Assembly (NCBI GenBank): GCA_030998015.1
Contig: JARWMV010000007.1
Coordinates: 186,001-250,000, forward strand
DNA length: 64,000 nt
Direction: 5' to 3'
Source: Ceratorhiza oryzae-sativae
Lineage: Eukaryota; Basidiomycota; Agaricomycetes; Cantharellales; Ceratobasidiaceae
The notes below the pieces were generated by a model. That model saw nothing but the letters and a program-made list of their open reading frames with translations. It ran no database searches and was not told where the DNA came from. Below, in pieces: positions 1 through 64,000 of this stretch (position 1 is the first letter of the stretch; each line of letters begins with the position of its first letter). Made by a program: the position numbers and the translations under genes.

Positions 1-1230
1 AACACATTTCTCCAGGGCGCAATATAGGCCAGCTTTTTGAAGGCGATATAAGACTTCCTTGACATGTTCATCATGTTCTTCCTGGTTTTTGGAGAATACT
101 AATATGTCATCCATATAGATTACCACATAAATGCCCTCGATGTCTTGGAACTCTTCCCGGATCATGGCCATGAAGGTTCCTGGTGCGTTCTTTTGACCAA
201 ATTGCATGACTAAGGGCTTGTACAGCCCATATTTGGTCTTAAACGCTGCTTTCCATTCGTCCCCTTCCCAAATTCGTATGAGGTTGAAACCCCACTTTAG
301 ATCAAACTTGGTGAATATCTTTGCCCCACGCAGCGTCTCCACAATATCATTGATGTGTGGGAGTGGGTACACATTGGAGACTGTCATTTTGTTTAGTTGC
401 CGGTAGTCGATGCACATGCGCAGCTTCCCATTCTTCTTTTTGACAAATATGACTGGAGATGCCATTGGTGACCTTGAGGGTCTGATATGCCCTGCTTTCA
501 GTTGGCGCTCCAAAGTTTTGCGCAATTCTGCATCTTCCTTGACACCCACACTATAAATGGGGCCATGCCTTGGGCTGGCATCCGGTTTTAAATCTATTTC
601 CATATCCCACTTCCTGTGGGGTGGTAACGGCTGGATGTCGTCTTCTTCAGCAAATATTTTCTTGAACTCCCTGTACTTGGTTGGGAGGGAGTCTAGAGAG
701 TCCAACTGGAGCTCCTTGGGTTCATTTGCTTGCACATGTAGGGGTTTTGTAATGCAGTGTTTCAGGCATATTGATGAGTTGAACTTCATATCTTTCCCCT
801 CCCAATCAATGTCTGGGTTATGGAATTTGAGCCACGACATGCCCAGAACTAGATCATTTTTGCCGACGTTCACAATGTAGGCACTGAGGATCTCTCGGTG
901 CTCTTGAATACACAACTCAAAGGTGCAGTAATGGGTCACAGACCCAGAGTCTATCTCCCTTCCATCGATTACCCTCAGTTTCTTGGGTGTTTTTAGGACG
1001 ACGGTAGGAATATGGTATTGTTTAACCAAATCTTCATGTATAAATACTGACGTGGCCCCTGAGTCAATCATGGCCCATCCGTTAAATTTTTTCATGTTAT
1101 ATGCCGATTTGCGTTTGGGGGTTATGCGCAGGGGAAATGCATGAAAGAAAAACTGTAGTTGTGATTGGTTTCCTAACAACATACATTCCATTTCCATATT
1201 TTTATTTTCTTTATGTGCATTTTGTAACAT
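1..1230 (-). CDS. Element A pol, 5' part (retropepsin and reverse transcriptase), runs off the window
   Basis: This is the start of a Ty3/gypsy polyprotein that copies retroelement RNA into DNA. The frame is open from an ATG at 1230 to the window edge, 410 codons without a stop. A retropepsin active site (Asp-Ser-Gly-Ala-Thr) lies at about 1054-1065, followed by reverse transcriptase with the LRMCIDYRQLN stretch and the catalytic Tyr-Met-Asp-Asp at 106-117. The frame is minus one relative to gag and overlaps its end (1173-1230), with a run of six G on the coding strand at 1245-1250, so a frameshift fusion is likely. RNase H and integrase would lie left of the window. CpG dinucleotides are still frequent, unlike in the older elements to the right, so this is a fairly young copy. 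Confidence 0.88.
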   Translation of the reverse strand, partial: MLQNAHKENKNMEMECMLLGNQSQLQFFFHAFPLRITPKRKSAYNMKKFNGWAMIDSGATSVFIHEDLVKQYHIPTVVLKTPKKLRVIDGREIDSGSVTHYCTFELCIQEHREILSAYIVNVGKNDLVLGMSWLKFHNPDIDWEGKDMKFNSSICLKHCITKPLHVQANEPKELQLDSLDSLPTKYREFKKIFAEEDDIQPLPPHRKWDMEIDLKPDASPRHGPIYSVGVKEDAELRKTLERQLKAGHIRPSRSPMASPVIFVKKKNGKLRMCIDYRQLNKMTVSNVYPLPHINDIVETLRGAKIFTKFDLKWGFNLIRIWEGDEWKAAFKTKYGLYKPLVMQFGQKNAPGTFMAMIREEFQDIEGIYVVIYMDDILVFSKNQEEHDEHVKEVLYRLQKAGLYCALEKCV

Positions 1231-2654
1231 AGCGCCCAAGACCGCCCCCCTGGCACAGTTTGAGCTCCTTCTTTTACCGACTCATTGTTGGTTGTTTCTA
1301 TATCCTCAACCACTGCCTCATATCCTGACATCTTGGCTGAGGGACATTTGGCAGCGATATGGCCCTGTCCTCCACAGTTATAGCAGGTGTTTGTTCCCTT
1401 CCCTTTTCCTGTGCTATCCAGATCCATTGCGTCTGGATCCTTCGCCTTGGGGACCGCCGGTGGATGATTATCCTTCTTTATGTCCTTGAAGGATTCTTGT
1501 ACGTTGGCATTGCTGCCATCGTATCAGACAGTTGGGACTGTGAAACCTTTCGCGTTGGGTCTGATGGCCACAATCTGACCTTTTACAGCTTTCCTGTCCT
1601 TAATCTTGTATATCCGTTCCCCATTTTTGAATTTCTCCTTTTGGGGAGTGCTTTGGGGGTTGTTTGTTGGCCTACTGGATGAGGCATTGCTGCTGGACTT
1701 ATTACCCCCATGAGACGTTTGTTTGCTGCCAAATGAGATGAGGTGATGGTCAATTTCTAGGGCTTGCTGAGTGAGTTGGGCAAAAGTTTTGGTGCAAGGG
1801 TCATAGTTTTGGGCCACCATGCTATCTGTTATGTCTGATGATAGACCATCATAGAACTGATCATGCATGGCAGCATCGTTGTAGTTGAGACCTGTGGAAT
1901 ATAGGTTGAATAGGGTGAGGTAATCCTGAACCGTCTTGGATTGTTTCAATTTCCGCCACTTGTCATGGTTATTTTCAGTGCAGTTCAGGTCCCCATAATG
2001 GGTAGTGAATTCTTGCCAGAACAGATTGGCATCATGAAGCCAGGGAATCACAGTTCCAGGATTTAAAATTTCAAATTCTTCATACAAGTTGACCCATTCA
2101 GCTGCTGACCCTTCAAGATAAGATGTGATGAAGGCGACCACTTGATCAGCTGAATGCCCACTCATGTTTGTATTAATGTATCAGGCACATGCAATTCTGA
2201 ATGAGATGGCGTCTTCTCGTTTTGTGCCATCAAACTTTTGAGGGGCAGCCATCTTAACCTTTGCAGTCGACCCACCAGAGGGGGCAGGTGCTGTTGGTTG
2301 TGGTTGGGCTGCACTGGAGGGAGCTAGTACTTGAGCAGTGCCTGAGCCTCCTGTGGAAGTGTTGATTTGCGCTTCGATACGCGTGATAGTGGTCTGGAGG
2401 ATGGCTAACATCCCCACTAGATTGTTAACATTGGTGGCTAATCCAGCCACGTCTGCATCTATTTTTGTCTGATTGGTGGTAAGTTTGGCCTCAAGTGAGT
2501 CCATGTAGGTTTTATTATTGTGTTCAATGTCTCCAATATCATTTTGGAGATTGTTGGTTTGTTCTTGTAGTTCATCCATTGACTGGAGCATATAGATGAC
2601 TTTTTCCCCATCAGACATATTTGCCCAAGCAGGGGCAGAGGGTTGTGACGCCAT
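1173..2654 (-). pseudogene. Element A gag with CCHC zinc knuckle, broken by two in-frame TGA codons
   Basis: This encodes the structural capsid/nucleocapsid protein of the Ty3/gypsy element. Three open blocks (2654-2181, 2165-1524, 1427-1173) share one frame. They are separated by TGA codons at 2181-2183 and 1524-1526, and both are followed by TAC. The N-terminal part has a coiled-coil-like region and a Ser/Pro/Ala linker. The capsid part carries the typical EGSAAEWVN-like helix near 2,110. The nucleocapsid knuckle CYNCGGQGHIAAKC lies at about 1344-1385. Each stop is one C-to-T change from CGA (Arg), which would restore a continuous frame of about 490 codons. Pol overlaps the end in the minus-one frame. 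Confidence 0.85.
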
Positions 2655-2677
2655 TTCAGAGAAGTGTTGATAAGATT

Positions 2678-3618
2678 CTAAAGGTGACGGAGACGATAAG
2701 GAAGTACAGGGAATTGGGAATTGTTTTGGTAATATAGGATTTCTGTTCCCCGCACGAGTCTGTAAACTTCAAAGTTTCTAATTCCCGCGAACCTTAACCA
2801 AGTATCGTCCAAGTCCCAACTTTTGGTGTCCTGGCAACAATATGGGCACTCCACCCGCTCCAGTTTAGTTTGGTCCCAAAGGAGTGCTTCCTTGGGGAGA
2901 ATTGATTTGGGCTGCCGGAAGGGGTGTTTCTTCCTGAATTGGCGAGCCTGTGCCACTTAGAAAGGTGGGGTGAGGGAGGTCTGACGGTGTTGAGAAGACG
3001 GGGAAGGCGTACTCATGGGGTTCAATTGTTTCTCAGACTATAGTTTCTAGTCTGAGATGATCTTGGAGGAGGGATAGGTAGTCCTCCTGGTGTTCGCGCA
3101 ACCGCTCGGTTAAGTATGCGCAACAGGCCTCGGCTTTGTGAAGTTTTTCACAGGTTTCTTCGTACTTATTCTGGTAATAACGGTACCTGTCTTGGAAATT
3201 TTCGATAGTGTTTAGCAGGTGACAAAGGAGCTGTTGGCCAAGGTTCTCCAGCTTATAGCTGGTTGTGGGGGATGGTGTAGTAGTAAAGGAATTTGTCCTT
3301 CTTAGGACAGTAGGGGCAGCGCGCTGGGAAGGTGGCTCCGTTTGCCCAATGACAAATTTTGCACTCAGGGGCACCTGGCTCAGTGACAAAGGCTTGTTGG
3401 GCACATCCAACTCTCTGGGGGCGGACTTTGATGATTACTACTTGGTTGAAATCGATGTGCCCAGCTTCTTCAAGGATACTTTCAGCCGAGTTGAGGGTGA
3501 AGCAGTGGATCAACAGGTGTCCGAACCACCCACACAGATGGCAGCGCTGGTCTTCTGTAAAAGGTTGTGCCACTTGAGGGCCGTGTGTTCCATCAGAGAT
3601 GTACTCGAGCAAGAGCAA
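2678..3618 (-). CDS. Element A leader ORFs with a second zinc knuckle and a coiled coil
   Basis: Between the putative 5' LTR and gag are three overlapping or adjacent open frames on the coding strand: 3618-3253, 3410-3033 and 2956-2678. The first contains CHLCGWFGHLLIHC, a CX2CX4HX4C knuckle, and a Cys-rich segment with CKIC and CPYC pairs. The second is helical with heptad-like Leu/Tyr/Glu spacing at its C-terminus. The third has a CPYCCQ motif. They may be exons of one spliced leader gene or separate ORFs, since frame changes occur within overlaps. I do not recognise a family. Ty3 elements normally have only a short leader here. Confidence 0.45.
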
Positions 3619-3921
3619 GATAAAAGGAAAAATAGACCCTTTCCCGAGTCTATTTGGAATAGGAAGGTGACCTCTGTTACTCAGCTACTTAAGGGCAATG
3701 AGCGACCCCACCTCTTGTTGACGAAAGAGATTAGAGAACCGAAGCTTGTTACAACGTGTGAGGGACCTGGCTATGCAAGGTTTCACAGAGGTGTGTATAG
3801 GGCAACGATATCTCGTGGCTGTGGATAGGTGGAGTAGGATTGGGGAAGGCAACAGGGAGTTATCTTGAGACGATGCCAACGGTGTTCCAGAAGTATCCCA
3901 GACGACACTGAGACTTACGAT

Positions 3922-4317
3922 TGTCAAGAACTTGACCTGATGTCAACGATGACAAGTCAGGCAACAAGGAAAATAGTAAGAAAAATAAAAGAACTTGTAT
4001 TCGACGAGAGGTCAAGTTCTTGAGGAGTCCTCTGCAAACTTGACCTGGTTTATATACATAGTACAAGCCACATCATAACAAACAAGTCTGTACAGTGAGT
4101 CATGACAGATAAGAGATAGAAGCAGTAGAAGCAACTGCGGAACTGCGGAATTTCACATTGGAGTTGAAATACATCTCGGTTACTGGTCTGGAACATTCCA
4201 TGAGTCACATGACACAGATATACCATAAAAGGCAAGTATGTTTTGAAGATGATCTCATAAAATGTAATAAATTGAGAAAATATTATAGAGTGAATATATG
4301 CATGTCAGTTCATGACA
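3922..4317 (-). repeat. Putative 5' LTR of element A
   Basis: On the plus strand the segment begins TGTCAAGAACTTGACC and ends CAGTTCATGACA, giving TGTCA/TGACA ends. On the element strand a TATATAAACC box lies at about 4045-4055, roughly 130 bp before the inner end, as expected for U3-R-U5. Short inverted copies of TCAAGTTCTTGA occur inside. The outer boundary is uncertain (an alternative end is near 4105). No partner LTR is in the window, so no duplication can be checked. Confidence 0.4.
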
Positions 4318-5269
4318 GTAAGAGCAGAATGAGGTAACACAAAAGTTGCCACAATTGTTTGTAAATAGCACCATTCAATAGAGTGAAAATCTAGCTTTCC
4401 AACTATATATAACACATAGGCAATAAAAAATTTCTAAGGGAGGATTGCAAGCAAACACATTTGGAAAATAATCCCCTCAAAGCACAGACTAGTGGCCACT
4501 TTCAAAACTCACCAAATACTTAAAATATATATATCATTATATGCGTATGAGTTAGGAGAGCTCAAATATACTGGTTTGAGCTTCATAGCATTACTGTAGC
4601 ATAAGCTATAGGGGAAATACAGGGGGGGGAACCCCTAACAGTCCAAAAACTACTAGTGAATCCCACTGTGCAAATGTTGCTCCCTTGTACTAGATAGATG
4701 CGATAGGTATAAGAGATGCTACCTACAAAATTTCAGCTTATTTGGACAAGATTTAGAGGGTGAAACAGGGGAGACATACCCCTTAGTACTGAAATTACAG
4801 CTGAATCCCCTCTCCAGCATGTCTGAGGGAGTTTGAAGGTTTTGTGATGATCCAGATGGACTCAGAGCACCTTATTACTTAAGTAGAGTGACCTGTAATA
4901 CTCATCTACATGTCCATTTGGTGAGTTTGCTTGTCCTGACCAGGGGAACTGGGCATCAGCTGGAAATCATGGGAGAGTGAGTTCACCTACATGGGACATA
5001 GTTATGAGCACAATGCTATACAATATTGGGGTTTTATAACACTCTGAGCCCACTGGAACCATTATATTTGCTTGGAAAAGCCTCCTTGATGTTGAAATCA
5101 GGGCTGCACATATTTGGGGATTATTTTCCTGGACAAAAGCCTCGTGATCTCATGACTGAGATTTTTCCCACATGTGATATGTATATGGTTGAAAAGCTGT
5201 GAACCTTGCGCATTTTATGAGTACATAAGCTAACAGTTGTGATGAGTTTTGCAAAAGTGTCCCTCTTTT
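4318..5269. other. AT-rich non-coding stretch, no gene seen
   Basis: I see no convincing reading frame on either strand. The stretch contains A/T-rich tracts such as a TA repeat near 4525-4535 and a run of eight G near 4622-4629. It is probably old transposon debris between element A and the pol relic. Confidence 0.5.
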
Positions 5270-6847
5270 AATGGATTCACCTCCATGCTGTTTGGACTGC
5301 AGCAGGTGCTAGAATGTTTTGTACAGGATGTGTTACATATCATTAGAAATCTACAAAATTTTCCTATTTTATGGTATATACATCATAAGCTTGTGGTGAC
5401 ACTTAACCACAGGTATACCTTCAATGGTGGGAATGCAGGTAAAATGCTGGATACCATGGGTATACTGGCATACCAGCTGCAGGCGCAGGTACAGGTGTGG
5501 GTAGGGGTCTCAGGGCACCAGTTACCAGCTGTGGGTGCAGGTAACTGGCAAATTTCTTGCCTGACATCTCTACTTGGTGATGCTGTTTGGACTGTGTAAC
5601 ACTCCTGCCACCTTCCAAAACTTCATGAACAAAATATTTAGGGACATTCTAGATATCTTTGTGATTGTCTACCTTGATGACATACTGATTTTCTTGAAAA
5701 ACCATGAGGATCATGCCAAGTGTGTTGCTGAAGTACTTTGCTGACTCAGGCTCCATAAACAATACTGCAATTTGTCAAAATATGTGTTTAGTGCTTCAGA
5801 ATTGGAATATTTAGGTGTAATTGCTAATGGCAAGGGAGTACATCCCAATCCAGCAAAAATCATGGAAGTGGTGAACTGGGCAACACCCAAATCCATGAAT
5901 GGTGTTCAGGAATTCCTTGGCTTTGTAAACTTCTACTGCTGATTCATTGAAGACTTTGCAGGAAGGGCATTCCTGCACTACCAGTTATTGCACAAGGAAA
6001 ACCCATGGTGGTGGGCAAAACAAAGAAAGCATGTTTAACATCCTAAAACAAGCTCTCATGGAATCTCCCATACTTGTCCAACCTGATGTCACAAAGGAGT
6101 TCACACTGGAATGTGATGCTTCTGACTATGCCACTGGTGCCATACTTAACCAGATTGGCAATGATGGCAAAATGCACCTGGTAGCCTTCTATTCCAAAAC
6201 CCTGTCACCAGCCAAGTGTAACTATGACATCCATGACAAGGAGTTACTTGCTATGATAAGGGCATTCAAGGAATGGTGTCACCTGCTAGAAGGTTCAGAT
6301 ATCCCTATTCATGTGCTCACAGATCATTGAAATCTGGAGTATTTCCAAACCAAAAGGGACCTTAACCAAAGGCAGGCATGATGGATGGGATTTCTAGCTA
6401 ATTACAACTATAGGATCAAATACAGATCAGGTGCTCAAAATGGCAAAGCAGACATCCTCTCTTGTTGAGAAGAACTGCAGGAGCAAGCAGCTAAAGAGGG
6501 GGGTGAAGTTCCACTGCTTATCAGCCCTGAACTTTTATCTCAGTGATTCTGATGGACCATACCCTAAATGACATGATAAGGGATGTGTTACCTGATGATA
6601 AATTGGTTGAGAAGATCCTGAAGACCCTGGAGGAAAATGTCCTGGTTAAAGGCTGGCACCTAGATAACAACTTGTTGTACTACCACCACTGCATAGATGT
6701 ACCAAACAAGTTGGAAATCAGGCAAGCTGTCATAGAAAGACAGCATTACAATCCTGCAGCAGGGCACCCTGGGCATTTCAGAACCTTGGACTTGGTCTCT
6801 CAGGACTATTACTGGTCTGGAATGAAGCAGTCCTGTCACAACCTCTG
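5270..6847 (+). pseudogene. Decayed Ty3/gypsy pol relic (RT, RNase H, integrase N-terminus)
   Basis: This is plus-strand coding debris of a retroelement. Reverse transcriptase is visible from SMLFGL (5285) through [13 protein letters not shown] (5595) and the catalytic YLDD (about 5673-5684). RNase H follows with VTKEFTLECDASDYATGA (about 6090-6140) and a TDH motif ended by TGA at 6328-6330. The integrase zinc-binding region with AAGHPGHFRTLDLVSQDYYW lies at about 6755-6815. Stops interrupt it repeatedly and most are TGA where related proteins have Arg. I found no CpG at all between 6,001 and about 7,230. A 280-bp insert splits the RT. No LTRs can be assigned. Confidence 0.8.
5300..5579. repeat. 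280-bp insertion inside the RT relic, flanked by a 15-bp direct repeat
   Basis: ATGCTGTTTGGACTG occurs at 5285-5299 and again at 5580-5594. Reverse transcriptase reads SMLFGL into the first copy and resumes with [11 protein letters not shown] from the second, so the DNA between is extra. It contains GCAGGTA/CAGGTAC-type short repeats and no coding sense. A 15-bp duplication is longer than expected for LTR or DNA transposons and closer to a LINE/SINE pattern, but no poly-A tail or tRNA boxes are obvious. Confidence 0.6.
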
Positions 6848-7215
6848 AAAGCAGTTGTTGGACTTTGCTTTACAATTGGCTAATGCCCTTAATGGGTCTG
6901 GACTATGTCCTGGCTACTGCTGAGGCATGGCTTGTGTCAGCTTGATGCCTTGTGTGTGTCTACTGTTTTGTGGCTTGACACTGTATGCACTTTATGTGCT
7001 CATGGCTGATGGACACCTGTTGCTGAGTAAGCAACTGTGGACAGTGGCTAAGTCAGGTGCTTAGTGCTAGGGCTTGCAATGTGGCCTTGAGTCAAGGCCC
7101 TTCTAGCTGTTACTTAAGCTAATAAGTCAGCTAGAGACTGTTCTTCATACTGGATGCTTTAGAGGGGAATTGACAAGGTAGAGCAAGCTGGTCTACCCCA
7201 GCTTGCCCTCCTTGC
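6848..7215. other. Non-coding stretch left of element B
   Basis: No coding sequence is recognised. The stretch is CpG-free and ends at the TTTTA duplication (7216-7220) that marks the insertion site of element B. Confidence 0.5.
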
Positions 7216-7220
7216 TTTTA

Positions 7221-7950
7221 TGTCAAGACCCCCCGTTACTATCCTCTGGTCTTCCTTAAGTAGTGGCTATGTTGATTGTGTTGTCTATTTCCATCTATTG
7301 TGTGTCTCTATTCTACAGTGTGTGGTCAAGGTCCCTGTGGTGGACAAGATAAAGCAAGCTGAGGTCCTCCAGCTTGCTCTCTATTTCTTAAATACTCCAC
7401 AAGATGTGAGTCAGACCTTTCCACAGTCTGCAGTGTTTACAGGTCATGTGAGTGGTTTGGTGCTGAGTAAACAGTGTGGATACCTCACATGATTGTCTAT
7501 AACCCTTATATAAGTTGCTCTTAGGGTTGTTGCAGCTCCAAATCTTATAGAGCTGTGCAAGGTCCCAGGGTCATGTGATTTAAGCACCAAGATCATGTGA
7601 TAACTTGCTCCTTGCTCCTCATTACAAAGGAGAGATTTAAGGGGAGTGACTTAGTAAGCACTCAGCTAAGCGCCAGGGTCACATGACAACTTGCTCCTCA
7701 CTCCTCATTACAAAGGAGAGATTTAAGAGGAGCAACTTAGTAAGTGCCAAGATAAGTGCTGGGGTCACATGATAACTCACTCCTCACTCCTCATTACAAG
7801 GGAGAGATTTAAGAGGAGCAACTTGGTAAGTGCTGAAATAAGTGCCAAGGTCATGTGATCTTGTTTACCCCCTGTTCACCTTGGGAGGTAATGTTACTCA
7901 TAGTAGATTGACTCCTTAGTTCCATTATGGCTGGTGAGTAAGTCATGACA
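7221..7950 (-). repeat. Element B 3' LTR (730 bp) with internal 86-bp tandem units
   Basis: Ends are TGTCAAGACC on the left and AGTCATGACA on the right. It holds three tandem units of about 86 bp carrying CTCCTCATTACAAAGGAGAG and an E-box-like octamer (TCATGTGA or TCACATGA at 7571, 7593, 7679, 7765 and 7851). The partner LTR is 86 bp longer, which fits one extra unit. Confidence 0.85.
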
Positions 7951-7967
7951 TCATCCCCCTCTTTGAG
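7951..7967 (-). promoter_or_regulatory. Polypurine tract of element B
   Basis: On the coding strand CTCAAAGAGGGGGATGA directly precedes the 3' LTR. A purine tract touching the LTR is the plus-strand primer site of LTR retrotransposons. Its presence 15 kb from the end of pol shows that the cargo lies inside the element. Confidence 0.75.
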
Positions 7968-8061
7968 CATGTCTTGGGGGATCCTGAGACATGTTAGTCT
8001 CTTGTTATGGTGTTAAGGGCAAAAGATGACCATTCCCTCTTCATAATAACAATAAAAGAGA

Positions 8062-8188
8062 TTCTCATGTATTGAGAGGGGTTAAGGGTGCTGGATTCAA
8101 ACCTGCAACCTCTAGAGTTGTTTGATTTGCTCAGCTGAGGTAAGGCCCAGTCAGGCTAGACCCCTTAACCCCTTACACTACATGAGAT
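8062..8188 (-). repeat. Inverted-repeat element with tRNA-like promoter boxes
   Basis: Arms ATGTATTGAGAGGGGTTAAGG (left, split by mismatches) and CCTTAACCCCTTACACTACAT (right) face each other across about 75 bp. On the minus strand the interior holds TAGCCTGACTGG, close to a tRNA A box, and GGTTTGAATCC, a good B box, about 50 bp apart. This could be a degenerate tRNA-derived SINE or a mutated class II tRNA with a long variable arm. The acceptor pairing is imperfect. It lies between the polypurine tract and the Rep-like gene. Confidence 0.4.
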
Positions 8189-8297
8189 TACTTGATGTAC
8201 TCTCATTACACTTTTGTCCTTGTTATTTAGTGGGAGGCATGAACTTAGTTAAAATCATTGTAGCTTTTTCTTTATTTTTCTTTATTTTTTATTTTTT

Positions 8298-10330
8298 TTA
8301 AGGGAATACAAAAAACAGTTGGCTTCCTGAATGTACCCATTCCACATTCTTTGCTACCCATGCCCCCCCTTCCTCTCCCTCAATGTCCAACCAGCACTTG
8401 GTAATGGCTGCTCTGCTGTTGCCAAGGATTACTGTTAGTTGGACCCTCATTGATTTCCCATGTTGGTATCAGCTTGTGAAATCTGCTTTGTACTGGCTCA
8501 GGGCCTTGTACAAGTACTTCCCATTTGTGTTGTGACCCTCTGGATGCTTCCTTGCAAAGCACTTAAGTAGTGGCCGCATTGACAGTTTGGTGCTATGCAG
8601 TATGTATTGAGTGTTCTAGTTACAGTATTTGCTATGGTCTATCATGGTTGATGAGATAAAGCAAGCTGAGGCATCCAGTCTTGCTTTATCCTTCTTATAT
8701 ACGCCTGTGGCTGCAGTGGCTGCAGATGTATTACCTAAGCCCAATCTGCAGTAGGTGCAGGTTATATACAGTACTATGGGTTAGGTAATTGTTTATCTTA
8801 AGTTTGTGCAGCTCCAAATCTTATAGAGCCACATGAGGTCTGAGGCGTAAGTGCTGAGGTCACATGATCCTGCTGTAAGTGCCAAGATCATATGACAACT
8901 CACTCCTCACTCCAAGTAACAATGGAGAGAAATGCTGGAGCAAGTTCAGGGTAACCACTGTTAGCACTGAGGTCACATGATCCTGCTGCAAGTGCCAAGA
9001 TCATGTGACAACTCACTCCTAGCTCCAAGTAACAAGGGAGAGAAATGCTGGAGCAAGTTCAGGGTAACCACCATAGGTGCCAAGGTCACATGACCTTGTT
9101 TATGGCTTGTTCCACTTAGGAAAAATGCCATAAATCCATAAAAATATTCAGTTACTCTGTTATGTCCATTTGATGGGTCATAACAATTTGTGTGGACCAT
9201 GTCATCTAGGATCCATATGTCAGCATCCTCTGACAGTGCCCCTGCATTCCATACATTGCACATTCAGCTGTGGGAGCCTTTTGATTGTGCATAGGCCATC
9301 TTCCCAGTCCCAGTCTCTCCTTTGATCACCAGGATGCAATGGTGCCTGCCCCTTTCCTTCTTCTTGATTTCCTGTGCAAACCACCTGTCTGCCTGTTCTA
9401 CATGGTCCCTCACTTCTGGTGTCTCTAGTTGCACTGGTATTGCTGGTATCAGGCTGGTGTCTTCCCTGTAGGTGTAGTCTGCATATGCCTGTACTGAGTT
9501 CCAGACTGTTGTCATTTGGAGTGGTCAGAGTTGTTTGTATGTTCTGTAAAACTCCTCCTTTGTGGCTGCCCCTACAATCTCCTCTCCATCCTCTAGGTCA
9601 GCCTGTTGCTGCACCACTTTCCCCTCCAGCCCTTAACCAGGATTCCTTCCAGGGGCTCTAATGTCAGCTCCCCTCCCATCAAGTCCTCCACCTCCTCTCC
9701 ATTTTCACCCACAGCTTTCCAGAGGTAGTGGAAGGCGTCACATGCTGGGTTACCACCTGGTCTGTCTTGTAGATCCTTTTGTAGGATGTTGGGGTGGTTC
9801 CCTTTGTAGTCCCAGAACCTTGTGTTCTGTGTGTTCCAGCTGCCCTTCTGTTCCTGGCTGATTGTTAAGGTGTGGATGTGTAGGGGTTTTGCTGGGTTGT
9901 AATTTGGCTCCTCCAGGTTGTGGTGTTCCACAACTGCTAGAGTTGCCCAATGGTTTGGTTGGTTTTGGCAGAAGGCCTTGTACCAAGCCACAAGCCTGGC
10001 TGTTGGCTTGTTCCTCAGCATAGACCATGTAAGTAACACTGCTTGTGACTGGACCTGAAAACATGGTGTTTGGCTCTGACCCCCCAGCTCACCTGTTGTT
10101 GGCTCTTTGGACTCTTGATCCATCAGCATATGCTGCAAGGAACTTGGTGTGTGGGCTTGGCTTGCTTCTGAGGGCCTGGGAGATGGCAAGGCCAGCCTCC
10201 ATTGTTCACTTGGTGTGTTTTGCCTTTGTGTCACCCTGCTTGACCCAGTTCTGATAGAGCTCATTATGTAAGTTTGGAGAGGATGAGGAGCAGGGGGAGG
10301 GCATGTAGATGTGGTGCCATATTTTGGCAT
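8298..10330 (-). pseudogene. Rep-like gene of CRESS-DNA (rolling-circle) type, decayed and interrupted
   Basis: The likely role was rolling-circle replication initiation: nicking of single-stranded DNA by an HUH endonuclease, then unwinding by a superfamily 3 helicase. The first open block (10330-9593, 245 codons) has about 95 residues of N-terminal extension, then AVLLTWS (residues 97-103, motif I), HIH (151-153, motif II; DNA 9880-9872), GNHPNI (177-182) and YLWK (202-205, motif III with the nicking Tyr; DNA 9727-9716). The helicase part is in another frame: Walker A GETGTGKM with Met for Ser/Thr near 9,310, and Walker B DIWILDDM near 9,210. A solo LTR at 8528-9185 cuts it just after Walker B. 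The C-terminal part continues to a TAA at 8298-8300. Damage: a frameshift near 9,600-9,625, TGA at 9264-9266 and 8469-8471, and one TGA near 9,530. Similar genes occur in geminiviruses, genomoviruses and integrated copies in fungi. Confidence 0.75.
8528..9185 (+). mobile_element. Solo LTR (658 bp) inside the Rep-like gene
   Basis: Ends are TGTTGTGACCC and GGGTCATAACA. The 5-bp duplication ATTTG is perfect (8523-8527 and 9186-9190). It contains a TATATA box near 8696 and two units of about 88 bp that include CAAGTAACAA(G/T)GGAGAGAAATG. Parts (AAGTAGTGG, GATAAAGCAAGCTGAGG) resemble the element B LTR, so the families are related. The same family is at 10700-11350. Confidence 0.9.
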
Positions 10331-10380
10331 GGGGGGTGGCCTTAATAACCCTGTTTTCTTTGTTTACCAGTCATGTGACT

Positions 10381-11585
10381 GGTTGGGGCTGAGGTTGTGA
10401 CTTTGTGATGATGCATCTCCAAGGGGTGCCCTTCCTGTGTTCCCTTGCATTGGCCTGATCCTCACTGGCACTTGGGTCCTCTGCTTACTCACTCTGGTTG
10501 GTGCCCCCTCTCCAACCCCTCCAGTATAAGGGGATAGTGAATGTGCATGTGACTTCTCTGGGTCACATGAGCATGTTGCTTTGTTGTTTCTTTAGCTGTC
10601 ATGCACATGACCTTTCTGTGTCATGTGACAGTTTGTTGTGATGTCTATTATTGTTGAGAAGGAGGCTGTGGTCTTGTTATGATGCATCTCCAAGGGGTGT
10701 GTCATGACCCTCTGGATGCTTCCTTGCAAAGCACTTAAGTAGTGGCTGCGTTGACAGTTTAGTGTTATGCAATATGTATTGGGTGTTCTAGTTACAGTGT
10801 TTGCTATGGTCTATTGTGGTTGACAAGATAAAGCAAGCTGAGGCATCCAGTCTTGCTTTATCCTTCTTATATACACCTGTGGCTGCAGTGGCTGCAGATG
10901 TATTATTTAAGCACAATCCACAGTAGGTACAGGTTATATACTGTACTATGGGTTAGGTAATTGTTTATCTTAAGTTTGTGTGGCTCCAAATCTTATAGAG
11001 CCATGCAAGGTCTGAGGGGTAAGTGCTGAGGTAACATGACCCTGCTGTAAGCACCAAGATCATGTGACAACTTGCTCCTTGCTCCAAGTAACAAGGGAGA
11101 GAAATGCTGGAGTGAGTTCAGGGTAACCACCATAAGCACTGGTTAAGCACTGAGGTCACATGACAACTTGCTCCTCGCTCCAAGTAACAAGGGAGAGAAA
11201 TGCTGGAGTGAGTTCAGGGTAACCACTGTAAGCACTGGTTAAGTGCCAAGTCACGTGACCTTGTTCATGGCTTGTTCTGCTTAGGAAAAAATGCCATAAA
11301 TCTGTAAAATATTTGGTTACTTTGTTATGTCTGTTTGACAGGTCATAACAGGGTGCCCTTCCTGCATTCCCTTGCGTCAGCCTGATCCTTGCTGGTGCTC
11401 AGGGCTTCTGCTTACTCACTCTGGTTGGTGCCCCCTCTCTGACCCCTCCAGTATAAGGGGATAGTGAATGTGCATGTGACTTCTCAGGGTCATGTGGGCC
11501 TGTTGTTTTGTTGTTTCTTTAATCCATGTGCACATGACTTCTCTGGGTCACATGAGAGTTTGTTGTGATGTTTGTCACTGTTGGC
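10381..11585. repeat. Tandem duplication of about 280 bp between Rep-like gene and gene X
   Basis: Two diverged copies lie head to tail: about 10381-10660 and 10661-11585 (the second holds the 10700-11350 solo LTR). Each has GATGCATCTCCAAGGGGTG, CCCTTCCTG, GTTGGTGCCCCCTCTC, CCCCTCCAGTATAAGGGGAT (a TATA-like box directed toward X) and several CACATGA/CATGTGAC motifs. Its place between divergent genes suggests a duplicated bidirectional promoter or origin region. The function is inferred only from position. Confidence 0.65.
10700..11350 (+). mobile_element. Solo LTR (651 bp), second copy of the 8528 family
   Basis: Begins TGTCATGACCC and ends AGGTCATAACA, with perfect duplication GGGTG at 10695-10699 and 11351-11355. 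An intact TCACGTGA octamer survives at 11251-11258, where other copies show TCATGTGA or TCACATGA. Confidence 0.9.
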
Positions 11586-11651
11586 TGGCACTGCCATTTA
11601 TCTGCCCTTGCAATCACTCCCTTCTCCCTACTTCCATCTCTAACATGCAAA

Positions 11652-12051
11652 TCATCTCACTTAACTACAATCCTCTTAACTGCACCTGTTGGTCTATGGA
11701 CCCTGGTGATTATTGTGCCTACTGAAACTCAGTCTGCAATGCTGCACTTGAGGACTTTGAGGCTGATGTTGGGGATTGGGTGGTGTATGGGAGTATTCAT
11801 GAGTTTTTTACTTCTCTTCTCTACTCCATTGCCTTTTGTGCTGATGCTTTTTTGCAGAGGGTCATCCTATGATTGATGAGCAGGATCACTTGGCCACCCT
11901 TGCTGAATTTTTTGAGGAGAGGTCAGCCCCATTATTTGAGAACATGGAGCCCTTGGAGGTTTCAGGTAATAGTCCTCTGCAGAACTTTATTGCAGATCTT
12001 CCTGGGGGGTACACTCCATGGCTCCAGTTTAAGAGTTCTCACCAGGGTGTG
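11652..12051 (+). pseudogene. Gene X, 5' part: unknown protein divergent from the Rep-like gene
   Basis: A plus-strand frame starts at ATG 11652 (MQIISLNYNPLNCTCW), passes one TGA (TAC TGA AAC, one change from CGA) and runs through an acidic and aromatic stretch ending ADAFLQR. It changes frame near 11,860 and continues as HLATLAEFFEERSAPLFE up to SSHQGV. There element D interrupts it. After the insertion the same frame continues for about 20 codons to a TAA at 20838-20840, which supports a real coding past. A TATA-like box lies upstream in the duplicated region. I do not recognise a family; a capsid-like or accessory role is only a guess from its opposition to a Rep-like gene. Confidence 0.45.
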
Positions 12052-12308
12052 TGTGAGGCACATGCATGCCACACACAAACAGCTCAGCCTGTGGCCATGC
12101 CCATCTTATCTAACACGGACATGTTCTCAGTTATCTAATGTACTCAACCCTTATGGTCTCCTCTTGTCTATTTAAGCAACCTGTATGTACATAGTATTCC
12201 ACACACTACTCTTGAAATACAAGTATCTTAGCAAGTCAATTGCTTGCCTTAAGCCTTGACAACACCAAGAACCTTGTCCTCAACAGTTCAGTCCTATCAG
12301 ACCTCATA
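12052..12308 (+). repeat. Element D 5' LTR
   Basis: 257 bp, starting TGTGAGGCA and ending CCTCATA (one change from CCTCACA). TCTATTTAAGCAACC serves as a TATA-like box, followed by CTCTTGAAATACAAGTATC. Same length as the 3' copy. Confidence 0.92.
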
Positions 12309-12858
12309 TTTTTTGACTTTTGCAACACCCATACTCAATGTTTCAGCAACCTTCGACATCGTTGCATCCACCTGGAATGACAACCTTGAACCCCAGCAAA
12401 TCAAAATTTTTCTTTTACTCTTGACTTTATTCCTATAACCACCAAACCCCTTGGGACTGATCACCCCTTGGAAACCCCTAAACACTCAATAAGTTCAAAA
12501 ACCCATACATTTTCTCTTTTTTTTTTCTATTCCTATTCCCCTTCCAAGACACCTATTCTCCCCATTTTCTGCTAGCTAACTATTTTCAGCCATGGCCATG
12601 ACACACACAAAACGCAAGGCTTTAGGGGCCACTGCCCCAGGCCTTGGGTCCCTAGACAACCAACAACATAGACCATCAAGGAGCTGACAGGTTATGATGG
12701 TCAAAATTCCTGATGGAAGTTGCAGGTTCGAACAAGAGGGATCAGCTGGCCTTGATATCCCCAGATTGTTTGCTGCAAGCCTTGTCAACTACAGCAGGGG
12801 GTCTGACAAGCCCAAACTTGAATAGGACAGCAATGAGTTTGATGAGCAGGTAACCAAG

Positions 12859-15100
12859 ATGCATATAACCATCATTGACAAGTGCACTGATGATGAGTTG
12901 TGCCTGTCTGGGGCAAGCATTGTGAAAGCATGCCCCCCATTGGAGAGTATAGGCTCATCGCCATACCCCAACCCTGTTGTACCAGGACAAGCCACAAGGC
13001 CCACCTTGTGCCCCCTCCCAGAGAGACCCAACCTCAGTCACACAGCCATGCTGTCATTTAACATTGGACACAAGGTGAACACAAGGGAGAGTGTGACCAG
13101 CACCCTGCTCCAAACTCCCAGCCACAAGGCAAAGAGTTATTCCACCACCACAAGTAGCATTAGGCTAGACAGAGTGAAGTATTTCATGGGTAGTGTAATA
13201 AAAGAAAATACATTAACTACTACATACACTGAGCCCGAGACCAAACAGAGGTCTGATGAAATGTTGAAGCAGACCCTGATCAAAGCTAAAAGTAAAAAGT
13301 CAGATAAGCAGCAACATGTGGAAGATATGGTGTACCCGTGAGAGATCATCAAGGATTGCAAACACCTCCAGAAGGCACAGCTAACATTCTCAGAGGAGAT
13401 CCCAAATGAAAGGACTCTCCTCAAGGAGGTCAAAGAGCTAAGCAAAAACTCTGGCCATGAGTTGTTGTTGCTCTGGGAAGATGAGATCTACCCAATCCCA
13501 AGCAAAAAGCCTGCTATGGAAGAATGGGAGATATCTGGATTGCAAAGTGAAAGCCAAGATGCAGGCCCCTCATACTTTGCCAAAGAAAAGTGGGTGGCAG
13601 AGGACAATTAACCACCAATATGGCATATAAAGAGGCCAAACAAGAGACAACAGTGTTAGTGCCGGAACCCAAAACCAAAGCTGAAGGGCATACCTTGAAA
13701 GAAGAGAAGAAAGCCCAAAGGGCACACCCATCGCTTGGGATTAGGATTGACAATGTCTGCCCCAAGATGCCCAAGGCACCCCCTAAAACCCCAGCCAAAG
13801 CAGAGGATCTGTGGGCTAGCATTGCAGCACTACCAGGAGGCAGGTACTTTGCTGATAAAATGCAGGCCAAAAGCTTCAGCCCAGACCTGAGCAAATTGTC
13901 AAGCACACATACAACAAAGGCAAACCCACCTAGCAACAGTTCCTTGTTGAGCAGCTCCAGCTCAGACAGCTCAGACAAAACTGGAGAATATGACAGCTCA
14001 AGCAATTCTGACAGCTCAGATAACTTGAGCAGTTCTTCAAGCTTGTCAAGCAGCTCCTTGAGCTCAAGTGACAAGAAGAGGAAGCATAAGAAGAATAAGA
14101 AAAGTGCAAGATACATACACTGAAAGAAAGAACGCAAAGAGTGTAACTGCACAAAGCACCAGGAGCTAAGGTGTAGACTCTGCATAGCATGCTGAGCAAA
14201 CATAAAGCTCAAAGAGCCTAAGCCATACAACGGAAGTGCCAATTATGATAAGTTTGAGCTCTGGGTCTACAAGTTTGAGCAATGGCTCAAAGAGTCTGGT
14301 TTCTGGGATAAGAAGGCCATGCAGCATATAGCCATGTTCCTAATGGGAAAGCTGCCCAATGTTTCATGGACTTTGTAGCCCCAGACCCAAAGAAGTATAC
14401 CATTGACTCCATTAAGATTGGGCTATTTGTGTACTGCTTCCCACCCAATCTTAAATCGCAGCTACAACAAGAGTTTAAGAACACACAACAAAATGAAATG
14501 AAATTCATTGATAACCTACACCTACTACAAAGGCTACAGCAACATATGCCCAACATCACAGACAGACAAATCTGTGTCAAATTATGGGACATGGTAGAAT
14601 CCTACCTCAAGATTAAATGGATCAAGGTTGGGATCGACACTGAAACTGCCAACATCGAGACCATGCAGGAAACTGCTGAGCACTTTGAAGCAGCCAAGGA
14701 AGTGAAGTGAAGGGTGCAAGCCATGGTAGAACAACATGGTTGTCAGTTCTTTAGGTGATTGGGTAGGCACCTATCCAGGCTAGTGGGGAGCCCACCAAAC
14801 CCACCACATCCCAACCCAGCACCACAGAACAACTCAAATGTGGCACATTCATGCCCAAGGCCACCTCACCCAGCCAGGAACCAGGCAGGGCCCTTGCATA
14901 CACCTAGACATCAGGCAGGAACATTGAGGCCTCAGAATAACCAGGCAGGACCATCAAGGCCCCAGGGCCACAATCATGACTTGAGGCCTAGGCTGGCTAG
15001 ATTGAAGATGTTGCCTGAGGAATGAAACAAGCTTAGACCAGCAAACAAATGCTTTGCCTGTAAGGAAACAGGACATACCGTGAAGGACTGCCTGTCCCAA
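12859..15100 (+). pseudogene. Element D gag, fragmented
   Basis: This is the structural protein region in several frames. A first block (12859-13341) is of unknown sense. A second (13590-14123) ends in a Ser/Asp-rich tract (SSSSSDSSDKTGEYDSSSNS) and a Lys-rich tail. The capsid core follows, with NYDKFELWVYKFEQWL near 14,250 and the block 14366-14710 (KKYTIDSIKIGLFVYCFPP and following). The zinc knuckle CFACKETGHTVKDC is at about 15049-15090. Stops at 13339-13341, 14121-14123 and 14708-14710 and frame changes mean no continuous product. A Pro/Gln/Arg-rich linker fills 14,760-15,000. Confidence 0.8.
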
Positions 15101-18100
15101 ACCACCACAAAACCAACTGGTATGTACAGCGCAGCCCTAAAGCCAATGTATGACCACATTGAGCATTTGCACAAGGAACGGGAGCTCACAAACATCACAG
15201 TAGTGAGCATAATCCCTGATATGACAGGCAAGGCAGAGACTGATAAAAAAGAAGCATCAGATGAGCCAGAGACAGAATACAGCTTGTTAGAAGTCAATAC
15301 TTTGCATGCAGGATTGCTACTCACAGAGATATTGGATGTGATTACCCCCTATGCAAATATCATTGTTACTGACACAGACCAATTCTGTATCACCATGGAT
15401 AATATGATCAGTTTTGACATGACCTATGCAGAAATCACAAGTCAGATCCATGATGTGTTCCTAGTCACAGAGCGATGCACCATGGAGGCTGAAAGTGAAA
15501 ACAATCAGACCATATGTGCACATGAATCTGACAAGGAAGCAGAGGACTCACCAACTGAGGATGACAGTTGGGTAGTCCCATGGAGCAACAGCAAGGATGA
15601 TGAAGAGACACAGAAGCCAATCACAGGCCCAAGCACTCATCTATCCTCTACTCCAACTCAATCAATGGACACATACAAGGAGCTCAGCACTTGGCTAAAT
15701 GCACTATGCATTGGTGACAAGAAAAAGGGACAAGTGAGCATGACAGTACTTGAGTGCAATGCCTCTTGGCCAAGGGACATTACTTGCAAACTCCCAAAGC
15801 TGTTAGTAGTCAAAGCAACAATTAACAAGCACAAGGTACATGCCTTAATTGACACTGGATCAGTTGGTGACTTCATATCTACTACAGTTGTCAACCAAAT
15901 TGCCCTTGAACAAGAAGTGCTAGCTAGAGATGTCTTGCCAGCACGCTGGCATGCTGGCAAGACATCTCTAGTGCTAGCCAAACCCATCAGACTTCAGATG
16001 GCAGTCACGGGATCCAGGAGTGTCATAAACTATTCTGTCACAGCGAAGCTGGGCTTCCAAGGCATCAACAAGATGCACTGTTTTGATGTCATTAATATTG
16101 ATAATTACAATCTTATTCTGGGGACACTGTTCCTATACCAGTACAAAGTTATAGTTTTGTTCAATCCACCCACAGTGTCGATCAGGAGTAAGAACATGCA
16201 ACCAATACAGTGGGAGTCATCCCTAGTACTCGAATCCCTTGCAACACAGCTGTTCAAGGACAAAATTGAGAAACAGAGAGAAGCACTTAGGGAATACAGT
16301 GCTGACCTCTGTAAATCAATGGCTGACACAGTGCTCCTGCTGTTTTGTGTGATTAACCATACAATCCCGATCATAGATGAAAAGAAATGTTATAAAACTC
16401 GACCCATAAAGTGTCCTAAACCCCTAGAAGGACTGTTCAACAAGAAATTCAGAGCTTACCTAAATACTGGTCAATGGGAATACTGTCCAGGAATAAACGT
16501 GACACCAATGATGATCCTTATGAAGAAATCCAAGGATGGCAAAGTTGCTGTAAGAACTGTTTTGGACAAACAAGAGATAAATGTGAACACTTACCACCTT
16601 GCGTTGCTGCTCCCAGACATCAACCAAATCTTAACGGAGGTATCCCGACACCCCTATCATAGCCTCATTGATGGCAAGGACGCATATGAACAAATCTGAG
16701 TGATGCCTGAACACATTGATAGGACACTATTCATGACACTGAACAGAATGATGGTTAGCCACATTATGCAACAAGGGGACTGCAATGCAGGTGTGACATA
16801 CCAAGCTCTGATGAACTACATATTTGCTGATCTTGTCAGAAAGATCATGTTTGTCTACCTTGACGATATCATTATATTCTCAGAAACCACCAAGGAGCAT
16901 GAGAAGCACATTAAAATGGTATTTGACATATTGAGATGGGAGAAACTGTACCTTAGCCCATCGAAAATGCAGCTCTTTGCTGAGTGTCTTGAGATCCTTG
17001 GACATGTCATCACGAGCAAGGGTATGATGACGGACCCACATAAGGTTGATACAATTGAAAAATGGAAAGTACCCACCTCAAAAGAACAGCTCATGAGTTT
17101 CCTAGGAGCAGTGGGATACCTAGTGCCAAATTGTGCTGATATTTGCATACATATGGCTGTTCTATCAAAACACACAGCAATTATGCAGCTGTGGAGATGG
17201 GAAGCAACTGAACAGCATGCATTTGAAAGAGTTAAGAGCATTGTGTCAGAACATTGCAATATGAAACAGGTAGCGTTGGACTACTCACCCAACACCCCAC
17301 CCATCAACCCGACAACTGACACTTGCTGCACTGGAGCAAGCAGAGTTGTTAGCCAAGGTGAAGACCTGAAAACCATGAAGATCGCAGCATTCTGGTCAGG
17401 CAAATTCACAGCAACCCAACAGAATTACCTGGTCCATGAACAAGAATGATTAGTGATTAAAGAATCACTTGAGTGATTTAAGCACTTACTACAAGGTGCC
17501 CAAGTCCAAGTATTCACTGATCACAAAGCGCTCAAGTACTTTCAGACACAGAAAAACTTGTCAGCGCAACAAGTATGATGGTTAGAAAAGATCAGCAAGT
17601 TTGATATAGACGTACAGTACATACCAGGTGAGACAAATGTCTTCGCCGACACCCTATCACACATGTACAGCAACGAGCCAGAGGGAGTAGTACAAGACAA
17701 GTTGGAGTATGTAGCCAACACGGACCCAGGAGGACCGCATATACTTGTTGGTTCAGTACAACAAGACAGAATATCAAACATGTCACTCACTGAGCCCCTG
17801 TATGTTGGAGACGAAGTCCGAGCCAAGCTTGAAGCTAGACAAACAGCCGAAAAGCCAAGGCAAAGTCAGCACGAATGCAAACAAGTAGAGAAATACCTGA
17901 CACAGCCACAGAGTAAGCACCGAACAGCTAAGGAGGCAAAGCCGATGCTTGAGATCAAACCAGAAGACGTAGAGTTGGTCAAAGCCAAGCAGAACAAATC
18001 AACGAAAGTAGAACCGAGTGAGTCGCCAAAGGTTATTGAACTGGAGGAGAAAACTACTCACCGAAAGCCGAAACCCGAGCTCAAGGTTGAAACAGCACTG

Positions 18101-19540
18101 ACCAAATGTGTTACCAAGTTCGTATTGCTGGACAGCCTGAAAGGCCAATACAAGGAGGACCCTGCGTTAGCGCATATAGCCTCTGAACCCAGTCAGTATC
18201 AAAACTTCAAGCTACAAAACAAAATCCTTTACCTTAGAAGGGATGAAATGTTACTCCTGTGTGTACCAGACGTTAAGATAGGCAAACGATTGGTGCGCAA
18301 GGTAGTAATCACTCACACACACTCAATACTTGCTCATCTAGGAGCGAAGAAGACGTTAGCCTGGCTACGCACACAGGTATGGTGGAAAACAATGGTAGAA
18401 GACGTACAAAATTATTGCAAATCATGCACTACATGCACAGCAAATAAATCAAGCACCATGAAGCCAATGGGCTTACTACAGTTGATGCCAGTACCTTCCT
18501 ACCCATGGCAATCGATAGGAGTTGATTTTGTGGGCCCATTACCTGAATCAGAAACGCGCTACAGCACATTTGACATGATTGCGATGGTTATTGATAACCT
18601 AACACACATGGTACATTTAATACCAACCTGACAAGAGAATATGGCAAAAGACATTGCAGAAGTTATATTCGAACATGTCTATAAGCTACATGGAATGCCA
18701 GAATGCATTGTCTCACACAGAGACTCACTATTTACATCAATGTTTTGGACAAGATTAGCTGAACTCACCAAAACAGAGCTCCAAATGTTGTTGTCATACC
18801 ACCCACAGACAGACGGAATGACAGAGTGAGTACAACGTACCTATACAAGCCTACTACACATGTGCACTGGCAAGATGCAAAAAGATTGGGCCAAGAACTT
18901 ACCAGTGATTGAGTTCTTGGTGAACTTGGCAAGGTCTGAGGCAACTGGACTATCACCATTCTACCTCAACTATGGCTGGACACAATTGCTCATGGTAAAC
19001 AACACAGACTCTAAATTTCCAGGTGTTAGTGAGCACATCAAGCGAATTAAACTTGCCATTATGACCATGCATGATGCACTTATTGATGCACAAGCTAAGA
19101 TGACTAAGCAAGCCAATAAGCACAGACGTCCGGCAGAAATGAAAGAAGGAGAGTTAGTATATGTCTCAATGCAAAATATGCACTTACCAAAAGGTCAGGC
19201 CTCAAAGCTAGCCCCTAAGTTCATAGGGCCATACAAGATAGCTAGAGTCATGACCAAGGGGGACTTGTATGAGATTGAATTGCTGAAAGACATGAAATTG
19301 AAAGGCATACACTCAGTATTTCATGTGTCACTACTATGAAAGCACATACCCTTGGATGACTAGAAATTCCCTAGCCGAGAATACCAGCAAATCATCTTGC
19401 TAGGAAACGCGCCACAGGAATGGGCTGTCAAACACATCACGTTGCATAAAGGCAAAGGGCGAAAGGCAATCTTTGAGCTAAAATGGAAAACAGGAGATAT
19501 GACTTGGGAACCTTACTGAGTTGTCTGACACCTTGAGGCT
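15080..19540 (+). pseudogene. Element D pol: protease, RT, RNase H, integrase, chromodomain
   Basis: A 539-codon open block (15080-16699) carries an acidic linker, the protease motif LIDTGSVGDFIS (about 15848-15883) and the start of RT. RT continues at 16700-17449 with catalytic YLDD (about 16856-16867) and the thumb. RNase H follows to about 17,650 with VFTDHKALKYF. Integrase lies at 17663-18631 and 18641-19339: an HHCC region (THTHSILAHLGAKKTLAWL, YCKSCTTC) and the core (IGVDFVGPLPES). A chromodomain-like segment, FELKWKTGDMTWEPY, is at about 19472-19516. Breaks at 16697-16699 (TGA), 17447-17449, 18629-18631, 18827-18829, 19337-19339 and 19517-19519 are mostly TGA. Confidence 0.88.
15924..15971 (+). 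repeat. Perfect 20-bp inverted repeat in element D pol
   Basis: CTAGAGATGTCTTGCCAGCA (15924-15943) is the exact reverse complement of 15952-15971, with an 8-nt spacer. It lies in frame just after the protease motif. Transcripts could form a stable hairpin. Confidence 0.8.
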
Positions 19541-19567
19541 CTAGACGCATACTGTGAGGCACAGGGC

Positions 19568-20602
19568 ATGTCAAAAATTGTTAAGCTCACAGCAAACCTT
19601 GACAAAGTTGATGGGAGCAGGCCTGAAGATTATGAGTTGAATTTATTAGCAATATTCAGCCTTGAAGACTATAAGGGGGAGCGCAATAGCAGCATACCAA
19701 CACCAGAGCCCTTCTACCATACTCCCTCTACTACTACCTTACCCACTGCCATGAGTACTGAAGAGAATGTTCTTCTCCGTGCCATCCAGATGATCGTCAA
19801 TGGACAGGCAAAGACAGCTGAAACCCAGGCAAGGACACAACAGGCATCACAGGAGATGATGGTCTGTATGATACAGGAATCAAACCAAACACTGGCAAAG
19901 GAGATATGCAAATCAACAAAACCATACCAGATGAATAAACAACTGACTCACCAACAATGGAACGCAAAGGGGAAGAAGACAAACAAAGGCACAGAATGGA
20001 ATCAGCAGAACGTAGGGTGTGAGAGAAACAACATACCTGGTACCAACCACCCCAATCTCTTACCCCTCAGAAATGACTGGCATAGCATGGATTTCAGCAT
20101 TGCAAGCAACATGCCCACTGAGCAAGATTTGCTTGGGCCACTCACAGGAATGGCAAGCCCACTCATATGCATACAAGGCAACTCACCAGTCCCAGCCTAC
20201 TTGTTGCTGCACACACCTGTTGCTCAGACTCTACCCACCCACTCCACCCAATTCAGCCAGATCACCAGCATGGAGGCATTCTTACCCACCCACTCCACCC
20301 ATTCAATGCCTGCTCAGGCCATACCCACACATCTTACACCCACACATACAGGGGGATCCCACACTACCCATTCTACCCACACTACCCATGTGAACCCTGA
20401 AGCGCCAATCACCACAGCCGATGAAGAGGTGATCAACTATGGGGATGAACACATGGAGGAGGCAGGCGCCACCAATACTATCCAGGCAGGCTGCTCTGTG
20501 ACCCAGAAGGGCAAATGTGAGGCAAATGTGTGCTGCACACAAACAGCATGGCCTGTGGCTGTGCCCATCTTATCTAACACAGACATGTTCTTGGTTATCT
20601 AA
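19568..20602 (+). CDS. Element D 3' ORF (344 codons), unknown
   Basis: An open frame lies downstream of the chromodomain and ends inside the 3' LTR. The first 30 residues continue the sense of the chromodomain tail. Next come a helical Gln-rich region (ENVLLRAIQMIVNGQAK) and a long Thr/His/Pro-rich tail with repeats of THSTH and PTH. No enzyme motif is visible. It may be a gag-like or tethering protein, or simply non-functional. The His/Thr repeats would make it intrinsically disordered. Confidence 0.5.
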   Translation: MSKIVKLTANLDKVDGSRPEDYELNLLAIFSLEDYKGERNSSIPTPEPFYHTPSTTTLPTAMSTEENVLLRAIQMIVNGQAKTAETQARTQQASQEMMVCMIQESNQTLAKEICKSTKPYQMNKQLTHQQWNAKGKKTNKGTEWNQQNVGCERNNIPGTNHPNLLPLRNDWHSMDFSIASNMPTEQDLLGPLTGMASPLICIQGNSPVPAYLLLHTPVAQTLPTHSTQFSQITSMEAFLPTHSTHSMPAQAIPTHLTPTHTGGSHTTHSTHTTHVNPEAPITTADEEVINYGDEHMEEAGATNTIQAGCSVTQKGKCEANVCCTQTAWPVAVPILSNTDMFLVI

Positions 20603-20772
20603 TGTACTTGACCCTTACAGTCTCCTCTTGTCTATTTAAGCAACCCATATGTACATAGTATTCCACACACTACTCTTGAAATACAAGTATCTTAGCAAGT
20701 TGATTGCTTGCCTTAAGCCTCAACAATGCCAAGAACCTTGTCCTCGACAGTTTGGTCCTATCGGACCTCACA
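20516..20772 (+). repeat. Element D 3' LTR
   Basis: 257 bp, TGTGAGG to CCTCACA, followed by the GTGTG duplication. It differs from the 5' LTR mainly by transitions. Confidence 0.92.
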
Positions 20773-20777
20773 GTGTG

Positions 20778-20840
20778 GCCACTAAGCAGGATTGCAAAGG
20801 AAAGAAGCCCTATAGTCAGCCCCTCCTCCAGTTGACATAA
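20778..20840 (+). pseudogene. Gene X, 3' end after element D
   Basis: With element D and one duplication copy discounted, the frame leaving 12051 continues here with ATKQDCKGKKPYSQPLLQLT and stops at TAA 20838-20840. It lies tail to tail with gene Y, whose stop is at 20922. Confidence 0.45.
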
Positions 20841-20921
20841 ATAGTTTATATGTGTATTATATTTTGGGAAAAGAGGAAAGATATTGATTTGGTACATGTC
20901 TTCAATGCTGAACTGCAATTC

Positions 20922-22310
20922 TTAGGTGGGGTTGTATTCTTCAGTCAAGGCTTCCTCCAGATTTTTCACCAATTCCCCATTCTCCCATTTCTCATAATCC
21001 TCCACCTCTTGCTCCTCTGCCATCCTTATCAATGGTTTCTGCTCTTCCTCCACCAAGACTAAGGATTCCATGCTGGCCATTAAGTTTGTTGTGGGGTTGT
21101 CTTCTTTTGGGTGCACCCTGACCCAATTTCTGAAGTCTGCCAGGTTTGCCTCTTTCAGTTGGTGTCATGACCTAGACCATAATGTGGAAATTATTATGAT
21201 TTTTATTATATTTTTATGATTTTGGACAAGTCCTGTTTAATCAGATATATGCATAGAATTATACACTCTGTTTGTATCTTCCAGAATATTCTGTTATGCA
21301 GCACCATTCTGATATTGTATGATAGTTGTCTCACACCATGGTGTATTTGATATTAGCTACTTGTATGAATATATAAGGGAGAGTCTGAGAGCCTTAAGCC
21401 TCAGAAATTGACCTCCTGTCATATTCCTCTACTACCTGTAAGACACATAGTCAAGCAGCCCTTGCCCAGCTCTCTTCAGAGCATAGTGCCCTTACTATAA
21501 GTCTTCCTCCACACATCTTATCACAACCCAGATCCTTGTTGGATGTTTTCCCCTTGACATCATGACTTAGACCTCTGGCATTGTTGCCTATAGATCTCCC
21601 ATTGTCCACTTAGACATTTGGGTTATCTCCTCAGGTCATAGCTCTGACAGTTGGATTGCAGTGAACATTTCATCTGTTGTTGTCTCCTCCAAGAGACCTG
21701 TGTATGGGGCTGCTGGTAGTATCTTCCAGTCTTCCAGTAGCTGCTGGGCCCTGATTTTGACCTGCCACTCAAATGTATTTGAATTTGCCATTTCTGTAAT
21801 TGGTCTGCCGTTTCTCCCCTTTTTCTTTGCTGCCCTGGCAACTGCATTGACTGTTGGTCCTAAAAGTCCATTGATGACATACATTTCAGTGTGCATGATT
21901 GTGTTTTGTGTCTTTGGGGCTCCTGGACCACACCATTCTAGTATGCCTCTCTTGGGGTCCAGGTACTTGTTTGTGCTTATCCAGTTCTGTTTGTTCTTTT
22001 ACTTCTTTGGGATGTGCTCCAGGTTAGCACCAGGTAGGATCCTTTGTGCATACCTTTTTGCTTCTTCAACTGAGTAGCATTGCATGTCTGGCCATTCTAT
22101 CCTGTTCTCCTTCCCATAGAGTGTTGCCTGCTGGTTCCTTTTCAGGTGTCACTTGGCAGGTAGGCTAGGTGGCCAGTTGTATAGTGGCACATATCTGTTG
22201 TTTGTGGTTGGTTTGGTGGCAGTGGCATATTGGTAATGTTGTTGTGTCAGCCTATAGGTGGTGATCACAGGAGGGGGGTGTGTCTCTTCCCCCTGTTCAT
22301 GCTTTCCTTC
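20922..22310 (-). pseudogene. Gene Y: unknown protein in frame after element B pol
   Basis: The coding frame is the same as that of the chromodomain block and follows its TAA (22311-22313) without a gap, so Y may originally have been the C-terminus of pol or a read-through ORF. No Met is near the beginning. Readable parts include YVPLYNWPPSLPA, SVEEAKRYAQRILPGANLE, AAKKKGRNGRPITEMANSN and an acidic C-terminus (KWENGELVKNLEEALTEEYN) ending at 20922. Internal stops are TGA at 22149-22151 and TAA at 21999-22001. A solo LTR (21163-21649) interrupts it. Its 492 bp with duplication is a multiple of three, and the frame is identical on both sides. No family is recognised. Confidence 0.55.
21163..21649 (+). 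mobile_element. Solo LTR (487 bp) in gene Y
   Basis: Begins TGTCATGACCTAGACC and ends GTCATAGCTCTGACA, with perfect duplication GTTGG (21158-21162 and 21650-21654). Contains ATGAATATATAAGGGAGAG as a TATA region. The same family is at 24911-25429. Confidence 0.92.
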
Positions 22311-22997
22311 TTATAGCTGGCCCCTTCTTTGCTTGTTCTTCTTTGCTTTTGTTCTCAAGTCATTGTTTTTATGAATCAACTGGCCAGGCATTGGTGCATC
22401 AGGTAAGCACCTGTGCAAGTCATTCAGAACCTTGCTCATTTTGGCAAACTTCTCTGCCTGCTCCATTGTGTCCTTGATTGGGTCATACCCCTTCCACCTT
22501 ATTTGGTAGTACAGCATGCCATTCTGCCATTCCCAGTTTACCACATGGTCCACTTCATATTCCTCCTCCCCTTCTTCTGTTATGATTGGTGGGGGTTTCA
22601 CCTGCCTGCAGTGGAAGTCCTTATCTTCCTTGACTGGAGATAACAGGCTGACATGGAATACATTGTGTACTCTTATTGTTTTTGGCAATTCCAATCAGTA
22701 AGCATGGGATGAGATTTTTTCTGAGATTGTGAAGGGTCCCCCCTTCCTGTTATCCAGTTTCTTTGCTGGTTGTGTAGAGGAGAGGATTGTTAGCAGGAGC
22801 CATACCTTGTCCCCTACTTTAAACTCCTTCCCTTGCTTTTCCAATGATCTATGTATTTCCATGGAGGCCTGTGCTTTGTCCCAGATTTTAGACATCCTTG
22901 CCTGCATTGATTGCACTGCTGGGACTGTTTCATTGCTCTGGGTCTCTTTCAGTATATCCCATGTTGGTGATCTTCCATAAAAAGTTTTGAAGGCTGT

Positions 22998-24303
22998 TGT
23001 TATGGGTCAGGGTACACTTGAATATCTAGAGCTTAAGCAAATGTAGATATGTTAGTATACACTAATTGTACTCAATACTTCTTAGACTAGTGTAAGAAGG
23101 CTCAAAGTAGTTGCAATGCAATCAAGTAACACTCAAGGTAGTCTTAATCTTTCACAGTGTAAACTGACTAATTTATAGGTATAAAGAGCAAGACTACTAT
23201 GGTCAGGTTCCCTTAGATATCTTAAATGTAGTTCAGCCCTAGTTGCTTGGACTGATACTAATCTTAATACTAGACTTAGGCAATAGCTTATAGGATAGAT
23301 GGTGGGCTGCCTAATGCATGTACTTCCTCAGCTACAGGTATTTAGATTTCCTCTAATAGCTGGTACTTAATGTCATGCTCAATCAGGCAATATTGTATCC
23401 TTATATAACTCTGTATATAAGATACAATGAATCAGACAGTATATAACTAATATGGTACTTTATTCCTCAGTACTAGTTATATAAGAAATCACACACAGAC
23501 AAGAGAAAAATAGAAAGAGAAAAGAAACCAATAACCAGTTTGGGTTGAGTAGAGGAGGGGAGGTGGTCTGGAAGGGCCTTAGAGGAGGTCCTTTTATACC
23601 CTGAGGAGGGCATTCCAGAGCCAAATAGATACATGCATGCCAGTGCAATCATCAAAAGAGGGTACTGCTATACTTGGGGTACACCCTAGCCCAGTATAGG
23701 ATATGAGAGTAAAGACAGGGTGTGGATTGAAGGCATTGATGTGTCTGAGACCTGCTATTGGCTTGTAGATCATATTATCATAGTATATACATGTAATGAA
23801 CAGAGGCTACATCTCAGTGAGTCATAAAGTGAGTCAGAGAAGCTTCTGGATCAATTTGGAAGGCTCTCCTGACTCACTGGAGTCATTAGATCTTGATTGA
23901 TGGTCCAGTAAGATTCTAATGATCTTCGGGCCATTCCGACACGAGGATCCGGTGGATCGCGACGATCTTCGGGCAGCAGATACCGCCGAAGATTAGCTAT
24001 CGATAGAGCATAAGATCGCTTTGATAGCGTAAGCGGTTGCCGAGATATGAGCGGTGCGATGTAGTAATCAATATCTCCTGATAAGAGGAAATATCACAAC
24101 CTCTGTATCTCTCTGAGATCTTATCGTAAAATCTTAATAAAATATGCGTTGGAAAGCGGGAAATTTGTACTATTTAATAGAGCGGAGAATAGTACAATTT
24201 GGAGTGCATACAAATTTAAGTATTTCACAAATTAATTACAGAGGCATTGCTTGAGGTTGGCAGAGCAGACTAAAATCATAGAAAATGTTAGTGATCCATA
24301 ACA
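22998..24303 (-). mobile_element. Long solo LTR (1,306 bp) in element B integrase
   Basis: Ends TGTTATGG and CCATAACA are perfect inverted repeats, and the duplication GCTGT is perfect (22993-22997 and 24304-24308). In its sense (minus) orientation it has a TATAAAAGG box near 23,590 and an AATAAAG signal near 23,463. CpG sites cluster at 23,926-24,060, unlike the CpG-poor surroundings. An inverted relative is at 34001-35308. Confidence 0.93.
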
Positions 24304-24910
24304 GCTGTTTGCCCTGTTGCTGAATTTAAATGGTTGTTATGACAAAATTCTGTGATAGGTAGCCACTTTGTCCAGTTGCCTTGCCTGTAATTGCAGAAGG
24401 TTCTTAAAAACCCTTCTACCTGTTGGTTTGTCCTTTCTGATATGCCATCTGTTTCTGGGTGAAACACAGTAGAGTATCTGGGTTCTATCTTTAATGCTTT
24501 GTACAGTGCACAGAGGAATTGGCTGTTGAAGGTTGGGCCCCTGTCTGATACTGTTGTCTTAGGGGTTCCATGCAGCCACCATATTTCCTTGATGAAGATT
24601 TCTGCTAACTCTTCTGCATTTGTAGATTCCAGGCATGGAATAAAGTGGGCTTGTGTAGAGAATCAGTCTATTACTGTTAGTATGCTGTCATATCCATTTG
24701 ACTTTGGTAATTTTACAATGATGCCATATGCTATATCTTCCCATGGATTTTCTAGGATTGGTAGTGGTTTGTGTGGGGCTGTCTGCTTGTGTCCCTTGCT
24801 TCCCTGGCACACCTCACATGTATCCACATATCTGTTAACCTGGGCTTTCATTCCTGGCCAATAGTATTCCCTTGATACTAGTTCTAGTGTTCTTGCATGA
24901 CCCTGATGTC

Positions 24911-25429
24911 TGTCATGGCCTAGACCATGACATGGATTTTATTATGATTTTTGTATATTTTATAAATCTCTCTTTTTCATATTTTTGGACAAGTCCTGTT
25001 TAATCAGATATATGCATAGAATTACTTACATGATCACATGACCTTGTTGTTGTTTACATTCTGTTTGTACCTTCTGGAATATTCTGTTACATGGCACCAT
25101 TCTTACATTGTACAATAGTTGTCTCACACCATATGTGTATTTGATATAGCTCATCATATGAATATATAAGGGAGAGTCTGAGAGCCTTAAGCCTCAGAAC
25201 TTGACCTCCTGTCATATCCCCTCTACTACCTGTGTGACTTACAAGTCCATAGTCCCTGCCCAGTCCTCTTAAGGACAAGTGCACCTACTCCTACATCCTT
25301 GCATCTCATCGCACCCTCACTGTGCATCCTACCTTAGACATTGTCAGTAAAGCCTCCAGCATCACTGCCCATAGGCTTGTCATTGCCACTTAGGTGTTTG
25401 ACGTTACTGTTCAGGTTGTAGCTCTGACA
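24911..25429 (+). mobile_element. Solo LTR (519 bp) in element B integrase
   Basis: Begins TGTCATGGCCTAGACC and ends GTTGTAGCTCTGACA, with perfect duplication ATGTC (24906-24910 and 25430-25434). Same family as 21163-21649, with a longer A/T-rich and CATGTGAC-like part near 25,030. Confidence 0.92.
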
Positions 25430-26545
25430 ATGTCCTGTGATGGCTGAGTCATGGAATCTGCTTAACAGCTCCAGTCTGAGCCCTTTATAATTTGGGATAT
25501 ATATCTTCCCATCATACCTCAGTATCTTTTCATTGATTTTGTACCTTCTGAACTCCTTCCTTACAGATGGGGGTAGTTGTTCTTTGTTCTCTACACTCTC
25601 CCATAGGATCCAGATGGTTTCATCTTCTTTCTGTGCTTCACACACCTCATCCAGGAAACTGCCTTTAATTTCAGCTTTGAACCCTATGAATCTGTCTGGT
25701 TGGATCGTGATTTGTGGTTATAGTGGGAATTCCCCATGATCATGTCACCATGACAATGCATCTGGTTTCTGTGACATCTTGCCTGGTCAGTAAACTATTT
25801 GGAAATTAAATGAGGCTAGTAGAAGATACCATTGGGCATGTCTTCTATTCCATACCTTAGCTTCCTGCCAGTACTGGAGGTTCTGGTGGTCAGTGTACAC
25901 AGTAATTGGGATTTTGGTCCCTTCTAATAATAACCTCCAGTGCTCCAGGGCTTGTACAATTGCAAGTAGTTCCTTGTCATATGTGTCATAATTTCTTTGA
26001 GGTGGTGTGAAGCTTTCTGATAGGTAGGCTATGGGATGTAATCTCCCATCCTTTCCTTTCTGGCTCAGTACTGCCCCAAGTGCCACTCCAGATGCATCTG
26101 TTTCTTTAATATACAGTTCCTCTGGATTTGGGTGTATAAGTACTGGTTCCTTTGTGATTGAATCCTTGATTTTGTTGAATGCTTCCTCTTCTTTTTCTGT
26201 CCACTGGAATTTGGCATCCTTCTTGGTTAGTTCTGTTAGTGACTTTGCTTTCTCACTGAAATTTTCCACCCATCTCCTGTAAAACCCTGCAAGTCCTAAG
26301 AAGGCTGGTACTTGCTTGACTGTAGTGGGAGCTTTCCAGTCAACAATTGCTTTTATCTTATCCTTCTCCATAGATATACCTTCTGGGGAGATGACAATGC
26401 CTATGAAACATGTTTCTGTTGTAAAGAAATGACATTTATTTGGTTTTAAAAATAGGTGGTTTTGGCAAAGTCTTCTCAGGACTTCTTTCACATGTTCCAC
26501 ATGTTCCTCCCTGTTTTTTGAGTAAACTAGGATGTCATCCATATA

Positions 26546-27219
26546 CACTGGGTGACAAAAGTCTTGCAGCACTTGTGTTATGGCTCTGGGCAGTCAGGAG
26601 CAAAGGCAAAGCACAACTTTTTGTATGGCATATTTAGGGTACCATCTAATACATATATTGCAATACTTTGTGAGCATCTGGAGTGCATACACAGGGCACA
26701 AGGGGAGATGTGGCACAGGGGTGGTTTTTAAGGTCATTGTTCCAGGTGTCCCTGAGCTTAGCTGTAGTAGTAGGTATTATAGTGCTGAGCCTTGTGACTG
26801 CAACAGGCATCTGGGCTTTTGTGTGCCTGCCACCATTGCAGAGATATGGGCAACTGAAAGTACTGTTTTTGGGTGTTTTTGGCCAAAAAGCACCAAAATT
26901 GCCGACTTTGGGCCACCATTGCTCAATAACAGGGGCATGCACACAAAAGCTCAGATACTCATTGAAATCTCAAAGCTCAGTGCTATCATGCCTACTACTA
27001 CAGCTAAGCTTGGGGATGCCTGGAACAATGACCTTAAAAACCACCCCTGTGCCACATCTCCCCTCATGCACTGTGTATGCACTCCAGATGCTCACAAAGT
27101 GTTGCAATATATGTATTAGACAGTACACTACATATGTCATACAAAAGGTTGTGCTTTGCCTTCGCTCCTGACTGCCCAGAGCCATAACATGAGTGCTGCA
27201 AGACTTTTGTCACCCAGTG
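26546..27219. mobile_element. Tc1/mariner-type foldback MITE (674 bp)
   Basis: It starts CACTGGGTGACAAAAGTCTT and ends with the inverse, TTTTGTCACCCAGTG, flanked by TA (26544-26545 and 27220-27221). The inverted arms cover almost the whole element: the segments around AATGACCTTAAAAACCACCC appear on both strands. No transposase is present, so it moves only with outside help. It sits within the catalytic Tyr-Met-Asp-Asp codons of element B RT. Confidence 0.92.
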
Positions 27220-28276
27220 TATACTACCATGGAATCCCCTATCATGTCTCTGAAGAGTTCATTTACAAACCCTTGGAAGTATGCCAGTCTGTTAATGACC
27301 CCAAAAGGCATCACCAGGCTTTCATAGATGCCATATTTTGTTTTGAAGGCTGTCTTCCATTTGTCACCTTCCCTAATACCAATATTGTTGAATCCCCATC
27401 TGATGTCCATTTTGGTGAATATCACTGCTTCTCTTAGTCACTCTATAAGCTCTGTTTGGACAGGCATGGGGAAATGGTAAGGCTTTGTGATTGCATTTAG
27501 CTTCCTGTAATCCACTACTAGTCTTAAGCCACCATCTGTCTTGTTGACATAGAAGCATGGTGCTGCTATACTTGACTGGCTTCTTCTGATTTTCCCATCC
27601 TTTAGTTCCTGCTTAAGGTGTTTTTCTAGAGCCTCTGATTCTGCAGGTGTCATTGGGTATGTTTTTGCTGGTTTTGGTAGCTCTGCCCCTTCAGTCAGCT
27701 TGATAGCACAGTCAAATTCCCCTCTGTGGGGGGGCAATTCCCTGAACCCTTCTTCCTGAAAGAGGTCTGAGAATTCCACAAATTCCTCTGGTATTTGAAC
27801 CTCTTCTATTGCTGCTTTCCCTGTGATTTGATCCTTGTATGTTATTGTCAGGTCTTGCCACTCAATGACTGGTTCAACTTCATCCAACCAGTCTTTTCCT
27901 AGTATGATTTCAGTGTCTCCTAAGGACATCACATACAGGGTGCACTGGAGCATTTTGCCCTCCACTTTGATATGGAGATCCACCTTTTCTGATATGGCAT
28001 CCTTGATCTCCTTTCCATCTATTGCAATTACTGACTTTTTTTTATCTGACTTTGTGGTCTGTATGTTCTTTTCCTTCACATAGTCTTTGTCAATAAAATT
28101 TTGGGAAGATCCTGAGTCTATGAGTGTCTTGGCCAGTTCCATGATTCCCTTGGCCAATGTGTATATTACAAACTGATTATTTGATTTCTTTAGGTAATAT
28201 ACATTGGCCTTGAGGGGTTGGGTAGGATCCTCTGACATGGATTCAGTGGATCCTTCTAGTTTTCTGACTCAGTTTC

Positions 28277-30056
28277 CTAGTTATCTTCTTGGTTATTCTT
28301 CTCAGTACTTGCTTTCCCTTGGATCTTGTTTTTGTCATAGGTCCATTGTCCTTGACAGTCCTTTACAACATGTCCAGGTTTACCACATTTGATGCAAAGC
28401 CATTCTTTTTGGTGTCTATCCTTTTCCTCCTTTGGGATCCTAACTAGGTTAGTTTGTTTACTTTCCTGTTTTGTTTTGAAGGTGTTGTTCTGGTTCCTGT
28501 TGCTATAGGGGTTCCAGTTCTGGGGGTTCCAGCTAGAGGTCACTGTGCTTGTTCCAGTTGGATTTAGTTTCTGGCTTGCAAACAACATATCATCTGTTTT
28601 GCATGCAATTGTAATCCATTCCTCCAGAGTGGGCTTTTCTTCTCCCATGACCATAGATAATCATAGTTGCTCCTTTTACACTTCTAGTTTGAGTCCTTCC
28701 TTGAACCTATCAATTAGGGCATCTTTGTTCCAGTCCACTTCCTGTTGCAGGGTCCTAAACCTTGTGACATAGGTAGCAGCACTACCAATTTGGGTGAGTT
28801 TACTTAGTTCCCTTACTGCCTTCTCCTTTTTGACTGGGTTGGAGAAGTTATCTAGGAATGCCTTTTTGAATGCTTCCCAGGAGGATAGGTGGGGGTGAGC
28901 CTCCTTTTGTCAAAGTTTCTTAAGGAAGGGTTGCACCCAATTTGAGGCTTCTCCACTTTCCATATTCATCAGGGTGCTGGATATTTTCCTGTTGTCATTA
29001 AAGGTTCCTTCATCATAGTCTGCAAAGTAAATCACCATTTTCATCAGAAAGTCTTCAGCCCCTTTTCCTTTTTTGCCATTGAAAGCATCTGGTCTTTTTG
29101 TCTGTGCTTCTTTGGGGATGGATACTCCTGCTGTGGTGGTCTGGTTCATGAAGGATTCCTTTGTCATAGTAGTCCTCTTAGGTTTTTTCTCCTTTGGTTG
29201 GACTGTTGATTCCCCCTGGAATGATCTTCAGACAAAGGGTGATGCTGATCTAGAAGATGCTTGTGATTCTCCCTCAGGTGTGGGGTGGTTACTTGTGTTA
29301 CCTGTGGTCTCCCTCAAACTTCCCTTTGATCCATGGTTTCATCAACAGTACAGCATTCTTTTGTTGGTGCAAGGTATCATTTACTGCTCCAACTATCTCA
29401 CTGAGATTTTTTGTCATCTCCAATACCCCTCTTTCAATTCTTGTAACAGTATTCAGGCTCTCTTGTGAGTAATTTTGGGATGTTATTGCAGTATTGGATA
29501 TATCATTGAACTTCTTCCCATAATCAATCAAAAGATTTCCACATTTTTCTGATGAATTGATTGCCCTTTGTAACCCTTCTTGGTTGCTTTCCCTAAAGTC
29601 AAATAGACCCCTTCAAAGGGTAGTGGCAATTATTTGTACAGGGGTCAATGATGCTAGGGCACTGGGTTGTTGGTTGACTATTTCCCCTGCTTGGTTTGCA
29701 AAGGACATTTGTGGTACTGCAGTGTCCCCTTTGTCTAACTTGCCCCCTTGATCATATATGATCTGTGTCATTTCCTCCACCTTGTCTGTGGAAGTGTTTG
29801 TGGCTGGTGGTGCCCTGTGCCAGCCACATGGTGAGCTGCCAAAATGGAAGGCTCCTATCTGTTCATGTAGAGAGGTATCCCAGCAGGGAATTGGTTGTAT
29901 TATTGGTACTGGTTCTTGTGGCATTCCCCCTGGTACTGATTGGAGAGTGGTGTCTGCTTGGTCATTTTTGTTTGATGTGATTGCTGGTGATTGAGCCCTG
30001 CTAGCTGCAGTGCAGCTCATTGATCTTGTTTGTGGCCTGGATTGCCACTGCACCAT
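28277..30056 (-). pseudogene. Element B gag
   Basis: Starts at ATG 30056, about 120 bp inside the 5' LTR. The N-terminal disordered part (147 codons) is followed by TGA at 29613-29615 and continues in frame (29531-29298) with a helical region (TRIERGVLEMTKNLSEIVGA). The capsid is at 29167-28910 (AFNGKKGKGAEDFLMKMVIY, NWVQPFLKKL) in another frame. The nucleocapsid block 28654-28277 has the CCHC knuckle CIKCGKPGHVVKDC, at about 28,390. Frame changes and stops make it non-functional. Confidence 0.85.
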
Positions 30057-30177
30057 AGATTCTGTTTGTTCTCTTATGTGTCACAGGGGTTAGCTGGTGT
30101 CTCTTGTACTCAGCCCTTAGTATCTGTGCAAAACACTTATGTTACACCACTAGTTAAGTGTAAAGCTTGCTTCATAA

Positions 30178-30993
30178 TGTCAAGACCCCCTGTTACTATC
30201 CTCTGGTCTTCCTTAAGTAGTGGCTATGTTGATTGTGTTGTCTATTTCTAACTATTGTGTGTCTCTATTCTACAGTGTGTGGTTGAGGACCCTGTGGTGG
30301 AGAAGATAAAGCAAGCTGAGGTCCTCCAGCTTGCTCTCTATTTCTTAAATACTCCACAAGACATGAGTCAGACCTTTCTGCAGTCTGCAGTGTTTACAGG
30401 TCACATGAGTGGTTTGGTCCTGAGTAAACAGTGTGGATACCTCATGTGATTGTCTATAACCCTTATGTAAGTTGCTCTTAGGTTTGTTGCAGCTCCAAAT
30501 CATATAGAGCCACATAAGGTCCCAGGGTCACATGATTTAAGCACCATGGTCATGTGATAACTCACTCCTCACTCCTCATTATGAAGGAGAGATTTAAGAG
30601 GAGCAACTTAGTAAGCACCAAGATAGGCGCTGGGGTCACATGATAACTTGCTCCTCACTCCTCATTACAAAGGAGAGATTTAAGGGGAGTGACTCAGTAA
30701 GCACTCAGCTAAGTGCCAGGGTCATGTGACAACTTGCTCCTTGCTCCTGATTATGAAGGAGAGATGTAAGAGGAGCAACTTAGTAAGCACCAAGATAAGC
30801 ACCAGGGTCATGTAATAACTCACTCCTTGCTCCTCATTACAAGGGAGATATTTAAGAGGAGCAACTTGGTAAGTGCTGAAATAAGTGCCAAGGTCATGTG
30901 ATCTTGTTTACCCCCTGTTTGCCTTGGGAGGTAATGTTACTCATAGTAGATTGACTCCTTAGTTCTGTTATGACTGCTGAGTAGGTCATGACA
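30178..30993 (-). repeat. Element B 5' LTR (816 bp)
   Basis: TGTCAAGACC to GGTCATGACA, followed by TTTTA (30994-30998), matching TTTTA before 7221. It carries one more 86-bp unit than the other LTR. No clear tRNA-type primer-binding site follows it on the coding side (TTATGAAGCAAGC), so self-priming or a decayed site is possible. Confidence 0.88.
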
Positions 30994-31407
30994 TTTTATA
31001 CTATTCTAACCAAGGGAGTGACTAAGTGTACAAGCAGGATGAGTAGGAATGAATGGCAGTGATCAGTCAGCCAGTTGCTAATAATAGTATGTCCATCAGT
31101 CAGCAAGGCAATAAGATGAGTTAGGTGAATGCCAGTTGTCAAGACCCCCCATTACTATCCTTTGGTCTTCCTTAAGTAGTGGCTATGTCAGTTGTGTTGT
31201 CTATTTCTATCTATTGTGTGTCTCTATTCTACAGTGTATGGTTGAGGTCCCTGTGGTGGACAATATAAAGCAAGCTGAGGTCCTCCAGCTTGCTCCCTAT
31301 GTCTTATATACTCCACAAGGTGTGAGTCAGACCTTTCTGCAGTCTGCAGTGTTTACAGGTCATGTGAGTGGCTCAGCCATGAGTAAACAGTGTTGATACC
31401 TCATGTG

Positions 31408-34400
31408 CATCAGGAAACCCCACACAGCTATTTAGTCCCCCAAAGCTAACACATGCTACATAGCCACCCCCATGCCTATTTAGTCTTCCATAGGCACTGG
31501 AGTTGTTGATAGTCCAATTTAGCTACCCAAAGACTATGTTGCAGTAGATGTACTTGGTCTTGAACTAGCATATGCACTCATTAGGCTATAACTGTGGCAT
31601 GCATTTTCATGTCACTTACAATCATTTACTCACAATGATGATCTAGTTGACCATTGGATGCAATATGGAAAATCAACAATGACATTTCAATCAGACATGG
31701 ATTGTATTCAGCAACCTGTCTAATACACATGTGACAACATGATCTTGAAGTACCCACATACTCCCAGATTCCAAAGTGACAGCATAAATGCAAACCAAGA
31801 ACAGGATGGGGTCCAACAAAAAACAAACATGAAAACCAAAACATTTGAAAGCCCAAACCCTCCCTCTAGCATATCCTCTGGTTTTGCCAACCAATTGAGC
31901 AGCCTGGAACATTGATGAAGATAGTTTGTCAGATCCTTGAGATGTGTCAGCATAGGAGCTGAATTCAGACTTGGTGTAGTATGTGAGAGATGGAGTCAAG
32001 CTTTGTGTATGGATTGTGGACATTGGGGAACTTATGTAGGCCAGGCTGGCATTGTTGCACAGGCTTGATATGTCAGGTCTCCTAACCACCTGTGCATGCA
32101 TGCATGAAGGAAGGAGGAGGTGAGAAGGCTGAGCACCAAGTTTGTCAGCAAGTGGTAGTTGAGCCAAGGAGGGGCCAGTGCAACACATTCATGCAAGGCT
32201 GCCATCCAACCCAGAGGTGCCAAAACCAAAATTGCACTGATGTTTTGCAGTGTTGGGTGCTTCAAGTCTGCAGAGCCTATTGTGAAAGACATTAACATCT
32301 AAACAAACAGAACACACAACAAGACAATACTTACTTGACCCATGCCTGACAGCAATTGCAAGCAAACCAGGCTTGTAGAGCTTCTTGGCAAGATTGGCTC
32401 TGCTGGCAAGACCATGGCTGAGCATGGCATGAGCATACAGTAGCATGCACAACACTTGGCTATGCAGAGATTCATGTGCATCAGCCATACATAGTCCCAT
32501 GAAGCAAATCACAACTCTTGAGGTTCAGTTAATGGACAGGAAAGCACCAGATGAGCATATCTGCAATAGGGCAGATCAGTATGGCAGACATGAAGGTGAT
32601 GTTAGGTGTACGAACCATCAGGAGTGCTATGATCAGCTGTACATACACTTTCTGAAGCCTCTTGGTCAACATGCATGTTACCTCATCTACACAACCTCAG
32701 GCTAGTTCACTTGCTGCACTCTCAATTTTTGCCAGCACCACTGGATGGCCCTGGCCTTGCATACAATAGTTCCATGGTTGTTGTATTTGGACACCAACAC
32801 CTTTGACTACAATCCATCCAAGGTGGCTGTATCATGGTCAGACCTGGACCAATCAATGGCATTGACAGGCAAGGGTAGTGGCTGAGTGGTAGAGTTGGTG
32901 GAACCTAGCTGGTGTGCTGTGGGACCTCCTGCATGGAAACAGTCAGGGTAACTCAAGTGCTTGCCACCAGATCTTTTGGAATCAAGCATATGTTGCACTC
33001 ACCCTTTGCCCTTACATCACCCTCCATCTACTCCCCTTGCCTGCATCCCTACTAGCACTGCTCCTACTTGTGAGTGGACTATATCAATCTCAGTATGCAA
33101 TGTCTCAACTAATCTGTACCTGCTGTTGCCTATACCTCTGCCTGTGCCTGCACTAGTGGCTGTTTGTTGGATGTACAAGTGTCAGACTCCCCACCAACTG
33201 TCATCTGATTTCCAGGTTTGTCAGCCACATGCAATATTCAGGGGGTTTTGGACTCTGGGCAATAAGATATTGGTAGACTAGAGCAAAACAGTAGTGATCA
33301 AGTTGAGTATATCAAACTTAATAACCAAAAGGTGGTGACCAGCTTACCTATATTTACAGGCTTGCACAACCCCATGCCCCTCATTGCCCACTGGCCTGTC
33401 TCAATATCTGGCCTGGGTGTTGAGTTTGCATCCTGCATCCTGATATCTGGCCTCTTGCACACTCCCCTGGCTCAGGTGACCTTGGTTTTATCTTCTTCAT
33501 TGCCAATTTCTGGTGCTCCCCTTGTTCATTTATTACTCTGGGCATCCCCAACCTGTGATACCTGTCAGAGCATTTACTCACAAGAATGCTCAGTGCTACA
33601 TTCTGCACTACAAACCAACAGATGTCCAGTCAGCCTTACAGAAAGTTTAGCATATTTGCAAAATGATATGGGAGAAACTGACTCTTGGAAAAGGTTGTAT
33701 TTTTGAGGGTGAGATGCAGGATCTCAAAGATTACAACAAAGAGTGGGGTGGAGATGAAGAGGAAGAGTTCAACAACCAGGAGCCTGAAGATGAGCAGTAA
33801 GCTGGTTTGTGGTGAGGTGTAATAGATTGTACTAACACAAACTTATACTAAAGGTTTGGGCAGCCAGGACCTGGGCCTGAAACATCTAGGGCTTGTCAGA
33901 AATGGTTTGTTGCCAAGTTATACAACTACAATGGTGAAGATTCTGGTACCAAGGCCAATGGTGAGGATGGTTTAGGACAATTTAAGCATAAGAGGAGCAA
34001 TGAATATGGATCACTAACATTTTTCTATTATTTTAGTCTGCTCTGCCAACCTCAAGCAATGCCTCTGTAATTGATTTGTGAAGTACTTGAATTTCTATGT
34101 GCTCCAAATTGTATTATTTCCAGTTCCATTAAATAGTACAAATTTCCTGCTTTCCAACACATATTTCATTAGGTTTTTACACTAAGATTTCAGAGAGATA
34201 CAGGGGTTGCAATATTTCCTCTTATCAGGAGATATTGATTACAACATCACACTGCTCATATCTTGGCAACTGCTTATGCTATCAGAGCGATCTTATGCTC
34301 TATCGATAGCTAATCTTCGGCGGTATCTGCTGCCCAAAGATCATCGCGATCCACCAGATCCTCGTGTCGGAATGGCCCGAAGATCATTAGAATCTTACTG

Positions 34401-35717
34401 GACCATCAATCAAGATCTAATGACTCCAGTGAGTCAGGAGAGCCTCCCAAATTGATCCAGAAGCTTCTCTGACTCACTTTATGACTCACTGAGATGTAGC
34501 CTCTGTTCATTACATGTATATACTATGATAATATGATCTACAAGCCAATAGCAGGTCTCAGATGCATCAACGCCTTCATCCACACCCTGTCTTTACTCTT
34601 ATCCTATACTGGGCTAGGGTGTACCCCAAGTATAGCAGTACCCTCTTTTGATGATCACACTGGCATGCATGCATCTATTTGGCTCTGGAATGCCCTCCTC
34701 AGGGTATAAAAGGACCTCCTCTGAGGCCCTTCCAGACCACTTCCCTCCTCTACTCAACCCAGACTGGTTATTGGTTTCTTTTCTCTTTCTAATTTTCTCT
34801 TGTCTGTGTGTGATTTCTTATATAACTAGCACTGAGGAATAAAGTACCATATTAGTTATATACTGTCTGATTCATTGTATCTTATATACAGAGATATATA
34901 AGGATACAATATTGCCTGATTGAGCATGACATCAAGTACCAGCTATTAGAGGAAATCTAAGTACCTGTAGCTGAGGAAGTACATGCATTAGGCAGCCCAC
35001 CATCTATCCTATAAGCTATTGCTTAAGTCTAGTATTAAGATTAGTATCAGTTAGTCCAAGCAACTAGGGCTGAACTACATTTAAGATATCTAAGGGAACC
35101 TGACCATAGCAGTCTTGCTCTTTATACCTATAAATTAGTCAGTTTACACTGTGAAAGATTAAGACTACCTTGAGTGTTACTTGATTGCATTGCAACTACT
35201 TTGAGCCTTCTTACTCTAGTCTAAGAAGTATTGAGTACAATTAGTGTATACTAACATATCTACATTTGCTTAAGCTCTAGATATTCAAGTGTACCCTGAC
35301 CCATAACAGCAGCAGCCCAGCATGCATCTGTACATATAGACTGAATAGTTATCCACACCCTTTTGTTGATATCTAGAAAACGGGTGTGAGTCACACAGTT
35401 GTTTACTCCTCATAGTACATCAGTCCACTGCTTTAACAACAGGATTTGTGTATTAATTGATCATTATGATGGTGGCTGTTGCCCAATGTGTGCAACTTCA
35501 TCTTCCAAACATATCTAGTACTATACCAGGCCTAAATAGTGTCAATTTAGGTTCTATCTATATGCAAATTAGCACTACATAGTTTCCAGATGCCTAAATA
35601 GCTCAAAATAGCCAAGAGCCAACTATGGCAGACAAAAAACTTGGGGACTTGCCTAAGAGGCCTATGGGCCTAAATAGGGCTAAATATGAATATTTTGGCA
35701 AGTTGAGCCTGCCTGAA
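31408..35717. mobile_element. DNA-transposon-like insertion with subterminal repeats
   Basis: This DNA interrupts an otherwise collinear LTR, with GTG on both sides (31405-31407 and 35718-35720). The left end is CATCAGG and the right end CCTGAA, a short imperfect inverted pair. CTATTTAG is repeated near the left end (31427, 31473) and its complement CTAAATAG near the right end (about 35534, 35594, 35672). Subterminal repeats with a 2-3-bp duplication suggest a CACTA/Plavaka-like element. The interior (31,500-33,990) has short frames with no transposase motif that I recognise. Confidence 0.5.
34001..35308 (+). mobile_element. Long solo LTR (about 1,308 bp), inverted copy of 22998-24303
   Basis: It matches the other copy in reverse along its length and ends CCATAACA. 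The left end reads TGAATATGG where TGTTATGG is expected, and no clean 5-bp duplication is seen. In plus sense, GTATAAAAGG at about 34704 and GAATAAAGT at about 34837 mark promoter and poly-A signal. It is nested in the 31408-35717 insert. Confidence 0.85.
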
Positions 35718-36012
35718 GTGATTGTCTATAACCCTTATGTAAGTTGCTCTTAGGGTTGTTGTGGCTCCAAACCTCATAGAGCCATGTGAGGTCCCAGGGT
35801 CACATGATTTAAGTGCTGAGGTCACATGATAACTTGCTCCTTGCTTCTCATTACAAAGGAGAGATTTAAGAGGGGTGACTTGGTAAGCACAGAGATAAGT
35901 GCCAAGGTCATGTGATCTTGTTTACCACCTGTTTGCCTTGGGAGGTAATGCTACTCATAGTAGATTGACTCCCTAGTTCTGTTATGACTGCTGAGTAGGT
36001 CATGACATCAGT

Positions 36013-36600
36013 GATCAGTAAGCAAGAGACTAATAATAGAGTGTGGCTCAGTAAGCAAGTGGAGGTGCTTACTCATGAAGGGAAAGTGATCAAGCCACAA
36101 GGCAAAAGTGGTGAACAAAGGAGAAATGATGGTTAGCTGCAAGACTTTTGATTGTGGCTCATGACATCAAGTGTTATAATTACCAGCTGCTGTTCAACTG
36201 TTGGGTCCCTACCCAATGTATAACTTTTTATAAAATCCTATCCAGGCTCCCATTACCTCCACAGCTGAGATCAATGAATTTTACACCTTTTGTGCCTGGC
36301 TTTCTGATGATGGTTCAATACTTTTGCATATGGTTGTCTATGCATGGGACTGTGAGGGCACCTGTGGGAGGTGAAGGGATTGCTAGCATTGTGGCTCTTG
36401 TTGACTGGGGGCAAGTGACTTGGTTTCCTTGTTGTGAGGTCAAATGTATGGCACAATAAGGAGAGGATTGGGAATTGCAAGTCATATTCCTATTTTCACA
36501 CACAAATACAACAGCTAGGGTTACTATGATTACTTTCTGTTGGCTTTGAGTGGGTAAAATCTAAATTTCGGCAATGTAATTTCATTCTGTGGTCTAACAT
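36013..36600. other. CpG-poor non-coding flank of the transposon block
   Basis: No supported gene. A 103-codon plus frame (36148-36459) has no recognisable content. The base composition changes within about 36,540-36,620, from essentially no CpG to frequent CpG. Confidence 0.5.
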
Positions 36601-36656
36601 TGTGGTGGTGTCTACATCGCGAAGGCTTGATTCCTACTCTCATTACCAAGCAAGTG

Positions 36657-37460
36657 TTATCCCTTTCCCGCATGTACCGTCAGACCTGTGAGGCTAAGTA
36701 CTACCCACAATAATCCGAAGACCTGCAGTATTCTCCAAATTCCTGAGTCGCGCCGCAGTCTTGATAACGGAGAGTTTGGGTCTTCTCGAGGAATATGTGC
36801 ATACCCCTGCCCCCCAGTTGCTCGTCGCGCGTGGGGAGAAGCATGCGTATAACCACCGCTGGATCGATGATGAGGGTGGCACCCGTGTTCGAAATGGCCT
36901 GCCCGATGCCGTCTAGGCGATTCCCATGCGTGGGTAGCCCGCGGTCGATGGGAGTGCAATGGATCATATGACCACGGCTGCTCTGGGGCCCGGGTATCCG
37001 CTGACGAACTCGCTAGTGTTCGGTCGTATGAACGTCTTACGGCCCGAGTGAGAAAAAACCACACAGTTATTTCAATAGGAATAGCCTTGCCTAAGCCGAT
37101 CGTCATTCAGGGTGGCGTATGCCTCGTTTACTGCCAGGAACTTATCCTTCGTTGTTGCGCTGACGTCAGGATGATACTTCTTACTGAGCTGAGCGAAAAA
37201 GCTGTGTAATCAATTCCACGAGAACAGAAATATGAGCTTACATTGTAGAAGCTAGCCTTTATCTGTCCCTTAGTCGCATTCCGAGGTATGCCCAACGTCT
37301 CGTAGTGAGTCGACAGTAATATCCGAGTTTGTGTAAAGGAGCGAGTGCCCAGCTGCTGACCGCCAAGTCTACATGATATGGTGCCTGTATTTATTCCGAT
37401 GAAAGATGTTGCAAAGAGTGGGCGCCCCGCTGGAGAACTGAACAGTCTTCCTAACGACAT
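36657..37460 (-). CDS. J-domain (DnaJ-like) protein with C-terminal membrane segment, probably mitochondrial
   Basis: This is a co-chaperone that would stimulate an Hsp70 ATPase through its J domain. I infer three exons, 37460-37242, 37188-37091 and 37035-36657, giving about 231 residues. Intron 1 is GT-AG (53 bp) and intron 2 appears to be GC-AG (55 bp). The N-terminal 45 residues are Arg/Ser-rich without acidic residues, like a mitochondrial presequence. The J domain starts [20 protein letters not shown] and contains the essential His-Pro-Asp (KKYHPDVSA), ending [13 protein letters not shown]. The tail has a hydrophobic stretch, [19 protein letters not shown], before the stop. It is the first gene beyond the transposon block. 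Location in the inner membrane is inference. Confidence 0.8.
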
Positions 37461-37922
37461 CGAAGTCAGATGAACGTTTGCTTGGATCGCAAATTGGGTT
37501 CGCCAGCGTCACCCACGTGACAACGTTGTTCGACCCCCCACGACACCAGATATGCTATCATGCTCAAATCCATTCGACAGAGCCTCATAGGGAGACTAGG
37601 TATATCACGGATTCGATACTTTCCGCTACAATAGGTGGTTTTCTAGGGGGACTCGGATGCCATTCAACAAGTGTTAAGTACTAAGTCTTTCGGTTTTCTT
37701 AGCCTTCAATATAGTCGTCCACGGATGACGGGCCTGTTGTGCTCCTCTATTCGCACACGGGACCCGAAGTTTGTGGAAGCTGGTGTGACTTCTGGCCCTG
37801 ATTTCTCAATCGCTCACATGGTACTGCTCTGCTTGGACTCGACATAGACTACCCTGGAATGTTGTCCAAAAGACTCCTATCCTAGCCCGAACAATGACTA
37901 TTACATACCGTTAAACACTTTC

Positions 37923-38300
37923 ATGAATATTGCCAGCTGGAATATTCGTGATATCACCGAATTAGTGAGTCTTGGTCGTAACATGGATCAAACTAGACTC
38001 CCAAGAAATCCACAGGTCTCTGTCAAGTGCATTCGGCCAAATGGATTGATCGGCAGAGATGATGAATATAAAGGAAAGTACAAACAGGCAAGTCGAAAAC
38101 ATGCGTAACCTGTAGTAATTTCGAAAGGCTTACTCGATGTCCTTAAAATAGAAAACTGCTCATGAACTGGAGATACGATGAACTTTGAGTGGTGGCACAC
38201 ATACATTACCTACTTCCTTGGCACAATAAAGGCTATCGACCCCCTTCCATCGCCAGCCTCGCTATACTGTGCGTGAGATCTTAAGGTTGTGAGCAACCAA
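37923..38300 (+). pseudogene. Decayed kinase N-lobe, paralogue of the downstream kinase gene
   Basis: QVSVKCIRPNGLIGRDDEYK parallels VAVKCIRPNEFIGREDEYK of the kinase at 39,685. The preceding SWNIRDITELVS and the following GAACTGGAGATA block also correspond. The downstream exon is full of stops and frame changes, and the catalytic lobe is absent. The donor after DEYKGKYKQ would be GC (GCAAGT). It is a partial tandem duplicate. Confidence 0.6.
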
Positions 38301-39180
38301 GTCAATCCGTTACACGGATTTGCAAAGTATTTTCCAAGCGCTAAGAATAAAGTTACCATTTGTTGGTTGATTCGCTCGACACAATTTGCACATTTTGGCA
38401 CCAAGGGTGGCCTTTTTGGAGCCAATGACGGTGTAAAACGTTTTGAATGATCAATTCGATTCTTATGAAACGCTGATAGTTGAAGTTTACCAGAAGTCAA
38501 AAAACGAACCGCCCGAATTTAACCTCTTCAGAAGGAGTTGGTGGCAACTAAAAGTTCTCCATGTGAGCAAAACTATCCCAAGAACCTATTATACCGCATA
38601 GCTGGCCTTGATTTGCCGTTTCACGACTTCGAGGATGGAAAAGGCTATGACAAGACGGCTTTGTGGGAAGTATGTTTGTTCAAAGACTACCACTGGATTC
38701 GAATAACCGCTCCTACTCCTTTTAGCAATTTATCATGATGGTTGACGAGACAGCTCAAGAGATACAGCGGGTTTTCTGACCAGGTCAATGCACAAATATC
38801 AAATTCGTGTCGTGTTGGAAAATACATTTGCAAACCGACACAACTCAGTGGCAGAGCTTTGTGTACGCCCAGAAATACGCGCGCACTGGACATATGCCTG
38901 TGTCGGGCACTCCTGGGGACATCTAGGTGATAGGTATCTTGATCCACCACGTGAGGATCATACTGCAAACGCGTTCAAGTCAAATGTTTTGCGCCTGATC
39001 ACCTATTATTGAAGCCCAAGTTTCCAAGCATGATGCTGAGTGGTGTTCTATCCTGCGATTTCATGGAGTGTTCGAGTATGGATCCTCGATTGCTATCCTT
39101 CCTTCGCAAGGTGTGTACGTAAGATCCTGGCGTTCGCCCACTGGCTAGTGGGGTGCAGCGCATTCTTTCAGGCTTAAGGC
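38301..39180. other. Intergenic, no gene assigned
   Basis: Two short plus frames (38538-38738 and 38742-38930) look coding-like but match nothing I know and are separated by stops. They may be remains of the duplicated kinase gene or an independent relic. Confidence 0.4.
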
Positions 39181-39405
39181 AATGGCTATTTTATCATCTT
39201 ATATATTGTATTCACACCTAATTCAAAATTCCTCCCGTTTCAAACTACTTGGACGGTCACCTGAACAATATCTCATCGAGTCTGAGGCAGGAATTCGGAG
39301 TTACACTACACTTCCGCGCGTCATCACTAGAATCGTCGGCACAGTGTCGTCTCTAATTTGTGCTGGGTGGACACCAAGAGGCCTTTCACCCTCGGCCCAT
39401 ACGAT

Positions 39406-42400
39406 GGCGAGTGCACGCAGCACTAGTTGGTTGCGAATATCACAAATTATTCGAGAACTAGCCGACATTAGCGACTCGGTAAACCTTGCCCGTAAAGCGG
39501 ACCTAGATTTCCAGGACGCTGGTTTTGGCGGAACAGCCGATATATATCGGTACGTGAGTTCTAGTCAACTGTAGTGCCTCATAGAGACCTTTTCAGTGGT
39601 ACATACTGGCAAAAGGACGGGGGTAGAATCGAAGTACGATTTTAGATTCATGGGGAATTATCGTCCAATTGATGATACTGGTAGGTAGCAGTCAAGTGCA
39701 TACGTCCCAATGAGTTCATAGGCCGGGAAGATGAATACAAACAAAAAATTAAAAAGGTAAATCAAGCCGATTATTTGGTACGTGGGCCTTGATCTTCAAT
39801 GTCTTGTGCAGAAACTTGCTCGCGAGCTGGAGATATGGCGAACCGTCAGCGATGGTGCCAATATACTTCGACTCCTCGGCGTAATCAATGGTGTAGGGCC
39901 GTTGCCCTCGGCAGTATCTCCGTATTGTGCGTGGAATCTTAAAGACGTAAGTATGTATTTTGGTCGGCTCCTATACCAAATCTAAACTCCAAATGAAAGT
40001 ACTTGGAGAGACCCTCGCCTCCTCCTAAACATATCAAAATGGTGCGTCCCGTTCTCGACTCGGAATAACAGGAGATAAACCGCCCTTATTGTTCAATGGC
40101 GGCAAGATGACCGATACCCTCCAAGGCTTGAGCTATATGCACGAGCTAAAACCCAACCCGATCGCACACGGTGACTTGAAATCAGTGGGTATATGCTATC
40201 TCATCTGCACGAAGTATGCCCATCGCTCGGCCTAGCATAATATCCTTGTGACCGAAGACGAAAGAGCCCTGATCTGTGACTTTGGTCGTTCACGCTACCC
40301 AACCGACCAGCCTCGAGAAGATTCGAACTCATCGCCGTTTGGCGCTACCATACGATACATGAGCCCCGAGTTATTCATACAAACGGTCATTGGACCCACC
40401 CCGGCCTCTGACATGTGGGCGTACGGGTGTGTTGCACTCGAGGTCCGTTCCAGCGTCCAAGCGATGAGCTCAAGACGGTGTGACTAATAGAAGCAATCAA
40501 AACTTTCAAACTCAGATACTGTGTCGAGTCCAGCCCTACCAGATGGCCAAGAATGACTTTGAAGTCATCCAGCTCATTAGAGAAGGCAGTGCTCCCAGTG
40601 AACGTCCTCGAGGGCTGCGCGGAGTCTTGCTCAACGACACGCTCTGGTCTACCCTTGCGTCTTGCTGGCTCGACCAGGGGTGGCGTCCAACTTCGCGCTC
40701 TTTCCTGGAGGGATTGACGGAGATGTTGAGAAACGGCCAGTTGTCGTATTCTCCACTCCCATGGAATTTTTTCACCAGTAATCTCACAGAAGTCTCAGAA
40801 ATACCCCCCGCGTGGCCTGATGGATTGCAAGAATTGGGTACCATGATCACGATCAACAAAGAGACTGGTGTGTTGGCGAGTAGTACCCGCTCCAAACTCT
40901 GGATGTGAGTCATTAACCGGCAAAATACGATCCTCTTCTGTAACATGACTTGCGAGCGCAGAGGAACACTTCAGAGCCGGTGGCGTGAGCGGAAAAAGGT
41001 GGTAATCAAGGTTCCGAGACTGAATGTCCATCCTCAAAATCAAGAGCCACACATTCACCTACAACACGTATGCACAAGACGTACTTTTCCTTGCCCTGTT
41101 GCCAATGATGTGCACATGCGCAGATATTCAGGAAACGAGTGGCGGACCGATATCTTATCAAACACCAAAATATCGTCAACATTCTCGGCATTGATTCTAC
41201 TCAACCTGAGCATCCAGGTTTGGTACTCGAGTACTGCGAGTTTGGCAGCCTCAGCTCTGTAAGCAAAACGACTGGTAGCTCGCTCTCTAGCAGATTTCAT
41301 ATTATTGTATGCCACATTCTAGTACTTTACCCGAAATCCCAATTCCGATGGTTGGGTTCATGTCGAGCCGTATGAAAGTCGACACCCCAAGCCACGCAAA
41401 GCAAATAGATTTAGCCTGGTAATAACGTGCCAGTATGAATAAGCCAACCCTCCTAACATGTCGAGTCTTTTAATGCAGATGTGGGACATACTCGAGGGGT
41501 TACGATATATGCACAGCTTTCCCATACCAGTTCCGCAGGGGGACCTCACACCGGTAAGTCGGCCGCGTATCCTTTGGTGTCAAGGCACGAATTGGGCCAG
41601 GATAACATCATGGTTACCGGAGAAAACAAAGCCAAGATCAACCTGTTCAGCTTTGGGCGAATGGTTTCAGCCATCCCCGCGGCAGCCACTCTCAGCGGAT
41701 CGGGCGGAGCGCTCATCCCCTTTCGATGGCTGAGCCCAGAACTCTTGCTCGACGACTCTCAACCCACTACCGAGTCGGACATGTGGTCTATGGGCTGCGT
41801 CGGATGCTGGGTACGCACGCACCCACTCCTCTACATCCAGTCCAATCGACCATCTGACTCTGTCGTCGCTTCAGATCCTCACCGGACTACGCCCATATGC
41901 CGGGCACCTCCGAGACGACTTTGCAGGTCTGGAAAACGTCCGAGGTATCCCTCCGGCGGATATCAGCGAGATCGATCTGGCGAATGAAATCGGCGACTCG
42001 CACGCCCATGCGGTACGGGAAGAACCTTGGATCACAAACGGACTGTGGAACACGATTACCCGGTGCTGGACTGTGGATCCGCTGCGTAGGCCGACGGCCA
42101 AGGGGTTTTTGGGTGTCTTGAGGAGTTTGGAAGGGCGCAAGTATGATTGGTTGCCTCTGGATGTGGCTGATCTCGCCGGCAAGGTCGCGGTCGTGAGTAC
42201 AGATAGTCGGGACGACGACGACGGAGAAAGGATTCGAGTTGGGAGGTACAAAACTGTTTGGATGTAGGTGGAGACTTTTGGCTGACCGAGTCGAGCTGAG
42301 GATGGAATGATGCAGGCGCGATAGACCAGGTCGAATGTCATCGGTGTTTGAAGTAGACATGCTCTTGTTGAGGTGCGTTTCAGATGTGGATTTGGATATG

Positions 42401-43575
42401 AAAACTGAATTGAAGTTGATAGGACTACTTATACCCCGAACTGGTACACAAAGCCGTTCAAGGTAATTGGGCTTCTCATGAATTGGCATTCTCAATTTGT
42501 GACCTGTAGACCAGGTGGTTGTCAAGCACGAGTTCAGATATCCGGAAGAATCCTCTATCAGAGACAAGGAGGGTACATACCTGTAAGTATCCTTGGTCAT
42601 ACCCTCCCATTCACCGGACAAACCACTTTCAATGTGCAAGAGCGTGCGCCATGAGATCGCTATCACGTCCCAACTTGATCACCCAAACGTAATCAAGTTG
42701 CTCGGAATCGATACGAGCCATGATTCGGAAATCCCAAAGATGGTGTTTGAGAATATCTCGGACACCACGTTGAACAACGTGCGTGGATCACGTTGCATTT
42801 CTGTGGAATGATGTTGACCAGAGGGCACTAGTATTTGTACAAAGGCGGGAATTTCAAGGATAGCTTGCGATACGTAAGTATAAGACTTATGATCTGGTGA
42901 ACATGTTAGTTGGACACTGAACTGCCACAGCTAAACGATGTAGCGGCTGGATTGGCATACCTGCACGAACACCCAAACGGGATGATCGTATACAATCATA
43001 TCAATACGGTAGGTGATTTATTCCTTTACCCCAATGCCCACTCACACTATCGAATGCCCCTGTTCAGATGACTATATTCATCACGGACGAAGGGCATGCC
43101 AAACTCACAAACTTTACGCGGGCGTTTCAATACGCTACCCAACCGACGCAAATCCCAGCCCCGATTTCGACCATTGCTGCAGGGCCAAGAGTGTCTTCGA
43201 TCTGGTCGAGCCCCGAGTTTATTCGAGAACCGGACCTCATGGAGCACATACCGGTTCCTACTGCTGCAGGAGACATGTGGGCGTTGGGGATCCTTATCCT
43301 TTTCGTGAGTGGCATGTTGACTCCTCAACCAAGTCTATCGAGCTCAACCACCCCAGCTGTTCGTAAAAGACCACCCAAGGACCGGAAATCCTGGTCAAAA
43401 ATACTTTGAGCAAATCCGCGAGGGACATGTGGCAGGTCCTGCGTTGTGCGACGAGCCCGAGTGTGCGAACATGGATATTCGGCTGCTCTCGTTGGCTCGG
43501 AGTTTGTTGAGAGAGGATCCTGGAGCACGACCACTGGCGAAAAGTGCATCTCGGATGGTCTCTCAGCTGCTTTGA
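39406..43575 (+). CDS. Protein with three consecutive kinase-like domains
   Basis: A spliced gene with many 45-65-bp introns; the start is uncertain (39182 or 39406). Domain 1 (about 39,500-40,740) has a Gly loop (GFGGTADIYRG), VAVK lysine at 39685-39696, catalytic loop AHGDLKSHNIL, DFG and SDMWAYGCVALE. It keeps all key residues, with HGD for HRD, as in some tyrosine-kinase-like proteins. Its exon 3' end runs into the N-lobe of domain 2 (about 40,970-42,130; VVIKVPR, PQGDLTPENI and SFGRM in place of DFG, SDMWSMGCVG). Domain 2 likewise leads into domain 3 (about 42,510-43,575; VVVKHEF, VYNHINT for the catalytic loop, LTNFT for DFG). So one potentially active kinase precedes two likely pseudokinases. 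It ends MVSQLL at 43575. Exact exon joins between domains 2 and 3 are unresolved, and separate genes remain possible. Confidence 0.7.
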
Positions 43576-43706
43576 TGTTGTTGTAAATGTCGCAATGAAA
43601 GCTGGCTTGAGCGGTGGCGATGTGGCTGTCTGATCACGAGACACACAGCCACGTAATGTGTGTTACGCGACAGATCCCCCCGTACATCTTTTTCACGTCG
43701 ACCACG

Positions 43707-45485
43707 ATGGACTCTGAACGAGGGCAGTTCCTCCCCGGCGTAGTGCAAACAAAACCCGCGCTGCTGTCCGTCGCACGACGCAACACACGCACGATCATCG
43801 CGGCCGGTGTCGTCTCCACACTGCTCTTGTCTGTCCTGCTCTACACGACCGACGCTCCCAGGAGTGCTCTCCACTTTGTCTCGTCCTCGTTCTCGTCTAC
43901 GAGCAGCGGCAGTAGCAGTACCAGCTCATGGCCGACCGAGTGCTCGCCCGAAGACTGGTCCGACGGCGAGTGGGTGCAAAAGTCGCCCGAGTCGTATCCG
44001 CTCGAGCACTATCTCGCGCTCTACCCGTTCAACGCGTCCGACCCGCAGGCGCCGCAATACACTCCTACGGCCGAAGTGAGTCGACACCCGCTCGCGCCGC
44101 TCGGGTTTGCCGGGTGCGCGTCGGGGCGGGAGCGGGACTGGCACCTGGGCATGCACGACGACGGCACACCGGACCGGAACCACCCCGAGATGTGGAGCTA
44201 CGTCGTGCGGGGTGCGAGCTACGACTGGATCCCCAGGAGCGCCGCGTGTCGCAAATACAACGAGCAGGTCAGCCGGGAGCAGTTTGTGCGTGCGTTGGTC
44301 GAGCGCGGCGGGTGGTTCTTGGTGGGCGGTGAGCAAAAAAAAAAAGGACCATACCATGGCGACATGCGTCAAACGCTGATACCCAGGTTGGGATAGACTC
44401 TGTCACGGAGCAGCACTTCTTTTCCATGTCGTGCATACTCTACCCGCACGTCATTGCTACACCCGACTATGCCCCCCACGGCGGCTCGGGTCCCAGAGAC
44501 TGGCCCCAAAATTTGTACCGTGCGTATCACTCGCCTCTTCTCAGCTTCTCGCCTAACCGCGTGCCTGAACAGTCAACCCATCCTCGCCGCTCGTTAAACA
44601 ACTGAAACCCCCAGTTGGGTTCGACATTAAACGCACACCGCTGGTGACATTCCGACGAGTCGACTTGCTATTCGAACCACCCGAGCTCGACGCGATCCAT
44701 CTCGCCATGCACAATTCCTCGCTCGATGTCGTCCCCAAGACCCTCTTTGGACCTGGGGCGTCCGAATCGTTCAACCTGTCGCCCAACAAATACCTCGCGA
44801 CGTTTACATCTCCCCTCCCAGACGCCAATTACAAAGTCCTCCTCGTCAGCACAGCCGGGCACTGGACAACGGGCTCCCTGCCCGGTGCCCGCGATCCCGC
44901 CGACCCTAAAAAGGAAGCGTCCAACCCGGCCGTGTACAAAACGTTTGTCGAGGCCGTCAACATCTGGACCAAAAAGGTATCCGACGTGCTCAAAGAGCCG
45001 AGCGTCGAATCTGTCGGCGAGGGCGTCAAAAACTCGGAAAAGCAAGTTCTGGTTCGGGCGTACTTGCCCGGACACGAATTTGATTGTCACAAGGAGACGG
45101 GCCCGCTTACCCAAGTCCGCAAGTTTACGCAAGAGTGGTACAATTGGAGTTGGATCGGGCGCATGAACGAGGCTTTCAAGGTAGGGGGGGGGGGTTGTGT
45201 CGTTTCTGATTTGAGGACGGCAGGTTGACTTGGTTTGTTCCCAGGCGGCGATTCTGGCCCAGGGTAATCCCAGATACGATTCTTGGGACTGGACAGGGCC
45301 GCATTGTTGAGGCCCGATGCTGTAAGTTGACGGTAGACTTTTTTCTCGTCACACACTCATCCTGTTCATTCTAGCACTCGTTGTCCGACTGTTTGCACAT
45401 CCAAATCGGGGCTGGCATATTCGAAGGATGGGCTCGATACATTTGGCATTTCACAGAAGACTTGCGGAGGACTCAAGGCGTGTGA
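43707..45485 (+). pseudogene. PC-esterase-like (SGNH/TBL type) membrane protein with a late frameshift
   Basis: A putative acyl-esterase or acyltransferase of the family found with Cas1p and plant TBL proteins, type II in the secretory pathway. Start ATG 43707. A membrane anchor (TIIAAGVVSTLLLSVLLYT) and a Ser/Thr stalk lead into the domain: YDWIPRSAACRKYN, then GWFLVG|DSVTEQHFFSMSC with the GDS nucleophile motif across intron 1. Exons: 43707-44328, 44397-44519, 44573-45180, 45245 onward. The frame stops at 45308-45310 right after WDWTGPHC. Skipping two nucleotides, then an intron at 45322-45374, the next exon reads HSLSDCLHIQIGAGIFEGW with the expected Asp-X-X-His, to a stop at 45485. So the catalytic Asp/His lies beyond a frame break, either a real mutation or a sequence error. 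Confidence 0.72.
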
Positions 45486-45865
45486 TCTAGGACGCTTGAC
45501 TAGAGGTGCTGGTCCGCCATGGACTATTTTGCGGATATTGTTTCGTTTGTGCATGTGTGTGTTTTGTTCACTGTGTGTGTCTTTTTGTAGATCATCCTAA
45601 TGCCGTTGTGTTTTTGTTGTTCGGCCGTGATTCATCCCACCAACACGCTTGATTAGAGTAATTATTACATGCCCCGATGAAAGATGATGTCTCAGAACAG
45701 GAAAAAAAAGGGATGCGAGGATATCCACGATCATGAGTTAATTGCATGGAAAAGACATAGCCTAAACAGGCACCCATACACGCTCCACACCAGCACGCCT
45801 CGCATTTCTGCTCTCAACATGATTAGCGCACTGGTGTAAGTCTCAATCCCGAAACCGAACATACA

Positions 45866-46042
45866 TCAGGGGCCAGGCGTCTGGTTGTTTTGTTTGTTCT
45901 GCTTCAAATCCTCCTTGGACACGACCGAGCTCATATCTGGCCGGCCAGTCGGTTGAGAAGAGGTGATGCGCCCGGGTTCTGCAGTAGCAGGTTCGTTGGA
46001 TGCAGGTGCGGCGGCCGGGGCAGGCGAGGTCTGGGGTGCCAT
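45866..46042 (-). CDS. Small Pro/Ala-rich protein (58 aa), unknown
   Basis: Starts MAPQTSPAPAAAPA at 46042 and contains ITSSQPTGRPDM, with a hydrophilic KEDLKQNKQNNQ end. The motif ITSSQPTG is shared with the next small gene (46467-46682), suggesting a local pair. No signal or membrane segment. A missing 3' exon is possible. Confidence 0.4.
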   Translation of the reverse strand: MAPQTSPAPAAAPASNEPATAEPGRITSSQPTGRPDMSSVVSKEDLKQNKQNNQTPGP

Positions 46043-46466
46043 TGTGGGGAAAAGGGCGGGTAGAGCAATACGCTCACACACAAGAAAACGCCGGGGTTAC
46101 ATACGATGTCGTTTATATCTTCCCAAGCAGGCCGCAGCCTAGGGCTTCAGCGAAAGACCCGAACGCATGCGGACAAACAGAGCTGTGCTTGCCAAGACCA
46201 AGCGTGCAATTGGTAATCGACAAACGGGCATCTTGGAAGCCATGTATTTCATCCTACACCGCACAAGCCGCGAAGCAGATCGTACAACTGGGGGGGTCAT
46301 AGATTAAACAGAATAGCACAAGCGCGAGAATATAGCAGATGTCCTAATATAATAGAAAAGAGAGCAAATCGGAATCGTCTTGGGAAGCATCTAGCAGCAA
46401 AGCGGGATGGGGATGATCCAACACCTGCCTCCGTTCTGCTCGATCGTGTCAGTGGTTGTTTGGGAT

Positions 46467-46682
46467 TCATGTTGGCGAGTGGACGTACGGGTAGGGGATG
46501 CATCCACCGCGCAACCTCTCGGCTGGTTGCTCGCTCTGAGGGGGGGCAACGACCATGCCGCGTTGGCCAGTTGGCTGGGAGGACGTGATATAGGGGTAGT
46601 ACGGGCGAGGCTCAGCGGCCGACTGCGTGGGCTGGTACGACGCCGCAGGGGCAGTCAAGTTGTACGAGTTCAGAGGGGCCAT
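46467..46682 (-). CDS. Small Pro/Tyr-rich protein (71 aa), unknown
   Basis: Starts MAPLNSYNLTAPAASYQ at 46682 and contains YYPYITSSQPTGQRGM and RLRGGC near the end. Shares MAP at the start and ITSSQPTG with the 45866-46042 gene. A C-terminal exon could be missed. It may be a duplicated small-protein family. Confidence 0.45.
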   Translation of the reverse strand: MAPLNSYNLTAPAASYQPTQSAAEPRPYYPYITSSQPTGQRGMVVAPPQSEQPAERLRGGCIPYPYVHSPT

Positions 46683-46944
46683 GATCGTGGTCGTGAGCGT
46701 GACAGTCGACTGGGGCGTGGTGGATGGGCGATGCGGAATGAGCGCCGGGTTTATATACGACCATGTGCCGGTCATCGTACGACATCGCTGCGGAGTGATG
46801 ACGTCAGACAGTGGCGCACTAGTCATTTCCAACGCTCGGTTCTGGCCTAAGCCCGCATCGCCTCTGGAGCACATAATCGGCTCCTATATGAGGCACACTC
46901 ACCCGAGGGTCTCATCAACCATCTCCTGATCTTCGACCATCACC

Positions 46945-47565
46945 ATGGCCCCTCAAGAGTTTTTCGTCCGTCTTCAACATCGGCATCACCGGTACGAGCG
47001 ATCCAACCAAACCTCCATACGAGACCTCACCCCCCCCTCTCTGCAGGCGGGTTCGCACCCCCGACGCCCAACGCGATCCACAACATCACCCGATCCTCCG
47101 ACGTCCCCGACAAGTTTGTCGTCCAATCGCTCGTCCGAGCAGAGGGGACCCCGGACCTCCAGTCGTTTGCCGACAAGCATCTCCCGGTACGGTTGATCTC
47201 TTTACCCATCCGCCTCAGCCTCGCGTTTGACCCTGGGCCCGCATAAAGGTTGACGAGCACGATCACCTCGTCGATGAGCTTCACGGGATTCTCAAGGAAC
47301 TTCCGACCGAGTCGCCTCCGGGCAGCCAAGACATCTACGGGCTCGATACCTCGATCATGTGGGGGTCGGACGATCTTGAGTGGGCGGTACGTGCCGATTC
47401 GCAAAAAAAAAAAATGAAGCATTTAGACTCTGATCGGGGTGTCATTAGAACGGTGGTCCCCAGGGTTGCGGGGGAGGTGTGTCGGATGTCCAGGCAACGC
47501 CCGAGCAAAAGGAAAAGTTCAAGCGCGCCGTCCAGATTGTCACCGAGCTGACCAAGAAGGGCTGA
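46945..47565 (+). CDS. Conserved fungal hypothetical protein
   Basis: Two or three short introns. The readable product contains NIGITG|GFAPPTPNAIHNI, a charged middle, then IYGLDTSIMWGSDDLEWA and NGGPQGCGGG, ending VQIVTELTKKG at 47565. Inferred introns begin at about 46993, 47188 and 47389 with GTACG donors. The ATG at 46945 is one frame off from NIGITG, so either the start exon is elsewhere or a 1-nt indel is present. I recall similar uncharacterised basidiomycete proteins, but no function is known to me. Confidence 0.55.
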
Positions 47566-47872
47566 TCCAGGACCAAGAGTCAATCATGTATAGTTATGAA
47601 TAATGAATGCAACATGTATCCGTCAATCAGGCGTTTCATGAGAACAGTTGAACGACGTTTTTTCCATAGATCAATTGAGCGGGGCAAGTAATGAGTGTTC
47701 AACGATTCGTTCAAACCCCGTTCAGCGCACCTTATAAAGTAATATCGTCATTTGATAACCGAGACAAGCGGCACGCTGCACGTGCCGTTACTAAAATTGG
47801 CTGACATCCAAAGACAGCCGACACTCATTCATAAAAGTAGGCTATGGTACAGGGTTAAATGCCAGGTTGACC

Positions 47873-48525
47873 CTATTGCGGGAGCAACTTCAACAACAAA
47901 CAGATAGGCCCATCATATGTCCAGAATGCATCAACTGTGTACAAATTCTTAATCCCAGCCTCGCGCAGTACATGGCGAACTTCCTGCATGAGAGCGTTGG
48001 ATTCAGCAAACCGACTAACAATTAAGCAGCGACCCTCCCTGATCTGTGCGGCGCTTCTCTCGTCCACAAGTATTGGTCCGTTCCAATTGCCCTTTTGGTC
48101 CTAAGAAACCAGTCGGTCATCGCCGTTCAACATCCTTGAAGCCATACCTTTACGAGTGTCGCATACATCACCATCCCAAAGGTGTTCATCTCCCTGGGCT
48201 TGTCTATAACTGATTTTATTTCCTTCACCAACCCGTTCAAGAGATAAAATTGCGCATCCACGAGCAAATTTTGAAGCGCAAGATCGACACCCATCCGCTT
48301 GGGGGCCGCAGCGTCTGGGAGAGGAAGCACCTTGTATCCGCTCAAATAATCCAATATGATCCTAAACAAATCCGGATCGCGAGAAAGTGTGACCGTGCGG
48401 CTTTGCGATTCGGCAAATTCGCCAAGAAAGCATGAAGAAAAGTAGTTGGGAGAATCGAACTCGACTTGGTCACGAGTCAGAATGAAATGTTCGCCTCTCA
48501 GAATGACGGTGTACAGTTCGGACAT
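47873..48525 (-). CDS. BTB/POZ domain protein (BTB1)
   Basis: BTB domains mediate protein-protein contact, often as adaptors for Cullin-3. Two exons, 48525-48148 and 48100-47873, with a 47-bp GT-AG intron, give 201 residues. Exon 1 has ELYTVILRGEHFILTRDQVE, DSPNYFSSCFLGEF and FRIILDYLSGY, which are the BTB core. The start at 48525 puts the domain at the N-terminus, though an upstream in-frame ATG exists at 48585. The partner gene BTB2 lies upstream in the same direction with the same intron position, so they are tandem duplicates. Confidence 0.82.
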
Positions 48526-48850
48526 GACCAGCTGCAGATTACGAGTGGTGGCGTACCGCATCCATGAGTGGCTATCACGTGGCATATCGGTTCGGTGCTA
48601 GGAGGCAGCGCCCAGTGGAACTCGCTCAAACACAAGGTCCCCGAACTTTCGAGAATAGGCGGTACAGGAAGTGTATATTATTTCTTCAAAAATTTGGAGA
48701 GTTCTTATCAAATTATTCCCTTTTGGTTCAGTTTCTAATAACGTCTGGCCAACTGGGGATGGGTTGGAATAACGACCATTTATTGCACATGGGATAATAT
48801 TTGATTCAATATTGACAAAGACGACCATAGCAGCAAATTGAAAGAATTTG

Positions 48851-49510
48851 TCATCGCTCACAGACGTTGATCACGATCTGAATCCACCCTTGGGGTAGGT
48901 CCTCCCAAGAGGAGTCAACTACATATGACGGTTGGATATTGGCTTTGACAAGTAAACTGTGAATTTCATGGGATGCATCAATCCATCTGTGCGGTGCATG
49001 AGGCATTAAATCATGGCTATTCCTGATTTGCCTAGCTCGTTCTTCAGAGATGGGCATCGGACCCACCCAACTATGCCGTTTAAACTATCAGCGCACTTTA
49101 GCTAATGCAATCGCAGCCTTGGATATTATATACCTTACTCAATAGGAAGAAATGTGAAATATGGGACTTTGGTTTGTCGTTCTGTAGCTTGATGCTGGAT
49201 TTGAGCTGTTCGGTAAAGATGCCCAGGAGGTAGAACTGTGCGTCTGCAAGCAGGTTGCGAGTGCAACGTCTGCCCCCATGCCCTTGGGGCAAGCAGATTC
49301 GTGGAGCGGCAGTACCTCATAACCGCTCAAGTACTCGAGAATTATTTTGAATAACTCTGGGTTGCGCGAGAGCGTTAGGGTTCGCGTGCGTGACTCGGTA
49401 AACTCGCCAAGGAAACACGAGGTAAAGTAGTTTGGTGAATCGAATTCTACTTGATCTCGAGTCAACTCGAATCTAGTGCCGCGAATTATGATTGTGTATA
49501 TGTCCGACAT
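48851..49510 (-). pseudogene. BTB/POZ domain paralogue (BTB2) with a frameshift
   Basis: Starts MSDIYTIIIRGTRFELTRDQ at 49510 and carries DSPNYFTSCFLGEF and FKIILEYLSGYEVLPL. After GMGADVAL the frame changes (near 49,262), and the BTB1-like continuation RNLLADAQFYLLG is found in the neighbouring frame. The intron at 49133-49085 matches that of BTB1. Exon 2 (49084-48851) reads HSWVGPMPISEERARQIRNS. A 1-nt loss explains the break, either an assembly error or a dying duplicate. Confidence 0.75.
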
Positions 49511-49519
49511 GGTCATTGA

Positions 49520-51116
49520 GTGACAGCGGCAGTATCTTAAGCGCCAGAATCGAGTTGGCAGACTATGAGCCAGCAGTTGCCTGATTCCGGCGCCATCATT
49601 GCACCGTTGTCGTTTAAGCTTCATTGTAATATCAAGGATGCCACAAGAGAACTTGGCCTTGTAAGCCCCCTTCATGACACTGGGCTTGTTGGATCCGTCG
49701 TGGTCGGGCTTGTCTGGCCCGCAAAGATTGCAGGTGCGAGGGTCTATTTCTCCTTGTTGATCCAGTGCACGTTGTCTCGGTGCAAGGCGCTTGAGGTGGA
49801 TAATAAAACGAGCCTACCATGAGTATTACACGATCAGCGCTGGTTCGACGCTCTGAATCAGCTGAAAATGGCTCAACCGGCCCTCTTGTAGGGCGAATGA
49901 GCAGTGCGAGGAAAGCGGGAAAGCCTGATGATAGGTCAACCAGCTTCGATAGCCGCTAGCGGGACTCACCAGAAGCCTGTGAGAACTAGGCCAAGACTGA
50001 CTAGGCCTGGTAATCGGACATCCCCTAGGGCTATCGCAGCAGCGTGCCGCTTGCGTCAAGGTGCGTGGAGAACGCACGGTAGTGTGAGAATTCCACGATG
50101 GAAGTGGCCGCTGTAAGCTGAGCACACCCTATAGTGTATTAGCCTATGGTCGCTCACCAGTCACGTACCAGGTTGCGATTTCAACAGCCTGGATATGAGT
50201 GAGGTGACCTGCATGGAGCATGCTGGGCCACACAGCAGAAGAACACGTTCACTCCTCCTTCCCAGTTCAATCCATGTCCCCTGTGCTCTTGCGCCTCCCA
50301 CCTGGGTGATCAGCTGTCAGGCGGGAAGGAGGGTTAGGGCAAGCCTTCGCCCCAAAGGCAGGTTCGGAACGACCATCTAGTAAACAATCTTGTCAAGTGG
50401 CTACAGGTTCGGGGAGGACTCCCCATTGTTCTATGGGTTGTTTTGCTGGGAGAAGGTGTGGATGTGAAGCATAGTGAGGCAGTGAGATCGGCTGACTATT
50501 CCTTGGTGCTACATAATCGAACTTTACAATACACAACCCCTCCCGAACGTTGAGCCAAAGCCGTATCCTAGCAAGAGTACAACGATGGCCAAGAATATAG
50601 CTCTAATTATTTCAGCAGATATTTCAATCCAATGCCGTACTATCTACCCATTGTATTCGAGAAGTTGGAACATGGGGCTCGTCCGTCTTTAGCGAATTGA
50701 CAGGCTGTTTGAAATGTGTGTATCGCTCCACGGCTGGTGAACTACGTCTCGCACATAATACCCCTCTATCGTAGCGATTATTCTCTTGCTGCCGAGTGCC
50801 CATCGGCTTCCATAGCATTCTGATCCTAGCATATATCCAACATTGCTAAGTTGGTCGTGCTACGTGGTTTCCCGAGTATCCATGTCTGAAATTGGTTATA
50901 GTCCCTCATGATATGTTCGGATGAATTAAAGTTCGGGAAGCTTGGAAAATGCACAAGTCGCTAAACTCTCTTCTGTGATGATGCTTTTGTCAACCCAGTC
51001 CCATGCGGGCCGACTGATCTTAGTAGTTGCTAAGCCTGGAGCAGTTGCTCCTTTGTGATCCTAATACCCTCTCCTCGGATTGATCATGATTTTCATTATC
51101 CCTTCTATTGATTAGT
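49520..51116. other. Mostly unassigned region
   Basis: A minus frame upstream of BTB2 (49675-49520, KGAYKAKFSCGILDITMKLK) may be an exon of an unknown gene. From 49,830 to 51,100 I see no supported gene on either strand. Confidence 0.4.
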
Positions 51117-51600
51117 TCACACTCGCACGGACACGTCGTAGCAGGTCTGGCTGCGCGAGGATAGCCCCCACGTCGCCGCAAAGGTTCCCGTAATCCGGCT
51201 TTCTCGGAGTCTGATATCCAAGTCGCTTAGCTGAGATAGAGACTCATGCCATACAATAGGCGCATGTGTGAAGATATGTCGTGAACGCGTTCCCTTGCTT
51301 CCGGTCGCACTCACGTTCTGAAGAGCACAATGGACCATCCGTTTGCAGATCAATCAGTTGACTCAGGAACCGTCCATTCAGAACGGTGCTCAGCCCAGAC
51401 CATGGATTATAGTATGTCGAACAGATAGACGGAACTTACTTAAGGGGTGATTTTAAAATGAATAATCGTGGTATGGCCTTCCAGATTTGCTAACACTTGA
51501 TGCTCGAGATTTACTACCTCAAAATCGCATCCCTGCCATCCAGACGGAAAATCCTTTGGAGATGAGGGAAAGCTGAGCGAAACCTCCGATTCCTATCTGG
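51117..51600 (-). pseudogene. Coding-like segment, unknown
   Basis: The minus strand reads SEVSLSFPSSPKDFPSGWQG and NLEGHTTIIHFKITP (51,600-51,435), followed by a GTAAGT donor. NPWSGLSTVLNGRFLSQLID and the 79-codon block 51353-51117 follow. The residue pattern is that of real protein, but exons do not join cleanly and I recognise no family. More fragments may extend to 52,330. Confidence 0.35.
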
Positions 51601-52761
51601 GACTAGCGCGAGTCACGAATCTGCGCCAAGGTTACCTCTGGCTGGCTTTCAAACGTTTGGGCCCATGATATCCAAATTTGACGGCCCAGCCGGCGGCCCC
51701 AGAGCTGGGCTGAGAATCCGTTGCGCATATAAGGATCTGAACTGTGGCGTCTATGGGGGTGACGCCTTAGATTCCGATGACCGACCCAGATCAAGCCACA
51801 CCCTGAAAATCGCTTAATGGGGTGGTAGTCAAGTCCCAGATCGAAGTTTGATACGAATTCCTGCGCCAAACTGGATTCTTCGCGTCTGCCAGGGTAGGAT
51901 TTCACGTGAACGTGTCTTCCCCCATCACAACTGGCCTGACAAACGTTTGTTTCTCCACAATTTACATATTATCCAAAGAATCGGCGTACCCTCGCCGAGG
52001 ATAGGATGGATCCTGAAAGTAGTCGAAAGGCTCTCACGCGTTTGAACTTTCCTCAGTAATTTCGCCGAGGGTTGAATACAAAAAAGGGAACTGTACGGAA
52101 TGGTGATGTGAATGATGGAAGACTCAAAAATCGAGACCCGTCTTCAGTTGGCATGCAACTCACGAGATCAGTATCGCAAACAAATCCCGTTACAAACCAG
52201 TTGGAAATCGTGTCACGCTGGAACGTGGTCCGAGTTTGGGGTTGACAAACAGTGCAAATTCCAGGCTTATTCTATCAGCGTTGTGAGTTGCTGGCTCATC
52301 AATCAAATCCCCTTTCTCATTGAGCGGGCACGATAGCCAGCTCTCAGTGAACGGGCTGATTTGCTACTAATGACACCTTTGGGAAATCTAGACACGTTCC
52401 TGCCCCAACATGAGCACGCCTTCTTGATTATACTCAAGGGTAGCATATATTGAGAGTGACACGCGCATCAATGTCGTATTTAACTGACTCAAATCTGATT
52501 CTAATGAAATATAATACGGAGAGAAGAAGCTAATACACCGAAATTACAAACAAGATACGCATATCTCATAGCTTGAGCCATTAAAGCGGCCTGTACCATA
52601 ATCTGCAAGGACAGTCGTACAATCATGTGTGGCAAACCAGAAACAGACATATGGGCGAGGGCTCCGAAAAGACAACCATGTATGACAGGAACGAATAAAC
52701 ACCAATAGAGAATAAAGAGCACACTGTCCTAGTACCCCAAATAATAGTTCAGTTTTTAGAT

Positions 52762-55700
52762 TCAACTCAGCCTCGAGTACACCGGATAACTTGGTGAGAT
52801 TCCGCCCGGCCCGTCGGGATTATCGTACACTCCCGGTGCAGCGCCCTGAAACATGGGCTGCAGTCCGACGCCGCCCTGGACGTGTCCTACTGGCGGCATG
52901 ATCCCATAAAGCGAGTGAGCCATATCGTTTCCGAACGCCTGGGGCTGGTAATCTTGCCAGTATTCTCCACCACCACTCGCAGCGCCTGTACTCCCCGTGC
53001 TTCGACCGGTTCCACTGTCAATCCCATTAAACCGTGTGGCAGACGATGGCCATCCTTGGCCGGAAGGTGTGGCCACGTGCCCTCCACCCCAATTGTCCAA
53101 GTACCCCGACGCGCCGTCTGAGGGGGACGTGTGACTATAGGACTGGACATCTCCGCTCCAGCGCCCGTAAGCTGGGTCCTGGAACATAGGCTCGACTGGG
53201 GTCGTTTGCTGGGAATACGCATGCTGTGGGGCCAAGGCACCAAACCCGGATTCTGATTCGCAGTGCGGGCGCAGGCGGAACATGCCGCACCGCCCGTGGA
53301 TTTTGCAAAAGCGGCGGAGCAGGCGAGTGGACGGATCTCGTAGGCGGAAGTTGCTTCAACTGCTGTTGAGGGTCGGCTGGAGGAGCAGGGCTAGCGCATG
53401 AGTCAAGGGAGACACCCGTCCCTTAATCGCGCAAGCTGAACGCTGGCGCTCCGCAAACTGACAGTCGAACGCTCCTTCCGCAAAGGGGCGAGTTGTACGC
53501 CCGAGACGTTTTCCGCAGTCGGGCTCGGACCCCCTGCCCCAACACCCATATCCTCGGCACCCTCTTCTGTCTCCTCTGGCGTCTTTCGCTTGGCTCGTGA
53601 TGGCGAAAGGTGGAGCATCTCTATATAATGGGCTTGGATATTCATCTTGCTCTCTTGCAAGAGTTCGTTCTGGCGACCAGCCGAGGGCCACGTAATCTGC
53701 GGGTAGAAAATAAGTATATATATGCGTGTCAATTAATTTGTCAGCCGACTCACGTTCATAGCATCGAGTGAATCCATGCACTGCTTCAAACCCAGCTGCG
53801 CCTGCACATCCCCTGGGTTCATAATGACTTTGGGTTCATCACATCAGCTTCCTCGCCACTAACGTGAAAAGGCAAAAGACTTACGAAGGGTAACATGCAT
53901 AATACTTGCACTAAACACATAATAGCTTAAAAATGCCGGACCGCGGTCGAGGCTGAAATGTTCCCCATATGAGCAGACGATCTTCGTAATATGGTTGGCG
54001 GCTGATCGGCAAAGCGTGATGGCTCGGGCCGAAGACGTGCTAATCGAGTTATCCGAGGCCGTCGAGCCATCAGGAGACGCTTGACGAGGCGCAGCTTGAG
54101 CTTTGTTGAACCTTATACTAGAATCCACTATATCAGTTATATGGATCAGATGATCCAAGAACAATACTTACGAAGGCCTGTGCAACAGCAAGACACTGCA
54201 CCAGTACATCATGTGCAAGGTCAACACATGCGGCGGGGGCACCTTGCCGCCTTCTTCAACAACACCTCGAGCGATATCATATCGCAAATATGGGGGGAGT
54301 CCGAGCATCCATTTCTCGAGTTGCTCCTCGAGACCGCTCCGTTCCCCAGATTTCGATCCTCCGTGAGGAACTCGGATAGAGTAGAGGGCTTCGACAATAT
54401 GCGAAAGAATTGCCGCTACGAGCCCCATTCAATTTCAGCCCTTCTGATCTCATGAAATGGCCGAAGCCGAACTTACACAGCTTGCTTGCAGCCGCAAAGC
54501 ACTCCAAGACCTTTCCTGGGGTAGGTTCGTATTTACCCTTGGCTTCTCCACGTTCTTCTTTAATAACGTCCACCCAGACCTCGTTATCCCCGGGCAGATT
54601 ACCCAACCCTTCCTCGGGCCATCGCGTATCATAATCTCGCTCAAACACGGCGAGTGGGCGTCCAATGTACGTGCTCACGTACTTGTCCATGACCACGCAT
54701 CCAAACCAGATGCACCGCCTAGTCTGTTTTTCGGCGTCCGTGAATGTGTTGGCACCCGCCGCTTGCCACTTGTCAATCGAGCGATGGAGCCCCAGATCTT
54801 GAGCCTACATGAAACCCAGCGGATAGGGGATCGACAAAAGAAGCGGATGACAAAGCAGCGCCACAAAGAGACCCATGTTAAAGATCAAGGGGAAACCGGG
54901 GGCCGGGGAAGACATGTTTCCATTTGGTCGGACAAGGGCAGTCACCGATGCGAGGGGAAGGTTCGAGACATCCATTCAGACCGAGATCGAGTCACATGAA
55001 TATCGTATGTTGGCCGTGCGCAGCACGATTATGAATAGAAAGATAGGAAAACAGGGAAGAACATCGTCAGTGAATGGGTCATGGTGACGACGGATACGAG
55101 AATGGCTTGGTCTAGCGAGAAGAGCGCTTCTTTTTGCTGCGACCCCAGGGTCACCCGATGCGGACAGCGCCGAGGCGGGTATAAGATGAGATGGGCCAGG
55201 GACGCAAGCTGAAACCCGACAAGGAAGACCATGGGGTGGTGGTGGTGGGAACGCAGGGAGGTAGGGACGCAACAACGGGAAAGATGAACTCACCATCCGC
55301 ACGCTCATCCCGACGTACAACCACGCCTGCGCCATGGCTCCAATCCCGATCTCGCGGTAGCTTAGTAACAGCAGGGCCTGACAGGTCGACGCTTTGGATG
55401 CTGCATAGCTTCGGTCTGAAATGATCACGCAAGTCGTTAGCAAATGTACGTTATGTCATATTTGAGGAAGCGACCGTATCCAAAACGTGAGAAACAGCGG
55501 TACGCTTGTTGGAAGACGCCAGAAGTCGGTGACGAGGACTCACTGAGCAACACTTTGGCCGCTTCCAGGTATCGATCACCTGCCGCCCACATGGTTCCCG
55601 CACGCGAGCGTCGGGCCGGGCGAGCATCGTATCGGGCAGCCACAGAGTAAATCGCCAGGAGCAACAGGGTTGGGATGCGCGATGATGCAGGGGCGTCGGG

Positions 55701-57090
55701 ATGGGCACTAGAGCGTCGTGGTCAGGGGAGCAACTATGACAACCCTCAGAAGGCCAAACATACCTGGCTTCCCAGTCGCGCCAAAATACTTCCTTGTGGA
55801 TGACCGGCAAGACCGGATGGACGTAGGCAAAATACAATTTGAGCAAACGTTCCTGTTGAGAGCGGCTCGGCATGACGGCCTTCATTTGCATTTCAAGCTC
55901 TTCTGGCGGCTTCATCATCTCGAGCAGGTTGGAGCTCGCTCTGTGATCTTCGCCTTCCTCGTCCGTGTCGTGTTCCTCGGCCACGGGAGGCCACACGCGG
56001 CTGCTGGGGAATCGCCAAATTCCGGCCTCGTCCATGCGTGTACGATCTGTGTGATAGGCAGGTGCCTGGGCTAGCAGGTGCAGCCCAGAAGCCTTGCCGT
56101 GGTATCGGAGTTGCTGGTGTTCGTTGAGGGAGAGCTGGCCCATGGAGTCGGTGATGGCATCAGGTTCGGTGTCAGAATCTGACGTGGTCAAGGGAGGGTG
56201 CAACGGTTGACTGGGAGAGACCGAGCCAGACGAGGACATGCGTCTTCGCTGGGAGTCGTGAGGGGGCGAACGATGGGCGGAGCTTGGGGTGCGAGAATGG
56301 TGTCTAAGCGGCTGAGCAGATGTCCTTGGAGTCGTTTTGTGCTGTGATGCGACGATGCGAGCCCCCAGTTCGTCCTGCCAATCGCGGGGCGGGACGTCGA
56401 ATCCTATGCCACCTAAGTCGGATTTAATAAACAAAATCACAAATAAATGAAGTCGAGTATACCATTGAGTATGGCCGTGCGTGCGGAATTAATGTGGGTG
56501 CGTGCCTTGGGCTCGCGAGTGCCGTCCTGGTCGCGTCCCCGGCTGCCGAACGGGCTCTCGTCGACACGGGCGATGATGTGCCTCGCGAGGGGATCGGTGA
56601 TGAGATCTGCGACGAGCGACTGCGCTCGTGGATCGGGCGACGCAATGACTGTGCCGAGCAGCGCCTCGAGCTGGTGGAGACGCGCCTCGATGGCGTCGAT
56701 GTAGCCCTTGGGCGGGCCGCGCTTGCGCGAAGGGCCGAGAAAAGTGCAGTCTGGCGGGCGTCAGCGGACATGGCGACCGAAGCAAAAATACTGGAGCTCA
56801 CCTTGGCCGAGCAGGACACAGTTGCGGCATGCGGTACTGTCCGGGCTCTTTTCGCACTTGCACTTGGCCTTGCGGCAGTTGTCGCACGCCTTGGACGACC
56901 GTTTGCGCACTGTGCGCGAGCCGCGGCCCGAGGATGGGTGCCGGCCCCCGGCCGTCAGCACATCGTCGTCGTCGTCTTCGTCATCGTCGTCGCCGTCGAG
57001 CACATGGCCGAGCGAGGGGTGGAGGGCGTTGTGCGCGGGGGGGTGGTGTATGCGCTCGGCGGAAGACGTGGGCGGGAGGACAAGCGACAT
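52762..57090 (-). CDS. Zn2Cys6 transcription factor with fungal_trans domain
   Basis: A nuclear DNA-binding regulator. The start at 57090 (MSLVLPPTSS) follows a TATAAG box near 57,128. An acidic run DGDDDDEDDDDD precedes the binuclear cluster KACDNCRKAKCKCEK...ACRNCVLLGQ|DC (56,886-56,745), whose last Cys is across intron 1 (56801-56751, 51 bp). The linker is RKRGPPKGYIDAIEARLHQL. Exon 2 ends at 56463. Next come Ser/Pro-rich sequence and the regulatory domain: LLKLYFAYVHPVLPVIHKEV (about 55,830), LLLAIYSVAARYDARPAR, ASKASTCQALLLLSYREIG, QTRRCIWFGCVVMDKYVS, FERDYDTRWPEEGL and KWMLGLPPYLR. A Gly/Ser/Pro-rich C-terminus ends PVYSRLS at 52762. Target genes cannot be told from sequence. Exon edges between 55,600 and 53,300 are only approximate. 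Confidence 0.82.
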
Positions 57091-57117
57091 TATTTGTGTC
57101 TGGCCCCGGCGGATCAT

Positions 57118-57700
57118 TCACCCATCTTATACTTATCCAGCGCCCCCCAGCAAAGGCGGGCCCCGGACACCCCACCCCCGGCAGCACCCGCCTCCGCCGA
57201 CCCCGAACGCCGGTCCGATCATGGCATCAGCCAATCGCCGATCGTATCACGTGCCGCTAGCGTGCTTTTGTCCAGATGCTCTCACGGCGCCGCCATGAGT
57301 TTCGGGGGCGCCACACTCCAAGAGCCTTGTCGTGCGACGGTTCCATGACGATGTCTGCGTCGCTTACGACAGCCATATGACATATGATCGTCGGTCCCGA
57401 CTACTCCGCCACCGTCGCCTCCCGCCGGAACACACTTTTCGGGTTCCTTCGCCCGCTTTTCCCTACTCCTCCCGGTCGAGGATCGCTTCAAACCCGTCGA
57501 CCGCACCAGTCGTGCAATCTGGCAATTCTACTTTGAGATCAATGATGGCTTTCCCTCGTTTAAACTGGACTGAATGGGGTCCGTCGTCAATTCAACGATG
57601 ACCCTGGCGATTGCCATTGCCCTCAACGCTCCGGAACCGTTTCGGAGCTGAGTCTAGTGGCCTTGAAGCTGCTTGGCCCTGGTTGAATTGCCGCGCACAT
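57118..57700. other. Upstream region of the regulator, no clear gene
   Basis: A GC-rich stretch holding the promoter of the minus-strand regulator. A plus frame (57332-57601) shows no family features. Confidence 0.4.
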
Positions 57701-57760
57701 GTTGTATGCGCAGACTCTACGCATCACTTGTCCGCTATTCACCTGTGTCCTACAAACGTA

Positions 57761-58253
57761 TGGCCGTCGTCACAATTTACCTAACACTCTTGGTGTTCCA
57801 CCCCCAGATGGCGGTGGCTCAGGGAGCGAGTTCTGACTGTTTCCATAAATGGAAGTGTTAAATCAATCGGCCACACTAATCCTCTTTCCCTGCAGTGGCC
57901 GCGCCGTGGCCACGGGAGTACACTATCCACTATTACAAGATTGGGCGTATTGTGGTCGCGTTTTGTTGGGCCTGGCATTCGCCAATCTCGCGGGGCAGGC
58001 CGTATACTTTTCAGTTTCAGTCGCCGCCCGTTTCCACTGGGTCGGATATCGGTGGTGTCCGTGTCTCCCCTTGCTCATGTGCAATAAGCACGAGCGAATC
58101 TTTTTCGACAGACGGATCACTTGTGGCAAACCCTTTGCTGGGCGAAACCCATTCGTGCATTCATTCGGAATAGTGCATTCCACAGTTCCTCATTCGTTCT
58201 CAAAATTGATGATCTATTTGCCAAATTGTATAAAGTCCACTGCTCTAATTTAG
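57761..58253 (+). pseudogene. Possible secreted-protein relic
   Basis: MAVVTIYLTLLVFHPQMAVAQ (57761 on) looks like a signal peptide with cleavage after VAQ or AQG. A short intron (GTGTTAAAT to CCCTGCAG, 57858-57896) is plausible. Downstream, STGSDIGGVRVSPCSCAIST reads well in one frame but cannot be joined cleanly to the first exon. Function unknown. Confidence 0.3.
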
Positions 58254-61200
58254 CTGTTCGGATGCTTGGCGAACTGCGAGGGCATGTGATACTTTACTCA
58301 TGCAATGCCAATACAATGCTAATTTCCTTTCTTCTTTACATTCAGACTCCCGGAGATGAGCGTACCGTTTCGTAAGTGGCGCCCAGTTTCTTACACCCAA
58401 AATGGACTTACGCACGAGAATCCAAAGTAGATATCTTCTAATCTTCCTCAAAGCTCAACTCACACCTCGATCGCGTCGACAATCACGGCGCTTAAATGTG
58501 CATACGCTCTTCGCCGCGCGGTACGCGACACGACACAAACAACCTAGTCATATCTTTCTCCGTACACGTTTCTTTATGGATCGTCACGACATTCGACATG
58601 TGAAACCCAATCGAGTCGTGTATCCTGTCGATCAGGCCTTCTGATCCGCCGGGAGAGTCGGCGATGCTCGATCAAGCCGGCTACGCCACAGCCAGTCGAA
58701 GCTTCCAATCGCACAATGCATTACACTCGGACGCGGACCTCTTGGAGATGATGGAGGTATGCGGTGCTATACATGCGTTCAGCCACGCCGTGAAAACCTC
58801 GGAGAATCAAACGCCGGCGCCAGCCCATGGTCCGGCGCGGCCCTTTTTACTGGCAGTCTATTCGTGGATAAACGGGAGCGGCTGACCTGTAGAAATTACG
58901 GATAGGATTTACTGGGTCGTTCAAACCTTGTACAACCGAATTGGAGTGCATTTATGTGGGCAAAGGCTGCGCAGATGGTAATACAAATTCAGAATGACAA
59001 GCCTTCCGCCTGCCGGGCTCTTTGTCTGTGGGCTTGGATTCAAACACCTTTTCTTTGTAGGTGCCAAGCCCGTCTTGCCCTCCCATGGGTCTGGGCCAAT
59101 GCGGCGGAGCAAGACTGCAGGGACCTATAAGCTATTTAAAGCTCAATTCAATACACGCAGTTGGCGGCCATATTCATGGCTGAATAGCCACTTGAAATGT
59201 GTAATTTGGCCGCTGGGTTGGATGATTCGGGTGGCTCTGGTCGCTCGTCCAAATCCCACGCTGAAGCAACCTAACATCTCCTCCGGACGTCTTCGGCATT
59301 TGGACGAGAAGAAATGCCGAACCTCCGGCCATTCAGCAGAATTGCCGACTCACTAATAAGAGTTGCGATGAACTCTGCCAGCAGAGAGGATGGAAGCACA
59401 ACTATCTTCGCCCAATGTAACCCAGTCACATGCATTACCCAGGACCGAAAAGAATCCAGCAATAACCCCGCATCAAAGTATTAACCGCTGCCTCGCTTGC
59501 GGCAGAATTCCACCCTAGGTGGTTCGGGTCCTCCAGAGCTAAGATTTACGCGACGAGTCACCGTGACGATTAATCCACGTGGAAACTCAATGTTGCAACT
59601 CCTGTCAAAAACCTCACGAATTTGGAATTACACAAAAACTTCCAATAGGACCGGATCGAAGTCTGCCAACGGGCCAGACCCAATTTTGGATTTTCGTGCG
59701 GACCTCGCCTGTTAGATTGTACTGAGGAGCGGCCAACCCATCAACACGTTACAATGCAAATATCTTCCTATCTAACATTCTTCATTTGTCCTATGGTCCG
59801 AATGTGCATTACACCACGTTCAACGACGGCCTTGCTGCGATCGATTTCAGATAGTAATTTTCCGGACCGATTCCCGAAAGGGGGCCTCGGTGTCTTTTCT
59901 GGGACGTTGTTCAGTTTTGCGTTATATTGAGAATACGGATACCTTCGAGGTTGTCAAGGTAAAGATGGTAGCAGTTCGGAGGGATTCCCTTTAGGAGCAA
60001 GCATCGACCCTCGGGGAAGCTCTACTTCGGCCTGCAAATGTGGCCGCGTGCACTCGCCTTTCCGAGTTAACCCAATAGATTTGGTTGTTCAACTGAGTGG
60101 GGAAGGTGACGTGCTGAGAACGAGCCACTTATTACAGCTGGGAATTTCCGGGCATCAGAACGAGGGCATGATGAGCGCCCTCGGTCGCTAAACCTACCCC
60201 CAGGGGCTAGCGATGTCTGCTAGAGTATCCTAAAGGGCAAAGATGCCAACGGCTGCGGTATCTACCTCGGACCAAAGCTTCGTACCGGATAAAACGCAGT
60301 CAAGGCAGCTGATGTCGCCAACGTGCATCCTTGCTCCAAGGGAACCATAGTACGTTCAATAGCCCTACGTGCTGTGGGATTGGGCCAGCAAGCAACTATC
60401 AAGGATATGCATCCGATCTTCCGATGAAGGTCGAATATACGATGACACAAAAGGCTAGAGCCTTAAGCTTAATGGAACAAGGTGTGGTCGCTTCTGCTTC
60501 CTGAGGCATGAATCAGCTCTCACAGAGTAAGCAGACCCCAATCGCCAGTGCCGCTAACACCCTGAATGGCAGCTCCACTGATGTCCCGACGTGGATCACA
60601 GACATCTTCTGGGCGGACACGCGCACGGCGCGGGCGGAATTCGGCCTCAAACGTGTAAAACCGCCGGCGAAAGTTGGCGCACTTTCAATTAAAAGCGTGG
60701 GACTGGGGTGTTGGCAGCGGGGGTTGTAGTGCCGAGCCCGGATGCGCAGGTGTGTCACTTGGCTGATTGCTTGTTGTGTGCTCGAACCTTCAGTGATTCC
60801 CAAGGTTCCACTGGGAAGTTTAGTCACAAACTCAGTTCAGCTCGCGCTCTGGAAAACGTACGTCGGCATATACCGCAAAGGAAGGCGATCTATACATATT
60901 GGCAGCACGTATGCGTGGCCTGATTTACACCAGAGCCGAAGACGACCGGAATCTCGCTAGCTCCAAATATGTCGCTGGCCAGATGATGCCGCTCTTTGTT
61001 CTAGGGGCATTGAAAATCTGTTGTGGAGCTCAGATAGGAGTATGACCCCGAAACTCATCACTCCGGTTATCCATTATGTAGTCATAGGCACAGGATCAAC
61101 CCTAACAAGGGGGCGCCGTTTCGTAAGGAAGTTTGTTGGTCCATGAGTCTCGAACCTTGATTGACAGCCACCTCATCCCGAATAATGGCAGACTCTCTCA

Positions 61201-61690
61201 ACGACATCCGACGGTTGCTTGTGCGAGCTCTGAACTCACATACTCTCTGGGAACCCACACAGTCGAGCACCAAGTTGTGTTAACATATCCTAGGACCATG
61301 CCGATTGTTACCGGGATTATTCGATAAACCATGATCACCAGCAAGAGCACAACTTGGTTCACTCACAAACAGCTGTGTCATCAAGTCATAACGCACAATG
61401 ATGCTCTTGTGAGTAATGGAAGACGGATGCCTTTCGGGTTCGGGTAGCTCATTCAAAGCTGATAGCCCGCACTGAAGGCTGAACTTACGATGCGCCTCGA
61501 TAGAAGAACCATGGCTCGGCAGTCTGGTGAACGAAGTCGGCACAACTCAACATCAGCCCAAGCCCCTTGTGTCTATTTCATGACTCTCATTCGACGTATG
61601 TATGCTGGGACAGGCTGAATCATCGTTTAGTTGTCTTATTGGCATGCACCCTGTTGGGGTATGTGTATCGGTCCTTCGTAAATATTGCAG
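58254..61690. other. Long stretch without a supported gene
   Basis: Only short frames on both strands, none with known motifs. CpG content is normal, so this differs from the transposon block. One frame at 58664-58885 (DADLLEMMEVCGAIHAFSHA) and one at 60508-60729 look mildly coding-like. Possibly worn-out genes. Confidence 0.4.
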
Positions 61691-61699
61691 GTGAGTGGT

Positions 61700-62272
61700 C
61701 TTTATCTCGAAATTTTGATTCGTGTGTTCGATAAGTTGAAAAATATCATCCCGCCTGTCAAGAATTGTGTGGTTGTTGCCAACCCCAGCGTCCAACCCAT
61801 AGTGGACACCACGGACTGAACATAATCCGCGACGCAGGTAACCCAATCTAAACCGGCGACCAAGCTATTGAGTGCCATCATACCCCAGTATCTAGTCCCC
61901 AACCGGCTCCTGAGCCCGCAGCCAAGGATTGATGGAACATAGCTTCTGAGCTCAAGGCAACTTCGTCGTCGATTCTCGCCTTTAGGAAGGTGGGTGTATA
62001 GGCGCGCCTTCTGGGGTTCCACCGCGCGAGCGTATCGCCGTTTCCATGCATGGAGCTCGCGTTTGCCACTCGAACCCGCGGTTGCAGCAATACAGTCGCT
62101 GCGCAGTTTGCTTTGTTCTCAGATGCTGGTTGCCTTCTCTACCTTTGGTGTCAAACATAGCCAATCGTCTCGGAACGATACGCCAAGGGTTATGAGAATA
62201 GACCTCGTCCACAAGGCCAAGTAACAAGCCTTCCCATGAGTGAGCGACGGGCGTTGTGCAGTATTTGGCCAA
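61700..62272 (-). pseudogene. Possible membrane-protein fragment
   Basis: Minus frames read HSWEGLLLGLVDEVYSHNPW (62,240) and then hydrophobic segments near 61,880-61,750 (GMMALNSLVAGLDWVTCVAD, TLGLATTTQFLTGGMIFF). The pattern recalls a multi-pass fungal membrane protein, but frames and ends do not form a complete gene. Confidence 0.3.
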
Positions 62273-63258
62273 GGTCTATTACCCGAGCAAGGGACGTCGA
62301 GACGTGATGGATGACAATGTTAATTGCTTATACCGACAATTCTTCGCAGAGGTTGGATTTCCTGCAGAAATCTGTATGATGTTGGAGTAAGTAATATGGT
62401 CTTTGATCGTCTCTTACCTACCCAGTCGACCCCTAGGTAGATACGATATGTTCCTTCAGTCTAACCTAGGCTATGGATTGGTCAAATCGATGAAAGTGGC
62501 TGTGTTTCGTAGCCTATACATTTTTCTCGAGCACAGCATCCGGCTCTAATTAATCTTTGGAGCACCCAAAAAATCCCGGTAGTGCCAGCAACTGACCCTT
62601 CTTCGGACGTAGTCATGACTTCACAACTTAGACCTATGGGCCTAGTTTATGCTAGGTAAAATCTCAGCTCATTGCTAAGTTCAGTCCTCGAATTGTAAAA
62701 ACATTAGGCTCCACTCTGCTATATTTAAGAATTTACAGGCTTTGCCAAAAACTACCATTCTTGCAGAGAGGTATGTCACACGGGCCAAAATTTTCACTTG
62801 ATCGCGCTGCCCTGCGAGTCTTGTAAGGCTCACGTACATGTCTCATCATGACAAACGCCCTAGATACATTTTCTAAGGGCTTTAAAAGTCCCTTGCTAAC
62901 TCAATATGTTTTGGTGAAATATTTCCCGAGGCTTTGACTTACGCCCAGGAAGATTTTGCATAAAATGTAGTTGATTTTTATAGGCGAGCATGGGTGGATA
63001 GATGCTTCCAATTATGGATAAATTAATCACGTGATAGCCATTCCTCCAACGTATTTCTAGCAAAAGTTTACTTCACTGCCTCTCCACATCATAGCCGAAT
63101 GCCAAGGCTTGATCCAACTACTGCAGTTTCCTTCATATGAGGTAAACGTAGGGACTATCCTTATTATTGCCCACCTAAATGGGATCTGACACCATTGGAT
63201 TCATCTTCGGAGATGCCCCCTAGTGTGCTTGGATATATGGAGAGTACATCGTATGTAT
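62273..63258. other. AT-richer intergenic region
   Basis: One short plus exon-like piece (MDDNVNCLYRQFFAEVGFPA at 62308, followed by a GTAAGTAAT donor) has no partner exons that I can see. Otherwise empty; it includes the 3' flank of the GH95 gene. Confidence 0.4.
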
Positions 63259-64000
63259 TTAGAACTTCAAGTCACGTTTCAACCCGCCGGTGGCAGAGAA
63301 CGCTGCCACCTGCCGCTTAGCATACCACACTTGCACCTGTCGTGTGTACCGCACCAAGTTGTCCACTTGTATGCTTGCTCCGCTCGGTTTGGCATTCGCC
63401 CATGTGAGGCTGAGCGTCATACCTCCTCGAATCCTCACACCGGTGATTGATCCATTGGCCCAAGCAGTAGGCAGTGCTGGCAGAATTGTGATAGTGAGAA
63501 CGTCGGATAGAGAAGACGTATCGGGGGCTTGTATAATTGAATTCTAATTTTCGCATGACATTAGATGCAGCACCACAGAGATTTTGGCATTTCTTACCAG
63601 TACGGCAGCTGGATACCCAAGTTCGCATCTATTTGAAAAATCGGATCGTCGGCGAATGGATTGTATAGGCTCCAGAGATTTGGGGCGAAGTTTCGTTCGA
63701 TTGCGTACTGGAAATCGCCAGTCAGCTCTCACAGCCTAAAGCGGTATGAGCTGCGAATAAGCTACCGTAAGTTGATGATAGAATTTAGTCGAGTTCTGCA
63801 ACTGCGCCCAACAAGCGGCACGCCAAACCTTTTCCCACCCTAAACCCAGAAAAATTATGGCAAGACTCAAATGTGTGCGAATCATACATACCGGCATCCC
63901 CATCCGGCCCAGTTCCATCACCGCGAGATATAAGAGAGACCTCTGCTGCCTTCAGGACATCCTCGCGACTGAAGTTTGGAAGGCCCTGTTTTGGTTGGTT
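63259..64000 (-). CDS. GH95-type alpha-L-fucosidase, C-terminal part, with a 1-nt frame break
   Basis: A glycoside hydrolase of family 95 (inverting alpha-fucosidase), probably secreted; its 5' end lies beyond the window. Exons: beyond 64000 to 63892, 63839-63766, 63707-63598 and 63543-63259, with three introns of about 52-58 bp. The exons read SREDVLKAAEVSLISRGDGT, GWEKVWRAACWAQLQNSTKF, ERNFAPNLWSLYNPFADDPI and FQIDANLG, where the Asp is in the family catalytic-base motif. The end is LTITILPALPTAWANGS then GVRIRGGMTLSLTWANAKPS, stopping at 63259. Exon 3 is 110 bp where 111 is needed: the frame slips by one nucleotide between DANLG and YPAAVL at a GGG run near 63,617. A homopolymer error or recent inactivation would explain this. 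Confidence 0.82.

Follow-up and report, generated by a model that had tools for sequence, protein, structure and literature searches.

A Ty3/gypsy chromovirus lineage of Ceratorhiza oryzae-sativae with a probable CRESS-type Rep gene between pol and the 3' LTR

Element B, at positions 7221–30993 (minus strand) of the 64,000-nt window analysed here (Ceratorhiza oryzae-sativae, GCA_030998015.1, contig JARWMV010000007.1, 186,001–250,000, forward strand), belongs, in decayed form, to a large lineage of Ty3/gypsy chromoviruses with the standard order LTR-gag-pol-Y-(X antisense)-Rep-hairpin-PPT-LTR, where PPT is the polypurine tract. RNA-based mobile elements and those based on rolling-circle copying of DNA are normally treated separately, and a Ty3/gypsy lineage that carries a DNA-virus-like replication initiator in many copies and under selection would amount to a stable fusion of the two types. 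The lineage is a concrete place for asking whether retrotransposon circles replicate or are dead ends, and would let CRESS-type Rep genes spread in fungal genomes with no virus infection involved. Since Rep is spread by the element, counts of endogenous Rep genes in such genomes should not be taken as repeated virus integrations.

Structure of element B

The original prediction had B bounded by related LTRs, a TTTTA duplication and a polypurine tract adjoining the 3' LTR, with Y (same strand), X (antisense) and Rep (same strand) between pol and that LTR, and all of this was borne out in B. The LTRs are identical at 670 of 729 aligned positions (91.9%), TAAAA (TTTTA on the plus strand) lies outside both, and a G-rich polypurine tract directly adjoins the 3' LTR. 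The flanks of B (6892–7221 and 30994–31135) are neighbouring parts of one sister-family LTR (its positions 287–615 and 143–292), and so the site is occupied as expected for a single insertion. Between the LTRs the minus strand of this old and broken Ty3/gypsy chromovirus holds pieces of gag, protease (PR), RT-RNaseH, integrase and chromodomain, followed by Y and Rep:

30178–30993, minus: 5' LTR, with TAAAA at 30994–30998
30163–30177, minus: putative primer binding site TTATGAAGCAAGCTT, 11/12 complementary (by eye) to AGCTTGCTTTAT within the LTR, as in self-priming
28277–28660, minus: gag piece with zinc knuckle CIKCGKPGHVVKDC (by eye)
27438–28268, minus: pol, aspartic protease and adjoining stretch (RVP_2, 2.3e-09)
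25787–26593, minus: pol, end of RT and RNase H (RT_RNaseH, 8e-34)
24288–24662, minus: pol, integrase core piece (by eye, and same-place matches in related copies)
22311–22694, minus: end of pol, SH3-like/chromodomain (Chromo, 6.6e-05, 23.2 bits, below the curated cut-off of 25.1)
20925–22148, minus: gene Y, in pieces 22002–22148, 21636–21998 and 20925–21158
about 12052–20770, plus: element A, a separate LTR retrotransposon nested in X and outside the B unit
11660–12054, plus: gene X, antisense, two exons, its end at about 20760–20840 past element A (by eye)
10364–11640, no strand: X-Rep intergenic region, its conserved block tandemly doubled (10424–10656, 11351–11583), with a Rep-family solo LTR at 10700–11350
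9593–10363, minus: HUH part of Rep, motifs LLTW, HIH and YLWK
9186–9557, minus: Rep linker and SF3 helicase part, GETGTGKM and WILDDM, in a frame different from the HUH part
8300–8528, minus: C-terminus of Rep (ILGN), cut by solo LTR 8528–9185
8060–8190, minus: conserved hairpin with tRNA-like T-arm, between Rep and the polypurine tract
7951–7966, minus: polypurine tract
7221–7950, minus: 3' LTR, 730 bp, with TAAAA at 7216–7220

In B, Rep (10363–8300) is fragmented: its frame changes, it contains stops, and a solo LTR interrupts it. Two solo LTRs nested in B carry CAAAT (8528–9185) and CACCC (10700–11350) duplications, read by eye, and their pieces mostly share 76–82% identity with the LTR from a younger copy that carries Rep. 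Another copy, C32, measures 10.6 kb from outer LTR end to outer LTR end.

The lineage across the genome

The pol and Rep matches in the 48.8-Mb genome each come from one search yielding at least 150, and those of Y, at least 150 in number, comprise 150 rows and one more; pieces were merged before counting (pol ends 150 to 148, Y 151 to 150, Rep 150 to 148). Y, X and Rep are not consistently absent from copies of the family: among the matches listed, Y lies within 2.5 kb downstream of 140 of the 148 merged pol ends, and Rep within 4 kb downstream of 121 of the 150 merged Y matches on the same strand; as controls, Rep was upstream of Y in 2 cases and on the opposite strand in none. Complete pol-Y-Rep triples number 112, starting from the 148 merged pol ends and again among the matches listed. 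At the 30 Y loci examined, the chromodomain is upstream in all and antisense X is present in 28.

Copies bounded by target duplications also exist with Rep inside, paired LTRs and perfect 5-bp duplications enclosing it in three of the six copies checked, and the LTRs of two copies are 97.9% (C238) and 98.6% (C250) identical. The chromovirus assignment draws on LTRs with a short target duplication (in B and these three others), the PR-RT-RNaseH-integrase-chromodomain order, and a primer binding site and polypurine tract.

A sister family and the gain of the X-Rep module

In a sister family, pol-Y is followed directly by the 3' LTR without X-Rep (four readable of five copies): in these four, Y is followed after 104–130 nt by the polypurine tract and LTR, and the fifth matches Y across 51 residues only. 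Neither the hairpin nor the intergenic block was found in the five copies. Given this family, X, Rep and the covarying hairpin were most likely gained together and then kept. Set beside the conserved anatomy of the Rep lineage, its pol-Y-PPT-LTR order points to an ancestral insertion, in which a module made up of X, a Rep of the geminivirus/genomovirus type, the intergenic region from which the two diverge, and the hairpin would have entered between Y and the polypurine tract, to be copied and selected together with the element ever since. Two readings had been offered as alternatives, a composite element or a CRESS-like module that entered the 3' region and was then carried along, and with the sister family having pol-Y only, both hold. 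We regard this anatomy, and acquisition of the module by an ancestor, as very probable; with the homology of Rep added and mechanism left out, the combined account still merits good confidence.

The Rep gene and selection

Rolling-circle initiators of the CRESS type are defined by HUH motifs and SF3 motifs in a canonical order, and the Rep sequence has HUH motifs I, II and III, the last with YxxK, followed by SF3 Walker A, B and C. LLTW, HVH, YLWK, GETGTGKT, WILDDM and ILGN are present in five of six younger copies, the sixth having one stop and no match to the motif II pattern. In an alignment of 21 relatives, some partial, H92 is invariant and H94, Y143 and K146 are each found in at least 90%. 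Rep is about 429 aa long and its open frames are mostly 429–454 aa, and 34 of 105 Rep matches are without a stop, 29 of these spanning residues 1 or 2 to 397. On the ordered motifs and sub-threshold profile matches, Rep is very probably homologous to CRESS Reps. Those Rep relatives bearing organism names are all Ceratobasidium, copies in Ceratobasidium AG-Ba included; no named virus protein was listed in the Rep profile search, and no relatives of Rep, X or Y were found in viral contigs. Clade support in the Rep tree (29 rows, copies with less than 60% of columns omitted) was moderate, at 88/75 with the bootstrap not converged.

Median dN/dS was 0.26 for Y (26 copies), 0.25 for the pol end (18), 0.24 for X exon 2 (24) and 0.26 for Rep (6), to which the mirror antisense frame of Rep, used as a control, comes close at 0.28. 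Copies were used if they reached 85% coverage of the query, with 90% required for Rep, and codons with stops were passed over; this admitted 26 of the 30 Y copies, 18 of the 30 pol ends, 24 of the 30 X and all six Rep.

Proposed role of Rep and alternative readings

Rep would be expressed from a promoter within the stretch that separates it from X and would nick a site in extrachromosomal circular DNA of the element, so that rolling-circle copying starts; the element might then multiply in two ways, from RNA to cDNA and as DNA circles, prior to integration. Such a rolling-circle role for Rep is put forward tentatively. The fuller scheme of a dual-mode replicon, in which reverse transcription is joined by Rep amplification of circles at a predicted intergenic origin and the hairpin and spliced antisense X control the switch, is more speculative again. 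The candidate origin block in the intergenic region is conserved, yet folds no better than shuffles (z −0.09, 0.22 and 0.95), and no strong hairpin was found in it; CRESS-DNA virus genomes have, close to Rep, an origin hairpin bearing a nonanucleotide. The hairpin downstream of Rep has 97.2% of 250 cells paired and four pairs changed on both sides, against 0 or 1 in slid versions; four of the five measures exceeded the shuffles, the count of further pair types did not; judged from its pairing, its G-U pairs speak for RNA over a DNA origin.

Somewhat unlikely, in our estimate, is that Rep has been repurposed as a DNA-binding regulator or as a suppressor of host silencing or cell-cycle control, with X a partner regulator binding TCAYRTGA. 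Geminivirus Reps can act in this way on host silencing or the cell cycle, and in the one copy counted the motif is common to the 510-bp intergenic region (6) and the 878-bp LTR (6) and nearly absent elsewhere (0 in 2,730 bp of int-Y-X, 0 in 297 bp from Rep to LTR, 1 in 1,196 bp of Rep). A mere binder, however, would need none of the catalytic residues, and five of six copies, like most alignment rows covering these positions, retain the tyrosine used for nicking, the histidines of HUH and all three SF3 motifs.

Less probable still is that X-Rep is a passenger replicon or parasite, with Rep serving its own module and the LTR element merely its carrier. An ambisense CRESS genome has its genes diverging from one intergenic region, as X and Rep do from theirs, and the sister family persists without them. 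Against this, Y lies upstream of 121 of 148 merged Rep matches within 4 kb and of 127 within 12 kb, among the matches listed (a rare free unit may be among the other 21), X has no Pfam match, to a capsid or otherwise, and selection on X and Rep equals that on pol.

That the gene encodes an unrelated P-loop protein with chance motifs is very improbable. Its Pfam matches are all under the curated cut-off wherever one was given, and nSTAND3 and AAA_22, unrelated P-loop families, match more of the 60 relatives (35 and 22) than does Gemini_AL1_M (15, best E 0.001); Gemini_AL1, the HUH domain, matches one (E 0.23). Sequence searches of solved structures gave nothing useful, two AlphaFold models were both poor (pLDDT 34.6 and 60.4), and no significant match came from either of two fold libraries. 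The Gemini_AL1_M match nevertheless spans positions 11–106 of 107 at the expected place, ending at Walker A; six motifs stand in canonical order with the HUH residues conserved as above; and the low-confidence HUH model runs strand-helix-four strands-helix. Among the best 50 rows from the viral fold library, none significant, eight of 23 named ones are replication, Rep or parvovirus non-structural proteins and one further is inovirus Gp2. B by itself, with its several nested insertions, could be read as holding a one-off secondary insertion of a CRESS-like element, a reading refuted by the 112 pol-Y-Rep triples among the matches listed, opposed too by the duplication-bounded copies enclosing Rep, and left with virtually no probability.

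Relation to known elements

No LTR retrotransposon with such a Rep was found in the literature searched. Among fungal Ty3/gypsy chromoviruses those of the Tf1/sushi-like type are self-priming, and the Rep lineage resembles them in its LTRs, 5-bp target duplication, polypurine tract, PR-RT-RH-INT-chromodomain order and primer binding site complementary to the LTR downstream of the TATA box, an arrangement read in three copies other than B; unlike them it adds Y, spliced antisense X, Rep and the hairpin after pol. In Helitrons the RepHel protein exceeds 1,500 aa and there are no LTRs, in contrast to the short Rep with SF3 motifs and the LTR-bounded units here, and so the lineage is not a Helitron. 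Helitrons do place an HUH protein in a eukaryotic mobile element (PMC6431247).

The nearest precedent is the Terminons, giant Penelope-like retroelements of bdelloid rotifers which, according to a review, likewise have rolling-circle Rep proteins among accessory ORFs and for which circular intermediates are suggested (PMC6431247). They differ in their Penelope-type RT, telomeric location, lack of endonuclease and animal host (PMC6431247), and a Terminon is ruled out here by the Ty3-type pol with integrase and the LTR-bounded units. Accessory genes have similarly been gained by LTR retrotransposons of bdelloid rotifers (PMC5408684) and by an orchid Ty3/gypsy element with an m6A demethylase domain (PMC9289625), and none of the captured genes in the available part of the rotifer account is a Rep (PMC5408684). 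A geminivirus-like Rep in many copies across a fungal genome is also described for the Tuber melanosporum transposon, which is bounded by terminal inverted repeats of 37 bp, contains transposase ORFs and shows no obvious target duplication (Liu et al. 2011, PMC3198968). Those Rep-lineage units whose ends can be read are bounded by LTRs with target duplications and not by such 37-bp repeats.

The Rep-carrying element of the window

Element B, an old Ty3/gypsy chromovirus on the minus strand, carries a CRESS-type Rep gene (with HUH and SF3 motifs) and two further genes, Y and X, between pol and its 3' LTR. Its paired LTRs show 91.9% identity across 729 aligned positions, TAAAA stands at the outer side of both, and a polypurine tract (PPT) adjoins the 3' LTR. 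Both flanks match adjoining parts (287-615 and 143-292 of the stretch used) of a single LTR of a sister family, a related Ty3/gypsy lineage, and so all of 7221-30993 sits in one target, in agreement with the original prediction of a single LTR-bounded element with a matching duplication and PPT. The main features are:

7221-7950, minus strand: 3' LTR of B, paired with the 5' LTR
8528-9185: nested solo LTR, for the most part 76-82% identical to its counterpart in a younger Rep-carrying copy
10700-11350: nested solo LTR, with the same relation to that younger copy (76-82% identity for the most part)
30178-30993, minus strand: 5' LTR of B, paired with the 3' LTR

The internal order is gag, protease, RT/RNase H, integrase and chromodomain pieces, after which come Y, X (antisense) and a disrupted Rep. 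B is a fossil, since Rep is spread across frames, contains stops and is interrupted by a solo LTR, and X is cut by element A, a different LTR retrotransposon. The split target LTR lies at 6892-7221 (89% identity to the sister-family LTR) and 30994-31135 (84%). More B-type LTR pieces adjoin B at 31137-31407 and 35712-36010, which suggests insertion at the same place more than once.

Gene order and mobility of the family

Searches of the genome (48.8 Mb, 253 contigs) gave at least 150 matches each for Y, the Rep N-terminus and X exon 2. Thirty Y loci were fetched with 1.5-kb flanks; a chromodomain lies upstream of Y in 30/30 and antisense X is present in 28. The same order recurs elsewhere in the genome, as the original prediction would have it: among the matches listed, 140 of 148 merged pol ends have Y within 2.5 kb downstream, and in 121 of 150 cases Y is followed on its own strand by a Rep no more than 4 kb away, with Rep upstream of Y in two cases and on the opposite strand in none. 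A consistent lack of Y, X and Rep from copies of the LTR family was thus not found; it is in the sister-family copies read that X and Rep were not found. Of the eight listed pol ends lacking a near Y, three belong to the sister family; a Rep is listed within 4 kb downstream for C240, C96 and C56, and a Y 6-8 kb downstream for C20 and C241. In copy C30, a derived form, X is absent and Y leads into a Rep truncated at its 5' end.

The Rep-carrying element moves as a unit. Ends were fetched for six copies, and the duplication-bounded copies sought were recovered in three, with paired LTRs and perfect duplications: C32 (TGCTA, LTR identity about 98% over the part fetched), C238 (TATGC, 566/578 aligned positions) and C250 (GGTTC, 567/575). 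The LTRs of C19 are paired (650/671) with unlike flanks, and for C27 and C31 the fetched stretch excluded the 5' LTR. Directly after the complete 5' LTR edge in C19, C238 and C250 (all three edges read) stands TTATAAAGCAAGC, complementary to GCTTGCTTTAT inside the LTR about 26 nt past a TATA-like stretch, an arrangement as in self-primed elements (compare Tf1). In loci L080 and L082 (C36, C143) Rep-family elements apparently sit inside own-family copies, an LTR end joining internal int/Y sequence.

Probable gain of the X-Rep module

Pol-end searches revealed the sister family at 49-59% identity (C7, C22 and C238 first, more later). A diverged Y follows its chromodomain (L073, 22.9% identity, E 1.7e-10; L074, 20.4%, 3.7e-8), and in sister copies L073 (broken by an insertion), L074, L078 and L079 the PPT and LTR begin 104-130 nt past the Y end; in L077 the Y match spans 51 residues only. 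Neither X nor Rep, nor the hairpin and intergenic block described below, was found in these five sister copies. In a pol-end tree of 29 sequences the X-Rep copies stand apart from the two sister copies included (support 88/75, bootstrap not settled; sister pair 100/98). Most likely the whole module (X, intergenic region, Rep, hairpin) was acquired at a point between Y and the PPT, because sister pol-Y runs into PPT-LTR without it and the X-Rep copies separate in the tree; the alternative, that the sister family lost it, is less simple.

Coding capacity and selection

Rep frames of 429 aa are open in many copies; 34 of 105 Rep rows have no stop, and 29 of these span query residues 1 or 2 to 397. 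The motif order is LLTW, HVH, RFWDFEGxHPNI (akin to the geminivirus GRS stretch), YLWK, GETGTGKT, WILDDM and ILGN. All six tested motifs are kept in five of six copies, the sixth having one stop and an unmatched motif II pattern. The dN/dS ratio, taken as the median over pairs of copies, was 0.26 in both Rep (6 copies, 15 pairs) and Y (26 copies, 298 pairs), 0.25 in the pol end (18 copies, 133 pairs) and 0.24 in X exon 2 (24 copies, 275 pairs). Other frames of the same DNA gave 0.82-1.63, the mirror antisense frame (0.28-0.40) being an exception because third positions are common to both frames. Since the mirror value for Rep (0.28) barely exceeds that of its own frame, coding is better proved there by the similarity of Rep proteins between species.

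A protein database search gave 51 Rep relatives (single query) or 74 (alignment query), the best near-full-length one at 77% identity, by which the window would probably come from a relative within the Ceratobasidiaceae. Those with an organism name are all Ceratobasidium (AG-Ba, 395, 428, 414, 394, UAMH 11750); the remainder, mostly from JGI, bear no organism label, and the protein names given are all 'hypothetical protein'. The Pfam profile Gemini_AL1_M matches 15 of 60 relatives with E 0.001 at best, which does not reach the cut-off, and the match ends at Walker A; other P-loop families match equally weakly in more members. A small ORF in another frame overlaps the Rep start, for example in L036 (from 3207), at the start of L061 and on the minus strand of the window at about 10190-10060; by eye its peptide FYAAYADGSRVRRADRNR seems as well kept as the Rep frame across the genome, B and the Ceratobasidium AG-Ba gene models P0006, P0010 and P0030, which brings geminivirus C4 to mind. 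Environmental Rep models P0023, P0046, P0048 and the start of P0024 hold an in-frame stretch such as CVVGVGDYPLSAPITFHTP in the HUH part, which by eye looks like a retained intron.

X gave no match in a Pfam search. An intron pattern of 50-52 nt (GTATGT...CTAAC...TGTAG in most) occurs in 24 of 28 loci examined, the frame being open over the junction in 20 of the 24. As X is antisense, its intron would stay in genomic RNA despite splicing of the X transcript.

Candidate cis elements and a possible role for Rep

The X-Rep intergenic block CTATCCCCT..TAC.GGAGGGGT..GAGAGGGGGCACC is nearly unchanged between B, where it is doubled, and younger copies, and is a candidate replication origin; it folds no better than shuffles. 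TCAYRTGA is concentrated in this region and the LTR (one copy). Between Rep and the PPT lies a long hairpin that includes a T-arm like that of a tRNA and folds far more stably than its shuffles (C32, z -4.15; B, z -5.02). Across 9 distinct sequences 97.2% of 250 cells are paired, and four pairs changed on both sides versus 0 or 1 in slid versions. The presence of G-U pairs suggests that the hairpin may act as RNA.

In the favoured though tentative reading, Rep would act on extrachromosomal element DNA, with rolling-circle copying starting from the intergenic region and raising the count of integrable copies. Rival readings make X-Rep a passenger replicon or Rep a repurposed regulator; an enzymatic role is supported because the catalytic motifs are retained under selection. 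A bolder, possible reading would give the element dual replication.

A geminivirus-like Rep transposon is already known in Tuber, with TIRs (PMC3198968) where the present element has LTRs, Penelope-like Terminons hold Rep proteins (PMC6431247), and LTR elements with captured ORFs are established (PMC5408684). In the literature searched, which covers few subscription journals and not Repbase, a CRESS-type Rep did not turn up in any LTR retrotransposon. We rate the element as an LTR element with a captured gene, of a known kind, its CRESS-type Rep cargo being new in that literature.

Other repeats and ORFs of the window

An inverted repeat lies at 26542-27223 inside the RT region of B; its arms of 308 nt are 87% complementary. 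The stretches 22993-24300 and 34005-35313 carry the same repeat in opposite orientations (1.3 kb at 95% identity), and by eye L073 and L074 contain sequence resembling it. At 48127-48597 and 49139-49813 are neighbouring similar ORFs (VEFDSPNYFxSCFLGEF...) with, by eye, the look of BTB-type paralogues.
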